NCBI RefSeq assembly: GCF_009834365.1
Contig: NZ_CP041348.1
Span: 926,501-990,500, forward strand
Reading direction: 5' to 3'
From: Komagataeibacter xylinus
GTDB taxonomy: Bacteria > Pseudomonadota > Alphaproteobacteria > Acetobacterales > Acetobacteraceae
Length of the DNA: 64,000 nucleotides
The notes below the pieces were generated by a model that was not told the DNA's origin, did no database searches, and saw only the letters and a list, made by a program, of their open reading frames with translations. Numbering within the stretch: the stretch's first letter is position 1; each line of letters starts with the position of its first letter. The position numbers and the translations under genes were made by a program. Positions 1 through 64,000 of this stretch are shown here, in pieces.

Positions 1-34
1 GGGTGAAGTCGAAATCAGAAACCAGATCCGTCAT
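1..34 (-). CDS. 5' end of a gene leaving the window, possibly QueA
   Basis: Reading leftwards from an ATG at position 34 gives MTDLVSDFDFT and then runs off the window edge. A purine-rich stretch (AAAGGG) lies upstream as a possible ribosome binding site. The phrase SDFDF near the N-terminus resembles the start of tRNA preQ1 S-adenosylmethionine ribosyltransferase-isomerase (QueA), which often opens with a short stretch ending in DF-x-F-x-LP. Only eleven residues are visible, so the product name is a weak inference. That a gene starts here is moderately supported. Confidence 0.4.
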   Translation of the reverse strand, partial: MTDLVSDFDFT

Positions 35-35
35 G

Positions 36-377
36 CGGCACCCTTTACGGAATCCGCACCCCGGTTGCCAGTACGAACTCTCATCGCCCGCGTAAAGAAG
101 CTGCTGGAAAAGCCTGCCCACTGCATGTGCTGCAAATCATGCAAAAGTTTTTGGCGAAGCTTTTTTTCAAAAAGCTTCGAAGAACGCCGCCTTTCTGAAA
201 TAAAGGTGGCACCCAGAAACTTTTATTCCTTTTTCCACTAGGCTTCCTGCGCCTGCTGCATGGCGGCGTTGGACAGACGCAGCCGGGAAAGCCACAATGC
301 GGCAGCGATTCCCATACGGGAATGTTCCCCGCCTGCACCCGGCGCGCCGGATGCCGCGCAATTTATGGAGTTAGCCC
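36..377. other. Intergenic stretch with one structured repeat and a possible 25-codon ORF
   Basis: This 342-base gap between the divergent genes holds the repeat at 143-226. Just beyond it, on the minus strand, a short frame runs from an ATG at about 315 to a TAG at 240-238 (starting MGIAAALWLSRL). Its stop lies 12 bases from the repeat, as is typical for genes next to this repeat elsewhere in the window. No convincing ribosome binding site is seen, so the ORF is not called as a gene. Confidence 0.3.
143..226 (+). repeat. Dispersed double-hairpin repeat, copy 1
   Basis: The copy has the family layout. A left arm AAAAGTTTTTGGCG comes first, then a first hairpin (GAAGC ... GCTTC with a T-rich/A-rich stem), a second hairpin around CGCC ... 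GGTGGC, and a right arm CACCCAGAAACTTTTAT complementary to the left arm. The second hairpin is imperfect here (CCGCCTTTCT against TAAAGGTGG). Confidence 0.9.
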
Positions 378-605
378 ATGTCCTACGCCGCCCTTGATGC
401 CGTCCGTATTGCCCGCGCCTGCAAGACTGCACTGCATGTGCTCGAAACGGTGGAAGAAAAGGACCGCAGCGAGGCCCACCAGCGCAAGACCATCATGATC
501 CAGCGCATCGAGGCCCTGGCCCGCGCCGCCGCCGAGAGCAAGAACAACGACCAGGTCATTACCCTGACCTCGGAAGAATTCTGGCTGATCAGCCAGAACT
601 GGTAA
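378..605 (+). CDS. Small conserved-looking protein of unknown function (75 aa)
   Basis: The frame opens with ATG eight bases after a clear GGAG ribosome binding site and ends 63 bases before the PEBP gene, so the two may be co-transcribed. The product is 75 residues, charged and apparently all helical. A basic/acidic helical stretch (EEKDRSEAHQRK) leads into an Ala-rich helix, and the tail ends SEEFWLISQNW. There is no signal peptide or membrane segment. Composition, ribosome binding site and position support a real gene, but I do not recognise the family. Confidence 0.65.
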   Translation: MSYAALDAVRIARACKTALHVLETVEEKDRSEAHQRKTIMIQRIEALARAAAESKNNDQVITLTSEEFWLISQNW

Positions 606-668
606 TTCCAGGCGCCATTACCCTCCCCCTATTCGCGCCAACCCCGGCACGAAAAGCAGGAAACCCAC

Positions 669-1163
669 ATGACGTTTACACTGACCAGCCGCTCCTTCAA
701 CGATGGCGACCGCCTGCCTGAAGCGCAGGTGTTTGAAGGCATGGGCTATTGCGGCGGCAACATCTCGCCGCCGCTGGCATGGCAGGACCCGCCTGCGGGC
801 ACCAAGAGCTTTGCCATCACCATGTACGACCCCGATGCGCCCACCGGCTCGGGCTGGTGGCACTGGGTTGTCATCAACATCCCTGCCGAGGTCACCTCGC
901 TGCCCGCAGGCGCTGGTTCGGGCGACAACAACCTGCCCGAACATGCCGAGATGACGCGCACCGACTTTGGTGGCAACGTATATGGCGGTGCAGCGCCCCC
1001 GCCCGGGCCGGAGCATCGCTACATCTTCACCATCCACGCGCTTGATATCGCGCAGATCGAACTGCCGAGCGATGCCTCGGGCGCCATGGTGGGGTTTGTG
1101 ATCAACCAGCATAGCCTGGGCTCGGCCAAGCTTACGGCCGTGTATGGCAAGAAGCCGAAATAA
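669..1163 (+). CDS. YbhB/YbcL-type PEBP-family protein (Raf kinase inhibitor-like)
   Basis: This 164-residue protein carries both hallmarks of the phosphatidylethanolamine-binding fold: DPDAP followed by WWHWVVINIP near residues 55-75, and the GPEHRYIF motif near residue 115 that lines the anion pocket. Length fits the bacterial YbhB/YbcL group. Bacterial members are small soluble proteins whose biochemical role is poorly defined; ligand or kinase regulation is extrapolated from eukaryotes. No signal peptide is visible, so it is probably cytoplasmic. An AGGAAA ribosome binding site supports the ATG. The gene ends four bases before a structured repeat that probably terminates its transcript. 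Confidence 0.9.
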   Translation: MTFTLTSRSFNDGDRLPEAQVFEGMGYCGGNISPPLAWQDPPAGTKSFAITMYDPDAPTGSGWWHWVVINIPAEVTSLPAGAGSGDNNLPEHAEMTRTDFGGNVYGGAAPPPGPEHRYIFTIHALDIAQIELPSDASGAMVGFVINQHSLGSAKLTAVYGKKPK

Positions 1164-1166
1164 GAG

Positions 1167-1246
1167 AAGTTTTTGGTGAAGCATTTTTCAAAAAGCTTCG
1201 AAAAATGCCGCCTTTTTGAAAAAAGGCGGCACTCAAAAACTTTTAT
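1167..1246 (+). repeat. Dispersed double-hairpin repeat, copy 2
   Basis: The left arm AGAAGTTTTTGGTG is followed by a first hairpin with one substitution (GAAGCATTTTTC against AAAAAGCTTC), a second perfect hairpin GCCGCC ... GGCGGC, and the right arm CACTCAAAAACTTTTAT. It lies between two convergent genes, 3 bases after one stop codon and 6 before the other, a placement that suits a bidirectional terminator. Confidence 0.92.
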
Positions 1247-1252
1247 CCGTTA

Positions 1253-1645
1253 CTACCCCTGATATGAGGCAATCTCGATCAGGTTGCCATCAGGGTCATG
1301 GCAGTAGACCGAGGTCACCGGCCCGAGCGCGCCAAGGCGGGCTACCGGCCCCTCGGTCACGCGCACGCCGCATTTTTCCAGGTGTTCAATCACATCCACG
1401 CTGTTGAGCGCGGTGGTGAAGCACAGGTCATTGGTGCCGGGCAGCGCATCTTCCGCCGTGACCCACCCTTCGGCCCCGTGGGGGCGGAGGTTGATCTTCT
1501 GGCCGCCGAATTTCAGCGCCGTGCGGTTGTTGCGCCCATATTCCTCGCGCTCCATGCCCAGCACGCGCTGGTACCACGAGGCCGAGACCTCAAGGTCCCG
1601 CACACTCACCACAAGGTGGTCAAGACGATCGACGGTAAAACGCAT
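1253..1645 (-). CDS. VOC-family (glyoxalase/dioxygenase fold) protein
   Basis: The 130-residue product has the paired beta-alpha-beta-beta-beta modules of the vicinal oxygen chelate fold. It begins LDHLVVSVRDLEVSASWYQRVLGM, which places a metal-ligand His near residue 10, and ends VYCHDPDGNLIEI, with the typical C-terminal Glu ligand. Short single-domain members include glyoxalase I-like enzymes, fosfomycin-resistance proteins and uncharacterised proteins; the motifs do not fix the substrate. An AGGGAG ribosome binding site precedes the ATG. The gene lies 63 bases downstream of fumarase on the same strand, so co-transcription is possible. General family is certain, reaction unknown. Confidence 0.85.
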   Translation of the reverse strand: MRFTVDRLDHLVVSVRDLEVSASWYQRVLGMEREEYGRNNRTALKFGGQKINLRPHGAEGWVTAEDALPGTNDLCFTTALNSVDVIEHLEKCGVRVTEGPVARLGALGPVTSVYCHDPDGNLIEIASYQG

Positions 1646-1708
1646 GGCGCTCCCTAACCTTCGGTTGTCCGGCCCGACGGGCAGGCCGGACGCCCCATCG
1701 GGTGACGT

Positions 1709-3361
1709 TCAGCCGGTCAGGCCATCATAAAAATCATTACCCTTGTCGTCGATCACGATAAAGGCCGGAAAATTCTCGACCTCGATCTTCCACACCGCTT
1801 CCATGCCCAGCTCGGGGTATTCCAGCACCTCGACCTTGCGGATGCAGTCCTGCGCAAGGCGTGCGGCAGGGCCGCCGACGGAACCGAGATAGAAGCCGCC
1901 ATATTCCTGGCACGCATTGCGCACGGCCTTGGAGCGGTTGCCCTTGGCCAGCATGACATAGGAGCCGCCCGCCTTCTGCAGCATGGCCACATAGCTGTCC
2001 ATGCGGCCTGCCGTGGTGGGGCCGAACGCGCCGGTGGGCATGCCCTCGGGCGTCTTGGCCGGGCCGGCGTAATAAACGGGGTGATCCTTGAGGTATTGCG
2101 GCAGGCCCTCGCCCTTTTCCAGCCGCTCGCGGAACTTGGCGTGGGCGATGTCACGCGCCACCACCATCGTGCCGGTCAGCGACAGACGCGTGCGCACGGG
2201 GTACTGCGAGAGCCTGCGGCGGATCTCGTCCATCGGCTGGTTGAGGTCGATCTGCACCGCCTCGCCCTCGAGGTCGTCATCCGTGGTTTCGGGCAGGAAG
2301 CGGGCGGGATCGGTCTCGAGCTGTTCAAGGAACACGCCATCGCCCGTGATCCGCGCCTTGACCTGCCGGTCAGCCGAGCACGACACCCCGATTCCCACCG
2401 GCAGCGACGCGCCATGGCGCGGCAGGCGCACCACGCGCACATCGTGGCAGAAATACTTGCCGCCAAACTGCGCGCCAATGCCGAGGCGCTGGGTCAGCTT
2501 GTGGATTTCCTCTTCCATCTCAAGGTCACGGAAGGCATGGCCGTGCACGCTGCCCTCGGTGGGCAGGCTGTCGAGCCAGCGGGTGGAGGCAAGCTTGACG
2601 GTCTCGAGATTCTGCTCGGCGGACATGCCGCCAATCACCACCGCAAGGTGGTAAGGCGGGCAGGCCGAAGTGCCGAGCGTGCGGATCTTGCCATCCAGCC
2701 ATTTCAGCAGGTTTTCCTTGTTGGACAGGAGCGCGCGCGTCTCCTGGAACAGGAAGGTCTTGTTGGCCGACCCGCCACCCTTGGCGATGAACATCAGATC
2801 CATCTGCTCGGCATGGTAGTCGCCTGGCGTGGCCGAGATATGGAACTGCACCGGCAGGTTGGTGCCGGTGTTCACTTCCTCGAACATGGAAACCGGGGCC
2901 ATCTGCGAATAGCGCAGCGCCGTGCCGGTATAGGTGTCGTACACCCCGCGCGAGAAGGCTTCCTCCTCATTGCCATCCACCCACACGCGCTGGCCCTTCT
3001 TGCCATACACGATGGCGGTGCCGGTATCCTGGCACATGGGCAGCACGCCGCCTGCCGCGATACAGGCGTTCTTGAGCAGGTCCATCGCCACGAAGCGGTC
3101 GTTCTCCGATGCCTCGGGGTCTTTCAGGATCTTTGCAAGCTGCGCCAGATGGCCGGGACGCAGCAGGTGCGCCACGTCATTGAAGGCGCGGGCGGCGAGT
3201 GCCGTCAGCGCCTCGGGGCGGATATGGACCACCGTGCGGCCCGCGAGGACCGAGGTGGTGATGCCCTCGATCTCAAGCTTCTTCCACGGCGTATCATCAT
3301 CGTGCAACGGAAAGAGCGGGCCATACATGAATGGCTTGCGCGCGGGTGCGGATACGTTCAA
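1709..3361 (-). CDS. fumA: Class I (iron-sulfur) fumarate hydratase
   Basis: This 550-residue protein matches class I fumarases in length and layout, with an N-terminal Fe-S domain fused to the C-terminal beta domain. The three cluster cysteines are visible in [24 protein letters not shown] and GVSCSADRQ. The C-terminal part has the expected [20 protein letters not shown] loop. It interconverts fumarate and malate in the TCA cycle through an oxygen-sensitive 4Fe-4S cluster. The best start seems to be a TTG at 3361, six bases after GAGGAGAG; an in-frame ATG at 3328 would remove eleven residues. It stands alone apart from the downstream VOC gene. Confidence 0.95.
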
Positions 3362-3465
3362 CGGACACTCTCCTCTGCCTTTTCCCCCGGATTGGTTCCG
3401 GGTGGCGGCGTTATGGAATCAGGGCGCGTCCGGTGCATCCGGCGCACCCGGATGGTTGATGTGGC

Positions 3466-4053
3466 TCAGCCCGGCCCGCCCGGCCCACGCTTGCGGAAGG
3501 CGGCAAGACTTACGACCTGCGAGCCCTCGCCCCTGTCCTTCTCGGCCCCGCCTTCCTCCGCTACGGCCGCGGCAGGCTGTGCTGCGGCAGCGGCGGGCTG
3601 TACCGGCACCACGTTTTCGCCCTCGGGGGCGGCGGCCACGGGCGGCTGCTCTGGCACGCTGAAGCGCAGGGCAAGGCGGATATGCGGATCGGCAAAGGCG
3701 GAGATGGCCGCCACCGGAATCACCAGCGTGGAGGGAATTCCGCCAAATGACAGCCCGACCGAGACAATCTGGCGGGCGCGGTCCACCTTGAGATCCCAGA
3801 ACTGGTGCTGGAGCACGATCGTGATCTCGTGGGGGTACTGCGCGCGCAGGCGATCAGGCATTTCAACGCCCGGCCAGTCGGTCCTGTATGTCAGATAGAA
3901 ATGATGATCGCCGGGCAGGCCGTGGGCTGCGGCGTAATCAAGCGCGCGCAGCATGACATGGCGATATGAATCCTCGATCCAGGAATCATAAGGCATGAGG
4001 CTGTCGGGGATGGCGGCATCGAAACCGTTTTCCTCGTCGTGATCATCGGACAT
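3466..4053 (-). CDS. sspB: SspB-family ClpXP adaptor for ssrA-tagged proteins
   Basis: The 195-residue product matches the alphaproteobacterial SspB family. A folded N-terminal substrate-binding domain (residues 15-130, with HHFYLTYRTDWPGV and YPHEITIVLQHQFWDL) is followed by an Ala/Pro-rich flexible linker and a short conserved C-terminal tail (SQVVSLAAFRKRGP), which in known SspB docks on ClpX. It should bind ssrA-tagged proteins released from stalled ribosomes and speed their degradation. A GGAGAAG ribosome binding site precedes the ATG. The gene for the tag-encoding RNA lies immediately upstream on the same strand. Confidence 0.9.
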   Translation of the reverse strand: MSDDHDEENGFDAAIPDSLMPYDSWIEDSYRHVMLRALDYAAAHGLPGDHHFYLTYRTDWPGVEMPDRLRAQYPHEITIVLQHQFWDLKVDRARQIVSVGLSFGGIPSTLVIPVAAISAFADPHIRLALRFSVPEQPPVAAAPEGENVVPVQPAAAAAQPAAAVAEEGGAEKDRGEGSQVVSLAAFRKRGPGGPG

Positions 4054-4244
4054 TTCGGACTTCTCCGTACATCCGCCCGGGCAATGCTGACCCGGAACGG
4101 ATTTTTGCAGACATGCGGGTTCGGACCACGCCGTGCCACAGCACCAAGCTGTGCGTCAAACTTCATGGCATGGCAAGCCACGGGCGCGCGGCATCCCTTC
4201 ACGAAGCGGATACCGCACCATCAACCTAACATGAGCAGAAGAAA

Positions 4245-4535
4245 AGGTGGGAGGGCTTCTGTTGCCCGGTGCCCTCCCGAACCGCGCTTATCGCTTATGC
4301 AGCGACAGCGAGCACCTCTGAGTTATCGTTGGCACTTGTAATTTAGCCCGATAACGGTGGTACAATGCCGGGCAAAAGGCGGGTCTTTACCATGCGTGTC
4401 GAGCCTGTTTCGTCCCCATATCCCCCACCTGGAGGGAAACTGGTGGAGACGCCGGGTACCGCCCCCGGGTCCACAACACTTATTCCACGCGCCGTTTATC
4501 GCCATAGCCAAGGGGCAAGCCCCTCCTGCACTTTG
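4245..4535 (-). ncRNA. ssrA: Permuted two-piece transfer-messenger RNA
   Basis: On the minus strand the order is 3' acceptor piece first, coding piece second, as in alphaproteobacteria. The acceptor piece ends with a T-arm (GGGGGCGGTACCCGGCG) and an encoded TCTCCACCA at 4449-4441. After a short spacer the coding piece begins near 4426 with GGGGAT, able to pair with GTCTCC of the acceptor, followed by GGCTCGACACG. The tag frame at 4333-4295 reads ANDNSEVLAVAA then TAA. A strong hairpin at about 4276-4248 (GGGAGGGC ... GCCCTCCC) followed by a pyrimidine run closes the gene. The outer boundaries are approximate. It rescues stalled ribosomes; neighbouring sspB handles the tagged product. Confidence 0.93.
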
Positions 4536-4865
4536 CAACATAGGCATTCGCCCTGCATCTGGCAAGGGTTACGTGAACGGGGGTGCGGTGCAGCAGCCAC
4601 AATTTTATCCACCCGCGAGAGGTGGAATTTTCATGCCTGTCCGCAAGGAGGCCGCTCATGGCGGTTACAGGCCCTGTTGCAGCGTGGATATCATTGCCCC
4701 TACGCGCCTGCATGCGCCATGATGCCGCCGTAAAAGCGGGCCAGAGCCATACTGCCCGGACAGGCCATGCAGGCTGTTGGCCCGACGTGCCGCTTTATAT
4801 GGTCTGGCCCATATGGTATGGCCCGCGTCCTTGTGGTGATGCATATGAACGAGGCGGTAGGACAC
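4536..4865. other. Intergenic region between ssrA and thyX, with one hairpin
   Basis: No gene is supported here. The stretch should hold the promoters of ssrA (minus) and thyX (plus), but I cannot assign clean -35/-10 boxes. At 4601-4631 there is an AT-armed hairpin: AATTTTATCCACC, a seven-base loop, then GGTGGAATTTT. In-frame ATG codons upstream of the chosen thyX start (4767, 4818, 4839, 4845) lack a ribosome binding site. Confidence 0.5.
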
Positions 4866-5822
4866 ATGTTTTCCAGCGAGCAGAAATCGGCCATCGAGAC
4901 AGCCCGCGCCGGATGGGCCCAGACCCGTCGCCTGGTCGTGCCCGCGGTGGAAGACGTGCTGTATTCCCCCATTCCCGTGCTCGAGACCGGCTTCGTGCGC
5001 GCGGTGGACTATATGGGCGGTGATAGCGGCATCGTGCAGGGGGCGCGCGTCTCCTACGGCAAGGGCACGCGCAGCACGTCTGATGACCGGGGCCTGATCC
5101 GCTACCTCATGCGCCACCGCCACACCAGCCCGTTCGAGCTGGCCGTAATCAAGCTGCATGTGCGCGCGCCCATTTTCGTAACCCGGCAGTGGTTCCGCCA
5201 CCGCACCGCCAGCATCAATGAATACTCGGCGCGCTACTCCGTGCTGGAGAAGGAATTCTACTTCCCCCGCCCCGAGGATATCGCCGCCCAGTCCACCAAC
5301 AACAAGCAGGGCCGCGCCGATGCCCTGCCGCCCGAGCAGGCCCGGCAGGTGCTCGACATCCTGCGCGATGACGCCTCGCGCTGCTACGACCACTATCTCG
5401 ACCTGCTTAACGAGGACGAAAACGGCGAGAAGCGCGACCCCTCACGCCCCGCCATCGCCCGCGAGCTTGCGCGCATGAACCTGCCGGTCAACATCATGAC
5501 GCAGTTCTACTGGCAGATTAACCTGTGGAACCTGCTGCACTTCCTGCGGCTGCGCGCCGACAGCCACGCCCAGTACGAAATCCGCGCCTATGCCGATGCC
5601 ATCCTGCAGATCGTGGAAAAATGGGCGCCGTTCACCTTCGAGGCGTTTACCGACTACATGCGCGATGCCGTTCTGCTGTCCGGCCCGGCGCTGCGCGTGC
5701 TGCGCGCGGCCATGAATGGCCAGGACGTTGATCCTGCAAGCCATGGGCTGAGCAAGCGCGAGGCGCGCGAACTTGCCGGAATGTTCCCCGAAATTGCGTC
5801 CCGGCTGGTCTGCCAGGGCTGA
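4866..5822 (+). CDS. thyX: Flavin-dependent thymidylate synthase ThyX
   Basis: The protein (318 aa from the chosen start) carries the ThyX signature RHRTASINEYSARYS, the RHRxxSxNxxSxRY motif that binds FAD and dUMP. It also has the LMRHRHTSPFE segment and the C-terminal substrate-binding part (FLRLRADSHAQYEIRAYA). It makes dTMP from dUMP using methylene-tetrahydrofolate and NADPH through FAD. The start at 4866 (MFSSEQ) has AGGAC at good spacing; the frame stays open upstream to 4767 without a better signal. A GC-rich hairpin follows the gene at 5853-5874. Confidence 0.96.
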   Translation: MFSSEQKSAIETARAGWAQTRRLVVPAVEDVLYSPIPVLETGFVRAVDYMGGDSGIVQGARVSYGKGTRSTSDDRGLIRYLMRHRHTSPFELAVIKLHVRAPIFVTRQWFRHRTASINEYSARYSVLEKEFYFPRPEDIAAQSTNNKQGRADALPPEQARQVLDILRDDASRCYDHYLDLLNEDENGEKRDPSRPAIARELARMNLPVNIMTQFYWQINLWNLLHFLRLRADSHAQYEIRAYADAILQIVEKWAPFTFEAFTDYMRDAVLLSGPALRVLRAAMNGQDVDPASHGLSKREARELAGMFPEIASRLVCQG

Positions 5823-6157
5823 CCGGCGCGTTCAACAAAGCGTGATCCCGTGCCACCGCTCCGTTGCGGTGGCGTTGAGGGGATGTGGATTTTACGTCAC
5901 ACCCAACGCGGCAATTCTGCCAGCATCACCCTTCCCGAGGCCCGTCCGGGCCGGGTTCGGCCCCATGTGCATCCTGCAGGGCAGCCACAATCTTCCCTCA
6001 TCATCGGGCTAGCGGATTGCACAACAGCCATCCCATGCTAGAGAGTGACGCAAGAAAGGGGCGATATCGCCCGGTTCAGGATTCTTGCAAACACATTGGG
6101 CCACCCCGCCATGCCTGCATGACGGTGAAGCAAAGACAGAGGGAAGCGGAAACGAGT
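5823..6157. other. Intergenic region after thyX
   Basis: The only clear element is a perfect eight-base-pair hairpin at 5853-5874 (GCCACCGC, six-base loop, GCGGTGGC), 31 bases after the thyX stop. It has no T-run, so its terminator role is uncertain. The mlaA frame is open through much of this region, but the lipoprotein signal places the real start near 6158. Confidence 0.5.
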
Positions 6158-6976
6158 ATGCGCGCAGAGACAGGATCGAATTCTTGGTCGTCCCGCCCGT
6201 TCCCGTCCCCGCGTCGTCCGGCGCTGCGCGTCGTGGGGGTGATGCTGGGCCTGCTGGGGCTTGCCTCATGCGCGGCCCCCCCGCCCACCGACCCGGACGC
6301 TTTGGCTGAATACAAGGAAGCCAACGACCGCTACGAAAAGCTGAACCGCAAGGCCTTCGGCCTGACCATGTGGGCCAACAAATACACCCTGCGCCCGGTG
6401 GCCAAGGCCTATATCTGGGCCGTGCCGCGCCCGCTGCGCAATGCGTTTGGCGGCCTGTACCAGACCATGAACGAGCCGGTGGTGTTCTTCAACGACGTGG
6501 GCGCAGGCAAGCCCCGCCGCGCGGGTGACGCCTTCGTGCGCTGGTGCATCAACATGACCGCAGGCATTGGCGGGCTGATCGATGTGGCGAACTACGCAGG
6601 CTACAAGCATCATGACAACGATGCCGGCCTGACCCTGGCCACATGGGGCGTGGCCTCCGGGCCATACCTGTTCCTGCCGGTGCTGGGGCCGTCCTCCTTC
6701 CGTGATGGCATCGGCTACGGCATCGACGTGGGCCTCTCGCCCTGGAACTACGTGCCACGTGGCTACGGGCTGCTGACCTTCAACTGGGCCTATAACATCA
6801 TGGGCACCATCAACGGCATGGCCACCAATGTCGATGCGCTTGATCAGGTAATGAAGGATTCGCTCGATCCCTACGCCACCATCCGCAGCGCCTACCAGCA
6901 GCAGCGCAAGGCGATGGCCGAAGCCATAAAGAACGACCATCGGGCCACCGTGCCTGACTGGTACCACACGAAATAA
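6158..6976 (+). CDS. mlaA: MlaA (VacJ)-family outer-membrane lipoprotein
   Basis: From the ATG at 6158 the product is 272 residues. It has a positively charged N-terminus, a hydrophobic stretch and a lipobox L-A-S-C with Cys38 as the lipidation site. The body matches MlaA: DPDALAEYKEANDRYEKLNRKAF, MNEPVVFFND, RWCINMTAGIGGLIDVA, TLATWGVASGPYLFLPVLGPSSFRDGIG. In other bacteria MlaA sits in the outer membrane and removes mislocalised phospholipids from the outer leaflet. The MlaC-like gene starts 19 bases downstream, so the two are likely co-transcribed. An alternative ATG at 6119 would add 13 residues. The inner-membrane MlaFEDB complex is not in this window. Confidence 0.92.
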   Translation: MRAETGSNSWSSRPFPSPRRPALRVVGVMLGLLGLASCAAPPPTDPDALAEYKEANDRYEKLNRKAFGLTMWANKYTLRPVAKAYIWAVPRPLRNAFGGLYQTMNEPVVFFNDVGAGKPRRAGDAFVRWCINMTAGIGGLIDVANYAGYKHHDNDAGLTLATWGVASGPYLFLPVLGPSSFRDGIGYGIDVGLSPWNYVPRGYGLLTFNWAYNIMGTINGMATNVDALDQVMKDSLDPYATIRSAYQQQRKAMAEAIKNDHRATVPDWYHTK

Positions 6977-6994
6977 CCAAAAAGGGACACAGCG

Positions 6995-7609
6995 ATGCAG
7001 AGATTCATCCCCCGTCGCCACGCACTGGCCCTGCTGGCAGCACTCGCCACCATGCCTGTTGCTTCAGCATGGGCGGTTGATGCCGGCGCGCAGGCCCGTT
7101 CCTTCGTCACCATGTTTGGCAGCAAGCTCGTTGGCGTGGTCAACAGCGACATCTCGCTGGAAAAGAAGAAGCAGGACATCCTGCCCCTGCTCGAACAGTA
7201 TGTGGATGTTGATGCCATCGGTCGCTACTGCCTTGGCCGCTACTGGCGCACCGCCACCCCGGACCAGCAGGCCCGCTACATCAAGCTGTTCCATCAGGTG
7301 CTGGTCAACGCCATTACCGACAAGATTGGCGACTATCGCGGCGTGACCTTCGTGGTGGGCTCAAGCGCGCCCTCGGGCGATGACACGGCTGTCTCCACCG
7401 TCATCAACCGCCCCGGCCAGCCGGGCGCTGATACGCAGTGGATCATCAGCACCGCCAGCGGCAGCCCCAAGGTGGTGGACGTGGTGGGCGAAGGCGCAAG
7501 CCTGCGCCTGACCCAGCGGCAGGATTACGGCTCCTTCATCGCGCGTAATGGCGGCAATGTGGATGCCCTGCTGCGCGCGCTCGACAAGCAGATCGCCAAC
7601 CACCACTAA
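6995..7609 (+). CDS. mlaC: MlaC-family periplasmic phospholipid-binding protein
   Basis: This 204-residue protein starts with a signal peptide (RRHALALLAALATMPVASAWA) and continues with the MlaC/Ttg2D fold: VDVDAIGRYCLGRYWRTATPDQQARYIKLF and the C-terminal DYGSFIARNGGNVDALLRAL. It should shuttle phospholipid through the periplasm between MlaA and an MlaFEDB-type transporter. The domain is also found in HpnM of hopanoid loci, but no hopanoid gene is adjacent and pairing with mlaA favours the Mla role. A clear intrinsic terminator follows 38 bases after the stop. Confidence 0.88.
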   Translation: MQRFIPRRHALALLAALATMPVASAWAVDAGAQARSFVTMFGSKLVGVVNSDISLEKKKQDILPLLEQYVDVDAIGRYCLGRYWRTATPDQQARYIKLFHQVLVNAITDKIGDYRGVTFVVGSSAPSGDDTAVSTVINRPGQPGADTQWIISTASGSPKVVDVVGEGASLRLTQRQDYGSFIARNGGNVDALLRALDKQIANHH

Positions 7610-7646
7610 AAACCTCTTCTCCATGCGCAGGCGCACAAAGACCATG

Positions 7647-7675
7647 AAAAAGCCGGTTTCATACCGGCTTTTTTA
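7647..7675 (+). terminator. Intrinsic terminator of the mlaA-mlaC transcript
   Basis: AAAAAGCCGGT, a short loop, then ACCGGCTTTTTTA forms a GC-rich hairpin with a T-run on the plus strand and an A-run on the 5' side, so it could also work in reverse. Confidence 0.9.
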
Positions 7676-7874
7676 ATGATGGTGGCCAGGGCGCATGCGC
7701 CGTTTGATACCCGGACGCCTGATATGCCATAAGGAGCGGCCACATGGCGCGATGCAAGAAGCTTTCTTTCTACGTCTTACGGGGTTCCCGCGCTGATGTT
7801 TTTGCGATAACGCAGAAAATATGCTCAAACCCCTCTCCGTAGGTTAACCTCAGGCCCATATTGTCTTCAGCTTC

Positions 7875-8840
7875 ATGACATCCAAAGAGTCCTCACTGCT
7901 TCCGGAATACAGTGTCGTTGTTCCCTGTTATAATGAAGGGGAAAATCTGCGCGTGTTCCACGAACGTCTCTTCAATGTCATGCAGATGACAGGAAAGACG
8001 TGGGAAGTCGTCTACGTCAATGATGGCTCGCGCGATGATACGGCTGAAGTCATCACGGCCCTGGCGGATGGGGAGGCGAATGTCGCCTATCTCAACCTGT
8101 CGCGCAATTTTGGCAAGGAAATCTGCCTGACCGCGGGCCTCGATCACGCACAGGGCACGGAGGCGGTCATCATCATCGATGCCGACCTGCAGGACCCACC
8201 CGAAGTGATTACCGACCTGATCGCCGCCTATAAGGACGTGGATACGGTCTATGCCCAGCGCCGCTCCAGAAAGACGGATAGCTGGCTGAAACGGTTGACG
8301 GCCTTTGCTTTCTACCGGGTCATGGTCGGCCTGAGCAACCGCATCACCATTCCGCCCGATACGGGTGATTTCCGCCTGATCAGCCGCCGCGCGCTTGATG
8401 CCCTGCTTTCGCTGCGCGAGCGGCACCGCTTCATGAAAGGCCTGTTCGCCTGGGTTGGCTTTCCCAGCCGGGCCGTGCTGTACGACCGCGATGCGCGCCA
8501 TAGCGGCTATAGCAGCTTCAATTACTGGAAATTGTGGAACTTCGCGCTTGAAGGCATTACCTCCTTCACCACCATTCCCCTCAAGCTGGCAACCTATATC
8601 GGTCTTCTCACATCAACCGTAGCACTTTTTTACGGTACGTTCCTCCTGATCAGGACCCTGATTTTTGGCAATAACGTGTCGGGCTACCCCAGCCTCATGA
8701 CAGCAATACTGTTCCTGGGTGGCATACAGCTCATGGCTATGGGTATCATAGGTGAATATCTTGGTCGCGTATTCAATGAGACGAAGCAAAGACCGTTGTA
8801 TATTGTAGAATGTTACGTAAAAAAAGGAATAAATCCATGA
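7875..8840 (+). CDS. GtrB/DPM-type family 2 glycosyltransferase with membrane anchor
   Basis: The 321-residue protein has an N-terminal GT-A domain (VVPCYNEGENL, VNDGSRDDT, then DADLQDPPE with the metal-binding DxD) and two C-terminal hydrophobic segments (about residues 235-260 and 270-295). This is the plan of bactoprenyl-phosphate glycosyltransferases such as GtrB, ArnC and YfdH. It should load a sugar from a nucleotide donor onto undecaprenyl phosphate at the inner face of the membrane. Its stop overlaps the start of the next gene by ATGA. The sugar cannot be read from sequence. No obvious ribosome binding site precedes the ATG. Confidence 0.88.
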   Translation: MTSKESSLLPEYSVVVPCYNEGENLRVFHERLFNVMQMTGKTWEVVYVNDGSRDDTAEVITALADGEANVAYLNLSRNFGKEICLTAGLDHAQGTEAVIIIDADLQDPPEVITDLIAAYKDVDTVYAQRRSRKTDSWLKRLTAFAFYRVMVGLSNRITIPPDTGDFRLISRRALDALLSLRERHRFMKGLFAWVGFPSRAVLYDRDARHSGYSSFNYWKLWNFALEGITSFTTIPLKLATYIGLLTSTVALFYGTFLLIRTLIFGNNVSGYPSLMTAILFLGGIQLMAMGIIGEYLGRVFNETKQRPLYIVECYVKKGINP

Positions 8841-9919
8841 AAAAAGGATTAGAAGTTAATAAAATTATCCTTTTTTCATTCGTCATATCTGCTTTATCGC
8901 TTTTTATTTTTGACCTCGAGACCATTCCGTTTGGCGGTCTGACATATAGCACATGCAAATGGGACTGTTACTGGTACAGGGACATCATTCTGCATGGCTA
9001 CACGCCCCAGACCTATCTTTCGCTTGCCCATATAGGGAAAGCCGCGTGGCCTTTCTTCCCGCTTTTTCCGGCACTGACTGCTGGCGTCAAAGCCCTGACT
9101 GGCCTGACAGCCGAAGGGGCGGCCCTCCTTGTCAATCAAACGCTGTTTTTCTTTATGGTGGCGCTTTCAGCGCTGTATTATAGAAAATTCATATGCAATC
9201 AAAAAACTTATGTATTTATAATAGCACTCTGCCTCTCTCCATTTTCATTATGGAGCAAGATTCAATACACAGAATGCATATATGGTATTATTACAGTTTT
9301 AACCTTTTATTTTGCGCGAGATCGGAAATATATACCATTAATCATCTGCTCTTTCCTTGCGGCACTTACTCGGCCGACAGGTGTCCTGCTGGTCAGTACA
9401 TGTAGCGCCTACCTTATGCTTGATGCGTTGAAGACCCGGAATCTGAATGCTTTCCTGAACGGCGCATGGCCGATCGCGGTAGGAAGCCTGGGCCTATCGC
9501 TCTACATGCTTTATCTTTATTACCTGACCGGGGATGCGCTGGCATTTTCCCACATGCAGAGTAGCTGGGGGCGTCATTTCATGTTCCCCGGTGGCTGGAT
9601 CATTGAAGCCATCACCCACGGCCACCGGATCAATGGGGTGATCTCGGCCATTATAGATATGTTTTTCCTGTATTACGGCTTCAAGAACCGCATGTATCTG
9701 GAAACATCGCTGCTGGCCCTCACCTTTTTTGTTGCCCTGAGCTCGGGTGTTGAATCCCTGCACAGATACATCATGGGCAATCCCTTATTTGTCATGATCT
9801 TTTGCCGCATGTTTGATCATAAAGAGAAAAAATTCACGAACAGTGCCCTAGTGTGTCTGTTTATCCTGAACCTGATCATTTCAGGCATGTGGTTCCATGA
9901 TTCAAACTACTTTTATTAA
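8837..9919 (+). CDS. Polytopic membrane protein, likely PIG-V-like lipid-linked sugar transferase
   Basis: Starting at the ATG overlapping the previous stop (after AAGGAAT), the product is 360 residues with about nine hydrophobic segments. The first external loop has CKWDCYWYRDI and the next has AAWPFFPLFPAL. A WDxxWY motif plus FFPLFP is typical of PIG-V-like mannosyltransferases that use lipid-linked sugar. Translational coupling to a GtrB-like enzyme fits: one enzyme makes the lipid-linked sugar, this one transfers it across the membrane. The gene is clearly AT-richer than its neighbours, with many AAA, ATA and TTT codons, which suggests transfer. The acceptor is unknown. Confidence 0.62.
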   Translation: MKKGLEVNKIILFSFVISALSLFIFDLETIPFGGLTYSTCKWDCYWYRDIILHGYTPQTYLSLAHIGKAAWPFFPLFPALTAGVKALTGLTAEGAALLVNQTLFFFMVALSALYYRKFICNQKTYVFIIALCLSPFSLWSKIQYTECIYGIITVLTFYFARDRKYIPLIICSFLAALTRPTGVLLVSTCSAYLMLDALKTRNLNAFLNGAWPIAVGSLGLSLYMLYLYYLTGDALAFSHMQSSWGRHFMFPGGWIIEAITHGHRINGVISAIIDMFFLYYGFKNRMYLETSLLALTFFVALSSGVESLHRYIMGNPLFVMIFCRMFDHKEKKFTNSALVCLFILNLIISGMWFHDSNYFY

Positions 9920-9937
9920 AGAGGAGGGCTGGACAGA

Positions 9938-10201
9938 ATGTCGAACAAATCGGTTATTTTCTTTTTCATATGCATTATGTCGTTTGATATGTTTGTTCTG
10001 TTCAAGGCCATGCATCCGACAGCAAGCCAGAATTACATCAATTATTTCATAAAAAATAATATATCGACCAAAGAATACAATACGAATGAACTATACGATT
10101 ACAATGCACTGAAAGAAGCCAGTCCGGGCATGGAGGACTGGCGGTTCAGGCCCATATGCGAGGATATCAATCACCACTGCAACCTGCCGCGAAAGCACTG
10201 A
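9938..10201 (+). CDS. Small AT-rich membrane-anchored protein, unknown
   Basis: A GAGGAGG ribosome binding site lies about ten bases before this ATG, 18 bases after the preceding gene. The 87-residue product has one N-terminal hydrophobic segment (SVIFFFICIMSFDMFVLF) and a polar tail rich in Asn and Tyr, with two cysteines (PICEDINHHCNLP) near the end. The tail is probably periplasmic. Low GC matches the preceding gene. It may be an accessory part of the glycosyl-transfer module. I recognise no family. Confidence 0.6.
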   Translation: MSNKSVIFFFICIMSFDMFVLFKAMHPTASQNYINYFIKNNISTKEYNTNELYDYNALKEASPGMEDWRFRPICEDINHHCNLPRKH

Positions 10202-10274
10202 GCCCACAAAGACTCTGCTGCCACGCTGTTGCCGCCCATCAGGCCCCGCTCATCAAGATAACAGGCCCGGACCC

Positions 10275-12827
10275 ATGCACGGACAATCACGCCTTCTCGC
10301 CCTGCTTGCTGCGTTCATGCCTTGGGGACCAGTTCATGCCGGGAGCCCCCAGCCTCCCGCCAGCACCGTCACCCATACGCAGGCTAGCGTGGAATGGCAG
10401 GGCAATGGCCTGCTGCTTGAGGTTACAGCCTTGCGGGATGACATTGTCCGCATCCGTATCGCTCCGAATAGCGGCCATCTGCCGGAAGATGCCTCCTGGG
10501 CCGTTCTCCCGACCGCGCGGCAGGCACATGTTTGTGCCACCCCGACTGATGATGCGCATGCCGTAGGCTTTGCGACCAGATCCCTTAAAATCAGCATCAA
10601 TCGCCTCACCAGCGCACTGAGCATAACGGATGACAAGGGCACCCCGCTCCTGACCGACAGGGGCGCGCCCGCGCTCCTGCCCTCTGACCGCCACGGCTTT
10701 ACCCTGATCAAGACCCTGCCCGATGATGGTCACTTCTTTGGACTGGGCGACAAATTCGGCCCGCTGGACCGGCTGGGCAAAAGCTATGCCATGTGGAATA
10801 CCGACAGTTACGGCTACCGGGAGGGACAGGACCCGCTTTACAAGGATATCCCCTTCTTCATCGGTTATACCCATCATGCCTATTATGGCGTTTTTGTTGA
10901 TAACACCTGGCGGACATTCTTTGATTTCGGCCATGAAGACCCCTCTGCATTGCAGATCAAAGCAGAAGATGGCCCGATCGATTATTATGTCATGGCCGGG
11001 CCTGATGCCAAATCCGTTGAGCAGCAATATGCCTGGCTGACCGGGCCGCCCGCCATGCAGCCCGAATGGATGCTTGGCTTCCAGCAATCACGCTGGGGAT
11101 ATCCGACCGAGACCGCCCTGCGCGATATTGGAGCCCACCTGCGCGCCGACCATGTTCCCACCGATGCGGTCTGGATGGATATCGATTATCAGGATCGCTT
11201 CCGCCCCTTTACCGTCGATCCGGCCACATTTGCGCATTTTCACCAGATGATCGCCGATTTTGCCAAAACCGGCATCCATACGGTCGCCATTACGGACCTG
11301 CATATTGCCGATGCCCCGCATCAGGGCTACGCGCCCTATGACAGCGGCATGGCACAGGACCGTTTTGTCAAGGATGCCAGCGGCAGGCCCTATATCGCCC
11401 CCGTATGGCCCGGCCCCTCGCTGTTCCCTGATTTCACGCAGGCTGCGACCCGCGCCTGGTGGGGACAGCTATACCGCCACTTCGCCCTTGAAGACGGCAT
11501 TGCCGGGTTCTGGAACGATATGGATGAACCCGCCGTTTTTGATACGCCCACCAAGACCATGCCGCTCAATACCGTGCACCGCATAGACGAACCGGGCTTT
11601 GTCCCCCGCACGGCGTCGCACCGCGAGATCCATAATATCTATGGCATGCAGAACCACCGTGCCACGTATGAAGGGCTGCTGGCACTCAAACCTGACGCGC
11701 GCCCTGTTGTCATGACCCGTGCCTCCTATGCCGGGGGCCAGCGCTATGGGGTGACCTGGACAGGGGATAACGCCTCCACCTGGAATCACCTGGCGCTAAG
11801 CGTGCCGATGCTCGAAAGCCTCGGTCTGGGCGGCTTTACCTTCTCTGGCGCTGATATTGGCGGGTTTGCAGGCGTGACCTCACCCGACCTGCTGACCCGC
11901 TGGTACGAAATCGCCATGTTCACCCCCATCGCCCGCTCGCATGCCGACAAGGATAGCGGCCCGCAGGAACCGTGGGCCGATGGCAGGATGCATGAAGACA
12001 TCCGCCGCCACTTTATCGAGACCCGTTACCGCCTGCTGCCCTACAACTATACGCTGGCGGAAGAAGCATCGCGCACCGGTATCCCGATGATGCGCCCCCT
12101 CTTCATGGAATTTCCGGACACGCTCATCCACAAGGCCCCGATGGACCTTGCCAGTGGCAATGAGTTCATGTGGGGGGCGGCCCTGCTCGTGGCCCCCTCG
12201 CCCGCGCCGGAATCGCCCGCGCCCTACCGGGTCACGCTGCCGCCGGGCCAATGGTATGATTACTGGACCGGCCAACCGGTCACCACGGCTCAGGCGCTGG
12301 TTCTCAAGGGCGCGGCGGGCTCGATTGCCAGGGCAGAAGAGGGGGATACCAATACGGCACATGAGCTGAAAGTCGCACCCCGGCTGGATCAACTGCCGGT
12401 TTACGTGCGGGGCGGCAGCATCATTCCCCAGCAGCCGCTTGTACAAAGCACCATGCAAACACCGGGCGGCCCGCTCACGCTGCATGTCTATCCGGGCGGG
12501 AACTGCCAGGGCAGCGTGTATGCCGATGATGGACAATCCTTTGATTTTCGCAAGCAGGCCTACAACCGGGTCCGCTTTCGCTGCCAGATTGACCAAAAAG
12601 GCGGCCTGAGCCTGACGGTCGGCCCGACGGAAGGCACCTTCCAGCCATGGTGGCATGCCTATGCCGTTGTCATTCATGGCAGGAACGCACCCCACGCGCA
12701 GGCCACCTTCAATGGCACGACGCTACCCGTCAGCGTGGCTGATACACCCATAGGGCACGGGCTGATGGTGACCATTCCCGCTACGGAAGGTAGCCTGCAG
12801 GTAAACCAACCCATTCCTGAAAAATAA
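10275..12827 (+). CDS. Exported glycoside hydrolase family 31 (alpha-glucosidase-type)
   Basis: This 850-residue enzyme begins with a signal peptide ending near VHAGS and has the GH31 domain order: N-terminal beta-sandwich with FFGLGDKFGPLDRLG, the TIM barrel, and C-terminal beta domains. The nucleophile is Asp415 in FWNDMDEP. WTGDNASTW and the RSHADKDSGPQEPW region supply the acid/base side. It hydrolyses alpha-linked glucosides or related sugars from a non-reducing end, in the periplasm or outside. It follows the glycosyl-transfer genes after 73 bases and may share their transcript. Family is certain; exact substrate (maltose, isomaltose, xyloside) is not decidable here. Confidence 0.92.
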   Translation: MHGQSRLLALLAAFMPWGPVHAGSPQPPASTVTHTQASVEWQGNGLLLEVTALRDDIVRIRIAPNSGHLPEDASWAVLPTARQAHVCATPTDDAHAVGFATRSLKISINRLTSALSITDDKGTPLLTDRGAPALLPSDRHGFTLIKTLPDDGHFFGLGDKFGPLDRLGKSYAMWNTDSYGYREGQDPLYKDIPFFIGYTHHAYYGVFVDNTWRTFFDFGHEDPSALQIKAEDGPIDYYVMAGPDAKSVEQQYAWLTGPPAMQPEWMLGFQQSRWGYPTETALRDIGAHLRADHVPTDAVWMDIDYQDRFRPFTVDPATFAHFHQMIADFAKTGIHTVAITDLHIADAPHQGYAPYDSGMAQDRFVKDASGRPYIAPVWPGPSLFPDFTQAATRAWWGQLYRHFALEDGIAGFWNDMDEPAVFDTPTKTMPLNTVHRIDEPGFVPRTASHREIHNIYGMQNHRATYEGLLALKPDARPVVMTRASYAGGQRYGVTWTGDNASTWNHLALSVPMLESLGLGGFTFSGADIGGFAGVTSPDLLTRWYEIAMFTPIARSHADKDSGPQEPWADGRMHEDIRRHFIETRYRLLPYNYTLAEEASRTGIPMMRPLFMEFPDTLIHKAPMDLASGNEFMWGAALLVAPSPAPESPAPYRVTLPPGQWYDYWTGQPVTTAQALVLKGAAGSIARAEEGDTNTAHELKVAPRLDQLPVYVRGGSIIPQQPLVQSTMQTPGGPLTLHVYPGGNCQGSVYADDGQSFDFRKQAYNRVRFRCQIDQKGGLSLTVGPTEGTFQPWWHAYAVVIHGRNAPHAQATFNGTTLPVSVADTPIGHGLMVTIPATEGSLQVNQPIPEK

Positions 12828-12907
12828 AAAGTTTTGGGGCGCCGCCTTTTTTCAAAAAGGCGGCATTCTTTGAAGCTTTTTGAAAAAAGCTTCACCAGAA
12901 ATTTTTA
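12826..12907 (-). repeat. Dispersed double-hairpin repeat, copy 3 (inverted)
   Basis: Read on the minus strand the copy shows the standard order: outer arm, AAGCTTTTTTCAAAAAGCTT hairpin, GCCGCC ... GGCGGC hairpin, and outer arm GCCCCAAAACTTTTTAT. It begins at the stop codon of the GH31 gene and ends eight bases before the stop of the convergent isoaspartyl peptidase gene. Confidence 0.92.
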
Positions 12908-12914
12908 TACTGGT

Positions 12915-13898
12915 TCACCTGTCTTTCAGGATGGCGACATGGACCACGCCATCGTGCGTGACCCAGCCCCTGTACATCCCGTCGGTATTGAAGGGCATGG
13001 CGATATTGCCTTTATCATCCACCAAAATCGCGCCGCCATCGCCGCCAAGCGCCGGGATCTCGTGGTTGATCACCTCATCCGCCGCCTGCGCCAGCGGCTC
13101 GTGCATCATCGTCACCCGCATGCAGATCTCGTGGGCGGCGACCGTGCGGATGTAATATTCACCCCAGCCGGTGCCTGACATGGCGCAGCCTGCATTGGCG
13201 TATGTTCCAGCGCCAATGATGGGCGAATCGCCTACACGGCCCCACATCTTGTCCGTAAGCCCCCCCGTTGAGGTAGCGGCCGCCAGATGCCCGTTGCGGT
13301 CAAGGGCCACGGCGCCCACCGTTCCATGATGGGTGTCGGCTTCCTTTGCCTGCTTCTGCCGGTCTTTCTCCAGCGCCTCCTGCAACTGCGCCCAGCGCCG
13401 GTCGGTGCGGAAATAGGCGGGGTCAACCAGGGCCACGCCCTGCGTTCTGGCAAAGGCCTCCGCGCCATCGCCAATCAGGAACACATGGGGCGAATGCGCC
13501 ATCACGGCGGCTGCCAGCGTTATGGGGTTGCGCACATGCGTCACCCCCGCAATGGCGCCAGCCTGCAGGGTCGCGCCATCCATGATCGCGGCATCCATCT
13601 CGTTATGCCCGTCATGCGTGAAAACCGCGCCCCTGCCTGCGTTGAATTCCGGGTCATCTTCAAGCACCTGCACGGCGGCTTCCACCGCCTCGACCGCGGG
13701 CCTGCCGGTTTTCAGCTTTTTGTAACCGGTGCGCAATGCGCGCTTAAGCGCGGCCCTGACCGCTTTTTCACGCGCAGGGGTCATATCCTTGCGGATCACG
13801 CCCGCCCCACCATGAATGACCAGCACCGGTTCGGCCGCATGGGCCTGCACCGCCACGGAACACAGCAGGCAGACCAGCGCCGCAGAAAGTATTTTCAC
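12915..13898 (-). CDS. Isoaspartyl peptidase / plant-type L-asparaginase, exported
   Basis: The 327-residue protein is an Ntn-hydrolase precursor of the plant-type asparaginase family. It has VLVIHGGAG at the N-terminus, the autocleavage site HHGTVGAVA with the predicted nucleophile Thr193, then the substrate-binding STGGLTDKMWGRVGDSPIIGAGTYA and GTGWGEYYIR. It should cleave itself before Thr193 and hydrolyse isoaspartyl dipeptides and asparagine. An N-terminal signal peptide (ILSAALVCLLCSVAVQAHAAE) indicates export, unlike cytoplasmic E. coli IaaA. The start is GTG nine bases after GGGGAG. Confidence 0.92.
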   Translation of the reverse strand: MKILSAALVCLLCSVAVQAHAAEPVLVIHGGAGVIRKDMTPAREKAVRAALKRALRTGYKKLKTGRPAVEAVEAAVQVLEDDPEFNAGRGAVFTHDGHNEMDAAIMDGATLQAGAIAGVTHVRNPITLAAAVMAHSPHVFLIGDGAEAFARTQGVALVDPAYFRTDRRWAQLQEALEKDRQKQAKEADTHHGTVGAVALDRNGHLAAATSTGGLTDKMWGRVGDSPIIGAGTYANAGCAMSGTGWGEYYIRTVAAHEICMRVTMMHEPLAQAADEVINHEIPALGGDGGAILVDDKGNIAMPFNTDGMYRGWVTHDGVVHVAILKDR

Positions 13899-14015
13899 CT
13901 GTCAAACTCCCCGGAGAACCAAGGCGCTGAGTTTACAGGAATAATACGGACAGGAAACGATTTCTTCCGCGCGCAGCCAGAAGCATATTTTAAGGGACGT
14001 TTTTGAGGCTTCGTG

Positions 14016-14037
14016 AAAAAAGCCGCTTTCCGGCAGC
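14016..14037 (-). terminator. Orphaned intrinsic terminator of the GNAT gene
   Basis: On the minus strand GCTGC, a six-base loop, GCGGC and then TTTTTT form a compact terminator. Removing the IS630 element puts it three bases after the GNAT stop codon, so it very likely belonged to that gene before the insertion moved it about 1 kb away. Confidence 0.75.
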
Positions 14038-14042
14038 CTTTA

Positions 14043-15093
14043 GAGCACGCTGCGAATAGATTGAATCATAGGATTCCAAAAGGGCGTCTGATGTGATTCA
14101 AGATGAAGACTGGTGAAGGAGGCCAGCCTTCATGCCAAAAGCTTACTCGCAGGATTTACGAGACCGCGTGATTGATGCGGTGGAGAAAGACGGCATGAGT
14201 TGCCGGGCAGCGGCGCGGCGTTTCGGCGTGAGTGATTCTTCAGCGATCAAATGGGTGCAGCGCGCAAGACGCATCGGAGATCGGTGCTGCGCCGGCACGG
14301 GCGGGCATCGTCCCTCGAAAACCAGACCTGAACGGGCCTGGCTGCTGGCCATCATTGATGCCGAACCTGATATCACCCTTGCGGCGCTGTCGATCCGACT
14401 GCGCGAGGAGCGTGGCGTTCAGGCCGACACAGGCATGCTCTCGCGCTTTTTCCAATCCGAAGGGATCAGCTTCAAAAAAAAGCGTGCTGCCCTGCGAGCA
14501 GGATCGGCCTGACGTCGCGCGCAAGCGTAAATTCTGGAAGCGCTATCAGGCCGATATAGATCCCACGCATCTGGTCTTTATCGACGAAACCTGGGCCAAG
14601 ACCAACATGACGCGCACGCACGGCCGTTGCCGCAAAGGTGAGAGACTGAGAGCCAGAGTCCCTCATGGCCACTGGAAGACACTGACCTTTCTGGCTGCCT
14701 TGCGTCATGACCGGATCACCGCACCCTGCGTTCTCGACGGACCGATCAACGGGCGCAGTTTTTTGGCCTATGTCGAGCAGTTTCTGGTTCCAACACTCAA
14801 GCCGGGCGATATCGTCGTGCTCGACAATCTCGGCAGTCACAAGGGCGATGCGGTTCGCAAGGCCATTCGGGCTGTCGGGGCGAGGATGATCTTCCTGCCG
14901 CCCTACAGTCCCGATCTCAATCCGATCGAACAGGCCTTCGCCAAACTCAAGACTTTGCTGCGAAAAGCCGCAGAGAGATCCGTTGAGACAACATGGAAAC
15001 GCATCGGCGAACTCATCAAATGCTTCTCTCCACGGGAATGCGCCAATTATCTCAAGAACTCAGGATACGCATCAATCTAATCACAGAATGCTC
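14043..15093 (+). mobile_element. IS630-family insertion sequence, 1051 bp
   Basis: The element is bounded by TA dinucleotides at 14041-14042 and 15094-15095, the target duplication typical of IS630/Tc1. Terminal inverted repeats are imperfect: the left begins GAGCACGCTGCGAATAGATT and the right, read inwards, begins GAGCATTCTGTGATTAGATT (about 18 of 22 match). It carries one transposase gene split over two frames. The insertion site is the stop codon of the downstream GNAT gene. Confidence 0.93.
14132..15080 (+). CDS. IS630-family transposase, split by a frameshift
   Basis: The first frame (14132-14512, 126 aa) gives the N-terminal helix-turn-helix part ([38 protein letters not shown]). The DDE domain lies in a second frame (within 14232-15080), with catalytic residues in [22 protein letters not shown] and [12 protein letters not shown]. 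The frames meet at an A8 run at 14474-14481. Frame 1 reads SFKKKRAAL there and frame 2 reads [15 protein letters not shown], which continues the family sequence. Joining them needs a +1 step or loss of one A in the transcript. It may be programmed slippage or an inactivating insertion. Confidence 0.92.
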
Positions 15094-15623
15094 TAATGCA
15101 GGCTGGCCCATGAAGGCGCGCCACGCAGGCTGTGATAGAGCAGGATATCCGGCCCGCAGTACTCCGGCTGGTCCGGGCACACGCTCATGCCCGCCCCGCC
15201 AAAAACCTGCCGGGCCACGATGTCATGTTCGCGCACATAGGCAATGACCCGGCTCACCCCTGCATCATGCGCAAAGGCCAGCGCCGTGGTCGTTGCCTCA
15301 CGTGATAGCGCCGTATCACGCACATCGGCAACCATGATGAACTGCAGTTCATGGCAGTCAGGCGCGGTGGTGGAAGGCTGCACGCCTGCCAGCCCGATGA
15401 AGCGGCCCTGCTGGCGCACGGTAAACATGCCCACGCCCTCGCGACCCCAGGTCATGAGGTCGGTCAGCATGTCCTGCTCGCTCAGCACGCGGTTGCACAC
15501 GCCGCCAGCAAGCCGCCCGGTCACGCCAGCGCTGGCCTTGAGCCGCACCACGTCCACAAGGTCGGTCCATGAGACCGGATCAAGCTGCAGGTGGCCTGTC
15601 TGTATGTGATATCGACATCCCAT
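15093..15623 (-). CDS. GNAT-family N-acetyltransferase
   Basis: The 176-residue protein has the GNAT layout: an N-terminal strand-helix (QLDPVSWTDLVDVVRLK), a central GRFIGLAGVQP beta-bulge region, a strand HELQFIMVADVRDTALSREATTTALAFAHDAGVSRVIAYV, and a C-terminal VFGGAGMSV segment typical of the fold's later half. It transfers an acetyl group from acetyl-CoA to an unidentified amine. The start at 15623 follows GGGGAGG. Its stop TAG at 15095-15093 is formed by the TA target site plus the first base of IS630; before insertion it would have been TAA, so the protein is unchanged. The classical Q/RxxGxG/A loop is not obvious, so the subfamily is uncertain. Confidence 0.72.
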   Translation of the reverse strand: MGCRYHIQTGHLQLDPVSWTDLVDVVRLKASAGVTGRLAGGVCNRVLSEQDMLTDLMTWGREGVGMFTVRQQGRFIGLAGVQPSTTAPDCHELQFIMVADVRDTALSREATTTALAFAHDAGVSRVIAYVREHDIVARQVFGGAGMSVCPDQPEYCGPDILLYHSLRGAPSWASLH

Positions 15624-15699
15624 TACTGCCTCCCCCAGGGCCGGTGCGTAAAACCCGGCCTTTATTGAAGGCAGATAATGGGGCCGATGGCAAATGGAA

Positions 15700-17379
15700 T
15701 CAGCGCTCGATGGGGCGGTACTTGATGCGGCTCGGCTCGGTCGCATCCGGGCCAAGGCGGCGGCGCTTGTCTTCCTCATAGGCCTGGAAGTTACCCTCGA
15801 ACCATTCCACGTGGCTGTCGCCCTCAAAGGCGAGGATGTGGGTGGCCAGACGGTCAAGGAACCAGCGGTCATGGCTGATGATGACCGCACAGCCCGCGAA
15901 TTCGGCCAGGGCATCCTCCAGCGCGCGCAGCGTATCGACATCAAGGTCGTTGGTCGGCTCATCGAGCAGGATCACGTTGCTTTCCTGCCGCAGCATCTTG
16001 GCAAGGTGCACACGGTTGCGCTCACCACCCGAGAGCACGCCCACCTTCTTCTGCTGGTCCGCGCCCTTGAAGTTGAAGGCGCCGACATAAGCGCGCGACG
16101 GCACGGCGCGCTTGCCAAGGTAGATCACGTCGGTCCCGCCGGAGATTTCCTCCCACACGGTCTTGTCGTCATCGAGGCTGAAGCGCGACTGGTCCACATA
16201 GCCGAGCTTGACCGTGTCACCAATGGTCAGCTTGCCGCTATCAGGCGTTTCCTGCCCCATGATCATCTTGAACAGGGTGGATTTACCCGCGCCATTCGGC
16301 CCGATCACGCCCACGATGCCGCCCGGCGGCAGCTTGAAGTTCAGGTCATCGATCAGCAGGCGGTTGCCAAAGCCCTTGCGCAGGTCCTCGGCCTCGATCA
16401 CCGTGCTGCCAAGGCGGGGCCCGGGCGGAATGACGATATCGGCAACGCCATTCGCCTTCTCGTTGTTCTGGGCCAGCATTTCCTCATAACGCGCGATACG
16501 CGACTTGCTCTTGGCCTGACGGGCCTTGGGCGAGGAGCCGATCCATTCCTGCTCGGCGGCAAGGGCGCGCTGGCGTGCGCTCTCTTCCTTTTCCTCCTGC
16601 GCCAGGCGCTTGCGCTTCTGGGTCAGCCAGGAGGAATAGTTGCCCTCGAACGGATAGCCACGGCCACGCTCGAGTTCCAAAATCCAGTTGGTGACGTTAT
16701 CGAGGAAGTAACGGTCATGGGTAATGACCATCACGGTGCCTTCGTAGTCACGCAGCGTCTTTTCCAGCCACGATACGCTCTCGGCATCAAGGTGGTTGGT
16801 CGGCTCATCGAGCAGCAGCAGGTCGGGCTTTTCAAGCAGCAGGCGGCACAGCGCCACGCGGCGGCGCTCACCACCGGAAAGCTTTTCCACGGGGCTGTCA
16901 GCGGGCGGGCAGCGCAGGGCCTCGAGTGCAATCTCGAGCTTGCGGTCGAGTTCCCAGCCATCGCCGGCGTCGATCACTTCCTGCAGTTCGGCCTGTTCGG
17001 CCAGCAGGGTGTTCATTTCATCATCGGACATGGGCTCGGCGAACTTCATCGAGATCTCGTTGAAGCGGTCCACGGCCTTTTTCAGCTCGCCAAAGCCCAG
17101 CGCCACGTTCTCGCCAACCGTCAGGCTCTCGTCGAGCTTGGGTTCCTGCTCGAGATAGCCCACGCGCGCGCCCTCGGCCGCCCATGCCTCGCCGCCGAAT
17201 TCCTTTTCCACGCCGGCCATGATCTTGAGCAGCGTCGATTTACCGGCACCGTTGACGCCAAGCACGCCAATCTTGACGCCGGGCAGGAAGGACAGGGTGA
17301 TGCCCTTGAAGACCTCACGCCCACCCGGATACGCCTTGGTCAGGTCCTTCATCACATAGACATATTGCGTGGCGGCCAT
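15700..17379 (-). CDS. ettA: ABC-F protein EttA, energy-dependent translational throttle
   Basis: The 559-residue protein has two ABC ATPase domains and no membrane segment: Walker A GVNGAGKST and GPNGAGKST, signatures LSGGERRRVAL and LSGGERNRVHL, Walker B LLLLDEPTNHLD and VILLDEPTNDLD. Between them lies the charged linker (LTQKRKRLAQEEKEESARQ). Length and the N-terminal MAATQYVYVMKDLTKAYP match EttA. It binds the ribosomal E site and tunes elongation to the ATP/ADP ratio. The start at 17379 has AGGAG at good spacing; the frame continues 43 codons upstream without a better signal. Confidence 0.95.
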   Translation of the reverse strand: MAATQYVYVMKDLTKAYPGGREVFKGITLSFLPGVKIGVLGVNGAGKSTLLKIMAGVEKEFGGEAWAAEGARVGYLEQEPKLDESLTVGENVALGFGELKKAVDRFNEISMKFAEPMSDDEMNTLLAEQAELQEVIDAGDGWELDRKLEIALEALRCPPADSPVEKLSGGERRRVALCRLLLEKPDLLLLDEPTNHLDAESVSWLEKTLRDYEGTVMVITHDRYFLDNVTNWILELERGRGYPFEGNYSSWLTQKRKRLAQEEKEESARQRALAAEQEWIGSSPKARQAKSKSRIARYEEMLAQNNEKANGVADIVIPPGPRLGSTVIEAEDLRKGFGNRLLIDDLNFKLPPGGIVGVIGPNGAGKSTLFKMIMGQETPDSGKLTIGDTVKLGYVDQSRFSLDDDKTVWEEISGGTDVIYLGKRAVPSRAYVGAFNFKGADQQKKVGVLSGGERNRVHLAKMLRQESNVILLDEPTNDLDVDTLRALEDALAEFAGCAVIISHDRWFLDRLATHILAFEGDSHVEWFEGNFQAYEEDKRRRLGPDATEPSRIKYRPIER

Positions 17380-17477
17380 GACGGTCGGCTCCTGATAAAC
17401 TGATGAGAAAATGGTCAAGTCACCGCACGGCGTGAGCTGCATCGGGGCATGCCCGCCGTGCCGCATGCTGAAAAGCC

Positions 17478-17551
17478 TGCGCCCGGCAGGACTTGAACCC
17501 GCAACCAAGCCGTTATGAGCGGCCCGCTCTAACCAATTGAGCTACGGGCGC
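17478..17551 (-). tRNA. tRNA-Ile with CAU anticodon (lysidine-modified type)
   Basis: A complete 74-base cloverleaf is seen: acceptor GCGCCCG/CGGGCGC with discriminator A, D-arm GCTC...GAGC, anticodon stem GGCCG/CGGCT with loop CTCATAA (anticodon CAT), and T-arm GCGGG-TTCAAGT-CCTGC. The CTCATAA loop and following TTGGTTGC variable region resemble the minor tRNA-Ile(k2CAU) reading AUA rather than elongator Met; initiator features are absent. CCA is not encoded (the next bases are GGC) and must be added. The Ile/Met distinction is a judgement by similarity. Confidence 0.88.
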
Positions 17552-17813
17552 GCAGGCAGCCCCTGATCTCGCGCATGTCGCGGGATTTGGCAAGATCAAC
17601 GTGCCTTTTTGTGCGTAATTTTTTCCGCGGCACGGGCAACATTGCCATAAAAAAAACAGGTTCATGATCTGGCTCATGGTTGGCCGCCCTGCCACGGAAC
17701 ATGACTTGCACAGGAAACGCGGGCAGATATACCGTCATGCCCCGTTAATTCATGCCGCTCCGCTCCGGGGTGGCTCTTAACACACATACAGGCAGCAGGA
17801 GGCCTGAACAGCA

Positions 17814-18341
17814 ATGGACGTATCAAAGATTTCCCCCGGCAAGGACGTACCCAACGACATCAACGTCGTGATCGAAATTCCGCAGGGTTCAGGCGTCAAA
17901 TACGAGATCGACAAGGATAGCGGCGCGCTGGTGGTGGACCGCATCCTGTTCACGCCCATGGTCTATCCGGCGGCCTATGGCTTCATTCCCAACACGCTGG
18001 CCGCCGATGGCGACCCGACCGACGCGCTGGTGCTGATGCCCGCCGCCGTGGTGCCGGGCGTTGTGGTACGTGCGCGCCCCATCGGCGTGCTGCGCATGGA
18101 AGACGAGAGCGGCCAGGACGAGAAGATCATCTGCGTGCCGCACGACAAGGTGCACCCGTACTATTCCAACGTGGAAAAGCTCGAGGATCTGCCCGAGATC
18201 GTGCTCAAGGAGATCGAGCACTTCTTCACCCGCTACAAGGACCTGGAAAAGGGCAAGTGGGTCAAGGTTGCAGGCTGGGCCGACAAGAAGGTTGCGGGCG
18301 AAGTGATCCTTGAATCCGTCAAGGCCGTCGCTGGCAAGTAA
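17814..18341 (+). CDS. ppa: Inorganic pyrophosphatase (family I)
   Basis: The 175-residue enzyme shows the soluble pyrophosphatase core: VIEIPQGSGVKYEIDKDSGALVVDR, YPAAYGFIPNTLAADGDPTDALVLMP (the metal-binding DGDPTD) and the later EDESGQDEKIICVPHDKVHP. It splits pyrophosphate with Mg2+, pulling biosynthetic reactions forward. AGGAGG precedes the ATG by about 11 bases. Length matches the E. coli enzyme. It is followed after 10 bases by a structured repeat and is convergent with the glycosyltransferase operon. Confidence 0.97.
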   Translation: MDVSKISPGKDVPNDINVVIEIPQGSGVKYEIDKDSGALVVDRILFTPMVYPAAYGFIPNTLAADGDPTDALVLMPAAVVPGVVVRARPIGVLRMEDESGQDEKIICVPHDKVHPYYSNVEKLEDLPEIVLKEIEHFFTRYKDLEKGKWVKVAGWADKKVAGEVILESVKAVAGK

Positions 18342-18351
18342 GACGACCGAT

Positions 18352-18433
18352 AAAAGTTTTTGGTGAAGCTTTTTTCAAAAAGCTTCGAAAAACGCCGCCT
18401 TTTTGAAAAAAGGCGGCCCCCAAAAACTTTTAT
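18352..18433 (+). repeat. Dispersed double-hairpin repeat, copy 4
   Basis: This is a near-consensus copy. It has left arm AAAAGTTTTTGGTG, perfect hairpin AAGCTTTTTTCAAAAAGCTT, spacer GAAAAAC, perfect hairpin GCCGCC ... GGCGGC and right arm CCCCCAAAAACTTTTAT. It sits between convergent stops, 10 bases after ppa and 11 before the GT4 gene. Confidence 0.95.
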
Positions 18434-18444
18434 CCCCTTAATAT

Positions 18445-19692
18445 TCAGGCGGCATTGGTCAGCCTGCTGCCACCATGGGTCAGTTCCCCGATCAGCCGGT
18501 GGTAGCCCGCCATGTAGTCCTGCATGGCCAGCGTTTTTACGGCATGGGCGCGGACATTGGCCCGCAGCCTTGCCGCAAACCTTTCATCTTCCAGCAGTTC
18601 CACCACGCCCTGCGCAATACGCCGTGGCGCGAGGAAGGGCACAAGCCGCGCGGTGCGGCCATCTTGCAGGAATTCCTCCACCGGCGCGGTCTGGCTGCCC
18701 ACGATCGCGCAGCCACAGGCCATGGCCTCACGCAATGACCATGACGCCACAAACGGGTATGTCAGATAGACATGCGCGTCCGATCGCTGCAGCAGGCGGC
18801 GGAAATCATCATATTTCACCCTTCCCGCAAAATGCACGCGCCGCATGTCCAGCACGCTGCCGAGTTCGGCCAGCATATGCTGCCGCCATGTCTGCCCGCC
18901 CGGAGCGGGGGCGCCGTAGCTGACCCCATCGCCACCCACCAGCACCACCCGCGCATCGGGTCGCGCCCGCAAAATATGGGGCAGCGCGCGCATGAACATA
19001 TGAAACCCCCGATACGGTTCAAGGTCACGCGCAACATAGGTGACCAGTTTCTCGCCGGGCTGCACCACCACATTGCCCAACGTGAAGGGGCGCAGGCGGG
19101 CCTGCGGGTCCGGGGCGCATTCTTGCAGGTCCACCCCTTCGGGCAGCAGGGTCAGGCGCGGGCGCGCCCAGTCAGGATAGGTTGCGTGCTGGAAGCGCGT
19201 GGGCGTATGCCCCCATCCCGGCAGGGCCAGGGCAAGCAGGTTGAGCGTATTGCGGGCACGGATGAGCGGCGCCACATCGCTGGCGGGCGCGAATTCAGGG
19301 TCAAAGCCCACATCCAGCCCGGTGGGATGATAGAAGAACTCGTAATAACCCAGCAGCGGCACGCCGGGATACACATCGGGCAGGTCCAGCATCTCGCCCC
19401 AGCCATGGTGGCCGATAATGATGTCGGGTACATAGCCCAGATCCCGCAGGGTGCGTGCCGCCTGCGCCACTGCCGCCGCGCGCTGCATGGCCCGGGCGAG
19501 TTCCGCCACCGGCCCCGGCGCGGCCAGTTCCGGCGCGGGCGGCAGGCGGTAGGCCACCCGGCGCACGCCCGCCATGTGGGATGTTCCTGATTCGCTGATG
19601 AAAATGATCTCGTTGCCGCCCTGCCCCCGCAGGTCGCGCAGCAGGTGCAGGAACTGGGCGGGAAAATTCTGGTGCACGAAGAGGTATTTCAT
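18445..19692 (-). CDS. Family 4 glycosyltransferase, last gene of the secretion/glycosylation operon
   Basis: The 415-residue protein has a GT-B fold. The N-terminal domain starts MKYLFVHQNFPAQFLHLLR. The C-terminal nucleotide-sugar domain holds VTYVARDLEPYRGFHMFMRALPHI, VHFAGRVKYDDFRRLLQRSDAHVYLTYPF and the E-x7-E-like SWSLREAMACGCAIVGS. It should be a retaining transferase acting in the cytoplasm. GGGAGGG precedes the chosen ATG at 19692. It starts 23 bases after the stop of the ChW-like gene, so it shares the operon. Sugar and acceptor are not decidable; the context suggests a protein or glycan exported by the adjacent type I system. Confidence 0.85.
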   Translation of the reverse strand: MKYLFVHQNFPAQFLHLLRDLRGQGGNEIIFISESGTSHMAGVRRVAYRLPPAPELAAPGPVAELARAMQRAAAVAQAARTLRDLGYVPDIIIGHHGWGEMLDLPDVYPGVPLLGYYEFFYHPTGLDVGFDPEFAPASDVAPLIRARNTLNLLALALPGWGHTPTRFQHATYPDWARPRLTLLPEGVDLQECAPDPQARLRPFTLGNVVVQPGEKLVTYVARDLEPYRGFHMFMRALPHILRARPDARVVLVGGDGVSYGAPAPGGQTWRQHMLAELGSVLDMRRVHFAGRVKYDDFRRLLQRSDAHVYLTYPFVASWSLREAMACGCAIVGSQTAPVEEFLQDGRTARLVPFLAPRRIAQGVVELLEDERFAARLRANVRAHAVKTLAMQDYMAGYHRLIGELTHGGSRLTNAA

Positions 19693-19714
19693 GCAGCCCT
19701 CCCGCCGCCTGCGC

Positions 19715-20860
19715 TCATGAACCGGCCAGCACGCCGGGCCTGCGGGGTGCCGCACCCCTGCGGCGGGGCGACCGGGCGGGCGCTGCCGCGCCGCCGGGCT
19801 TGCGGTGCCACCACGGCACGGGCCGGTCCGGGCTGGCCTGCGTCTGCGCCTTCTGCTTCATCTTTTCAGGCGGTGTATTGTCACCCACGGCCTCTACCGC
19901 GTCGGGTGGCTCGCGCCGTCGCTGCGGCGGCACACGCCTGCCCCGCCTGACCCGCCCCACAGGCAACGCGGGGGCTACGGGCGGGGCCAGCGCATCAAGC
20001 ACCTGATCTTCCATGCAGGCATCGCCCTGCGCCGGGGCAGGCGGTCGAACCGGAGTCCGGGGCTGCATCACCACGCGAAAGGCCTCGAGCGGGGCCTGCG
20101 TCGTAGCCATGACCGGCGCATCCGCCACCGGCCCAATGCGGCTGCCATCGATAAAGCTGGCCTCCACCTGGCATTCATAGGCCTGGGCCGCCGCCCCCTT
20201 CAGCCGCACGCGCAGGCCGAGCAGAGGCAGCGCCATGCCCCGGCTGCCGCAATATTCGCCGCCGCCCGCCCACGGCGAGAACCAGTCCTGCCCCAGTATG
20301 GCCTGATATTCGAGATCGGTCGGAGCCACGCCGGGGGCGGGCTGGATGGCAAACCCCTCCAGCCAGTGCCCGCTCCCGCTTTCGCCCATCCACGCGCCAA
20401 GCTCTGCCTTTACATCGCCCCGGTGCTGGATATGGGCCATCATGCCCCCTGCTGGCGGCGCAGTTGCGGCCTGCGCCACCCGTGCCGGTTGGGCTGCAGC
20501 AGGCGGGGCCGAAGCCGTGCCGCCGAGGCGGACAATCTTCAGGACAGGCAGTTCACCGGGCGCGTCGTGATCGCGATAGGTGGTGACCAGCACCCCGCCC
20601 CCGCCTGCTGGCACCATGACCAGCGCCGCCCCTCCGCTCGCCCCGATCCAGCCCTGCGCGTCAAAGGTGCTGACCCGCACCCCGTCGGTGCCCGGCGGAG
20701 CGCTGACGCGCATGCCCGTCAGTTTCCCGAAGCGCGCTGGAGCCGTGAGGGCAGCATGAAACAGGCAGTACAGCCCTGCATCCAGCCGCATGAGCCGTGC
20801 CGTGGCCTGCACGGTATCGGGTTTTGCCACGGGTGCGGGTTCGCTTGCAGTCTGCATCAT
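19715..20860 (-). CDS. Protein with three ChW-like repeats and a basic Pro/Arg-rich tail
   Basis: The 381-residue product (start at MMQTASEP after a GGAG-type site) has no signal peptide. Residues about 15-110 form a Gly-rich beta-like domain (DAQGWIGASGGAALVMVPAGG). Three consecutive units of about 40 residues follow: one near HIQHRGD...WLEGFAI, one near LEYQAILGQDWFSPW...LGLRV, one near YECQVEASF...LEAFRVV. Each has aromatic Trp/Tyr and Gly positions and ends in a hydrophobic L-x-G/A-F/L-x-V. This resembles the clostridial hydrophobic W (ChW) repeat, an inference by eye. The last 90 residues are Pro/Arg-rich. The role is unknown; it lies between two glycosyltransferases. Confidence 0.62.
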   Translation of the reverse strand: MMQTASEPAPVAKPDTVQATARLMRLDAGLYCLFHAALTAPARFGKLTGMRVSAPPGTDGVRVSTFDAQGWIGASGGAALVMVPAGGGGVLVTTYRDHDAPGELPVLKIVRLGGTASAPPAAAQPARVAQAATAPPAGGMMAHIQHRGDVKAELGAWMGESGSGHWLEGFAIQPAPGVAPTDLEYQAILGQDWFSPWAGGGEYCGSRGMALPLLGLRVRLKGAAAQAYECQVEASFIDGSRIGPVADAPVMATTQAPLEAFRVVMQPRTPVRPPAPAQGDACMEDQVLDALAPPVAPALPVGRVRRGRRVPPQRRREPPDAVEAVGDNTPPEKMKQKAQTQASPDRPVPWWHRKPGGAAAPARSPRRRGAAPRRPGVLAGS

Positions 20861-20939
20861 GGCCGCTCCACCCGGACGGGGGACGGCACGGGCGCACGGA
20901 CAGGGGCGGGATAGGTCAAGGCGGGCCTCTTGCAACGGG

Positions 20940-23885
20940 TCAGGAACACGCCGGGCGTGCAACGTCATGCCCGGCCTGTGCATAAGACAGCAAAAACGTA
21001 TTCAATTGGTGAACGGGCAGCCCCAGCGGCACGCAGGCTCCCCGCCCCGTGGCGCGGATGCGCTGCGCAATGGTACCGATATCAAACGCCACGGCCCGCA
21101 GCCCCGCCCGCCATAGCAAGGTGAGCGTGAAGCACCATGTCTCGGGCCACAGCGCGGGCATAAGGCCCACATCACCCGCGCAGCCGCGCACCAGCGCCAG
21201 GCCATCTGCTTCATCATAATGGCCGGTTATGAACACGCGGCCCGTTTCCAGCAGGGCGGCGTCATCCGCCGTGTGGCCCACCACCACGAATTCCAGCGGC
21301 AGGTCGCGCGCGCGCGCATCCGTGGCCGCCGCGAGCACGATGGCATAACCTTTTTCCAGCCCGATCCCGCCCACGATCACCACCCGGCAGCGCTCATTGC
21401 GTGGTGGCAGGCCAGTAGCGGCGGGTGTGGCATCCCGCGCGGCAAATTGCGGCAGGGACAGCGCAGGGCCATCATCTTCCAGCGCCTGCATATGCGGCGT
21501 GACATGGGGAAAATACCGGCCCAGCCGCAGGGCAACCTCCGCCGAGGGCACGATCACCCGCCGCGCACCGGCGAGTTCACGGGCCGTGTCATGACGCAGG
21601 CGCGTCACATCGCGCTCGCCCACCACGGAGCCGAGCACGCCCACGCAGGCCGCACATCCCGCCGCATCGGGCTCGCCGCAATACCGCCCCGCAGGCCCCA
21701 CCAAGGTGACGCGCGGGCACAGCCCGGCATAGTCATGCACGTAATATTCATAGGGCAGCGCCAGCACCTGGCACAAAGCCCGCGCGCGCGCATCGTGGCC
21801 CAGTTGGTGATGGATCTCGATCTGGCCTACGCCCAGCGCGCGCAGCAGGGCCACAAGGGCTGCTTCCTGCGCGGGCCAGGCAAAATGCAGATCGGGCCAG
21901 TCGGCGTCGGGCCTGCCATCGCGCAGCACGAACCCTTCGGGCGTGGGGTCGAGCACGACTGGCAACCGCCCCGCCGCCAGCCAGAGCCGTGCCCGCGCCC
22001 GCACCACGCGCGCCACGCCGCCGCCTTCACCATGGCTGACCAGCAGAACCGCCCCTGCCAGCCCTGCCGCAACCGTACCCCGGCACCACACCAGAACCGA
22101 CAGCCGGTGCCGTGCCGCCCGCAGCGGATCGGCTGCAATATGGGCTGCCACCAGCGCATCATAACCGGGAAAGAGCCGGTTCAGAATCCAGATATTGCGC
22201 CGCAGCAGGTCAGCCCGCGCACTGGCAAACGATACGCCCCCCACATGCCCCACAAATGCGCCCACCGCCGCCTGGTGCCGCCACCCACCCAGACGCGCGC
22301 GCATGCAGAAATCATTTTCCTCCCCATAGCCCCGGCCAAACAGTTCGGGGCGGAAAGGGCCGGTCTGGCGCAGGCAGTCATGGCGGATGAACATGCAGAA
22401 GCCATGCGCGGTGGGAATCTCCACATCCTGCCCGCCATTGGCCCGCCTTGCCGCTGCCATCAGGCGCCGCACCGCCGCAAGGCCGCCCACCAGCGGGGCG
22501 GGACGGGCGGGGTCAGGCCATGTGAGAATGGTGGCATCGTTGGAAAGGGGCGAGACGGTGCCCGTATCGGCGCGGGCATAGGCTACATGCCGCATTTCCT
22601 CCAGCCAGCCCGGTGCCACCAGTGTGTCGCTGTTGAGCAGCACCACGTCACAGCCCGCCGCATCCGCCAGCGCGGTGCAGACCGCCGCCGGGTAGCCCTG
22701 GTTGCGGGCATGCCGGCGCAGCACGATACGCCCCTGCCCTGCCAGCGCATCCAGCGCACGGGCCAGATCAGGGTCCGGGGTGGCGTCATCCACCACCATG
22801 ACCTCGGTGGTGGCATGTGCCGGCGCGACAAGGCTGGCCAGCACGCTGTCGAGACAGGCCAGCGTGGCTGCCCGGTCGGCATAGACCGGAATGACCACCC
22901 GGCAGCGCGGGGCGCACGGCGGCACGCGCACCGGTGCCGTGCCACGGCCGCGCATGGCGGGAAAGACAGGCCGCGCTGCGGGCAGCCCGATGGGCAGGGG
23001 CGAGCCGATCAGATCCTGCCCATCGGGCCGCACGACCCGCACGCTGCCGGCTGAAGCCATGGCCGGCCACGGTACATGAAACGTCCAGACCGGCAGGCCG
23101 GGGCCTGCCGCGCTGTCCTGTCGGCCCACCTTGCCGCGCCTGAGCGTGAGGGCGCGCCTGCCCCGTGCATCAATCAGGTGCAGCACCGGGCGGCGATCGG
23201 GGCAGGCAGGCATCAAGGCCCAGCCTGCCAGCCCGTGATCATCGGGCCACATGGCACCAAGCGTGGCGCATAAGGTCGCGCGGTCAGGGCGACCGCCGAG
23301 CAGCACGGTGCCCGCATGGCGCACCACGATCTCGCGCCCATGCCGCCAGTGCGGGGGGAGTGGCGTGCTGCCGCCCGGTTGCGCCGGGCAGGGCTGGCCA
23401 TCAAGCCGGATTTCAGGCAGGGCACGAACAGGCAGCGCGCCCCAGTGCAGCACGCCATCGGGGTCAAGCGCGCACCAGCCGGGCTGCCCCGTGTGCTGGC
23501 ATATCAGCACCGCCGCGCGGTGCAGGTCGGGTTCGAAACCATAACGGCCAAAAAAGCGGTCAAGCGCCGCCGCCGCGCGGCTCCACGCCCCGGCACCGCA
23601 CAGGGCCAGCACCAGCAGTTTCAGCCCCGTGCGGAATTCCTGCCCGGCCATGAGCTGCTCGACCGCCTGCGCGGCCTGCATCGCCTGCCCTGCGCCCAGC
23701 AGCACCGCCGCCTGGGCAAAACGGACCGTCCGGTCGCCTGAGGCCATGCGGGCCGCACGCGCCATCCACGCTACGGCCTGCGCATGCTGGCCTGCCGCCG
23801 CCTGCCGCCAGGCCTGCCGCATGGCAGCACTCACTTCCACCTCCGGCACGCCATCAGGACCAGCGCGAGGCTGTCGCCTGGTCAT
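20940..23885 (-). CDS. Large two-domain glycosyltransferase (GT2 plus GT4-like)
   Basis: The start at 23885 overlaps the preceding Sel1 stop (ATGA), giving 981 residues. Residues 15-110 are helical and TPR-like. From about 320 a family 2 GT-A domain is clear: CRVVIPVYADRAATLACLDS, VMVVDDATPDPD, VVLLNSDTLVAPGWLEEM, and GYGEENDFCMRARLGGW. The last 370 residues form a GT-B-like module (VLLVSHGEGGGVARVV, EYYVHDYAGLCPR, VVIVGGIGLEKGYAIVLAAA), including a small Cys cluster (YCGEPDAAGCAACVG). Two fused transferases could build a disaccharide or extend a glycan. The gene is translationally coupled to the Sel1 gene and lies downstream of the type I exporter genes. Confidence 0.85.
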   Translation of the reverse strand: MTRRQPRAGPDGVPEVEVSAAMRQAWRQAAAGQHAQAVAWMARAARMASGDRTVRFAQAAVLLGAGQAMQAAQAVEQLMAGQEFRTGLKLLVLALCGAGAWSRAAAALDRFFGRYGFEPDLHRAAVLICQHTGQPGWCALDPDGVLHWGALPVRALPEIRLDGQPCPAQPGGSTPLPPHWRHGREIVVRHAGTVLLGGRPDRATLCATLGAMWPDDHGLAGWALMPACPDRRPVLHLIDARGRRALTLRRGKVGRQDSAAGPGLPVWTFHVPWPAMASAGSVRVVRPDGQDLIGSPLPIGLPAARPVFPAMRGRGTAPVRVPPCAPRCRVVIPVYADRAATLACLDSVLASLVAPAHATTEVMVVDDATPDPDLARALDALAGQGRIVLRRHARNQGYPAAVCTALADAAGCDVVLLNSDTLVAPGWLEEMRHVAYARADTGTVSPLSNDATILTWPDPARPAPLVGGLAAVRRLMAAARRANGGQDVEIPTAHGFCMFIRHDCLRQTGPFRPELFGRGYGEENDFCMRARLGGWRHQAAVGAFVGHVGGVSFASARADLLRRNIWILNRLFPGYDALVAAHIAADPLRAARHRLSVLVWCRGTVAAGLAGAVLLVSHGEGGGVARVVRARARLWLAAGRLPVVLDPTPEGFVLRDGRPDADWPDLHFAWPAQEAALVALLRALGVGQIEIHHQLGHDARARALCQVLALPYEYYVHDYAGLCPRVTLVGPAGRYCGEPDAAGCAACVGVLGSVVGERDVTRLRHDTARELAGARRVIVPSAEVALRLGRYFPHVTPHMQALEDDGPALSLPQFAARDATPAATGLPPRNERCRVVIVGGIGLEKGYAIVLAAATDARARDLPLEFVVVGHTADDAALLETGRVFITGHYDEADGLALVRGCAGDVGLMPALWPETWCFTLTLLWRAGLRAVAFDIGTIAQRIRATGRGACVPLGLPVHQLNTFLLSYAQAGHDVARPACS

Positions 23886-25627
23886 CCGCCCGCCAGTTGC
23901 GCGCATTCCGCCCGTGCCGCATCCAGCCCCTGTGCACTGGCCTGTTCCAGCCAGTGGCGAGCCTGTGCGGCGTCAGCAGGTCCGGCCAACCCCCGCGCCA
24001 GATAACGCCCCGCCATAAGCTGCGCCAGCGGATGGCCCGCCGCAGCGCCCCGCAGGAACCAGTGCAAAGCCTGCGCCCGATCGGGCGGGATGTCATGCCC
24101 GCCGCCGTACAACGCGCCCAGCGAGAACATGGCCTCCGCCCGGCCAGCAGCGGCGGCTTTGTGATACAGGGCCAGTGCCCCCGCATGGTCGCGAGGGCCA
24201 CCACGCCCCTCCAGCCGGAGCAGGGCTGCGGCAAGGCAGGCCGCGGGCAGGCCATGCGTGGCCGCCTGCTCCAGCCAGTGCCGCGCCCGCGTCAGATCAG
24301 CCGCCACGCCATCACCCTCAAGCAGCATGCGGCCATACCAGTAGGCGGCATTGACCACGCCCACGCGGGCGGCGCGTTCCATCCACAATGCGGCTGCCGG
24401 GCGGTCCATGGGCCGCCCCACGCCTTCATGCAGGCTGACCGCGAGGTTGAAGGCGGCAACCGGGTCACCCGCCTGTGCCGCCGGTTCAAAATCAACCAGA
24501 GCAGGCGGCGTGGCGGCCTGTTCCGCCCCGCCTGCCAGCAGGGTTGCGGCAAGGTCGCTCATGGCAGTCAAATCACCCAGTTCCGCCGCGCGTTCCAGCC
24601 ATTGGCGGGCCAGGTCCGGGTCAGCGGCCACGCCGCGCCCCTGCTGGTACAGCACGGCAAGCATGCGGCAGGCCAGTGCATGACCGTGATCTGCGGCCAC
24701 GCGGTACCACGCAACCGCTTCATGATCGGCGGGAATGGCCGCCTCGCCGCGCGCATGCAGGTCGCCCAGCAGGGCGGCGGCCTCACGGTCGCCCCCAAGG
24801 GCCGCGCGGCGCAGCCATGTCTCGGCCATCAGCATGTTGCGCGGGCCATCCGCCCGGTCATGCAGCAGCAGCGCGCCATAGCGGGCCTGTGCGGGGCGCA
24901 CGCCCTGTTCGGCCGCCCGCCCGTACCACAATGCGGCCTGACCCATGTCACGCGGCATGCCCCAGCCCCGCTCATGCAGCAGGCCCAGCATGTACTGCGC
25001 GGTGGGCAGGCAACTTTCCGCCGCGCGGTTCAGGGCGGCGACCGCATCGGGGTCGGTGCCCGGTGCCTGAGTTGCCAGATGGGCTGCCGCCAGCCCCAGA
25101 TCACCCTGCGGGCACCCCGCCTGTGCTGCGCGCGCGCACCAAAGGCGCGCCGCCTCTCCGTCGCGCACGCTCTCTGGCCCGCAGGCCAGCAGGTAGCCAT
25201 AGAGCGCCTGCGCATCGGGCAGGCCGAGGCTGGCCGCACGCTGCGCCCAACCGGTTGCAGCCACCGGGTCGGGCCAGCGTTCGATACCTGCGGGCAGGCT
25301 GTCAGGCAGCAGGCCGTCGGCCCCCTTTCCATCAGGTGGGTCAACCAGCAGCATGAGCGCCATGGCAAAACAGGCTTCGGCATGATCAGCGGTCGCGGCA
25401 CGGTGCATCCAGCGCACGCCCTCAGTCGGGCTGCGGGGCACGCCCTGGCCTTCCAGATAGGCGCGGCCCACCTGGTACTGCGCGGCCACCATGCCCTCCT
25501 GCGCCAGCCTGCCCAGCAGGGCAAAACCCTGCGGGGCGCGACCTTCGTGCTCCAGCCAGCTTATGGCGCGCTGCAGCCGCCCCTGCGCGGAGAACCCCTC
25601 CCGCCAGCGGGAAAGCAGCTTGTACAT
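23882..25627 (-). CDS. Sel1-repeat (TPR-like) protein
   Basis: Nearly all of the 581 residues consist of Sel1-like repeats of about 36 residues, with the A-x-x-x-L-G-x-x-Y-x-x-G-x-G consensus. Examples are AQYQVGRAYLEGQGVPRSPTEGVRWMHRAA, AQYMLGLLHERGWGMPRDMGQAALWYGRAA and AMFSLGALYGGGHDIPPDRAQALHWFLRGA. I see roughly a dozen. Such solenoids are protein-protein scaffolds. No signal peptide is seen, so it is probably cytoplasmic. The position between the adaptor gene (12 bases upstream) and the large glycosyltransferase (4-base overlap) suggests a bridge between exporter and glycosylation enzymes; that is inference. Confidence 0.88.
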   Translation of the reverse strand: MYKLLSRWREGFSAQGRLQRAISWLEHEGRAPQGFALLGRLAQEGMVAAQYQVGRAYLEGQGVPRSPTEGVRWMHRAATADHAEACFAMALMLLVDPPDGKGADGLLPDSLPAGIERWPDPVAATGWAQRAASLGLPDAQALYGYLLACGPESVRDGEAARLWCARAAQAGCPQGDLGLAAAHLATQAPGTDPDAVAALNRAAESCLPTAQYMLGLLHERGWGMPRDMGQAALWYGRAAEQGVRPAQARYGALLLHDRADGPRNMLMAETWLRRAALGGDREAAALLGDLHARGEAAIPADHEAVAWYRVAADHGHALACRMLAVLYQQGRGVAADPDLARQWLERAAELGDLTAMSDLAATLLAGGAEQAATPPALVDFEPAAQAGDPVAAFNLAVSLHEGVGRPMDRPAAALWMERAARVGVVNAAYWYGRMLLEGDGVAADLTRARHWLEQAATHGLPAACLAAALLRLEGRGGPRDHAGALALYHKAAAAGRAEAMFSLGALYGGGHDIPPDRAQALHWFLRGAAAGHPLAQLMAGRYLARGLAGPADAAQARHWLEQASAQGLDAARAECAQLAGG

Positions 25628-25638
25628 CCCGCCCCCGC

Positions 25639-27093
25639 TCAGGGTTCGCGCATGCCGTCGGTCACGGCAGGCAGCAGGCGGTTGAGCAGGTACTGCATCA
25701 TGGTGCGCCGCCCGATATGGATATCAGCCTCGACCGGCATGCCGGGCTGCGGGTGGAAGAAGGGCGGCACGCCATGCAGGGTATAGCGGTCGATGGACAG
25801 GCGCACGCGGTAGAAGGCGTTCATCGGGTCGCCATCTTCCTCGCCCGTCTGCGCGCTGCCGCCGCCTGCGTGGCCTGAGGCATCGGTAAACGCATCAGGA
25901 CTGATAACACGCACCGTGGCATCGCCCCCGCCATACTGCGTGTAGGGAAAGGCCGAGAATTTGAGCAGCGCGTGATCGCCCGCGCGCACATAGCCCGCAT
26001 CCACCCCGCGCAGCGTGGCCTCGACATCAAGCGCGGCGGCGGCGGGCACCAGTGTCATGAGCGGGCTGGCGGCCTGTATGACCGAACCTGCGGAAAGATG
26101 CGCGATGCTCAGCACCACCGCATCGCGGTCGGCACGCATGATGACAAGGTCATGGTGCAGCATGGCCTTGCTGTAGCTGCCCTCGGCATCGGCCAGGCGG
26201 TGCTGGGCCAGGGCAAGATCCTGATACACGGTGGCGTGCCAGTTGCTGACATAGCCATCGCGCTGCGCCATCATGGCATCGAGGTGGGCGCGCGTGCTGT
26301 CCGCCTCGTGCCGGGCGGCAACCTGTGAGCGCACCACCTCCATCAGGCTGTCCTGCGCCGCAAGCGTGGAAAGCCTGCTGCCCACCTGCTCATGCTGCAG
26401 GCGCATGCGCATGTCCTGCACGTCACGCGCCACGCGGGCACGGGCGGCATACATCGCGGCACTGGCCTCATAGCCCTGCAACTCGCTTTTCAGCCCCGCA
26501 ATCTGTCGGTCGTAATTGGCTATCTGGGCGGTATATTCGGCTTGCCGCCGCAAAAAGGCCGCGGCCTCCTGCACGGAAGCGGGTTCGTTCACATCTGCCG
26601 TGTAGGGCTTGCCTGCGGCCTCGGCTGTGCGGCGGGCGACCTCGGCGCGATAGGCCATGACCTGGCGGCGCAGGTTGGTCACGTCGGCATCGGTCATGGT
26701 GGGGTCGAGGCGGGCCAGCACCTGCCCCTTGCGCACGGTGTCGCCCTCATGCACGTCGATCGAGCGGATGAGCGCGGTCTCGAAGGGCTGGATGACCATC
26801 GTCTCGTCAAACGGGGTGAGCCTGCCATTGACACTCACCACCCGGTCAAGCGGCAGGAAGGTCATGACCAGCAGCCCCGCCCCCGCAAGGGCTGCAATCA
26901 GCCAGACCACGTAACGCGCGGCATCCGATGGCGGCAGGCCCACCAGCGCTGCACTAGGCGAATAAAAGGACAACAGCGCGGGCGGCAGGTCGGTCGGCAC
27001 ATCCGCCGTGGGCGGCGGCAGCACGGACAGGATCGCCCCCTCCGCAGGGCCACCCTGCGCATCGGGCGGGGGGATCAGCACCTGCCCGCTCAT
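25639..27093 (-). CDS. HlyD-family type I secretion membrane fusion protein
   Basis: The 484-residue protein has a cytoplasmic N-terminus, one membrane segment around residues 60-80 (YVVWLIAALAGAGLLVMTFLPL), a lipoyl half-motif (VSVNGRLTPFDETMVIQPFETALIRSIDVHEGDTVRKGQVLARLDPT), a long coiled-coil hairpin (about 125-320) and a C-terminal beta-barrel ending with PGMPVEADIHIGRRTMMQYLL. It links the inner-membrane ABC exporter to an outer-membrane TolC-like channel. Its ATG overlaps the exporter stop by ATGA, so the pair is translationally coupled. No TolC homologue is in the window. Confidence 0.93.
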   Translation of the reverse strand: MSGQVLIPPPDAQGGPAEGAILSVLPPPTADVPTDLPPALLSFYSPSAALVGLPPSDAARYVVWLIAALAGAGLLVMTFLPLDRVVSVNGRLTPFDETMVIQPFETALIRSIDVHEGDTVRKGQVLARLDPTMTDADVTNLRRQVMAYRAEVARRTAEAAGKPYTADVNEPASVQEAAAFLRRQAEYTAQIANYDRQIAGLKSELQGYEASAAMYAARARVARDVQDMRMRLQHEQVGSRLSTLAAQDSLMEVVRSQVAARHEADSTRAHLDAMMAQRDGYVSNWHATVYQDLALAQHRLADAEGSYSKAMLHHDLVIMRADRDAVVLSIAHLSAGSVIQAASPLMTLVPAAAALDVEATLRGVDAGYVRAGDHALLKFSAFPYTQYGGGDATVRVISPDAFTDASGHAGGGSAQTGEEDGDPMNAFYRVRLSIDRYTLHGVPPFFHPQPGMPVEADIHIGRRTMMQYLLNRLLPAVTDGMREP

Positions 27094-29327
27094 GCCGCAT
27101 CACCCTGCATGTGGGCAAGCGGCGGGCCGCCGGTCTCGGCCAGGTGGTTCTGCTGCATCCACAATGTGCGGTAAATGGCGCAGCGCCCCAGCAATTCGGC
27201 ATGCGGGCCGATATCGACCACCTGCCCGTGATCGAGCACGCAGATCTGGTGGCATTCCACCAGAGAGGCCAGCCGGTGCGACACGATCACCATGGTGCGC
27301 CCGCGCGCGAGGTGGCGCAGATTGGCGTTGACCACCGCCTCGCTCTCGGGATCGAGGGCGGAGGTCGCTTCATCAAGGATCATGAGCCTGGGGTCGGAAA
27401 TCACCGCGCGCGCAATGGCAAGGCGCTGGCGCTGGCCGCCGGAAATGTTGGTCGAGCCCTCCTCGATCCAGGTATCGAAGCCTGCGGGCATACGCTCGAT
27501 GAATTCCTCGGCCCCCGCAAGGCGGGCGGCGCGCACCACGTCCTCCAGCGTCAGGCCCGGCCGGCCCGCGATGATGTTGTCGCGGATGGTGCCGCGGAAC
27601 AGGAAATTGTCCTGCAACACCACGCCACATGAGCGGCGCAGATAGGTCAGGTTGATTTCGCGCAGGTCGATGCCATCAAGGCGCAGGTGACCGGTATAGC
27701 TGCGGCTCACCCCCTGTAGCAGCCGCGTGATGGTGGACTTGCCCGAGCCACTGCGCCCCACCAGCCCCAGCATGGTGCCTGCGGGCACGCTGAAGGTGAT
27801 GTCATCGAGCGCGGGAGCCGAGGCCCCGGGATAGGTGAAGCACACATTGGAAAACGACAGCGCCCCGTGCAGCGGCGGGCGCAGGCCGGTGGTGAGCGCG
27901 CGGGTCTCGGTCGGGCGGTTGAGCACGGAGCCGGTCTCGGCCAGGGCTGCGCGTACCTCGTTGAGGTCATCAATCAGCCGGGCCATGTTCACCAGCGGCG
28001 AGGCCACGCGGCCACCCAGCATCATGAACGCCATGAGCGCGCCCGCCTCCATGCCCGAACTGGTGGAGGTAATGGCCATATACGCCCCGATGAGAATGAT
28101 GCCGCGATTGATGAACAGGTCCAGCGGCATGACTGCCGTGCCCACCCAGTTGCCCATGCGCCCGGCATCGAGCGAGGCGGTGACGACATCGGCCGTTTTT
28201 TCATCCCACACCGCGCGGCGCACCGGCTCCAGCGCCATGGTCTTGACGGTGCGGATGCCGGCCACCGTTTCATACAGTGCGGCGCTGCGGGCCATTTCGG
28301 CGCGGATCTGCCGGTTGATCAGCCGCCCCACGGTAGGCATGGCCAGCACGATGATGACGCCAATCAGCGCGGCACCCACAACGGTCATCCACGCCAGCGC
28401 GCTACTGAGCCAGAACAGGAAGGGCAGCACCACCAGCAGGGTGAACAGGTCAAGGAAAGTGCCCAGCAGCTTGCCGGTCATGAACTGGCGCACCTTGTAG
28501 ATGGCGCTGACGCGGCCGATGATGTTGCCCGCCTGCTCGCGCTCGAAAAACTCCAGCGGCAGGGCCAGCAGCCGGTCGAACACCGCAAGCGAGATGCGCG
28601 TGTCCAGCCGCGTGGTCAGCACCAGCGTGATTTCGCGCCGCGCGTGGGTGAGCAGGATTTCATACACCGCCATGACCACGACCAGCCCGGTGAGCGAGAC
28701 AAGAGTAGCCATGGAATGGAAGTTCACCACCCGGTCGATCACCTGCATGACAATGAGCGGCGGGAAGATGGCCAGCACGCTGATCACCACGGAGGACAGC
28801 ACCACATCGCGCAGCAGCCTGCGCTCGCCCAGCACGAGGCCGCGCAGCCACGCAAAATCGATCGGCGGCTCGGGGCGCGTGCTGTCATGCTGGCCGCGCA
28901 CCAGCAGCACATCGCCCGTCCAGACCGCCTCAAGCCGCAGGGCATCGACCGCCACCGGGGGGGCCTCGGGGCTGGCGAAGGGATCGGCCAGCCAGACCAC
29001 GCCACCAGCTTCATCCGCGCCGACCATCAGCCCCGCCGAGCCATCGGCAAACATGAGCACGACCGGCGGCACGTCGCGCAGGCGCACGAGGTCGCGCCAT
29101 TGCAGGCGCATGCCCCTTGCGGTGCCGCCATTTTCCTCCACCCAGCGCGCAAGGGCGGGAATGGAGGGAGCGGGATCATCCGGTTCACCGGTAAAGTCAC
29201 GCACATCAAGGTCGATGCCATGAAAGCGCGCCGCGCGCAGCACCGCCTGCAGGCGGATCAGTTCCGGCGCGCGCCGTGGCGGTGTCTGCCCCCCGGCGGG
29301 GCCGCCTGCTTGATCTGGATGGGCCAC
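27090..29327 (-). CDS. Type I secretion ABC transporter with degenerate C39 domain
   Basis: The 745-residue protein has three parts. Residues 1-150 resemble a C39 peptidase domain, but the catalytic Cys is absent (LIRLQAVLRAARFHG) and so is the His; this is the HlyB-like non-cleaving form. Residues about 165-450 contain six membrane segments. The ATPase has Walker A GLVGRSGSGKST, signature ISGGQRQRLAIARA, Walker B LMILDEATSALD and the H-loop VIVSHRL. It should export a substrate with an uncleaved C-terminal signal in one step with HlyD and a TolC-type channel. The start is probably GTG at 29327 after AAGGGG. It is the first gene of the six-gene operon. Confidence 0.93.
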   Translation of the reverse strand: MAHPDQAGGPAGGQTPPRRAPELIRLQAVLRAARFHGIDLDVRDFTGEPDDPAPSIPALARWVEENGGTARGMRLQWRDLVRLRDVPPVVLMFADGSAGLMVGADEAGGVVWLADPFASPEAPPVAVDALRLEAVWTGDVLLVRGQHDSTRPEPPIDFAWLRGLVLGERRLLRDVVLSSVVISVLAIFPPLIVMQVIDRVVNFHSMATLVSLTGLVVVMAVYEILLTHARREITLVLTTRLDTRISLAVFDRLLALPLEFFEREQAGNIIGRVSAIYKVRQFMTGKLLGTFLDLFTLLVVLPFLFWLSSALAWMTVVGAALIGVIIVLAMPTVGRLINRQIRAEMARSAALYETVAGIRTVKTMALEPVRRAVWDEKTADVVTASLDAGRMGNWVGTAVMPLDLFINRGIILIGAYMAITSTSSGMEAGALMAFMMLGGRVASPLVNMARLIDDLNEVRAALAETGSVLNRPTETRALTTGLRPPLHGALSFSNVCFTYPGASAPALDDITFSVPAGTMLGLVGRSGSGKSTITRLLQGVSRSYTGHLRLDGIDLREINLTYLRRSCGVVLQDNFLFRGTIRDNIIAGRPGLTLEDVVRAARLAGAEEFIERMPAGFDTWIEEGSTNISGGQRQRLAIARAVISDPRLMILDEATSALDPESEAVVNANLRHLARGRTMVIVSHRLASLVECHQICVLDHGQVVDIGPHAELLGRCAIYRTLWMQQNHLAETGGPPLAHMQGDAA

Positions 29328-29484
29328 GGCACCCCTTTGCGTTGCATGTGCTGTCCATTAACCGGGCCAAGGTTAAAGGCAGAAAGCAAAGGGTTCCTTA
29401 AGAGGCCGCGCGAAAAGCCGGGCCGGGACGCACGCGTGGCCTGATTTAAAGACGGTTGTGGAACACCACAGTAGCCAGACGCCC

Positions 29485-31083
29485 TTACATATCCATGGTC
29501 ACGACCGCGCCGCGTGAACAGGTCTTATTGTAATCCGTTATGATGTAACGGCCAATTTTATAGGTATTGAACGCTGCGTGTTCCTTCATGCCATCAAAGG
29601 AGCATTGATGGATGGATTTCTCGATCAGTTTCCATGCCGGGGTTGATCTGTACTGATCCTTGTATTTCCACAACCGCCATGACAGGAAATCAACCGTGTC
29701 GGAAAGACCATTCTTTTCGAGAATGTCATACATGAAAATCGGGGAAACCAGATATCGGTCCATGAAAGGCTGCGACATGATCGAACCGCGCAGCGAGGGA
29801 TAATACCGGTAACTCCGTTTGGCGAGGCGCGCGAGCGGTTCATGGCCAATCGTGCCCCACAGCCAGTACCGGCCCGCAATATCAGGGTTGGGCCGCGCAG
29901 CATGGCTGGTCAGGTCCGATATGTCGTTAATAATCTGGAGGGACATGTCCTCGCGCAGAGTGGTCTGGGCACGGATGGCGTTGGTGTAAGCCGCTGCCTG
30001 AAAAATGCCCTGCGCGAGCAGGAAGCCCACACAGACAAAACAGATCCTGTCCCGCACCGACTGGAATTTCCTGTCCGCGAGGAAAAAGAACGAGGCCCCC
30101 CCCAGAATGGCGCCAAACCCGATAAAGGTGCGTGGCGCAGGCACCGGATGCCGGAGCAGGAGCTGCAGGCCAAAAAAACAGGACAGGATGCCCGCATACA
30201 AGACCACAGTGAGCGCAATGCCGGTAAACCGCAGGGACCTGCCCGCTCCGGTGCCCTTCCTGCCCATCATGTTCATGGCAAATGAAACGACGACAAACAC
30301 CACGAGAAGGGATTCATAAAATCCGCCCCAGAAATATTCCTTAAACTGGCCAAGCAGCATGACCACATTGCCATAAAGCTCGGCTGGAGACCTTACGAGC
30401 AATGAGTGAAACTGGGCATATTCATTGGTGTGAATGAACAGCAATACTTCTATTTTATAGGCGAAATAGGCAGCTATCAGCGTAATAAATCTGTAATAAA
30501 TGTTACGAATCGCCTCAGAAATGCGGTCATTCCTGATAATTAGAACGGATTCAATCAACGAAAAACATATGAATATATCAAGCGATGCCTGATATGTATT
30601 CATCAGCAGAAACAGGCATCCTGCATCTTTCAATATTCTTTTATATCCAGGTTCCTGCCTGTTTTTATTGATGAATGGCAGCAAGGCCAGACATATGGAA
30701 ACGGACATGAAAAAACTGTCGTACCGGTATGACAGGTTCTCGAGATAAAACGGCTGGCATATCAAAAATGCAGATGACAGGACGCAGGGCAGTATCGCCA
30801 TATCATGGCTTTTGCCCAGTCTGCCCAGCGTCAGGGCCACGAGCGCAAGCCCGAGTATCTGCGGCCAGGGGGCGCTATCAAGCGGCCGGAACGGCCCGAG
30901 CAGGTGCATCAGCCCGTAGGCCAGCGGGCGACCATCGGACAGCCATGAGCCGGGGTTGTAAAAGGTATGAATCAGGTCATCCTGATAATATATATTTGCG
31001 CTGATAAGGGGAAATGAAAACGCCATAAAAATAACAAATAAAATAGAAGTTATTTTTATGAATTTTTGATTTTCAAAATCCAT
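29485..31083 (-). CDS. Polytopic membrane protein, GtrII-like glucosyltransferase
   Basis: This 532-residue protein has about ten hydrophobic segments. The first external loop reads YYQDDLIHTFYNPGSWLSDGRPLAYGL; an acidic pair soon after the first membrane helix followed by a W-x-x-x-GR motif is characteristic of GtrII-type glucosyltransferases that modify O-antigen from a lipid-linked sugar. A long C-terminal periplasmic part follows (KRSYRYYPSLRG...). Its N-terminal half is AT-rich compared with flanking genes, like the gene at 8837. It lies 157 bases upstream of the exporter operon on the same strand. Substrate and acceptor are not known. Confidence 0.6.
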   Translation of the reverse strand: MDFENQKFIKITSILFVIFMAFSFPLISANIYYQDDLIHTFYNPGSWLSDGRPLAYGLMHLLGPFRPLDSAPWPQILGLALVALTLGRLGKSHDMAILPCVLSSAFLICQPFYLENLSYRYDSFFMSVSICLALLPFINKNRQEPGYKRILKDAGCLFLLMNTYQASLDIFICFSLIESVLIIRNDRISEAIRNIYYRFITLIAAYFAYKIEVLLFIHTNEYAQFHSLLVRSPAELYGNVVMLLGQFKEYFWGGFYESLLVVFVVVSFAMNMMGRKGTGAGRSLRFTGIALTVVLYAGILSCFFGLQLLLRHPVPAPRTFIGFGAILGGASFFFLADRKFQSVRDRICFVCVGFLLAQGIFQAAAYTNAIRAQTTLREDMSLQIINDISDLTSHAARPNPDIAGRYWLWGTIGHEPLARLAKRSYRYYPSLRGSIMSQPFMDRYLVSPIFMYDILEKNGLSDTVDFLSWRLWKYKDQYRSTPAWKLIEKSIHQCSFDGMKEHAAFNTYKIGRYIITDYNKTCSRGAVVTMDM

Positions 31084-31188
31084 GAAATAAATTTCCCCAA
31101 TATAAATAATGCTTTTTAATATTTACTCATCACAATAGTAACGAAAGGCGCGCCGGCCTGCGCCGCATGCCCGATTGCTGTCCTGATA

Positions 31189-31548
31189 TCAGTTTTTCAG
31201 GCAAAAACGCGCCTGCGCCAGCACATCGCCCGCCACGCTGCCACGCCATGCCACATCCTGCCCCGGTGGGGGCAGCACGGCCACATGGGTGAACCATTTC
31301 AGGTCGCCCGTGGCACGCTTGCGAAAGATATCGCCAAGCAGCCCTGCAAAACCGTTACGTGGCAGGCAGCACTGGCACCCTGCTCCATGCATGAAAGGGG
31401 AGGTTCCGGCCTGGGCCAGCACAACCCCGGCCCAGCCCTGCGCCGGGCCGGGCTGCCTGCCCTCACCCACCACCAGCAGCGTATCGGCGCGAGGGGCGAG
31501 CGGCCTGTCGGGTGGCACGAATTCCAGCACGATGCGCCCATCTGTCAT
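31189..31548 (-). CDS. Small protein of unknown function with a CQCC motif
   Basis: The chosen start (MTDGRIVLEFVPPD) follows GGAGAG by about ten bases and gives 119 residues; an in-frame ATG nine codons upstream lacks a ribosome binding site. Visible features are a predicted strand-rich N-terminus (IVLEFVPP, ADTLLVVGEG, GWAGVVLAQAG), the motif GAGCQCCLPRNGFAGLLGDIF and a C-terminal Cys. A compact CxCC motif could bind metal or form disulfides. There is no signal peptide. It is divergent from metH. Family not recognised. Confidence 0.6.
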   Translation of the reverse strand: MTDGRIVLEFVPPDRPLAPRADTLLVVGEGRQPGPAQGWAGVVLAQAGTSPFMHGAGCQCCLPRNGFAGLLGDIFRKRATGDLKWFTHVAVLPPPGQDVAWRGSVAGDVLAQARFCLKN

Positions 31549-31750
31549 GAGGGTCTTCTCTCCTTGCGCATCCACTGCGGACCAGCGGGGTTTTTATATT
31601 TGGAGCAATGATGCTGGACACCGGCGGAAAGTTCAGGGAATAAAAAGCACCAGACCGATCCATATGCAAGCCCGGCCCAGACAGACCGCGCTGAAAAACC
31701 ACGACAAAAACTGACTGTCGCCCAGCATTTACCAGGATTTCAGGATAACC

Positions 31751-34700
31751 ATGACCACTCGCCCCCACCTTCTCGATGCCCTCCGCGACCAGGTCCTGCT
31801 GTGTGACGGCGGGATGGGTTCGCGCGTACAGCTTCTGGACCTCGAGGTCGAGCGTGATTACTGGGGGCAGGAAAACTGCACCGAGATCCTGAACCTCTCG
31901 CGCCCTGAACTGGTGCGTGAAATCCACCGTGGCTACTTCGAGGCCGGGGCAGACATGGTGGAAACCAACAGCTTTGGCGGCTCGCCCATCACCCTGGCCG
32001 AATTCGGGCTGGCTGACCGCGCGCGCGAGATCAACCGCACTGCGGGCCATCTGGCACGTGAAGCCGCCGAGACCTTTGCCGATGGCCGCCACCGCTATGT
32101 GGTTGGCTCCATCGGGCCGGGCACCAAGCTACCCTCGCTGGGCAATATCGATTATGACACGCTCGAAGCGGGCCTGACCGAGCAGTGCCGGGGCCTGATC
32201 GAGGGTGGGGTGGACTGCTTCCTCATCGAGACATGCCAGGACACGCTGCAGATCAAGGCTGCCGTCAATGCCGCCAAGATCGCGCGCGCCGAGATGGGTG
32301 TTGATACCCCCATCTTCGTGCAGGTTACGGTCGAGACCACGGGCACGCTGCTTGTCGGTCCCGACATTGCGGCTGCGGCTACGGTCATCAACGCGCTTGA
32401 CGTGCCGCTGATGGGCCTGAACTGCGCCACCGGCCCGCAGGAAATGGCCGAGCACGTGCGCTGGCTGAGCGAGAACTGGCCCGGCCTGATCTCGGTCCAG
32501 CCCAATGCGGGCCTGCCCGAGCTGGTCAATGGCACCACCCACTACCCGCTCACCCCTGCCGAGATGGCAAGCTGGGTGGACCGCTTCATTACCGAGGACG
32601 GGCTGAACCTGATCGGCGGCTGCTGCGGCACCTCCACGCCGCACACGCAGGCACTTGACCAGATGCTGCGTAAGCGCGCCGAGGGCACGGGCCGCATCCG
32701 CCCTGCCCCCGTGCCGCGCAAGCCGGTGTGGATTCCGTCTGTCGCCAGCCTGTACTCACAGGTGCCGCTGCGACAGGAGAACAGCTATTTCTCGATCGGC
32801 GAGCGCTGCAACGCCAACGGCTCCAAAAAATGGCGGCAGTTGCAGGAAGCCGGCGACTGGGATGGCTGCGTGGCACTGGGCCGCGAACAGGTGGCCGAAG
32901 GCTCGAACGCGCTCGACATCTGCACCGCCTTCGTCGGCCGTGACGAAATGAAGGAAATGAACGCGGTCATCACCCGCTTCACCTCCTCGGTCAACGCGCC
33001 GCTGGTCATTGATTCCACCGAGACGCCGGTGATCGAGGCTGCGCTGAAGCTGCATGGCGGCAAGCCCATCATCAACTCCATCAACTTCGAGGATGGGGAA
33101 GAGATTGCCAACGAGCGCATGCTGCTGGCACGCAAATTCGGCGCCTCCGTCATTGCGCTGACCATTGATGAAGTGGGCATGGCCAAGACAGCGGAAGACA
33201 AGCTGCGCATTGCCACCCGTCTGGTCGAATTCGCCTGTGAAAAACACGGCCTGCCGCAATCTGACCTGATGATCGATCCGCTGACATTCACCATCGGCAC
33301 CGGCACGGAAGATGACCGCAAGCTGGGTGAATGGACGCTGGAGGGCATCCGCCTCATCCGCGAGCGCTTCCCCGATATCCAGATCGTGCTGGGGCTGTCG
33401 AACATCTCGTTTGGCCTCAACCCCGCCGCGCGCGCGGTGCTGAACTCGGTGTTCCTTGACCACGCGGTGCGCGCGGGCATGACGGCGGCGATCGTGCATG
33501 TCTCGAAAATCCGCCCGCTGCACCTCATTGCCGCCGAGGAAGTGAAGGTGGCCGAAGACCTGATCTTCGACCGCCGCGCCGAGGGCTACGACCCGCTGCA
33601 GCGCATGCTGGGAATCTTCGCCGACCGAAAGGCCGCCGATGCGGTGAAAAAGGCCCGCGCCGAGACCGCGCCCGAGCGGCTCAAGGACCGCATTGTCGAT
33701 GGCGACCGCAAGGGGCTGGAAGACGATCTGGCGGAGGCCATGCAGGACATGCCCCCGCTCGACATCATCAACACCGTGCTGCTCGATGGCATGAAGGTGG
33801 TGGGCGAACTGTTTGGCGCGGGCAAGATGCAGCTGCCCTTCGTGCTGCAGTCCGCCGAGACGATGAAGGCCGCCGTCGCCTGGCTCGAACCCCACATGGA
33901 GCGCACCGAGGGCCAGGCCCGTGGCACCATGGTGCTGGCCACGGTCAAGGGCGACGTGCATGACATCGGCAAGAATCTGGTCGATATCATCCTGACCAAT
34001 AACGGCTACCGGGTCATCAACCTCGGCATCAAGGTGCCGGTGGCCGACATGATCGCGGCGGCCCGCGAGCACAAGGCTGATGCCATCGGCATGTCGGGCC
34101 TGCTGGTCAAGTCCACCGTCATCATGCGCGAAAACCTTGAGGAAATGAACCGGCAGGGCGTGGACGTGCCGGTCATGCTCGGCGGTGCCGCACTCACCCG
34201 CAACTATGTGGAAGAGGACTGCACCGCAGCCTATGGCGAGGGCGGCCGCGTGGCCTATGCGCGTGATGCTTTTGATGGCCTCTCATTGATGGACAAGGTG
34301 GCACAGGGCGAGTTCGACACCTACCTTGCCGCCATCCAGTCACGCCGCGCGGGCAAGGCCACGCGCGCCAGCCGCACGCAGGATATCGAAGCCGCCGAGA
34401 CCCGCGGCTTCGGCCCGGTGGATGTGGCCGCCGCCCGCGCCCGGCGCGAGAAGCTGACAGCCGATGAACCCGTGCTGACCCCGCCGTTCTGGGGCCCGCG
34501 CGTGCTTGAAGCCACGCCGGAGGCGGTGCTGCCGTTCCTCAATGAGCGTTCGCTGTACCAGTTCCAGTGGGGCTTCCGTAAGCAGGGCCGCTCGCTTGAT
34601 GACTTCATGGTCTGGGCGCGCAAGGAACTGCGCCCGGTGCTGCGCCACATGCTGAGCCTGTGCGCCGAGCAGGACATTCTTCACCCCAAGGCCAGCTACG

Positions 34701-35260
34701 GCTACTGGAAGGCAGCGGGCGAGGGCAACGACCTCGTGCTGTTCGGTGAAGACGGCACCACCGAGGCCGCCCGCTTCACGCTGCCCCGTCAGCCGCGCGC
34801 GGATGGCGCCTGCATTGCCGACTTCGTGCGCGATATCGATGATGCACAGCGCGACGTGATCGGCCTGCAGGTGGTGACCGTGGGGCAGGATGCCTCCGAC
34901 CGCGCGCGGGAATGGTTCGAGGCCGATCGCTACAAGGACTACCTCTACCTGCATGGCCTGTCGGTCGAGATGGCGGAAGCCATGGCGGAATACACCCACA
35001 AGCGCATCCGCGCCGAGATGGGCTTCGCTGCCGAGGACGACCGCGACATGGCAAAACTGCTCCAGCAGGGCTATCGCGGCTCGCGCTATTCGTTTGGCTA
35101 CCCCGCCTGCCCCCGGCTTGAAGAGCAGGAGCCTATCCTGAAACTGCTCGATGCGGAAAAGATCGGGGTTTCGCTCACCGATGGCTTCCAGCTCCACCCC
35201 GAGCAGTCCACCTCGGCGCTGGTCATTTTCAACCCGCACGCGAAGTATTTCTCGATCTGA
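31751..35260 (+). CDS. metH: Cobalamin-dependent methionine synthase
   Basis: The 1169-residue protein has all four MetH modules. The homocysteine domain carries zinc ligands Cys225 (NCATG), Cys291 and Cys292 (GGCCGTSTPH). The pterin domain (about 335-620) has GERCNANGSKKW and LVIDSTE. The B12 domain has His737 in DVHDIGKN and GMSGLLVKS. The C-terminal activation domain has RYSFGYPACPRL near residue 1115. It methylates homocysteine to methionine using methyl-tetrahydrofolate. No cobalamin or SAM riboswitch is recognisable in the 200-base leader. A hairpin GTCCCGCAG ... CTGCGGGAC without a T-run follows the stop. Length is slightly shorter than E. coli MetH. Confidence 0.97.
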   Translation: MTTRPHLLDALRDQVLLCDGGMGSRVQLLDLEVERDYWGQENCTEILNLSRPELVREIHRGYFEAGADMVETNSFGGSPITLAEFGLADRAREINRTAGHLAREAAETFADGRHRYVVGSIGPGTKLPSLGNIDYDTLEAGLTEQCRGLIEGGVDCFLIETCQDTLQIKAAVNAAKIARAEMGVDTPIFVQVTVETTGTLLVGPDIAAAATVINALDVPLMGLNCATGPQEMAEHVRWLSENWPGLISVQPNAGLPELVNGTTHYPLTPAEMASWVDRFITEDGLNLIGGCCGTSTPHTQALDQMLRKRAEGTGRIRPAPVPRKPVWIPSVASLYSQVPLRQENSYFSIGERCNANGSKKWRQLQEAGDWDGCVALGREQVAEGSNALDICTAFVGRDEMKEMNAVITRFTSSVNAPLVIDSTETPVIEAALKLHGGKPIINSINFEDGEEIANERMLLARKFGASVIALTIDEVGMAKTAEDKLRIATRLVEFACEKHGLPQSDLMIDPLTFTIGTGTEDDRKLGEWTLEGIRLIRERFPDIQIVLGLSNISFGLNPAARAVLNSVFLDHAVRAGMTAAIVHVSKIRPLHLIAAEEVKVAEDLIFDRRAEGYDPLQRMLGIFADRKAADAVKKARAETAPERLKDRIVDGDRKGLEDDLAEAMQDMPPLDIINTVLLDGMKVVGELFGAGKMQLPFVLQSAETMKAAVAWLEPHMERTEGQARGTMVLATVKGDVHDIGKNLVDIILTNNGYRVINLGIKVPVADMIAAAREHKADAIGMSGLLVKSTVIMRENLEEMNRQGVDVPVMLGGAALTRNYVEEDCTAAYGEGGRVAYARDAFDGLSLMDKVAQGEFDTYLAAIQSRRAGKATRASRTQDIEAAETRGFGPVDVAAARARREKLTADEPVLTPPFWGPRVLEATPEAVLPFLNERSLYQFQWGFRKQGRSLDDFMVWARKELRPVLRHMLSLCAEQDILHPKASYGYWKAAGEGNDLVLFGEDGTTEAARFTLPRQPRADGACIADFVRDIDDAQRDVIGLQVVTVGQDASDRAREWFEADRYKDYLYLHGLSVEMAEAMAEYTHKRIRAEMGFAAEDDRDMAKLLQQGYRGSRYSFGYPACPRLEEQEPILKLLDAEKIGVSLTDGFQLHPEQSTSALVIFNPHAKYFSI

Positions 35261-35329
35261 CAAAAGCGCCGTCCCGCAGCCCTGCGGGACTTGTTGACCG
35301 GTGCGGGAAATGATGCCCATCATTGCATT

Positions 35330-35737
35330 ATGTTTCGCCCCCGCCACACGCCATCCAATCCCGCTGAAGCACCGGGCGCCGAGCACGCGCTCGGTCGCCT
35401 GCTGGCACGGCTGCACAGGGCCGCGCCACAGGCCAGCCAGGGCAACCGCGCCACACGCCACAGCGGGTGCGCCTTTACCTGTGCCGCCGAGCAGTGCGTG
35501 ATGGACCTCATGACCGACGACCACGCGGGCCTGGTGGAACACAGCGCCGATGTGCTGACCCACCTGCTGCAGGTCTGGGTGGCGCAGGGCATCGACCCCG
35601 AGGATGTCTGGACCGAGATCGACCGCCGCACCCGCATGGGCAATCTGCTGCTCGCACTCAACACCGCCGAGCGCACCTCCGCCCCCACCCGCGCGCGCAA
35701 ACGGCCATGGAAAATCCGCACCACCAAGCTGCCCTGA
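35330..35737 (+). CDS. HisE/MazG-like small protein, probably divergent
   Basis: From the ATG at 35330 the product is 135 residues. The segment GLVEHSADVLTHLLQVWVAQGIDPEDVWTEIDRR closely follows the phosphoribosyl-ATP pyrophosphatase pattern (E-x-ADVLYHLLVLL-x-x-RG...DV-x-x-EL-x-R). The upstream EE-x-x-E metal motif expected in HisE is degraded to AEQCVMDLM, so activity is doubtful. The C-terminus is strongly basic (RARKRPWKIRTTKL). No his genes are nearby. The upstream frame opens with TTG at 35291; the ATG is preferred, although no good ribosome binding site is visible. Confidence 0.55.
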   Translation: MFRPRHTPSNPAEAPGAEHALGRLLARLHRAAPQASQGNRATRHSGCAFTCAAEQCVMDLMTDDHAGLVEHSADVLTHLLQVWVAQGIDPEDVWTEIDRRTRMGNLLLALNTAERTSAPTRARKRPWKIRTTKLP

Positions 35738-35912
35738 GCGGCCTGCGCCGCCACAACGGCACGAAATCGCAACGAACCATTTTTTGGCCTAGCCGCTGCG
35801 GCATGCGGATGGCATAAGCTGGCCGCTGGCGGAACAGCAGGGAATGTCGCGATAAGATGGACCGGGTCCATGCCTGTTACGTGCCCGCGGGGCCTGCCCC
35901 GGCCCGGCACGC

Positions 35913-36437
35913 ATGAACTGGATTGACATCACGGCCCTCGCCATCGTCGGGCTGTCGGGGGTGGTTGGCATTGCGCGCGGCTTCTCGCGTGAGGTGCTCG
36001 GCCTTGCCGCCTGGGTCATGGCCACCATCCTGGCCGTGGCATGGTACGGCGCGCTGATGCCCTACGCCACGCAATGGATCAGCAACCACACGCTGGCCTC
36101 GTTTGCATCGTTTGCGGTGCTGTTCCTGGCCCTTCTTGTCATTTTTACCACCACTGCCCATCTATCGGGTCGGGCAGTGCAGGGGTCCATCCTGTCAGGA
36201 CTGGACCGCGTGCTTGGCCTGCTGTTTGGCCTGGCGCGGGGGTATGTATGCCTTGTGCTGATCTATGCGGGCCTTACCGCCCTCGTGCCCGAAGGTGAAT
36301 GGCCTGAGGTGATGCGCACCAGCCAGATCATGCCCCTTATCGGCAACAGCGTGACCTATCTTCACGCTCATGCGCCCGATAACTTTCCCGCGCATCTTGC
36401 GCAACCCGCCGGGACGCGGCATGACGCGCCCATCTGA
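35913..36437 (+). CDS. cvpA: CvpA-family membrane protein
   Basis: The 174-residue protein has four predicted membrane segments and matches the CvpA family: MNWIDITALAIVGLSGVVGIARGFSREVLGLAAWV at the N-terminus and the later SGLDRVLGLLFGLARGYVCLVL. Its biochemical role is unclear; it was named from colicin V production in E. coli. The cvpA-purF order seen here is also found in E. coli and many other proteobacteria, so position supports the call. purF starts 53 bases after its stop, so one transcript is likely. Confidence 0.92.
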   Translation: MNWIDITALAIVGLSGVVGIARGFSREVLGLAAWVMATILAVAWYGALMPYATQWISNHTLASFASFAVLFLALLVIFTTTAHLSGRAVQGSILSGLDRVLGLLFGLARGYVCLVLIYAGLTALVPEGEWPEVMRTSQIMPLIGNSVTYLHAHAPDNFPAHLAQPAGTRHDAPI

Positions 36438-36489
36438 ACCTTATCGTCGGTCCCCGCCGCCCCCGTCCGTCAAGGAAAGATCGCCCACC

Positions 36490-38004
36490 ATGTCCCGCAC
36501 CAGCCAGCACACCACATCCGGTAACCCGCCCACCCAGCACGAGCGCGATGACATCGCCGCCCAGTGGCGCCATGATGATGACAAGCCGCATGAGGAATGC
36601 GGCGTCTTTGGCGTATGGAACACCAAGGATGCCTCAGCCCTGACCGCCCTTGGCCTGCATGCGCTCCAGCATCGCGGGCAGGAAGCCAGCGGCATCGTGT
36701 CCTATGATGGCGAGCGCTTCCACACCCACAAGGGGCTGGGGCTGGTGGGCGATGTGTTTGGCGATGCCCGCGTCATGGCCACCCTGCCCGGCCGGTGCGC
36801 GGTGGGCCACAACCGCTACGCCACCACGGGGGCTACGCTGATCCGCAACGTGCAGCCGCTTTTTGCCGATTTCGAGTTCGGCGGCCTGGCCGTGGCCCAT
36901 AACGGCAACCTGACCAATGCCGAGACCCTGCGCAAGGCGCTGGTGCGGCGGGGCTGCATCTTCCAGTCCACCACCGATAGCGAGGTGTTCATCCACCTCA
37001 TCGCCATCTCGCTCTATTCCAACGTGGTTGACCGGCTGATCGATGCGCTCAAGCAGGTGCTTGGCGCGTATTCGCTGATCGTGCTGTCGCGTGATGAACT
37101 GATTGGCGTGCGTGACCCGCTGGGCGTGCGCCCGCTCATTCTGGGCCGCATCCGCGAGGAAGACGGCACCGAAGGCGCATGGGTGCTGGCCAGCGAGACC
37201 TGCGCGCTCGACATCGTGGGTGCGGAGTTCGTGCGCGATGTGGAACCGGGCGAGATCGTCATCATCAATGACGAGGGCATCCGCTCGGTGCGGCCGTTCA
37301 ACAACACGCAGTCGCGCTTCTGCGTATTCGAATACATCTATTTCGCCCGCCCCGATTCGGTCATGGATGGCCGCGCGGTGTATGACACCCGCAAGCAGAT
37401 CGGCGTGGAACTGGCGCGTGAAAGTGCTGTCGAGGCCGACGTGATCGTGCCGGTGCCCGATTCCGGCGTGCCCTCGGCCATGGGCTTTGCCGCCGAGAGC
37501 GGCATTCCCTTCGAACTCGGCATCATCCGCAACCATTACGTGGGCCGCACCTTCATCGAGCCAACCGACCAGATCCGCAACCTCGGCGTCAAGATGAAGC
37601 ATTCCACCAACCGCCCGGTGCTTGATGGCAAGCGCGTGGTGCTGGTCGATGACTCCATCGTACGCGGCACCACCTCACGCAAGATCGTGGACATGGTGCG
37701 CGCAGCCGGAGCCAAGGAGGTGCACATGCGCATCTCCTCGCCGCCCACCACGCATTCGTGCTTCTATGGCATCGACACGCCCGAGCGCAGCCAGCTGCTT
37801 GCCGCCCAGCACAATGTTGAGGAAATGGCCAAGCTGATCGGCGTGGACAGCCTCGCCTTCATCTCGTTTGACGGGCTGTACCGCGCGCTGGGCTACAAGG
37901 ACCGCAAGAGTGCGGCCAACCGCTACTGCGATGCCTGCTTTACCGGCGACTACCCGATCGAACTGGTGGATTACGAGGCCGAACACCACCCCGAACCTGC
38001 ATGA
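36490..38004 (+). CDS. purF: Amidophosphoribosyltransferase
   Basis: The 504-residue enzyme (start MSRTSQ at 36490) begins with a 36-residue leader before Cys37 in EECGVFGVWN. That Cys is the N-terminal nucleophile after propeptide removal, as in Bacillus-type PurF. The glutaminase domain includes GHNRYATTG. The PRPP-binding motif is VVLVDDSIVRGTTS. Cysteines in SCFYGID and RYCDACFTGDYP fit the Fe-S-containing class. It catalyses the first committed step of purine synthesis. Its stop overlaps the next start by ATGA. Upstream in-frame ATGs at 36370 and 36421 would overlap cvpA. Confidence 0.96.
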   Translation: MSRTSQHTTSGNPPTQHERDDIAAQWRHDDDKPHEECGVFGVWNTKDASALTALGLHALQHRGQEASGIVSYDGERFHTHKGLGLVGDVFGDARVMATLPGRCAVGHNRYATTGATLIRNVQPLFADFEFGGLAVAHNGNLTNAETLRKALVRRGCIFQSTTDSEVFIHLIAISLYSNVVDRLIDALKQVLGAYSLIVLSRDELIGVRDPLGVRPLILGRIREEDGTEGAWVLASETCALDIVGAEFVRDVEPGEIVIINDEGIRSVRPFNNTQSRFCVFEYIYFARPDSVMDGRAVYDTRKQIGVELARESAVEADVIVPVPDSGVPSAMGFAAESGIPFELGIIRNHYVGRTFIEPTDQIRNLGVKMKHSTNRPVLDGKRVVLVDDSIVRGTTSRKIVDMVRAAGAKEVHMRISSPPTTHSCFYGIDTPERSQLLAAQHNVEEMAKLIGVDSLAFISFDGLYRALGYKDRKSAANRYCDACFTGDYPIELVDYEAEHHPEPA

Positions 38005-38744
38005 CGACCAACCCCGCCACCATGACCGATGCCCCGGTGGCGCTCGTGACCGGGGCCAGCCGGGGCATCGGGCAGGCCGTGGCCATTGCGCTGGCACAGG
38101 CGGGCATGCGCTGCATCCTGACCGCGCGCACGCAGGGCGGGCTGGAACAGGCGGATGACAAGATCCACCAGCACACGGGCCACAACGCCACCCTGCTGCC
38201 GCTTGACCTGACCGATGGCGAAAAGCTCGACACGCTTGGCCCTTCCATCGCGGCCAGCTTCGGGCGGCTTGACTGCCTGGTGCACTGCGCGGGCACGCTG
38301 GGCATGCTCTCGCCACTGGCGCACCTGCAGCCCCGTGACTGGGAGCGCGCGCTGCAGACTGGCCCGCTCACCACATGGCGGCTGATCCGCACGCTTGCCC
38401 CCCTGCTCGAGCGTGCGCCTGCAGGCCGCGCCGTGTTCCTGACCGACCGACATGCCCGCCAGCCCGCGCCCTTCTGGGGGCTGGTGGCGGCAACACGCGC
38501 GGCACAGGAGGCCATTGTGCATACATGGGTGCGTGAACTGCCCGCAGGCAGCCCGCTGCGCATCAACCTGTTTGAACCCGGCCCCGTCGCCACCCGCCTG
38601 CGCAGGCTGGCCATGCCCGCGCTCGACATGGCCAGCCTGCCCGGACCCCACGACATTGCGCCCCATATCGTAAGGCTGTGCCAGCGCGGCCCCCAGCCGC
38701 AAGGCGAGTATATAACGGTCAACCTGCAGGAGCCCGTGGCATGA
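38001..38744 (+). CDS. Short-chain dehydrogenase/reductase
   Basis: The 247-residue product has the Rossmann motif ALVTGASRGIGQAVAIAL (TGxxxGIG) and CLVHCAGTLG in place of NNAG. The usual YxxxK catalytic pair is not apparent: the region after VFLTDRHARQPAPFWGLVAATRAAQ has no clear Tyr-x-x-x-Lys. It may thus be a catalytically altered SDR. It is translationally coupled to purF upstream and to ybaK downstream by four-base overlaps, so the three are co-expressed. Substrate unknown. Confidence 0.85.
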   Translation: MTTNPATMTDAPVALVTGASRGIGQAVAIALAQAGMRCILTARTQGGLEQADDKIHQHTGHNATLLPLDLTDGEKLDTLGPSIAASFGRLDCLVHCAGTLGMLSPLAHLQPRDWERALQTGPLTTWRLIRTLAPLLERAPAGRAVFLTDRHARQPAPFWGLVAATRAAQEAIVHTWVRELPAGSPLRINLFEPGPVATRLRRLAMPALDMASLPGPHDIAPHIVRLCQRGPQPQGEYITVNLQEPVA

Positions 38745-39217
38745 GCACCAAGGCAACGCCGGGCGCTGCCGCCCTGCAAAAGGCAGGCATCGCCTTCGAG
38801 GTGGTGGAATATGAATACGACCCCACCGCAGGCCAGACAGGCAACCACGCCGCCGCCGCCATAGGCGAGAACCCGGAGCACGTGTTCAAGACGCTGATGG
38901 TGCTCGTTGATGGCAAACCCGCCTGCGTGGTGGTGCCGGTAGCGGCCAGCCTGAGCATGAAAAAGGTGGCGGCGGCCTTTGGCGGCAAATCGGCTGAAAT
39001 GATGCCGCCCGCCAACGCCGAGCGCAGCACGGGCTTCCGCGTAGGCGGCATCAGCCCGTTTGGCCAGCGCAAGCGCGTGCGCACCGCCCTTGCGCGTGAG
39101 GCGCTGGCGCAGCCCTATGTCATCATCAACGGCGGCAAGCGCGGCTATCTGGTGCGCCTTTCGGCAGCCGATGCCATTGCCGTAACCAACGCTCTGACCG
39201 CCGACCTGCTGGCGTAA
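38741..39217 (+). CDS. ybaK: YbaK/EbsC-type Cys-tRNA(Pro) deacylase
   Basis: The ATG at 38741 overlaps the SDR stop, giving 158 residues. The family pattern is clear: ATPGAAALQKAGIAFEVVEYEYD, the catalytic-site stretch EHVFKTLMVLVDGKPACVVVPV (with the conserved Lys after VF), GGISPFGQRKRVRTAL and a final ADLLA. YbaK hydrolyses Cys mischarged onto tRNA-Pro, correcting an error of prolyl-tRNA synthetase. The start given by the longer upstream frame (38678) lies inside the SDR gene and is not needed. Confidence 0.93.
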   Translation: MSTKATPGAAALQKAGIAFEVVEYEYDPTAGQTGNHAAAAIGENPEHVFKTLMVLVDGKPACVVVPVAASLSMKKVAAAFGGKSAEMMPPANAERSTGFRVGGISPFGQRKRVRTALAREALAQPYVIINGGKRGYLVRLSAADAIAVTNALTADLLA

Positions 39218-39222
39218 CAAGC

Positions 39223-39305
39223 AAAAGTTTTTGGTGAAGCTTTTTTCAAAAAGCTTCAAGGAAACGCCGTTTTTTTGAAAAAAGGCGACACCCAGAGACT
39301 TTTAT
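39223..39305 (+). repeat. Dispersed double-hairpin repeat, copy 5
   Basis: The left arm AAAAGTTTTTGGTG and the first hairpin AAGCTTTTTTCAAAAAGCTT are perfect. The second hairpin is weakened (CGCCGTTTTTTTG against AAAAAAGGCGAC), and the right arm CACCCAGAGACTTTTAT has one change. It lies between convergent stops, 5 and 7 bases away. Confidence 0.92.
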
Positions 39306-39312
39306 CTTTTCA

Positions 39313-40698
39313 TCATTTGGTTGCAGGCCGCCAGATCAGGCGGCTGGCGCTGCACAGCACGCCAATCATGGCCACGATCGCACCAAAACCCAGGCAACTG
39401 CGTTCCGCGTCATGCGCCAGCAGCCCAAAGGCCATGGCCACGCACATGGCCCCGGTGGCCTGCCCGCACTGGCGTGCAATCTGCACCATGCCCGAGGCCC
39501 CGCCCGAGCGCCCTGGGGGCGCGGTCACCATCATCACCCGGTTATTGGGCGGCTGGAAAATACCAAACCCCATGCCGGCCAGCGTGATGCGCCAGGCAAT
39601 GTTGAACCAGCCCGGATCAGGCGGCAGCAGATACAGCGCAAGAAACCCCATCGATGTCATGAACAGCCCCACCGAGGACAGGATGGCCGCAGGCACCCTG
39701 TCGCTCAGGCGGCTGATGAGCGGCGAGACCGCCATGATGCCCACCGGCCAGGGTGTCATGAGCAGGCCCACCGTGGCAGGGGGGTAATGAAGCATCGACT
39801 GCAGCGTGAACGGAAACGAGATCATGAACAGGTTGGAGGCGACAAAAGCCACGAACCCCACCAGCGTGCCGATGCGGAAAGCGGGAATGCGCAGCATGTC
39901 GATGGGGAACATGGGGTGCGTCTGCCCGCGCTGGCGGCGTACCAGCAGCACGCCCGCCGCAATGCCGGCCAGCAGCAGGGCCCCCACCTGAGCCGCCCCT
40001 GCGTGATGGGCCACGGAATCACCGGCCATGATCAGCGCACCAAAGGCCACCACGTTCAGCACCGCGCTCATGCCATCGAACGAGCCGGGACTGAGCGGCG
40101 TGCGCGGCAGCGACACCAGTGCCAGCACAAGGGCTGTCAGTCCGAGCGGAATGTTGATGAGGAACAGCCACGGCCACGTGGCAAATGACAGGATGATCGA
40201 CGCCACGGTCGGGCCGCCGCCCACGCCAAGAGCCACCATCACCCCGTTAAGCGCAATGCCGCGCCCGATGATGGCATGCGGATAGATGAAGCGGATCAGC
40301 GCGATGCTGACACTCATGATGCACGCACCGCCCACACCCTGCACCGCGCGCGCCAGCGAGAGCATGAGCAATGAGTGCGACATGGCGCAGAACAGCGAGG
40401 CCACGGTCAGCAGCGCCAGCCCGATCTGGCACAGCCTTGCAAAGCCGATGCGCGTGCCCAGCGCCGCCATGGGCAGCAGCGAGACCACGCTGGCAAGCTG
40501 GTAGGCATTGACGATCCAGACCGATGAGGCGGGCGAGACATGAATATCGGCCGCAATGGTGGGTAGCGCCACGTTGGCGATGGCGTAATCCAGCAGGGCC
40601 AGCAGCACCGCAAGGGCGATGGCAGTCACGGCACGCACGCGGGCTGCGCCGTGCAGGCCTTCGCCTTCGGTCAGGACAGGTTTTGGTTGGGGGGGCAT
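39313..40698 (-). CDS. Major facilitator efflux transporter (DHA2/EmrB-like)
   Basis: The 461-residue protein (from MPPQPKPV) shows about 12-14 membrane helices and the DHA-type motifs: ALLDYAIANVALPTIAADI in helix 1, WIVNAYQLASVVSLLPMAALGTRIGFARLCQIG with motif A features, and RAVQGVGGACIMSVSIALIR with the motif B arginine. Helix 5 has GPTVASIIL. It should export drugs or metabolites with proton antiport. The ATG at 40698 is preferred because the longer frame adds a basic stretch without homology; no strong ribosome binding site is seen. Substrate unknown. Confidence 0.9.
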   Translation of the reverse strand: MPPQPKPVLTEGEGLHGAARVRAVTAIALAVLLALLDYAIANVALPTIAADIHVSPASSVWIVNAYQLASVVSLLPMAALGTRIGFARLCQIGLALLTVASLFCAMSHSLLMLSLARAVQGVGGACIMSVSIALIRFIYPHAIIGRGIALNGVMVALGVGGGPTVASIILSFATWPWLFLINIPLGLTALVLALVSLPRTPLSPGSFDGMSAVLNVVAFGALIMAGDSVAHHAGAAQVGALLLAGIAAGVLLVRRQRGQTHPMFPIDMLRIPAFRIGTLVGFVAFVASNLFMISFPFTLQSMLHYPPATVGLLMTPWPVGIMAVSPLISRLSDRVPAAILSSVGLFMTSMGFLALYLLPPDPGWFNIAWRITLAGMGFGIFQPPNNRVMMVTAPPGRSGGASGMVQIARQCGQATGAMCVAMAFGLLAHDAERSCLGFGAIVAMIGVLCSASRLIWRPATK

Positions 40699-40833
40699 GG
40701 CAGGGGCTTTTCGGGCGGAAGGAAAAAATGTTCTGTTATGTAAACGATATCGGGGACGGCCCTGCCTATCAATCCTTCGGGGACACAAGGCAGCCTGAAA
40801 AAGCCACTCACCCTAACACCATGCAAATCATAA

Positions 40834-40916
40834 AGAAGTTTTTGGTGAAGCTTTTTTCAAAAAGCTTCGAAAGGTGCCCCCTTTTCCGAAAAAAGGTGGC
40901 ACCCAAAAACTTTTAT
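40834..40916 (+). repeat. Dispersed double-hairpin repeat, copy 6
   Basis: The left arm AGAAGTTTTTGGTG and hairpin AAGCTTTTTTCAAAAAGCTT are perfect. The second hairpin is degenerate (GTGCCCCCTTTTCCG against AAAAAAGGTGGCAC). The right arm is CACCCAAAAACTTTTAT. The last base touches the purD stop codon, so it sits exactly at the 3' end of purD and upstream of the MFS gene. Confidence 0.92.
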
Positions 40917-42208
40917 TATTTGCCAATCTTTTCCTGCGCCGCGAGCGCACGCTGGCCAATATCGTGGCGGTAGATGCCATCGGGCCAGTCAATCAGCGCA
41001 ACGGCCTCATAGGCACGACTGCGGGCCTGGGCCAGCGTGTCGCCCGTGGCGCACACGGCCAGCACGCGACCGCCAGCAGCCACGATCTCGCCCGCGTCAT
41101 CGCGCTTCGTACCCGCCTGGAACACATGCACGCCCGGCAAGGCTTCCGCCGCCGCGAGGTTACGGATCACGCCCCCCGTCACCGGCCTGCCGGGGTAGCC
41201 CTTCGCCGCCATGATGACGCTGATGGAGGACTGGCCGGAAAAACGGATATCCGCGCCCGCAAGGTCACCCTTCGCCACGGCGGCAAGAGCGGTGAGCAGG
41301 TCGCTTTCCAGCCGGATCAGCAGGGCCTCGGCTTCCGGGTCGCCAAAGCGGACGTTGTATTCAATCAGCTGCGGGCCATCATTCGTGAGCATCAGCCCGG
41401 CAAAGATGATGCCGGTGAACGGCGTGCCGCGCCGGGCCATCTCGCGCAGCATGGGGCGCACCAGCACATCAAGGGCTGCTTCCTGCTCCGCGCGGCCAAA
41501 GCCGGTGGGCGGCGAAACCGCGCCCATGCCGCCGGTATTGGGGCCGGTGTCATTATCGCCAATGCGCTTGTGGTCCTGTGCCGCGCCGATCAGCACTGCC
41601 GTCTCGCCCGCGCAGAAGGCGAACAGCGAGACCTCGTCGCCCACAAGACAATCCTCGATCACCACGCTGTGGCCCGCCTGGCCCAGCGTGCCATCGGTCA
41701 TCATGTCGGTAATGGCCTGTTCGGCCTCGGCAGTGCTCTGGGCCACGACCACGCCCTTGCCCGCTGCCAGCCCGTCCGCCTTGACCACCACGGGGGCACC
41801 GTGGCGGCGCACATAGTCCAGCGCGGGTGCGGCCGCATCAAAACGTTCCCACCGCGCGGTGGGAATGCCTGCCGCGTCACACACTTCCTTGGTGAAGGTC
41901 TTGCTGCCCTCAAGGGCGGCTGCGGCCTGGGTGGGGCCTGCGCATGCGATACCTGCCTTGTGGCAGGCATCGGCCAGGCCCGCCACCAGCGGGGCTTCGG
42001 GGCCGGGCACCACAAGGTCGATGCGCTCGCGCCGCGCCAGGGCAATCAGGCCGGCAACGTCATCGGCCTTGATGGCGCAGTTCGTGCCCAGCGCTGCGGT
42101 GCCGGGGTTGCCCGGCGCAATGAACAGGGCCTCAAGTCGCGGCGAGCGCGCAATGGCAGCGGCCATGGCATGTTCCCGTCCGCCTGATCCAACCAGCAGC
42201 ACCCGCAT
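40916..42208 (-). CDS. purD: Phosphoribosylamine-glycine ligase (GARS)
   Basis: The 430-residue protein begins MRVLLVGSGGREHAMA and contains the ATP-grasp features of PurD: FIAPGNPGTA, VPGPEAPLVAGLAD, PVVVKADGLAAGKGVVVA and the metal-binding EYNVRFGDPEAE. It makes glycinamide ribonucleotide, the second step of purine synthesis. GGGAG lies nine bases before the ATG at 42208; a GTG directly in front (42211) is the alternative. It is divergent from xseA with only 66 bases between them. Confidence 0.97.
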   Translation of the reverse strand: MRVLLVGSGGREHAMAAAIARSPRLEALFIAPGNPGTAALGTNCAIKADDVAGLIALARRERIDLVVPGPEAPLVAGLADACHKAGIACAGPTQAAAALEGSKTFTKEVCDAAGIPTARWERFDAAAPALDYVRRHGAPVVVKADGLAAGKGVVVAQSTAEAEQAITDMMTDGTLGQAGHSVVIEDCLVGDEVSLFAFCAGETAVLIGAAQDHKRIGDNDTGPNTGGMGAVSPPTGFGRAEQEAALDVLVRPMLREMARRGTPFTGIIFAGLMLTNDGPQLIEYNVRFGDPEAEALLIRLESDLLTALAAVAKGDLAGADIRFSGQSSISVIMAAKGYPGRPVTGGVIRNLAAAEALPGVHVFQAGTKRDDAGEIVAAGGRVLAVCATGDTLAQARSRAYEAVALIDWPDGIYRHDIGQRALAAQEKIGK

Positions 42209-42274
42209 CACTTGTTTCTCCCGTTTTTCATCTCTGCCCTTTCGGGGTGGCCGTCTCTATCATACCTTGTGCGG

Positions 42275-43735
42275 ATGGTTGAACAGTTTCCCGACTCCGG
42301 CCGCGCCATGGGCGGCAATACGCCTGAATTTTCGGTGGCCGAGATTTCAGGCGCCATCCGCCGCGTGCTCGAGGGCACGTTCGGTCGCATCCGCGTGCGC
42401 GGCGAAATTACCGAATTCAAGCGCTACCCTTCGGGCCACCTGTATTTTTCGCTCAAGGATGAAGGGGGCAAGCTCTCCTCGGTGGTGTGGCGCGGCACGG
42501 TATCGCGGCTGGGGCTGAAGCCGGAAAACGGGGTGGAAGTCATCGCCACAGGCAAGATTTCATCCTATGGCGAGCGCTCGTCATACCAGATGGTGATCGA
42601 CCGGCTGGAATATGCGGGCGAAGGCGCACTGCTGGCCCGGATTGAACGCCTGCGCCTGCGTCTGGCGCAGGAGGGACTGTTTGATGCCGAGCGCAAGCGT
42701 TCCCTGCCCTTCCTGCCGCGCCTGATCGGGGTCGTGACATCGGCGCAGGGTGCCGTGCTGCATGATATCCGCACCACCATTGCCCGGCGCTTTCCCCTGC
42801 CGGTTCTGGTCTGGCCGGTGCCGGTGCAGGGCGAGGGCGCGGCTGAACGCATTGCCCATGCCATTGCGGGTTTTGATGCGATTGGCCCCCAAAGCGGCGT
42901 GCCCCGCCCCGACGTGCTGATCGTGGCGCGTGGCGGCGGCTCGCTGGAAGACCTGATGGCCTTCAATGATGAAGATGTGCTGCGCGCCGTGGCCGCGTGC
43001 CGCATTCCGGTCATTTCCGCCGTGGGGCACGAGACCGATACCACGCTGATCGACTTCGTGTCCGACCGCCGCGCCCCCACGCCTACGGCCGCCGCCGAGA
43101 TGGCCGTGCCGGTACGTGCCGAGCTTGAGGCCGGCCTGGCCCAGCGTGCCGCCCGGCTGCGCAGCGGGCTGGAACGTGGCCTGCAGCTTGCCCGCGCCCG
43201 GCTGGACCGGGCCGCGGCGAGCCTGCCCGACCTGCCTGCCGTGGTGGAAAACGCCCGCCGCAGGCTTGATGACCGCGCCTACCGCCTTGACCTTGCCCTG
43301 CCTGCCCGCCTGAGCCGCCTGCGTGACCGCGTGCAGGCAGCCTCCGACCGGCTACCCGCCCCGCAGATGATCCTGGCCCTGCGCCGCGCAGCACTCGACC
43401 GCGTGGGCACCGCAAGCCAGCAGGCCATGGCCAGCATGCTGCACCGCCGCGCGGCCACCCTTGGCCGCCTGCGCGTGCCGCCCGCCGTGCTGGTGTCGCA
43501 TCTGCGGGCCAGCAAAAGCGTGCTGGCGGGGGCCGCAGGCCAGCTTGAATCCCTCTCGCCGCAGGCGGTGCTGGAGCGGGGCTACGTGCTGGTGACCGAC
43601 CGCGCGGGCCGACCACTGGCACAGGCGGCGCAGGCCCGCGCCGTGCCCGAGGTGATCATGACCTTTGCCGATGGCAAGGTCGCGGCCCGCCCCCTTGAAG
43701 CACCCCCCGGCCTGCAGGGGCGGCTGGATCTGTAA
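42275..43735 (+). CDS. xseA: Exodeoxyribonuclease VII large subunit
   Basis: The 486-residue protein has an N-terminal OB-fold (FSVAEISGAIRRVLEGTFGRIRVRGEITEFKRYPSGHLYFSLKDE) and the XseA catalytic domain (LPFLPRLIGVVTSAQGAVLHDI, PDVLIVARGGGSLEDLMAFNDEDVLRAV, SAVGHETDTTLIDFVSDRRAPTPTAAAE). A long coiled coil spans roughly residues 290-440. With XseB it degrades single-stranded DNA in mismatch repair and recombination. The longer frame upstream begins with TTG; the ATG at 42275 is chosen because homology starts just after it. xseB is not in the window. Confidence 0.95.
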   Translation: MVEQFPDSGRAMGGNTPEFSVAEISGAIRRVLEGTFGRIRVRGEITEFKRYPSGHLYFSLKDEGGKLSSVVWRGTVSRLGLKPENGVEVIATGKISSYGERSSYQMVIDRLEYAGEGALLARIERLRLRLAQEGLFDAERKRSLPFLPRLIGVVTSAQGAVLHDIRTTIARRFPLPVLVWPVPVQGEGAAERIAHAIAGFDAIGPQSGVPRPDVLIVARGGGSLEDLMAFNDEDVLRAVAACRIPVISAVGHETDTTLIDFVSDRRAPTPTAAAEMAVPVRAELEAGLAQRAARLRSGLERGLQLARARLDRAAASLPDLPAVVENARRRLDDRAYRLDLALPARLSRLRDRVQAASDRLPAPQMILALRRAALDRVGTASQQAMASMLHRRAATLGRLRVPPAVLVSHLRASKSVLAGAAGQLESLSPQAVLERGYVLVTDRAGRPLAQAAQARAVPEVIMTFADGKVAARPLEAPPGLQGRLDL

Positions 43736-44127
43736 TGCATATACGGGCACCTCACATGATCTTACGCTCACGATTCTGCGCAACACTGGCAGCCCTGCTC
43801 CTTGGCGCGTGCACGCATCACGCACCCGCCCCCCATGTGGCGGCCCGGCCTGCGGCTACGCCCGGCCGTATCCCGCCACAGGACTTTGCCCCCGGCCTGA
43901 CGGGCGAGGAAGGCGCACCGCCTGCGGGCACCATCCTGACCAACGACCCTTCCGCCCCTGCCGATACGCCGCTCTGTGGCCACGCTGCGCGGGAGGCCAA
44001 TGCCATCGGGGCTACAATCCACCCCGAGGTCACGCCCACCGCCAGCAGTTGCGCGGCCAATGCCTGCTTCGATGCCCAGACCGGCACCTACATCGCAGCC
44101 GATGGCAGCCGCCGGGTCTGCCGTTAA
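43735..44127 (+). CDS. Small lipoprotein of unknown function
   Basis: The ATG shares its A with the xseA stop codon, so translation is probably coupled; an internal ATG seven codons later is also possible. The product is 130 residues, with a signal peptide ending in a lipobox LLGAC (Cys26 from the first start). The rest is Pro/Ala-rich and holds four cysteines (TPLCGHA, SSCAANACF, RRVCR), which could form two disulfides in the periplasm. It is probably anchored to the outer membrane. Family not recognised. Confidence 0.75.
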   Translation: MHIRAPHMILRSRFCATLAALLLGACTHHAPAPHVAARPAATPGRIPPQDFAPGLTGEEGAPPAGTILTNDPSAPADTPLCGHAAREANAIGATIHPEVTPTASSCAANACFDAQTGTYIAADGSRRVCR

Positions 44128-44163
44128 GGACTTGTTTGAACAACAAACCATTGATAAGAAATA

Positions 44164-44248
44164 ATAAAATTTTCCGGATGCCCGTTTTTTTTCAAAAAGA
44201 TGGCATTCTTTCGAAGTTTTTTGAAAAAACTTCACCAGAAACTTTCAT
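44164..44248 (-). repeat. Dispersed double-hairpin repeat, copy 7 (inverted, diverged)
   Basis: Read on the minus strand: arm GAAAGTTTCTGGTG, hairpin AAGTTTTTTCAAAAAACTT (both sides changed together, C to T and G to A, keeping the pairing), second hairpin ATGCCATCTTTTTG against AAACGGGCAT, and arm CCGGAAAATTTTAT. The paired changes in the first hairpin are a compensatory substitution. Confidence 0.85.
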
Positions 44249-44401
44249 CATTTCAGGGTATTATCGGGCCTGACTGTTCAGGCAGCCACACAGTACCAGC
44301 CCATAGAAGCACGCTGCATGGGTCATATACTCAGGATGGGCAGGCCCACGCCATATTCCCATTGACTTGGCCGGAAGGGATGGTCGAGTTTCAAGGGCAT
44401 C

Positions 44402-44863
44402 ATGACCCTGCCCCCCTCGTCCGGTCCCATAGGTGAGCAACAGGCGACGGTCCACATGTTCCCCCTCAAGCGCATGCTCTCCATGCGCGAGGCGGCGGAA
44501 TATGTCGGTATCACGCCCCGCAGGCTCCGCAGCCTGAGGCTGGTGGGGGCAGGCCCGCATGCCGCCATGCGTCATGGCCGCAAGGCAATGTTCCGCATCG
44601 AAGACCTTGATGAATACGTTGATGGCCTGTACCGCCGAGCCAATATCTCCCACACCGAGCAGGCCCGCCAGCGCACCGAATGGCGCGGCAGGCTGGCCGC
44701 CCTGCCAGATGACGCACGCGCCAGGCTGGCCGATTCCTTCATGCAGATCGTCACGCGCGATGAATTGCTGGAGAAAGGAGCCAACCGGGGCTTCAGGGTG
44801 CTGTTCCTTGGCGGGCTGTGCCTCATTTTCCTGTCGCATACGCCCCTGATCTGGCGGCTATAG
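44402..44863 (+). CDS. Excisionase-type helix-turn-helix protein with a C-terminal membrane segment
   Basis: In this 153-residue protein, residues about 25-75 form a MerR/excisionase-like winged helix-turn-helix (LSMREAAEYVGITPRRLRSLRLVGAGPHAAMRHGRKAMFRIEDLDEYVDGLYRR). The middle is charged and helical. The last 25 residues contain one hydrophobic segment (VLFLGGLCLIFLSHTPLIW), so it may be tail-anchored with the DNA-binding part in the cytoplasm. AAGGG precedes the ATG; an in-frame ATG at 44456 is an alternative. No phage gene surrounds it. Targets unknown. Confidence 0.72.
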   Translation: MTLPPSSGPIGEQQATVHMFPLKRMLSMREAAEYVGITPRRLRSLRLVGAGPHAAMRHGRKAMFRIEDLDEYVDGLYRRANISHTEQARQRTEWRGRLAALPDDARARLADSFMQIVTRDELLEKGANRGFRVLFLGGLCLIFLSHTPLIWRL

Positions 44864-44968
44864 GGGCATCGATCCGCCATTTCGTGCCAAAGGCGCTTTT
44901 TTTGCCTGTGCGGGGATGTTCTTTCGCCATACGATCCGCTACGCAGAAACCACGATAGCGGAACAATA

Positions 44969-45706
44969 ATGGATCGGATAATGACAGGTATGCGGAGCAG
45001 CATTATGGCCCCGACCGGACACGCCCGCCTGCGTGGCGCGCTTTGTGGGCTGGCTATTGCCCTGACCCCGGCCCTTGCCATGGCGCAGGACGCAGGTGGC
45101 CAGCAGCAGAACCCCATTCTGCCCATGCCGCCCGTGCCGGAATTCAAGCCCCTGCCTGCTGGCAACAAGCCTGCGGCGCCTGTTATCGGCATCTTCAACA
45201 CCCAGCAGATCATGGCGCAGTCCACTGCCGTGCAGAAGCTGCAGACCGAACTGGGCAGCCGCCGTGAAGCGCTGGTCAAGGACGTGCGCGCCGAGGATAC
45301 GCAGTTGCAGGCGCTGCGCCAGTCCATCATCAAGGCGGGCAAGGCCCCCACGCCCGAGCAGCAGCAGGAGCTGCAGAAGCGCGTGATGGCCGACCGCACC
45401 AAGTTCGGCAACCGCAACCGCATCCTTGAAGAAGACGCGCAGGTCGCCCTGAACCAGGTGCAACGCGAAATGCAGCAGGTTGTCAGCGCCATTGCCGCAG
45501 CCCGTGGCATGAACATGGTGCTGCAGGCCGGCACCGCTGCCCTGCATGACAACAGCCTCGATATCAGCGATCAGGTCGTGACCTACCTCAACCAGGTGCT
45601 GCCCACCGTGTACCTGCCGGGCCCCACGGAAGACCCTGAGGAAATTGCCAAGAGCGGCAAATACCCTGTCATGCCGTTCCAGCCTGCTGATAACGGCGGC
45701 GAATAA
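44969..45706 (+). CDS. OmpH/Skp-family periplasmic protein
   Basis: The 245-residue protein has a signal peptide (LRGALCGLAIALTPALAMAQ), a Pro-rich stretch (NPILPMPPVPEFKPLPAGN) and then the OmpH/Skp core. That core is an initial strand VIGIFNTQQIM, a long charged coiled coil (about residues 90-180) and a C-terminal strand-helix part (GMNMVLQAGTAALHDNSLDISDQVVTYLNQVLPTV). Skp chaperones unfolded outer-membrane proteins. Here it stands alone rather than between bamA and lpxD, and has an unusual Pro-rich insert and an acidic tail. The half-repeat terminator follows 31 bases later. Confidence 0.85.
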   Translation: MDRIMTGMRSSIMAPTGHARLRGALCGLAIALTPALAMAQDAGGQQQNPILPMPPVPEFKPLPAGNKPAAPVIGIFNTQQIMAQSTAVQKLQTELGSRREALVKDVRAEDTQLQALRQSIIKAGKAPTPEQQQELQKRVMADRTKFGNRNRILEEDAQVALNQVQREMQQVVSAIAAARGMNMVLQAGTAALHDNSLDISDQVVTYLNQVLPTVYLPGPTEDPEEIAKSGKYPVMPFQPADNGGE

Positions 45707-45737
45707 CACCCAAGGGCCGCGCCTGCCGCCCCTGACA

Positions 45738-45787
45738 ATAAAAATTTCAGGGTGCCGCCTTTTTTTTCAAAAGGCGGCATTTTTTTA
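45738..45787 (+). terminator. Half copy of the double-hairpin repeat acting as an intrinsic terminator
   Basis: Only the GCCGCC/GGCGGC hairpin and one outer arm (AATAAAAATTTCAGGGT) remain; the AAGCTT hairpin is missing. On the plus strand GTGCCGCC, a T/A-rich loop, GGCGGCAT and then TTTTTTAATT is a textbook terminator for the OmpH-like gene. As a repeat it lies in inverted orientation (copy 8). Confidence 0.88.
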
Positions 45788-45799
45788 ATTTATTAGCAG

Positions 45800-47098
45800 T
45801 TAGTTACGGCCCTGCCCCACCAGCAGGTTGAGCGTCACGCCGGACAGGATGCACAGCAGCACCCCGTTGCCCAGCAGCAGCCGCGCCAGAGCGTTCATGT
45901 GGGTGAACAGGTCCGGGCAGGCCATGGGCAACAGCCCCAGCCCGAGCGAGACGGCAGCAATCAGCCCATTGCGCGTGCCCTCAAAGCGCACATGCAACAG
46001 TTCGCGTATGCCGCCCACCGTGGTCATGCCGAACATGACCAGCCCACACCCCCCCAGCACGGGCGCTGGCAGGGCGGCAATCAACGCGCCAAGCTTGGGG
46101 AACAGCCCCAGCCCGATCATGACCACGCCTGCCGCCGCCACCACAAAGCGGCTGCGGATGTCGGTCATGGCGATCAGCCCGGTATTCTGGGTAAAGGCAT
46201 TATAGGGAAAGCTGTTGAACGCCCCGCCCAGCATGGTCGACAGGCCATCGGCCCGCAGCGCGCCTGCAATGGTGACGTCGTTCACCGGCAGGTCCACCAC
46301 GCGGCCAATGGCCAGGCAGTTGCCAGTTGTTTCCGCCACGATAATGACCATGCTCAGCAGCATGATGAAGACCGGCATGGCGTGGAACTCGGGCAGGCCA
46401 AAGGCGAAGGGCGTGCTGACGGCAAACCACGGCGCATCAATCACCATGCCGTAATGCCCCATGCCGCATAGCGCCGCGATCACGCTGCCCGCCACCAGCC
46501 CCACCAGCACGCTGATATTGGACCAGAACCCCCGGCCCCATGCCTGCACGCCCACCGTGATGACAATGGTGGCGAAGGCAAGCACAAGATTGGCCACACT
46601 GCCAAACTCCGGCGCACCGGGCGTGCCGCCCCCAATCCACCGCCCCGCCACGGGAATGAGCGTAAGCCCGATGATAATGATGAGGCAGCCAATGACCACG
46701 GGCGGAAAAAAGCGCATGAGTCGCGCCATGAACGGCGCCAGCACCACCATGGCCAGCCCCGCGCCAATCACCGCGCCAAATACAGAGCGCACGCCATAGA
46801 TCTGCCCGATGAGCAGCATCGACGCCAGCATGGCGAAGGATGACCCCTGCACGATGGGCAGACGCGAGCCGAATTTCCATACCCCCACACTCTGTATGAT
46901 CGTAGCGATGCCCGATGTCATCAGCCCGCAATTGATCAGCATGACAGTCTGCGGACCAGACAGGTGCATGGCGGCGGCAAAGACCAGCGGCACCGCCACG
47001 GTACCCGCGTACATGACCAGCGCATGTTGCAGCCCGAAGGCAAACAGCATGCCCATGGGCAGCATTTCATCAACCGGGTGGTTTTTCTGTGCTGTCAC
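45800..47098 (-). CDS. NCS2-family nucleobase permease (xanthine/uracil type)
   Basis: The protein has about 13 membrane segments and the NCS2 signatures: GLQHALVMYAGTVAVPLVFAAA near the N-terminus, the substrate motif AETTGNCLAIGRV, FNSFPYNAFTQNTGLIAMT and the following GVRSR-like region. It imports a purine or pyrimidine with protons. The best start is GTG at 47098, close behind GGAGAGGG, giving 432 residues; an ATG 11 codons upstream lacks a site. Purine and uracil carriers are hard to separate by eye; the QNTGL motif favours xanthine/uric acid-type transport. It ends 12 bases from the half-repeat terminator. Confidence 0.92.
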   Translation of the reverse strand: MTAQKNHPVDEMLPMGMLFAFGLQHALVMYAGTVAVPLVFAAAMHLSGPQTVMLINCGLMTSGIATIIQSVGVWKFGSRLPIVQGSSFAMLASMLLIGQIYGVRSVFGAVIGAGLAMVVLAPFMARLMRFFPPVVIGCLIIIIGLTLIPVAGRWIGGGTPGAPEFGSVANLVLAFATIVITVGVQAWGRGFWSNISVLVGLVAGSVIAALCGMGHYGMVIDAPWFAVSTPFAFGLPEFHAMPVFIMLLSMVIIVAETTGNCLAIGRVVDLPVNDVTIAGALRADGLSTMLGGAFNSFPYNAFTQNTGLIAMTDIRSRFVVAAAGVVMIGLGLFPKLGALIAALPAPVLGGCGLVMFGMTTVGGIRELLHVRFEGTRNGLIAAVSLGLGLLPMACPDLFTHMNALARLLLGNGVLLCILSGVTLNLLVGQGRN

Positions 47099-47138
47099 AT
47101 GCCCTCTCCACTTGCAGGTACGCGCCTGCACAAAAAGA

Positions 47139-47164
47139 ACCCCGCCTTCTGGTAAAGGCGGGGT
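47139..47164 (-). terminator. Intrinsic terminator of the TonB-dependent receptor gene
   Basis: On the minus strand ACCCCGCCTT, a six-base loop, AAGGCGGGGT and then TCTTTTTG follows the receptor stop by 20 bases. Confidence 0.85.
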
Positions 47165-47183
47165 CCGGCAGGCGTAAGGGAAA

Positions 47184-49664
47184 TCAGAAAGAGGTGGATA
47201 CGGTGCCTGTCATGGTAAAGCGCGGCTCGACCATGAAGGAGTTGCCATTGGCATAACGGCCCAGTGGCGATGAGGCACCATAGTAAACCGGATACCCACC
47301 CTGCGTGCCTGCGTGATAGATCGCACCCATCGCACCCGTGCGCACGATCGAACCGGTCAGGTTGCTGAAGTTCAGCTTGAAGGTCGGCGACTTGGCATAC
47401 ATGAAGGGCTTGAAGTGATAGCCCAGCGACAGCGTGTCGGTCACATAACCCGGCATGCGCTCGCTGTTATCCAGTGCGACCGACTGCGGGCCGGTGTAAT
47501 GCACCGCCCCGTTGGCAAAGAAACCCTTGTACTTATACGTCAGGCCAAAATTGGCCATGATACGCGGCGCCATGATGGCCTGCTGCCCCTTGGCGGCATA
47601 GGTGATGCCAGTCGTGGGGTCCGTAACGTTGGAATCCTGCGTCGCGTGCAGGTATTCAAATGACGCGTAAGGGCTGAACCCATGAATCGGGCGGCTTGCG
47701 ATCATGGCGTCAAAGCCGCGCATGGTCTGGTTGCCACCTTCAATCGGCATGAACTGATTGGCACCAATATAGGTGCTCAGAATACGATTGGTCACGTTGT
47801 AGTTGAACAGCGACAGGTCAAACATGACGTATTTGTCGTGATACCGGTAGCCCAGTTCTTCCTTGATGGAATACTGGTTCTTCAGCATCTTCTGGTTACC
47901 ACCCGGCGTCAGCCAGCCGAGATCGTTGGCTGAAGGCTCACGGTAGTCACCCTCGGCATTTACATAGATCTGGTGGTGGTTGTTGAAGGTGTAACCGATG
48001 GAAAGCTGCGGCAGGGGTTCGGTCGTGTTCGCCCCCATGCGGCCCACGCTCGCACCGGGTGAAAGGTTCTTGCCATATGTCCAGTTGCTGGCAGCCGAAT
48101 TCCAGCCCTTGTCCCACGCATCGGACATGACAAACTTGAAGCCCGCATGGATCTGCAGCTTGTCATTAAAGTATTTTGCGGTGTCCTGAATGAAAAGCGC
48201 ATGCAGTTCGTAACCCGCATTCACGCCCGATACGCCAAAGGTCTCGTTGGAATAGGTGTTCTGATACGCGGCTGCGTTGGGGCTTGGCGTCGAGCCATTG
48301 GCCATGGTGTAGCTTAGCGGATAGGACTGGATCGTCTGGTTGTTTTCATACCAGTAGCCAAACGAGACATGGTTGTGCCTGTCGACATCATAGCCCAGCT
48401 TGGCAACGACGCCGACCTGACGGGCCTCGTTCTCCAAGAAGAAATTCGTATAGTTACGACCTTCGGCGGAAGAATAATTCGTGCCATATGCCGTATTGTT
48501 ACCCGGTGAGGCATCCCAGCCCTGACCAAAGCTGAAATAGGACTGCAGGTCGAACGTGAATTTGGCAGGCAGCACCACATGGATCGGTGCCGTCAGAAAG
48601 ATCTGGTTCCAGTGGTCGTTATTGTTCTTCCAGTAGTTGTCACTGGTGGGGTCGGAGTTACGACCATAGCCTTCGCCCGTGCGCTTGTAGTTTTCAAACG
48701 CATCACCATCGGGATAGGCATCGATGACGAAATCCTCGGAGTTCCACGACAAGAACAGCTTGGCGGTGGAGCCGTTGTTCCAGTCCTTCTGCAGGCCAAA
48801 ATCGATATGCTTGCGCTGGTTGATGCCCGAACCCATCCACGAACGTGAATGCGTGTTGGAGAACGAGAAATAGCTGCGCACGCCGGTATTGCCGATATCA
48901 CCCGAATCAAGGCGAATGAACTCGCGCGACATGTTGTTCGTGCCATAGGAGAAATCGGTCATCCCGCCGAATTTGTGCGATGCCGTGCGCGAGCGCTCAT
49001 TCATCACGCCGCCTGCGGCTGACATGGCGGGCAGGTCGGTGGCTGAACTGCCGGGGGTTACCTCGACACTCTCGAGGTTTTCAGAATCGATATCTTCGTT
49101 CAGGTATTTGGCTGCTTCCGCCGGCGCGCCATCAAGCATCAGCCCCATGTCGAGGTCGGTCAGGCCACGGGTCTGGATCTGGCCGCCTTCCATGCCCGAC
49201 GGATCAGGCGAGTTCACGTTCATGCTCGGCAGGTTCTTGACCAGGTCGAGCGCCGTGCTGGTGGGGCTGCGCATTTCAATGAACTGCTTGCCGATGGTCT
49301 GCACCGCATGGGGCGCAGTTTCCTGGCGCATCATGCCGCCGCCGCCATCATGCTCCTGGCGCGAGGAAGCCACGCGGATCTGCTCGGGTGCCGATGTGTC
49401 CGTAACGCCTGCGGGCGCTGCGCTGCGCTGCTTCGGTGCTGCCGCCTGCCGGACCGGTGCGTGGCGATGGGGGGCAGTCTGCGTGGTGGCCACCTGCGCC
49501 CATGCCTCGTTACCTGTGGCGAGGCACATCGTGCCCACCAGGCAGGATACGGCACGCAGGCGCATTTTCAGCCCTGGCATGCGCAGCCCGGCCAATCCGC
49601 CCTGTCCTGCCGCGTTGCGCACCTGCCGTATCACGACGTTATAAATATCCCGGCCCGTCTTCAT
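47184..49664 (-). CDS. TonB-dependent outer-membrane receptor
   Basis: The 826-residue protein has a long N-terminus and signal peptide (LRAVSCLVGTMCLATGNEAWA), a His/Ala/Pro-rich stretch, a plug domain (PHAVQTIGKQFIEMRSPTSTALDLVKNLPSMNVNSPDPSGMEGGQIQTRGLTDLDMGLMLDGAP) and a beta-barrel rich in aromatic and Asn residues, ending with TVSTSF for outer-membrane insertion. It imports an unknown ligand (siderophore, vitamin or saccharide) using energy from TonB. The plug resembles broad TBDR families without siderophore-specific marks. The tonB-exbB-exbD genes lie 490 bases upstream on the same strand, separated by a terminator, so it is expressed separately. Confidence 0.93.
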   Translation of the reverse strand: MKTGRDIYNVVIRQVRNAAGQGGLAGLRMPGLKMRLRAVSCLVGTMCLATGNEAWAQVATTQTAPHRHAPVRQAAAPKQRSAAPAGVTDTSAPEQIRVASSRQEHDGGGGMMRQETAPHAVQTIGKQFIEMRSPTSTALDLVKNLPSMNVNSPDPSGMEGGQIQTRGLTDLDMGLMLDGAPAEAAKYLNEDIDSENLESVEVTPGSSATDLPAMSAAGGVMNERSRTASHKFGGMTDFSYGTNNMSREFIRLDSGDIGNTGVRSYFSFSNTHSRSWMGSGINQRKHIDFGLQKDWNNGSTAKLFLSWNSEDFVIDAYPDGDAFENYKRTGEGYGRNSDPTSDNYWKNNNDHWNQIFLTAPIHVVLPAKFTFDLQSYFSFGQGWDASPGNNTAYGTNYSSAEGRNYTNFFLENEARQVGVVAKLGYDVDRHNHVSFGYWYENNQTIQSYPLSYTMANGSTPSPNAAAYQNTYSNETFGVSGVNAGYELHALFIQDTAKYFNDKLQIHAGFKFVMSDAWDKGWNSAASNWTYGKNLSPGASVGRMGANTTEPLPQLSIGYTFNNHHQIYVNAEGDYREPSANDLGWLTPGGNQKMLKNQYSIKEELGYRYHDKYVMFDLSLFNYNVTNRILSTYIGANQFMPIEGGNQTMRGFDAMIASRPIHGFSPYASFEYLHATQDSNVTDPTTGITYAAKGQQAIMAPRIMANFGLTYKYKGFFANGAVHYTGPQSVALDNSERMPGYVTDTLSLGYHFKPFMYAKSPTFKLNFSNLTGSIVRTGAMGAIYHAGTQGGYPVYYGASSPLGRYANGNSFMVEPRFTMTGTVSTSF

Positions 49665-50082
49665 TCATTCCCCCGGCAAATCTGTCCGGCGCCCGCCATT
49701 GCGTGCAGCCATACGGTTTTCAGCGGCAGCCATCCCCGTCTGCCTCACTGACAGCATTTTCCGTCCCGTATCGGTCATGCTGAAATAGTTGCGGAAACTG
49801 AACATTCCGCCTTTCTGTTGACTTATGAAATACACTTGGGCAGGCCAAGCTTAAAAAACGCAACAGAGTGTTTATCTATCTGGAAACCCGGAAGGGCCCA
49901 GCAGGGGTAATAATGCCTATCCCGCTATAAACCAACGATTTTGTGTAATTCTGTTTTTAATTCGATATGAATTAAAGTCGCCAGATCGGCCCCAACAATG
50001 TGGGTTGCGTGCTTTTTATGATACAGGCCGTCAGGGCCATATGCCCTAAAAAACGGCATTTCATATCCATGCCTAAGACATG
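49665..50082. other. Leader region upstream of the TonB-dependent receptor
   Basis: No gene is supported. It should contain the receptor promoter. A perfect palindrome TTAATTCGATATGAATTAA lies at 49957-49975, about 290 bases upstream of the receptor start. No cobalamin riboswitch consensus is seen. A 65-codon minus-strand frame at 49925-50122 overlaps the exbD terminator and looks spurious. Confidence 0.5.
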
Positions 50083-50119
50083 AAAAAGCGGCCCTCCCCG
50101 CAAGGGAAGGACCGCTTTT
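50083..50119 (-). terminator. Intrinsic terminator of the tonB-exbB-exbD operon
   Basis: On the minus strand AAAAGCGGTCCTTCCC, a short loop, then GGGGAGGGCCGCTTTTT forms a long hairpin with a terminal T-run, about 35 bases after the stop of the second exbD gene. Confidence 0.92.
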
Positions 50120-50153
50120 CAAGTCATGATGATGCGTTGTGAAAACGGAGCGC

Positions 50154-50591
50154 TTACTGCGCGTCCATGAACTGATCGCTTCCCATGATCCCCAGCTTGC
50201 TCACGCCAAGACGCTGTGCATCCGCCAGAACATGCGCCACGACCTTGTAGCTGGCCAGGCGGTCGGGATGGATGTGCATCTCGGGCTGGACCGGCTGGGC
50301 CGCCGCATCCTTGAAGCGGGACTGAAGGTCCGCCTCGCCTGCAACGGGCTCGCCATTCCAGGTGATTGTGTTGTCAAAATCGATCGCCACCGTATCCACA
50401 ACCGGGTCAGGCGCGGAGGAAGGCGGCGGGTTGCCCTGCGGCAGGTCGATCGAGACCGAATGCGTCTGGAGCGGGATGGTGATGATCAGCATGATCAACA
50501 GCACCAGCATGACGTCAATCAGGGGCGTGGTATTGATATCGACAATACCTTCGTCCTCGGTCGTGCTGTCTGAGCCGACATTCATGCCCAT
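50154..50591 (-). CDS. exbD: ExbD/TolR-family protein (second copy)
   Basis: From the ATG at 50591 (after GGGGAGAG) the product is 145 residues. It has one membrane helix near residues 25-45 (GIVDINTTPLIDVMLVLLIMLIITIPLQTHSV) with the essential Asp in PLIDVMLVLL. The periplasmic domain ends with VVAHVLADAQRLGVSKLGIMGSDQFMDAQ. ExbD forms the proton-conducting part of the TonB motor with ExbB. It differs clearly from the first ExbD (50646-51068), so the pair is not a recent duplicate. Confidence 0.94.
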   Translation of the reverse strand: MGMNVGSDSTTEDEGIVDINTTPLIDVMLVLLIMLIITIPLQTHSVSIDLPQGNPPPSSAPDPVVDTVAIDFDNTITWNGEPVAGEADLQSRFKDAAAQPVQPEMHIHPDRLASYKVVAHVLADAQRLGVSKLGIMGSDQFMDAQ

Positions 50592-50645
50592 GGTGTCTAC
50601 TCTCCCCAATGTGGCCGGGGCATGAACCCCGGCCGGGAATGGATA

Positions 50646-51068
50646 TCAGCCGTGCGGCTGCTCAGTGATGAAATCGACGTGAACGATGCCGGCCTGCTGG
50701 CAGGCTGCGATCACCTTGCCCACACCTTCGTATTTTGCCGTCTGGTCACCGCGGATCTGGATCTGGGGCTGCGGGGTTTCCGCAGCCGCGTGTTCCAGGT
50801 GCGATTCCAGGTCGGCATAGCTGGTGAGCAGCGTCTCGTTCCAGTAGGCCTGCCCGGTCGGCGTGATCGCCACGACGATGTTGTTCTGCAACGTCCGGGT
50901 TGGCTGGTTAGCATCCATGGGGAGACTAACCTTGATGGTATGTGTCGCGACGGGGATGGTGATCAGGAAGATGATCAGCAGCACCAGCATGACGTCGACA
51001 AGCGGTGTGGTGTTGATGGCCGACACCACCTCGTCTTCATCGCCGCCACCTCCAACTTGCATACCCAT
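50646..51068 (-). CDS. exbD: ExbD/TolR-family protein (first copy)
   Basis: The 140-residue protein has the N-terminal membrane helix with the key Asp (AINTTPLVDVMLVLLIIFLITIPVATHTI) and a periplasmic domain ending KVIAACQQAGIVHVDFITEQPHG. It starts two bases after the exbB stop and is followed by the second ExbD after 54 bases. Together with ExbB it should transmit proton motive force to TonB. Confidence 0.95.
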   Translation of the reverse strand: MGMQVGGGGDEDEVVSAINTTPLVDVMLVLLIIFLITIPVATHTIKVSLPMDANQPTRTLQNNIVVAITPTGQAYWNETLLTSYADLESHLEHAAAETPQPQIQIRGDQTAKYEGVGKVIAACQQAGIVHVDFITEQPHG

Positions 51069-51070
51069 GA

Positions 51071-52099
51071 TCAGGCCACCCGGTTATCGATAGTCGTGGT
51101 TGTGGGGGAGTTGTCGGGATGGATGGTGATTTCCGCGCCATGGCGGTAGCCACCCATCAGGATCGACTGCACGTCAGCGGCGAAGTTGCGCACCTTGTCG
51201 ATCGCGCCCTTGTTGCGGCGGACCAGCAGGTTGTAGCCCAGAACGGCAGGAACGGCGGTGCCGAGGCCGATGGCAGTCATGATCAGCGATTCACCAACCG
51301 GGCCTGCAACCTTGTCGATCGAAGCCTGGCCCGCGATGCCGATGGCGGTCAGGGCATGATAGATACCCCAGACGGTGCCGAACAGACCCACGAACGGCGA
51401 GGTCGAGCCCACGGTGCCGAGGAAGGCAAGGCCGCCCTGCAGCTTGGTCTGGATCACGTCAACCGAACGCTGGATGGACATGGTGGTCCAGGAATGCAGG
51501 TCGATGGACTCCTGCATCGTGCCTTCGTGGTGCTCGGCGGCCTTCACACCCGTATCGGCAATGTAGCGGAACGGGGAGTTCGCGGGCAGCGCTGCGGCAC
51601 CTTCCTTGATGGAACCCTTGGTCCAGAAATCGCTCATCACCTGCTTGGCGGCGTTCATCACGCGGGCCTGCTCGAAGAACTTGGTGATCATGATGTACCA
51701 GGTGCCCAGCGACATGAACACCATGATGAGCAGCACGCCACGGGCGATGAAGTCACCGTTGGCCCACAGCGCGCCAAGACCGTAGGGGTTGCCCTCGGGT
51801 GCCTTGGGCGCATCGGCCGGGGGAGCGGCGTCAGCAGCAGGTGCCGGGGCCGGTGCCTCTGCTGCGGGAGCGGGAGCTGCCGGTGCGGCGTCAGCGGCCG
51901 GGGCGTCGGCGCCCGGGGCCGGGGTTGCGGGTGCGCCAGCGCCATCGGTGGGCGGAGCGGAAACCGCCGGAGCCGAGGCCGCATCGTTCGCGGCCGGAGC
52001 GGCATCCTGCGCCAGCGCCGCAAGCGGCGAGGCAGCACACAGCATGGCAGCGAACGCGGCCGAGGCAACAAGGGTGTGTTTACGATGCAGTCTGATCAT
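51071..52099 (-). CDS. exbB: ExbB/TolQ/MotA-type proton channel with exported N-terminal extension
   Basis: The 342-residue protein has a signal peptide (VASAAFAAMLCAASPLAALAQ), then about 80 residues of almost pure Ala/Pro/Asp, then the three-helix ExbB core: GVLLIMVFMSLGTWYIMI, LAFLGTVGSTSPFVGLFGTVWGIYHAL and ESLIMTAIGLGTAVPAVLGYNLLVRR. It forms the pentameric stator that drives TonB. The long periplasmic Ala/Pro extension is found in some alphaproteobacterial ExbB proteins. tonB lies 89 bases upstream, and exbD starts two bases downstream. Confidence 0.95.
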   Translation of the reverse strand: MIRLHRKHTLVASAAFAAMLCAASPLAALAQDAAPAANDAASAPAVSAPPTDGAGAPATPAPGADAPAADAAPAAPAPAAEAPAPAPAADAAPPADAPKAPEGNPYGLGALWANGDFIARGVLLIMVFMSLGTWYIMITKFFEQARVMNAAKQVMSDFWTKGSIKEGAAALPANSPFRYIADTGVKAAEHHEGTMQESIDLHSWTTMSIQRSVDVIQTKLQGGLAFLGTVGSTSPFVGLFGTVWGIYHALTAIGIAGQASIDKVAGPVGESLIMTAIGLGTAVPAVLGYNLLVRRNKGAIDKVRNFAADVQSILMGGYRHGAEITIHPDNSPTTTTIDNRVA

Positions 52100-52188
52100 T
52101 TAACCAAAATCCTCTGGAGCAGGATGTTTTTTTCGCGATGCGGGCGGGGTGCTGCCGGCCCCCGCCGCGCCTGACCTAACACTCAGGC

Positions 52189-52857
52189 TCAGTCGTTCAG
52201 ACTGAACGTGATCGTATAGAGATGGTGGAACTCCTTGACGGGCACACCATTTTTGACTGCCGGCGCATAACGCGAACGGCGGACCGCCTTCAGGGCTGCG
52301 TCGGCAAATGCCTGGCCACCTTTTACGTTGACCACCTGGCAGTTGCTGGTCACGCCGGTCGGCTCCACGTCGCATGCCACGGACACAACGCCCTCACGGC
52401 CTTCTTCGGACATTTCCTCCGGATATTCCGGCACGACATGGTTCAGCGGCGACGTGCCAGCCGAATGATCGGGCACGGGCGGCGCGTTGGAGACGGGCGC
52501 ATCAGCCGGCGGCGTCGCCTTTGCGGGCGGCATGGGCTTGGGCGGCTTCTCGTGCGTCACCTTCATCGGCGGCGGCGGCGTCGGCACCTGAATCTTCGGC
52601 GGCGGAATATACGGCGGCGGCGGCTGCGTAATTTCCGGCGGCGGGGGTGGTGGCGGCGGCGGTGGCGGTGGAGGCGGCGGCTCCTTGATCATGTGCACCT
52701 CGACCGGCGGCTTGGGCGGCTCCTGGGGCGCATCTGGCGGCGAGCTGAGCCCGAACAGAAGCGCGAGCACCAGCAGCCCCTCGAATGCCAGGACGAGGGC
52801 AAAAACGATTACCTTTTGTAGTGTGTTATCACTCTGTTCCGCATACGTCATACCCAT
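52189..52857 (-). CDS. tonB: TonB energy transducer
   Basis: The 222-residue protein has the TonB plan. A short cytoplasmic N-terminus is followed by a membrane helix (VIVFALVLAFEGLLVLALLFGL), a long Pro-rich spacer (with runs of ten or more prolines around residues 60-75 and further PPP/KP repeats) and a C-terminal TonB domain (NHVVPEYPEEMSEEGREGVVSVACDVEPTGVTSNCQVVNVKGGQAFADAALKAVRRSRYAPAVKNG). Two cysteines in the C-terminal domain could pair. It contacts the TonB box of outer-membrane receptors. It is the first gene of tonB-exbB-exbD-exbD. Confidence 0.96.
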   Translation of the reverse strand: MGMTYAEQSDNTLQKVIVFALVLAFEGLLVLALLFGLSSPPDAPQEPPKPPVEVHMIKEPPPPPPPPPPPPPPPEITQPPPPYIPPPKIQVPTPPPPMKVTHEKPPKPMPPAKATPPADAPVSNAPPVPDHSAGTSPLNHVVPEYPEEMSEEGREGVVSVACDVEPTGVTSNCQVVNVKGGQAFADAALKAVRRSRYAPAVKNGVPVKEFHHLYTITFSLND

Positions 52858-52865
52858 ACCTCACT

Positions 52866-52920
52866 CAGAACGGCATAGTTTTTAGGAAGGATTATTACAG
52901 AATTTGTTCTGGATGTTCTG
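52866..52920. promoter_or_regulatory. Candidate operator with CAGAA/TTCTG half-sites upstream of tonB
   Basis: The palindrome CAGAATTTGTTCTG (52898-52911) lies about 40 bases before the tonB start, flanked by a further CAGAA at 52866-52870 and TTCTG at 52916-52920. On the minus strand a TAATAAT stretch beside it could be a -10 box. The regulator is unknown; it does not match a canonical Fur box. Confidence 0.35.
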
Positions 52921-53480
52921 ATTTCACCAATTTGACTACGGGAGTATGACCAGATTTCTACGAAACGACTGATGCGATCCGCCTTGTTCTCCCCGGCTTG
53001 ACCCTGAAGCACGATAATCCTCTTTCCCGGCGGAACGGAAAAGCATGACAGTCGCAGCCTCCGGCAGTCCATACGCCAATGCACGGACACTGGATGCATC
53101 CTGCCCTGACAAGCCAAGCCATTCATTCATCACGTTTTATCCATAAACATTATTAACATCTCGAAATCAACCCTGATCTTATATGAAATATTTTTATGTG
53201 CACCTTCTGCCCTGCAGGCCACTTCCTTCATGGCAAAAGGCCCTCCTGAAGCTGTGTTCCGCCTGCATGGCAGCCAAACAAAAAACCGTTCGTTCCAGCT
53301 TGATCAAAAAAAAAATCCAGTCAAGCAAAGTGTTAAAAAAATGAGAGAAAAATCCGTTCACACCCGTGCGGGCGGGCCTCGCCGCCAGCATATTACTTAT
53401 TCGATATGAATGGGGCCACGCGGGCAATACAGGCAGCAACAGTCATTCCGCCACCACCTTGGTTTCTTGCCAAAAACGGT
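52921..53480. other. AT-rich intergenic region between tonB and scpA
   Basis: No gene is supported in this 560-base stretch. The centre (about 53130-53350) is distinctly AT-rich with A-runs and T-runs, unlike most of the window, and probably includes upstream promoter sequence for the tonB operon. Short frames present (for example 53194-53439) lack ribosome binding sites and recognisable protein character. Confidence 0.5.
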
Positions 53481-54296
53481 TCAGGCCGCGCCGTCGCGCT
53501 CCACGTTGCCAAAACGGGGCAGCGTGTCGGGGCCGGGCTGGTAGGCCAGCGCCTCGCCCTGCTTGACCATTTCCAGGCAGGCGGTGAACGTGCTGCTCCA
53601 CGCCGAGCGCCGCAGCCCCGTGCGCCGCACGCCCTCCGCCCCATGCCGAACGGAATCGGGCAGCATGCGGTCCAGCGGCACGGGTTTGCGGGCATGGGCC
53701 AGGCAGGCGCGCACCCGTACGCGCGCCTCCTCGACCGAGAACAGGTCAAGCTGCACCGGAGCATAGAAGGGCGTCGGCTCGGGCATGGCGCCCCAGTTGC
53801 CATCAAACACCGCAAGGCAACCCCACAGGAATTCGATCCGGTCCACTTTCCAGGCAGCCGATTCGTAACCCTGTGCAGGCTGTGCACCGCCAAAGGCATG
53901 AACATCGCGCCCGAGTTGCGCGCGCGCCGCCAGCCAGCCTGCCAGTTGTTCCGCCTGCTCGGCCGCGATCAGGCGCGCGCGCAGCTCGTGCGCCTCCTGC
54001 GTCGCCTGCTGCTGGCGCGGATCATCGGCAGGCAGCAAAAGCCGCGAGCGCAGCAGCAGCAGGCCCGACGCCATGACCACCCATTGCGCCTTCATGCCCA
54101 GCGGCAGGGCGGCATGCGCCCGCGCGGCCTCGGCCAGTTGATCGATCAGGGCCACGATATCAAGCCGGGTCAGATCGATTTCACGCGCATGGGCCAGTTG
54201 CACCAGATGCGTCAGATCACCCTGATACGCATCGAGCATGATGACCGGCTCGGAGCCGGGCCGCGCGGGGTCGAACAGGTCGGACTGGCGGGTCAT
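53481..54296 (-). CDS. scpA: ScpA-like kleisin (segregation and condensation protein A)
   Basis: The 271-residue product begins after the ATGA overlap with the upstream gene. The kleisin N-terminal pattern is visible: MLDAYQGDLTHLVQLAHAREIDLTRLDIVALIDQLAE, then MKAQWVVMASGLLLLRSRLLLP, the usual YLVMAATLLxIKSRxLLP block. The C-terminal winged-helix part (STFTACLEMVKQGEALAYQ) fits FLALLELxKxG. ScpA bridges SMC heads in chromosome condensation, normally with ScpB, which is not adjacent here. It is the last gene of a three-gene overlapping operon after a tyrosine recombinase and an unknown protein. Confidence 0.85.
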   Translation of the reverse strand: MTRQSDLFDPARPGSEPVIMLDAYQGDLTHLVQLAHAREIDLTRLDIVALIDQLAEAARAHAALPLGMKAQWVVMASGLLLLRSRLLLPADDPRQQQATQEAHELRARLIAAEQAEQLAGWLAARAQLGRDVHAFGGAQPAQGYESAAWKVDRIEFLWGCLAVFDGNWGAMPEPTPFYAPVQLDLFSVEEARVRVRACLAHARKPVPLDRMLPDSVRHGAEGVRRTGLRRSAWSSTFTACLEMVKQGEALAYQPGPDTLPRFGNVERDGAA

Positions 54297-54997
54297 GTCA
54301 GGGGCCGCTGGGTCAGGCGGAAGGTCAGCGTGGGGTAATGCTCCTCCATCCGGCGCACCACGGGCGCTGGCGTGCCGCCACGGGTGAAAAAGCCATACAC
54401 CACCGCCCGATGCCCGCGCGGCAGCCGCCTGCCCGCCCTGCGCCCCGGCACCAGCGCCACCTGGGCGGGCGCTTCCACCACCCCCCAACTGGCCAACAGC
54501 CAGGCGCGGGCATCGGGGTGGGTCACGCCAAGGTGCAGGATGTGTTCGGGCACGGGCACCAGGCGGTTGAAATCCAGCGGGCAGGCGCCCTCGGGCCGCA
54601 GGGCCAGGCGGGCATGACGCGCCTCCGCCGCCGCGCGGAACTGGCGGGCAAGGATGCGGCACCCTTCCACCGACAGGCTGCCCCGGTCCTGACCGGGCCT
54701 GTTGGCCCCGATGGCCAGCGCGAACATGTCTTCTTCCACCCGCTCGGCATCGAACGGCCACGGAATCAGCCCTGGCCCGGCGGCCTCGGCGGCGAAGGCC
54801 GCCATGCCCGCGTCAGGCCCATGCACAAGCAGGTGCCAGCCCTGCCAGGGCACCGGCCCCGCAGGCGCGGGCCAGGCGGAAAGCGGCCGCCGCCCCCGGC
54901 GCGCGGCCGGACGACGGGCCGGGGCCGAGGGGCCTTCCTCCTCGCGCGGGGTGGCGGGCGGCAGGTCGGCCCAGGGCAGGCGCAGGGTTTCAGTCAT
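54293..54997 (-). CDS. Unknown protein between a tyrosine recombinase and ScpA
   Basis: The 234-residue product starts at an ATG overlapping the recombinase stop and ends overlapping the scpA start. The N-terminus is basic and Pro/Arg-rich (SAPARRPAARRGRRP). The middle has GWHLLVHGPDAGMAAFAAEAAGPGLIPWPFDAERVEEDMFALAIG. Near the C-terminus are HILHLGVTHPDARAWLLASWG and YGFFTRGGTPAPVVRRMEEHYPTLTFRL. No signal peptide or membrane segment is seen. I do not recognise it. Tight coupling on both sides suggests a role shared with the recombinase and ScpA. Confidence 0.75.
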   Translation of the reverse strand: MTETLRLPWADLPPATPREEEGPSAPARRPAARRGRRPLSAWPAPAGPVPWQGWHLLVHGPDAGMAAFAAEAAGPGLIPWPFDAERVEEDMFALAIGANRPGQDRGSLSVEGCRILARQFRAAAEARHARLALRPEGACPLDFNRLVPVPEHILHLGVTHPDARAWLLASWGVVEAPAQVALVPGRRAGRRLPRGHRAVVYGFFTRGGTPAPVVRRMEEHYPTLTFRLTQRPLT

Positions 54998-55856
54998 AGG
55001 CAAGCAGGTCTGCATAAGGGCGCAGGGCGCGCGGATCACGGTAGCGGGTGCGTTGGCCCAGAGCCGTGGCGTCCATGCCGTGGCGCAGGGCCTCGACAAT
55101 AAAGCCAGCCCGCAGCGCATGGGCGCTGAGCCGGGCCACGGTGGCGGGGGGCACTTCGGCCATCAGCGCCCGGCGTTGCAGGATGCGGGTCACGGCATAA
55201 GGGGTCAGCGCCCGCCCGCCCACGCGCTCGCCCTTGGAAATGGCACGGAACAGCGGCCCGGTCTGCCTGTGCGCCACCTGCTGCCATGCCGTAAAGGCCG
55301 CCGCCGGGCACAGGCCACGCTCCTGCGCCACGGGCAGCACTATGGTGGGGGTCTCATGCCCGTCGCGCACCGTCAGCATCACCGCCTGGGGGGTAAGGCG
55401 CACATCTTCCACCTGCAGCCCCACCAGCTCCGAGCGGCGCAATGCGCCCGCGAAGCCGAACAGCAGCAGGCAACGATCGCGCAGGCCGCGCACGCCATCG
55501 GTACAGCGTTCGGACATGGCGCCCAGCATGGCGGGGGTGACCACGGCGGGGCGCGGCGCGGGGCGGCTGGCCTGCTCCAGCATCTCGGCCAGTGCCGCGC
55601 GGATGAGCGGATGCGTGACATCCCACGCCAGGGCGTTGAAGCGGTGCATCTTGCCAATGGCGGCCAGGCGGCGGCGGATGGTGGCGGGGGCAAACGTGCC
55701 CAGACTGCGCAGGTAGGCTGCCACCCCCTCAGGCGTTGCGGGAATGGGAGAGATGGCGTGCTCCGCGCACCATTGCGTAAAATGCACCCAGTCCGCCCGG
55801 TAAGCGCGCAGGGTGGCCGTGGCCTCCCGCGTGGGGGCCTCCTGTGGCGTGGTCAT
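54990..55856 (-). CDS. Tyrosine recombinase/integrase, XerC/D-like
   Basis: The 288-residue protein has a SAM-like N-terminal core-binding domain (TLRAYRADWVHFTQWCAEHAISPIPATPEGVAAYL) and the catalytic domain: GALRRSELVGL with the first Arg, SAHALRAGF with the H-x-x-R pair, and a final RDPRALRPYADLL with the probable Tyr nucleophile. It should cut and rejoin DNA at specific sites. No phage or integron surrounds it. The start at MTTPQEA (55856) has GCGGA at good spacing; an ATG at 55862 is also possible. It is the first gene of a compact operon ending in scpA. Confidence 0.85.
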   Translation of the reverse strand: MTTPQEAPTREATATLRAYRADWVHFTQWCAEHAISPIPATPEGVAAYLRSLGTFAPATIRRRLAAIGKMHRFNALAWDVTHPLIRAALAEMLEQASRPAPRPAVVTPAMLGAMSERCTDGVRGLRDRCLLLFGFAGALRRSELVGLQVEDVRLTPQAVMLTVRDGHETPTIVLPVAQERGLCPAAAFTAWQQVAHRQTGPLFRAISKGERVGGRALTPYAVTRILQRRALMAEVPPATVARLSAHALRAGFIVEALRHGMDATALGQRTRYRDPRALRPYADLLAYD

Positions 55857-55878
55857 GGGCATTTTCCGCGTGGCCGGA

Positions 55879-57597
55879 TCAGACCAGTTCCATCCGGTTG
55901 ACATCCACCATGCCAAAATCCGTGATCTTGAGGTGCGGGATCACCGGCAGCGGCAGGAAGGCAAGCTGGAGGAACGGTTCATCAAGCTGGCAACCCAGGG
56001 CGCGTGCGGCGGCACGCAGCACCTCAAGCTGGTCGCGCACGGCCTCGAACGGCGCATCGCTCATCAGCCCCGCCACGGGCAGCGGCATGTCGGCCACCAC
56101 CTTGCCATCACGCACGACCACAAAGCCGCCGCCGGTCTTTTCCAGATGGTTGACCGCCAGCGCCATGTCGGCATCGTTCATGCCGACCACACAGATATTA
56201 TGGCTGTCATGCCCCACCGATGAGGCCAGCGCCCCGCCAGACAGCCCGAAGCCCTTAACAAAGCCCCGGCCGATATTGTCGTTATGCCCATGCCGCGCCA
56301 CCACGCAGATACGCGCGATATCCTGCGCCGGATCAGGCTGTACGATGCCATCCTCCACCGGCAGGTCGGCATGCAGGAAAGGGGTTATGATCTGGCCGGG
56401 CAGCAGGCCGATTACGGGGCGCTGCGTGCCGCTGCCCTTTATTTCCATATCCGCCGCGCTGACCGGAGCGGGCAGGCTGATGCTCTCCAGCCCCACGGGG
56501 GCAATGACCGCGCGGGCAGCAAACAGCGCATCATTCACCAGGCGGCCCGCGCTGATCACATCCGATACGCGGCATTCGCGCAGGTCATCAAGCAGCACGA
56601 TATCGGCACGCTTGCCCGGCGCGATCATGCCCCGGTCGCGCAGGCCAAAGGCATTGGCCGCACTGAGGGACGCGCTGCGATAGGCGGCAAGCGGCTCGAC
56701 ACCCAGCGAGATGGCAAGGCGGATCAGGTAATCCAGATGGCCTTCATGCGCGATTTCCAGCGGATTACGGTCATCGGTGCAGAAAGCGAAGAAGGGCGAG
56801 GTCACCGGGTTGAGCAGCGGAACGAGCGCGCGCAGGTCCTTGCACACCGAGCCTTCGCGGATCAGCACCATCATGCCCTTGCGCACTTTTTCCAGCGCTT
56901 CTTCCGCCGTGGTGGCTTCATGGTCGGTGGTGATGCCCGCGCTCAGGTAGCCATTGAGTTTGCGCCCACGCAGCAGCGGGGCGTGACCATCGATATGGCC
57001 CCCGGCAAAGGCTTCCAGCTTTTCCAGGCAGACCGGGTCGCCATTCAGCACGCCGGGAATGTTCATGAACTCGGCCAGGCCAATCACCTTGGGGTGGTCG
57101 CGATAGGCCAGCAGATCGGCTGCACCGAGCGTGGCACCCGAGGTTTCAAGATGGGTGGACGGCACGCAGCTTGAAAGATTGACCCGCAGGTCCATCACCG
57201 TGCGCAGGGCGGCTTCGGTAAAGTAATCCAGCGCCGGGCGGCCGAGCACGTTGGCCATCTCGTGCGGGTCGCATATGGCGGTGGTCACGCCATGGGGCAG
57301 CACGCAGCGATCGAACTCGAAAGGCGTGATGAGCGAGGATTCGACATGCAGGTGCGTGTCAATGAAGCCGGGCACGGCGATGCGGCCACGGCCCTCGATT
57401 ACGTTGGTGCCCTCGTAGTGGTCCAGCGTGCCGACAATGGTGTCGCCACAGATGGCGATGTCGGTTGGCAGCATCTCCCCCGTCACCAGATCAAACAGGC
57501 GCACATCACGGATGACGGTATCGGCCACCATGCGCCCGCTACCCTGTGCAATCCGGCTGGAAATCGTGCTTGCTGCCATCCTGTCCCACTTCCCCAT
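55879..57597 (-). CDS. ade: Adenine deaminase
   Basis: The 572-residue amidohydrolase contains the adenine deaminase signatures [44 protein letters not shown], the HIDGHAPLL metal-site region, [12 protein letters not shown] and a late [26 protein letters not shown]. It converts adenine to hypoxanthine and ammonia with metal ions, for purine salvage. The ATG at 57597 lies ten bases after AGGGAA; an ATG six codons later is possible. It sits close to the recombinase gene (23 bases to its start), but the relationship looks incidental. Confidence 0.96.
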
Positions 57598-57728
57598 AAA
57601 ATGATGTTCCCTGCTACTCTATCACAACGGGGCGGCTGGCAAATCGGCACACGAATTCTTTTTCAGGCCAGCGCCCTGCGCCCCGCCTGCATGATTGACA
57701 AGGCAGGCGGGATTGATGATCCTGACCG

Positions 57729-59814
<2,086 letters not shown>

Positions 59815-59817
59815 AAC

Positions 59818-59900
59818 AGAAGTTTTGGGTGAAGCTTTTTTCAAAAAGCTTGAGAAGAACGCCGCCTTTTTGAAAAAAGGCGGCACCCAAAAACTTTTAT
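59818..59900 (+). repeat. Dispersed double-hairpin repeat, copy 9
   Basis: The left arm AGAAGTTTTGGGTG, first hairpin AAGCTTTTTTCAAAAAGCTT, spacer GAGAAGAAC, second perfect hairpin GCCGCC ... GGCGGC and right arm CACCCAAAAACTTTTAT are all present. It starts three bases after the thiC stop and ends 23 bases before the stop of the convergent small gene. Confidence 0.95.
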
Positions 59901-59923
59901 CCGTGTTTTAATTAAGGAAGGCG

Positions 59924-60325
59924 TTAACGGGAGGCCACCACCGCCTCGCGCTGCACGGCCACCGCTGCGCCACCATCCCTGCGGATCATGAGAAAGCGCC
60001 CGGACCACGATCCTTCAATCCGCCACGTTCCCTCGATTTCAGTGCTATCGGCATTCAGCCTGCCCGCATACAGCACGACATGCTGGCGCGGACCGCCCTC
60101 ATAGGTTTTGGTAAAACGCACCTCGGCTGCGTGGCGCATGCCACGTACGGTCGAGACAAAACATTCCGCCCCGGCCTGACCTGAGGCCGGGCGCTCCGTT
60201 ACCGTGCCACCCATGGCGCCACCGGCCTCGAACAGGGAGGCGGAGAAAAACTCCGGCGGCAACGTGCGCGGGTAGCTGAACTGGCCATCCCACTGCCCCG
60301 TCACATCAAACCTGTTTACAGCCAT
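59924..60325 (-). CDS. Small beta-rich protein of unknown function
   Basis: The 133-residue product is predicted to be mostly beta strands: FDVTGQWDGQFSYP at the start and TEIEGTWRIEGSWSGRFLMIRRD near the end. Repeated G-x-W-x-G turns resemble lipocalin- or avidin-like small barrels, but the match is structural impression only. No signal peptide is seen. Convergent with thiC across repeat copy 9. The ATG at 60325 has a GGGGAGATC-type site about nine bases upstream. Function unknown. Confidence 0.68.
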   Translation of the reverse strand: MAVNRFDVTGQWDGQFSYPRTLPPEFFSASLFEAGGAMGGTVTERPASGQAGAECFVSTVRGMRHAAEVRFTKTYEGGPRQHVVLYAGRLNADSTEIEGTWRIEGSWSGRFLMIRRDGGAAVAVQREAVVASR

Positions 60326-60360
60326 TGCGATCTCCCCGCCCCTGAACTGCCTGCCACAAA

Positions 60361-60400
60361 ATAAAACGGGCCATGCCTTACAGCATGACCCGCCTTTTTT
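60361..60400 (-). terminator. Probable bidirectional terminator after ilvE
   Basis: The minus strand reads CGGGTCATGC, a six-base loop, GCATGGCCCG and then TTTTATTT, with one mismatch in the stem. On the plus strand the same hairpin is followed by CCTTTTTT. It lies just after the ilvE stop. Confidence 0.82.
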
Positions 60401-60427
60401 CCATTTTCCTGCCTTGCGGGAGGGAAA

Positions 60428-61519
60428 TCAGATCACCTTTTCCACCCAGCCATGGGTATCAGGCGCCGTGCCGCGCTGGATGCCGATCAGGGCATTGCGC
60501 AGCTTGGCCGTGACCGGGCCAATGCCCGCGCCATCACCAATCACCGCCTCGCCCTTGTGGCCACGGAAGCGCCCGATGGGCGAGACCACCGCCGCCGTGC
60601 CGCAGGCAAACACTTCCTTCAGGCGGCCCGAGGCCGCATCGGCATAAAGCTGGTCAATGGCGTAGGGCTCCTCACGCACGGTCAGGCCCATCTCACGCGC
60701 AAGGGTGAGCAGCGAATCGCGGGTGATGCCGCGCAGGATGGTGCCGGTCAGCGGCGGGGTGGCAACCGTGCCATCATCGAACACGAAGAACACGTTCATG
60801 CCGCCCATTTCCTCGATCCAGCGGCGCTCCACCGCATCAAGGAACAGCACCTGCGCGCAGCCATGGCCCTTGGCTTCCTGCTGGGCCAGCAGGCTTGCGG
60901 CATAGTTGCCGCCGCACTTGGCCTCGCCCGTGCCACCGGGAGCGGCGCGACAGAAATCAGACACCCACACGCTCACCGCTTCCGCACCGAAATAGGCGCC
61001 CACGGGCGAGGCAATGACCATGAACAGGTATTCCGACGCAGGCTTGACGCCGAGGAACGTCTCGCTCGCAATCATGTAGGGGCGGATGTACAGGCTCTCA
61101 TCAGGCTTGCCCGGCACCCATGCATGGTCCACGCGCACGAGCTGGCGCACGGCCTCGACAAACACGTCCTCCGGCAGTTCGGCCATGGCAAGGCGCTCGG
61201 CCGATTTGCGGAAACGCGCGGCATTGGCCTGCGGGCGGAACAGGGTAATGCCGCCTTCCGCCGTGCGGTAGGCTTTCATGCCCTCGAATATTTCCTGCGC
61301 GTAGTGCAGCACGGCCGCCGCCGGGTCGAGAGTCAACGGCGCATAAGGCTGTACGCGGGCATCATGCCATCCCCTGCCTTCCTGGTAGCGGATCACGACC
61401 ATGTTGTCGGTAAAGACACGCCCGAAACCGGGATTGGCCAGAATTTCCGCCCGTCGCTCGGGCGAGACCGGGGTCGCGGTGGGTGAAAGCGTGAAGGGAA
61501 GGGAAGTGGCGCTGTCCAT
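60428..61519 (-). CDS. ilvE: Branched-chain amino acid aminotransferase
   Basis: The 363-residue enzyme is a fold-type IV PLP aminotransferase of the longer BCAT type. It shows LHYAQEIFEGMKAYRTAEGGITLFRPQANAARF, YIRPYMIASETFLGVKPASEY, the PLP lysine in GEAKCGGNYAASLLAQ, and LTGTILRGITRDSLLTLA. It transfers the amino group between glutamate and the keto acids of Leu, Ile and Val. The start at MDSATSLP (61519) agrees with the family N-terminus; the frame extends 31 codons upstream with no ribosome binding site. Other ilv genes are not adjacent. Confidence 0.95.
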   Translation of the reverse strand: MDSATSLPFTLSPTATPVSPERRAEILANPGFGRVFTDNMVVIRYQEGRGWHDARVQPYAPLTLDPAAAVLHYAQEIFEGMKAYRTAEGGITLFRPQANAARFRKSAERLAMAELPEDVFVEAVRQLVRVDHAWVPGKPDESLYIRPYMIASETFLGVKPASEYLFMVIASPVGAYFGAEAVSVWVSDFCRAAPGGTGEAKCGGNYAASLLAQQEAKGHGCAQVLFLDAVERRWIEEMGGMNVFFVFDDGTVATPPLTGTILRGITRDSLLTLAREMGLTVREEPYAIDQLYADAASGRLKEVFACGTAAVVSPIGRFRGHKGEAVIGDGAGIGPVTAKLRNALIGIQRGTAPDTHGWVEKVI

Positions 61520-61660
61520 AGCCGTTATTTCTCTTTCATCATGGCGCTGGCGCGCCATACGGAGCGCGCCCCTGCCCGCCTCAAGCTGCGGGCAACCGCA
61601 CCAGAAGTTCACCAGAACATTGCGCCGGTCAACCCCGCCCCGTGCGCATGACCCCTGCTT

Positions 61661-62512
61661 TTACGCCTTGCCCAGCACAAAACCCAAAGCGCGCAGGGCA
61701 GCAGGCAGGTGCTCGCGGCCATGGAGTGCGCCCACATCCCCCATTCGCGCCACCACGCCCTCGCTCCAGCCCCGCGCACCCGCGCGGCTGGCCTCAAGGC
61801 AGGCGTCATAAGCCTTTATGCTGGCTTCATCGCTGGCAGTAGCGGGGTTGTAGCGTTCCTCATGCAGCACCATAGCCTGCGGCAGGCGCGGCTTGATGGC
61901 GGTGGGCTGCGCGCGGTCGGGGTAGCCCACGCTCATGCCAAACAGCGCGAACGTTCCGGGCGGCAGGCCGAGCTCGGCGGCAATGGCCTCGGGCTGGTTG
62001 CGCACGGCACCCACGTACACGATCCCCAGCCCGTAGGATTCAAACGTCGCCGCCGCATTCTGCCCGGCCAGCGCCGTATCCACCACGCCGCCCAGAAATG
62101 TATCGAGGCAGTCCAGCCCCGGCAGTGCCCGGCCCTGCGCCTGCCCCACATGCTCGAGCCGCGACAGGTCCACCACCCACGCCAGGAACAGCGGCGCCTG
62201 CGCGATGAAAGCCTGATCGCCCGCTATTTTGGCCAGCCGGGCACGGCGCGCGGGGTCGCGCACGGCAATTACGCTCCATGCCTGCAGGTTGCATGAGCTC
62301 GAGGCCGACTGGGCTGCGGCAATCGCCGCCTCCACCACGCCTTCGGGCAGGGGTGCGGGGCTGAAATGCCGCACGGAACGATGCGCCATGAGGCTGCGCG
62401 CCACCGGGCTTTCGGGCAGCGGCTGCGCCGGCGGTTTCGTGCCATAACGGGCCTGCCACAGCGCATTCATGGAGGACTGGGCGGAAAAGGAAGAAACGGT
62501 ACTGCTGGACAT
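61661..62512 (-). CDS. Nitroreductase-family FMN oxidoreductase (NfsA-like)
   Basis: From the ATG at 62512, seven bases after AGGAGG, the product is 283 residues. The fold is recognisable: SLMAHRSVRHFSPAPLPEGVVEAAIAAAQSASSSCNLQAWSVIAV (the R-S-x-R-x-F and SSCNLQ motifs) and FESYGLGIVYVGAVRNQPEAIAAELGLPPGTFALFGMSVGYP. It resembles NADPH-dependent nitro/flavin reductases that act as dimers. The physiological substrate (quinone, chromate, nitroaromatic) cannot be assigned. Confidence 0.9.
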   Translation of the reverse strand: MSSSTVSSFSAQSSMNALWQARYGTKPPAQPLPESPVARSLMAHRSVRHFSPAPLPEGVVEAAIAAAQSASSSCNLQAWSVIAVRDPARRARLAKIAGDQAFIAQAPLFLAWVVDLSRLEHVGQAQGRALPGLDCLDTFLGGVVDTALAGQNAAATFESYGLGIVYVGAVRNQPEAIAAELGLPPGTFALFGMSVGYPDRAQPTAIKPRLPQAMVLHEERYNPATASDEASIKAYDACLEASRAGARGWSEGVVARMGDVGALHGREHLPAALRALGFVLGKA

Positions 62513-62828
62513 AGGCATGCCTCCTGCCTGTGCAATGCTGGCTGAAAAAGCAGCACACCACAGCGCAACAGCCACAGCTAGCGGGGCGATATCACACCTG
62601 CCCTGCACATTTTCATGCCGCGGGCCGGCCCAGGAGGGCAGTACGCCCGCCCACCGTTTGCGCATGGCCCGATTTTTTGAAAATATCTTTCCAGATCAGT
62701 TATTTATTTCAGCACGCCCATCACGTTCATGCGAAATCACACGGGTTTAAATAGGAAGAAACACCCCAAGAGAGCATGAAGGCCACAGCACGCACCCTGT
62801 TTCAATAATAAGCAAGGAACCCGTTCGC

Positions 62829-63818
62829 ATGTTCGAGGCCCTCATGATCCGCCAGGCCGATGGCGAGACCACCACCCGGCTGGAACAGGTCGACCCCGCA
62901 AGCCTGCCACAGGGCGATGTGACGGTTGAAGTCGCGCAGTCGAGCCTGAACTACAAGGATGCGCTGGCCGTGACGCACGGCACGCCGGTGGTGCGGCATT
63001 TTCCCATGATTCCGGGCATCGACCTTGCGGGCCGCGTTCTCCACTCCGATGACCCGGTCTTCCGCCCCGGCGATCAGGTTCTGGCCACCGGCTGGGGGCT
63101 GGGAGAAAAGCACTGGGGCGGCATGGCCGGCATGGCCCGCCTGCCGGGGCGGTGGCTGCTACCGCACCCTGCAGGCCTGTCGGGGCGGCAGGTGATGGGA
63201 ATCGGCACGGCAGGCTTTACGGCCATGCTGTGCGTGATGGCGCTGGAAGATGGCGGGCTGACGCCTGCCTCCGGCCCCATCATCGTAAGCGGTGCGGGCG
63301 GCGGCGTGGGCGGCATGGCCGTAATGCTGCTGGCACAATTAGGCTATCAGGTGGTGGCGGTGACCGGGCGGGCGCAGCTTCAGGCCTATCTGATCAGCCT
63401 CGGTGCGGCTGAAGTGCTGCCGCGCGAGGCGCTGGCCCCCACTGGCAAACCGCTGGAAAAGGCGCGCTGGGCAGGCGGAATCGATGTGGTGGGGGGCGAG
63501 GTTCTGGCCACGATGTGCGCCTCCATTACGCAGGGCGGCACGGTGGCGGCCTGCGGGCTGGCAGGCGACATGGCCCTGCCGCTGACGGTGGCCCCTTTCA
63601 TTTTACGCAATGTGCGCCTGCAGGGAATCGACAGCGTCATGTGCCCCCGCCCGCGCCGCATGACGGCATGGGCGCGGCTGGCGCGTGACATCGACCCCAC
63701 ACGACTGGACAGCATGCTGCATGACGCAACACTGGCCGAGGTGCCTGCCCTCGCGCCGCGGCTGCTGGCAGGGCATATAAGAGGGCGGACAGTCGTCCAC
63801 CTCACTGATTCAAAATAA
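62829..63818 (+). CDS. acuI: Zinc-independent MDR oxidoreductase, AcuI/YhdH type (acryloyl-CoA reductase)
   Basis: The 329-residue protein matches the AcuI/YhdH branch: SSLNYKDALAVTHGTPVVRHFPMIPGIDLAGRV, GWGLGEKHWGGMAGMARLPGRWLL, MGIGTAGFTAMLCVMALE and the NADPH-binding VSGAGGGVGGMAVMLLAQLGYQVVAVTGR. Known relatives reduce acryloyl-CoA to propionyl-CoA with NADPH. Catalytic zinc ligands of alcohol dehydrogenases are absent, as expected. It stands alone, with a truncated structured repeat directly after its stop. Confidence 0.93.
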   Translation: MFEALMIRQADGETTTRLEQVDPASLPQGDVTVEVAQSSLNYKDALAVTHGTPVVRHFPMIPGIDLAGRVLHSDDPVFRPGDQVLATGWGLGEKHWGGMAGMARLPGRWLLPHPAGLSGRQVMGIGTAGFTAMLCVMALEDGGLTPASGPIIVSGAGGGVGGMAVMLLAQLGYQVVAVTGRAQLQAYLISLGAAEVLPREALAPTGKPLEKARWAGGIDVVGGEVLATMCASITQGGTVAACGLAGDMALPLTVAPFILRNVRLQGIDSVMCPRPRRMTAWARLARDIDPTRLDSMLHDATLAEVPALAPRLLAGHIRGRTVVHLTDSK

Positions 63819-63819
63819 T

Positions 63820-63885
63820 AAAAGTTTTTGGCGAAGCTTTTTTCAAAAAGCTTCGAAAAACGCTGCCTTTTTGAAAGAAGGCAGC
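63820..63885 (+). repeat. Dispersed double-hairpin repeat, copy 10 (truncated)
   Basis: The left arm AAAAGTTTTTGGCG, the AAGCTTTTTTCAAAAAGCTT hairpin and the second hairpin GCTGCC ... GGCAGC are present. The second hairpin carries a paired C-to-T and G-to-A change that keeps pairing. The right arm is missing and is replaced by a neighbouring terminator. Confidence 0.9.
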
Positions 63886-63890
63886 AGGCA

Positions 63891-63925
63891 ATAAAAAACG
63901 GCAGGCGCGAGGGGCGCATGCCGTT
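63891..63925 (-). terminator. Intrinsic terminator for the gene entering from the right
   Basis: On the minus strand AACGGCATGCGC, a short loop, GCGCCTGCCGTT and then TTTTATT makes a strong hairpin with a T-run, about 40 bases after the stop at 63965. Confidence 0.85.
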
Positions 63926-63964
63926 CTTCACATCAGGCCATGCAGGGCAGTTGCCCTGCGCCCC

Positions 63965-64000
63965 TTAGTGGCAGGGGAAGCCAAGCAGATGGCGGCCATC
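63965..64000 (-). CDS. 3' end of a gene entering from the right edge
   Basis: Reading leftwards from the window edge, one frame gives DGRHLLGFPCH and then TAA at 63967-63965, followed by the terminator at 63891-63925. Only eleven residues are visible, so the product cannot be named. The terminator supports a real gene end here. Confidence 0.45.
   Translation of the reverse strand, partial: DGRHLLGFPCH

What the first reader, a model, noticed from the sequence alone, without database searches (positions are those of the whole stretch)
143..63885. A family of ten dispersed three-way-junction repeats at gene ends
Ten copies (143, 1167, 12826, 18352, 39223, 40834, 44164, 45738, 59818, 63820) share an architecture: an outer stem AAAAGTTTTTGG / CCAAAAACTTTT enclosing two hairpins, AAGCTTTTTTCAAAAAGCTT and GCCGCC...GGCGGC. 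All are intergenic and most begin 3-12 bases after a stop codon, mainly between convergent genes. Copies 7 and 10 carry paired substitutions that keep the stems, so the structure seems to be under selection or copied as a unit. A role as a portable bidirectional terminator and/or a REPIN/MITE-like mobile unit fits. Both orientations occur.
Basis: partly seen in the sequence, partly recalled or inferred. Interest (0 to 1): 0.75.

Follow-up and report, generated by a model that had tools for sequence, protein, structure and literature searches.

The report
Flipping three-armed repeats at gene ends
A vinegar-bacterium chromosome carries about 150 copies of an 83-base, three-armed palindromic repeat placed almost exactly where genes end, and sister species often carry the same copy turned around, so it probably works as a two-way transcription stop signal.

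Summary
Eight of ten copies are complete three-way junctions; 63820 lost its right arm, 45738 is a remnant. A covariance model lists 150 places (the scoring cap) in the host genome, a Komagataeibacter: all on the chromosome, none inside a gene by my ORF calls, 145 facing a gene 3' end. Seven of the window's eight convergent pairs carry one. All 19 genus genomes match. Relatives with the same outer stem but other inner clamps ("dialects") occur in 23 of 102 sampled genera of the family; no strong match appeared elsewhere in the class sample.

Folding is kept better than chance. The REPIN transposase family is absent (0 of 19 genus genomes).

Best reading: an orientation-indifferent, bidirectional terminator-like 3'-end element that spreads and is homogenised by an unknown route. 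Termination is inferred, not shown.

The parts
142..226 (+). copy 1, full three-way junction, between divergent genes
   Evidence: (90.2 bits)
1164..1246 (+). copy 2, full, convergent pair; inverted in G018
   Evidence: (99.8 bits)
12825..12907 (-). copy 3, full, convergent pair, overlaps the upstream stop codon
   Evidence: (96.6 bits)
18351..18433 (+). copy 4, full and closest to consensus, after an inorganic pyrophosphatase gene; convergent pair; lacking in six outgroup genomes
   Evidence: (109.3 bits)
18351..18363 (+). copy 4: left outer arm
   Evidence: alignment
18365..18386 (+). copy 4: inner hairpin A (GAAGC..GCTTC)
18394..18417 (+). copy 4: inner hairpin B (GCCGCC..GGCGGC)
   Evidence: alignment
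18420..18433 (+). copy 4: right outer arm ending CTTTTAT
   Evidence: alignment
39222..39305 (+). copy 5, full, convergent pair; site is a breakpoint of the 6.4 kb inversion
   Evidence: (90.1 bits)
40833..40916 (+). copy 6, full, tandem gap, abuts the stop of the minus-strand gene; lacking in five outgroup genomes
   Evidence: (94.1 bits)
44164..44247 (-). copy 7, full, paired substitution in hairpin A; lacking in four outgroup genomes
   Evidence: (78.5 bits)
45738..45808 (-). copy 8, remnant (hairpin B plus one arm), convergent pair; the G018 and G014 orthologs are full, the G018 one inverted; site is the other breakpoint of the 6.4 kb inversion
   Evidence: (28.2 bits)
59817..59900 (+). 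copy 9, full, after thiC, convergent pair; inverted in G014 and G018
   Evidence: (97.4 bits)
63819..63897 (+). copy 10, right outer arm lost, a plain hairpin follows; inverted in G014 and G018
   Evidence: (62 bits)

Best explanation
Each copy is a short, near-symmetric 3'-end element: an A/T-rich outer stem holding two hairpins, with A-rich sequence on its left and T-rich sequence on its right. Transcribed from either side it can fold into the same kind of three-way structure and end on a U-rich stretch, so one copy could serve both genes of a convergent pair as a bidirectional terminator (or 3'-end stabiliser). Because it works the same from both sides, inverting its interior is nearly silent, and such inversions, with breakpoints in the outer arms, are common. 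Copies are gained at gene ends lineage by lineage, beside or in place of plain GC-hairpin terminators, and stay near a genus-wide consensus through continuing spread and/or exchange between copies. Shown: placement, structure-keeping variation, gain and loss, in-place inversion, family-wide dialects, copies at inversion breakpoints. Inferred: termination, the route of spread, the mechanism of inversion.
For: 145 of 150 copies face a gene 3' end; 160 of 225 facing 3' ends lie within -10 to 25 nt of the element against 5 of 75 facing 5' ends; tandem orientation 30 with, 35 against transcription. 7 of 8 convergent pairs in the window. Orthologous gene ends without the element carry plain GC hairpins. 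First 8 nt beyond the element are T-rich when leaving either side (0.52 and 0.43 against 0.22). Copies fold better than copies with the same substitutions placed at random. In-place inversion at 11 of 46 scorable sites. Clamps change in compensated pairs across genera.
Against: No transcript ends were available. T-richness is not higher on the side that receives transcription in tandem gaps (0.462 against 0.465, P 0.78). A simple terminator scan of 30001-48000 marks only the remnant among the four element places there. The outer stem shows no excess of compensated changes within the genome (25 against 27 shuffled), and one-sided changes break pairs more often than they keep them (452 against 335). 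Five of 150 copies are between divergent genes. Interiors diverge about as fast as fourfold sites (0.82 against 0.82-0.83), so constraint on sequence is weak.
Confidence: 0.58

Rival explanations
1. A MITE-like or REP-like selfish repeat, mobilised in trans by an unidentified enzyme, that survives mainly just after stop codons because insertion there does little harm; termination is incidental.
For: Terminal inverted arms; five window sites lacking in four outgroup genomes; 34 to 150 matches across 19 species of one genus; patchy in the family (23 of 102 genera).
Against: PF01797 in 0 of 19 genus genomes; no target duplication recognised; precise placement next to stops, presence in 7 of 8 convergent pairs and structure-keeping variation exceed what a passive safe site needs. 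Other transposase families were not searched.
Confidence: 0.22
2. An mRNA 3'-end stabiliser or processing element: the fold blocks 3'-5' exonucleases while termination happens further downstream, for example by Rho.
For: Strong fold right after stop codons; at 63820 a plain hairpin follows the element.
Against: Does not by itself explain T-rich edges on both sides or the fit to convergent gaps (80 of 150).
Confidence: 0.12
3. A DNA-level element (protein or topology site, BIME-like) for convergent transcription, not an RNA signal.
For: Convergent bias (80 of 150); near symmetry; copies at inversion breakpoints.
Against: 65 of 150 copies are in tandem gaps; relatives use plain hairpins with T-runs at the same gene ends.
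Confidence: 0.08

Closest known systems
REP / BIME / REPIN with RAYT transposases (PMC2817692 and PMC3733652, passages seen; PMC3116915, search listing only)
   Same: High-copy intergenic palindromes, often downstream of genes, taxon-specific, structure-keeping variants.
   Different: About 83 bases with a three-way fold instead of 20-40 base hairpins; no GTAG/CGTC tag in the consensus; PF01797 in 0 of 19 genus genomes. PMC3733652 says CGTC repeats are missing in Acetobacteraceae.
Bidirectional intrinsic terminators (recalled general knowledge)
   Same: Stem-loop just after the stop, A-rich left and T-rich right edge, convergent pairs.
   Different: Branched stem, genome-wide copies of one sequence, A/T-rich outer stem; termination not measured.
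Plastid small inversions at 3'-end stem-loops (PMC6824564, PMC2939885, passages seen)
   Same: Interior flips between stem arms, recurrently, mostly downstream of genes; 6 of 11 in the Lindera paper lie where two genes meet tail to tail.
   Different: There single-copy loops of 5-50 bases; here a dispersed bacterial repeat whose interior is itself two hairpins.
Neisseriaceae DNA uptake sequence dialects (PMC3630211, passages seen)
   Same: Repeat family with taxon dialects that forms terminator-like stem-loops between genes.
   Different: Uptake sequences are short words also common inside genes; here 0 of 150 copies are inside called genes and the conserved unit is the whole fold.

Membership tests
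REPIN/RAYT system | RAYT (Y1 tyrosine transposase, PF01797) in the genome | tested here: not met
   0 of 19 genus genomes (the model rang in 5 of 14 control genomes); 3 of 17 other carriers
REPIN/RAYT system | 20-40 base palindrome with GTAG or CGTC end tag | tested here: not met
   83-column consensus from 134 copies begins AAAAAG and ends CTTTTAT
Intrinsic terminator | stable stem-loop just after a stop codon | tested here: met
Intrinsic terminator | U-rich tract after the stem | tested here: inconclusive
   T enriched at both edges, but not on the transcribed side specifically; simple scan marks 1 of 4 element places in 30001-48000
Intrinsic terminator | transcript 3' ends at the site | not testable with these tools
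   no RNA data
MITE | terminal inverted repeats | tested here: met
   outer arms of 12-13 bases
MITE | target-site duplication at empty/filled sites | tested here: inconclusive
   none recognised by eye; outgroup intervals are too diverged or rearranged
MITE | partner transposon with the same ends | not tested
   only PF01797 was searched
DNA uptake sequence | short word enriched genome-wide, also inside genes | tested here: inconclusive
   0 of 150 copies inside called genes; enrichment of short words was not scanned
Known RNA family (Rfam 15) | match at the gathering score | tested here: not met
   no match over any copy at gathering score; copy 4 at E up to 1 only mir-1805 and SmY far below their cut-offs

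The most novel reading that the evidence does not exclude
A self-homogenising family of bidirectional terminators that spreads among hundreds of gene ends without a transposase: hairpin-primed template switching or exchange between copies both flips each copy in place and overwrites it with the genome's consensus, so that genera keep their own dialect of inner clamps while the outer arms and the fold stay fixed across the family.
Probability: 0.3. Interest if true: 0.8.

Novelty: new variant of a known kind. Interest (0 to 1): 0.62.

Why it matters
If true, one repeat family supplies the 3' ends of a large share of convergent genes in Komagataeibacter (cellulose and vinegar producers), which bears on transcript maps, genetic design and genome stability there. 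It also gives a countable natural system for how terminators arise, flip and are replaced, with tens of orthologous sites per species pair (10 of 46 inverted against G018, 5 of 34 against G014). In-place flipping of 3'-end stem-loops is described for plastids; here it is seen in a dispersed bacterial repeat.

Tried and rejected
REPIN/RAYT: rejected on PF01797 and the missing end tag. Rfam family: none. U-tract tuned to the direction of transcription: tested, not found. Clean empty sites with a target duplication: of the 9 absent or degenerate G014 sites and the 1 ambiguous one, one (921969) had an interval too long to print; of the other nine, five show element remnants with internal deletions (816834, 844232, 1140836, 1236459, 1243833) and four (1124681, 1150391, 1171318, 1257144) little or none; no duplication was recognised. 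Telling inversion of the same copy from replacement by an opposite copy: interiors of inverted pairs are hardly closer to each other than to paralogs (0.81 against 0.79 in G018, 0.83 against 0.83 in G014), so undecided; the outer arms of inverted pairs are no closer either (pairs scoring under 75 were dropped, leaving 35 same and 10 inverted for G018, 26 and 4 for G014). Fourfold-site comparison with G158/G090 failed because indels shifted the frame; those two values are discarded. A blastn call with unsupported gap costs gave no blocks and was redone. A first script joined the minus-strand loci in the wrong orientation and was redone. Literature: ten searches, of which I saw titles and abstract beginnings, listed no description of this repeat; the library holds open-licence papers only.

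Limits: gene calls are my own codon-score ORFs. In other genera both strands of one copy may be listed, so match numbers are not copy numbers. Family and class searches scored only the best 28, 14 and 11 candidates per genome with strict filters, so absence means absence of strong matches. Element absence in the outgroup intervals was read by eye and agrees with the R1 hits.
Full report
OBSERVATION. The conserved hairpin gives 15 matches within 3 mismatches (both strands, 8 places) against a shuffle mean of 0.00. Eight copies form an outer stem with two inner hairpins; 63820 has lost its right arm and 45738 is a remnant. Rfam has nothing over them at gathering scores.

GENOME. By my ORF of 150 lie inside a gene, 80 are between convergent, 65 between tandem and 5 between divergent genes; 145 face at least one gene 3' end. 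Of 225 facing 3' ends, 160 are within -10 to 25 nt of the element; of 75 facing 5' ends, 5 are. In the window 7 of 8 convergent pairs carry a copy, counting the remnant and the truncated copy; in the eighth the gap is 12 nt and the plus-strand gene is IS630-like. In tandem gaps the orientation is 30 with and 35 against transcription.

TAXONOMY. The window's ThiC protein is 98% identical to that of Komagataeibacter xylinus K2G30, the closest named record listed (records very near the window may be left out there), so the host is taken to be a Komagataeibacter. All 19 genus genomes match R1, with 34 to 150 matches each. A second genus (g73: G090, G158) has the same consensus. Elsewhere in the family the outer arm AAAAGTTTTTTGG and the T-run/A-run hairpins stay while the clamps change: GTTC/GAAC, GCTTC/GAAGC, CTCCC/GGGAG, GGCCCC/GGGGCC and others (49 copies from 13 genera printed; some weak ones, such as G085 L065 and G068 L249, do not fold into the three-way form, and several g20, g21 and g80 copies fold by preference into one long hairpin). 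On an alignment of 25 copies from 10 genera, 12 of 27 predicted pairs have two-sided changes that keep the pair. Model R2 from that alignment finds strong matches in 52 of 299 family genomes (23 of 102 genera). In a class sample of 385 genomes 1 matches, the host itself; 5 of those listed belong to the family, so about 380 lie outside it. These searches scored only the best 14 or 11 candidates per genome.

STRUCTURE. Over 134 own copies the mean fold is -28.1 kcal/mol. For the 85 without indels it is -29.2, against -24.4 when the same number and kind of substitutions fall at random (P 2e-10); column shuffles over all 134 give -25.5 to -25.9. Two-sided compensations exceed shuffles in hairpins A (18 against 10) and B (24 against 8) but not in the outer stem (25 against 27); one-sided changes break a pair 452 times and keep it 335 times. 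The constraint is real but loose, and hairpin-templated repair could mimic it.

ORTHOLOGOUS SITES. I compared the host with two sister genomes, G014 and G018 (fourfold-site identity 0.82 and 0.83 in one gene), where syntenic stretches had been fetched; of 151 own copies looked for (150 plus the remnant), 47 had an orthologous interval. G018: 47 sites, 36 same orientation, 10 inverted, 1 ambiguous, 0 absent. G014: 44 sites, 29 same, 5 inverted, 1 ambiguous, 9 absent or degenerate (the orientation scorer agreed with R1 on 151 of 151 own copies). Overall 11 of 46 scorable sites are inverted in at least one sister; of the 34 scorable in both, 4 are inverted in both, 5 only in G018, 1 only in G014, 24 in neither. 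Printed alignments show the flanks continuing and the switch falling within the outer arms, for example at chromosome 1231783; a few (972238, 990319, 1150391) also carry deletions or other changes. Interiors of same-orientation orthologs are 0.82 identical against 0.80-0.81 for paralogs in other loci, and the ortholog ranks only at the 58th (G014) and 62nd (G018) percentile among paralogs, although flanks average about 92%. As interiors diverge about as fast as fourfold sites while paralogs are hardly older, copies must either have spread shortly before these species split or be homogenised; the same consensus in all the genus genomes seen and in g73 argues for continuing spread or exchange (inference).

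GAIN, LOSS AND REPLACEMENT. Six window sites were examined against outgroups; one (12826) gave no outgroup interval. At the other five (143, 18352, 40834, 44164, 63820) G012, G013, G004 and G009 all lack the element, so it was probably gained in the host's clade. The other sites are older: 1167 has a copy in G009 and G090, 59818 in G009 and G004, and the 39223 and 45738 sites carry copies at rearranged junctions. At 18352 G012 has a GC hairpin with a T-run; at 63820 G004, G009 and G013 have plain GC hairpins, and the host keeps a plain hairpin just downstream of the element. After thiC, the Gluconobacter, Acetobacter and Asaia records have plain GC hairpins.

RECOMBINATION. Window segment about 39.3-45.7 kb lies inverted relative to its flanks in G009, G012, G013 and G004 compared with the host, G014 and G018. 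Both breakpoints are element sites (39223, 45738); G009 has an element at both junctions, G004, G012 and G158 at one, G013 at none found. Recombination between copies is the natural reading but is inferred.

MECHANISM. Placement, plain terminators at the same gene ends in relatives, T-rich edges on both sides (0.52 and 0.43 against 0.22) and indifference to orientation point to a bidirectional terminator or 3'-end stabiliser that acts through the whole fold. Against: T-richness is not higher on the transcribed side, the simple terminator scan marks only the remnant among the four element places in 30001-48000, and there are no transcript data. The inversion resembles plastid small inversions at 3'-end stem-loops (PMC6824564, PMC2939885; passages).

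MOBILITY. REPIN membership fails: PF01797 is in 0 of 19 genus genomes and 3 of 17 other carriers. A MITE is possible; no target duplication was recognised and no other transposase family was searched. A survey of tagged palindromes reports the CGTC class missing from Acetobacteraceae (PMC3733652; passages). Ten literature searches listed no description of this repeat.

Noticed in passing
window 39213-45816: A 6.4 kb chromosomal inversion between Komagataeibacter lineages has both breakpoints at element sites.
   Followed up: partly
window about 13990-15090; L161:811-895: An IS630-like insertion (DDE_3 domain) in the host lies where G018 has a full element; the host keeps what looks like a decayed remnant on its left.
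   Followed up: partly
G000 contigs C2-C4 (about 456 kb): No listed copy lies on the three smaller contigs, although about 19 of 150 would be expected by length (capped list).
   Followed up: no
G018 site of chromosome 927664 and G014 site of 986317: Two short-form copies at different loci share the word GACGTTTCCGG and end GAAGCTTTTATC, which might reflect exchange between copies.
   Followed up: no
window 4204-4569, minus strand: Permuted alphaproteobacterial tmRNA gene.
   Followed up: no
window 47137-47166, minus strand, and about 60360-60400: Plain GC-hairpin plus T-run terminator-like sites coexist with the elements.
   Followed up: no
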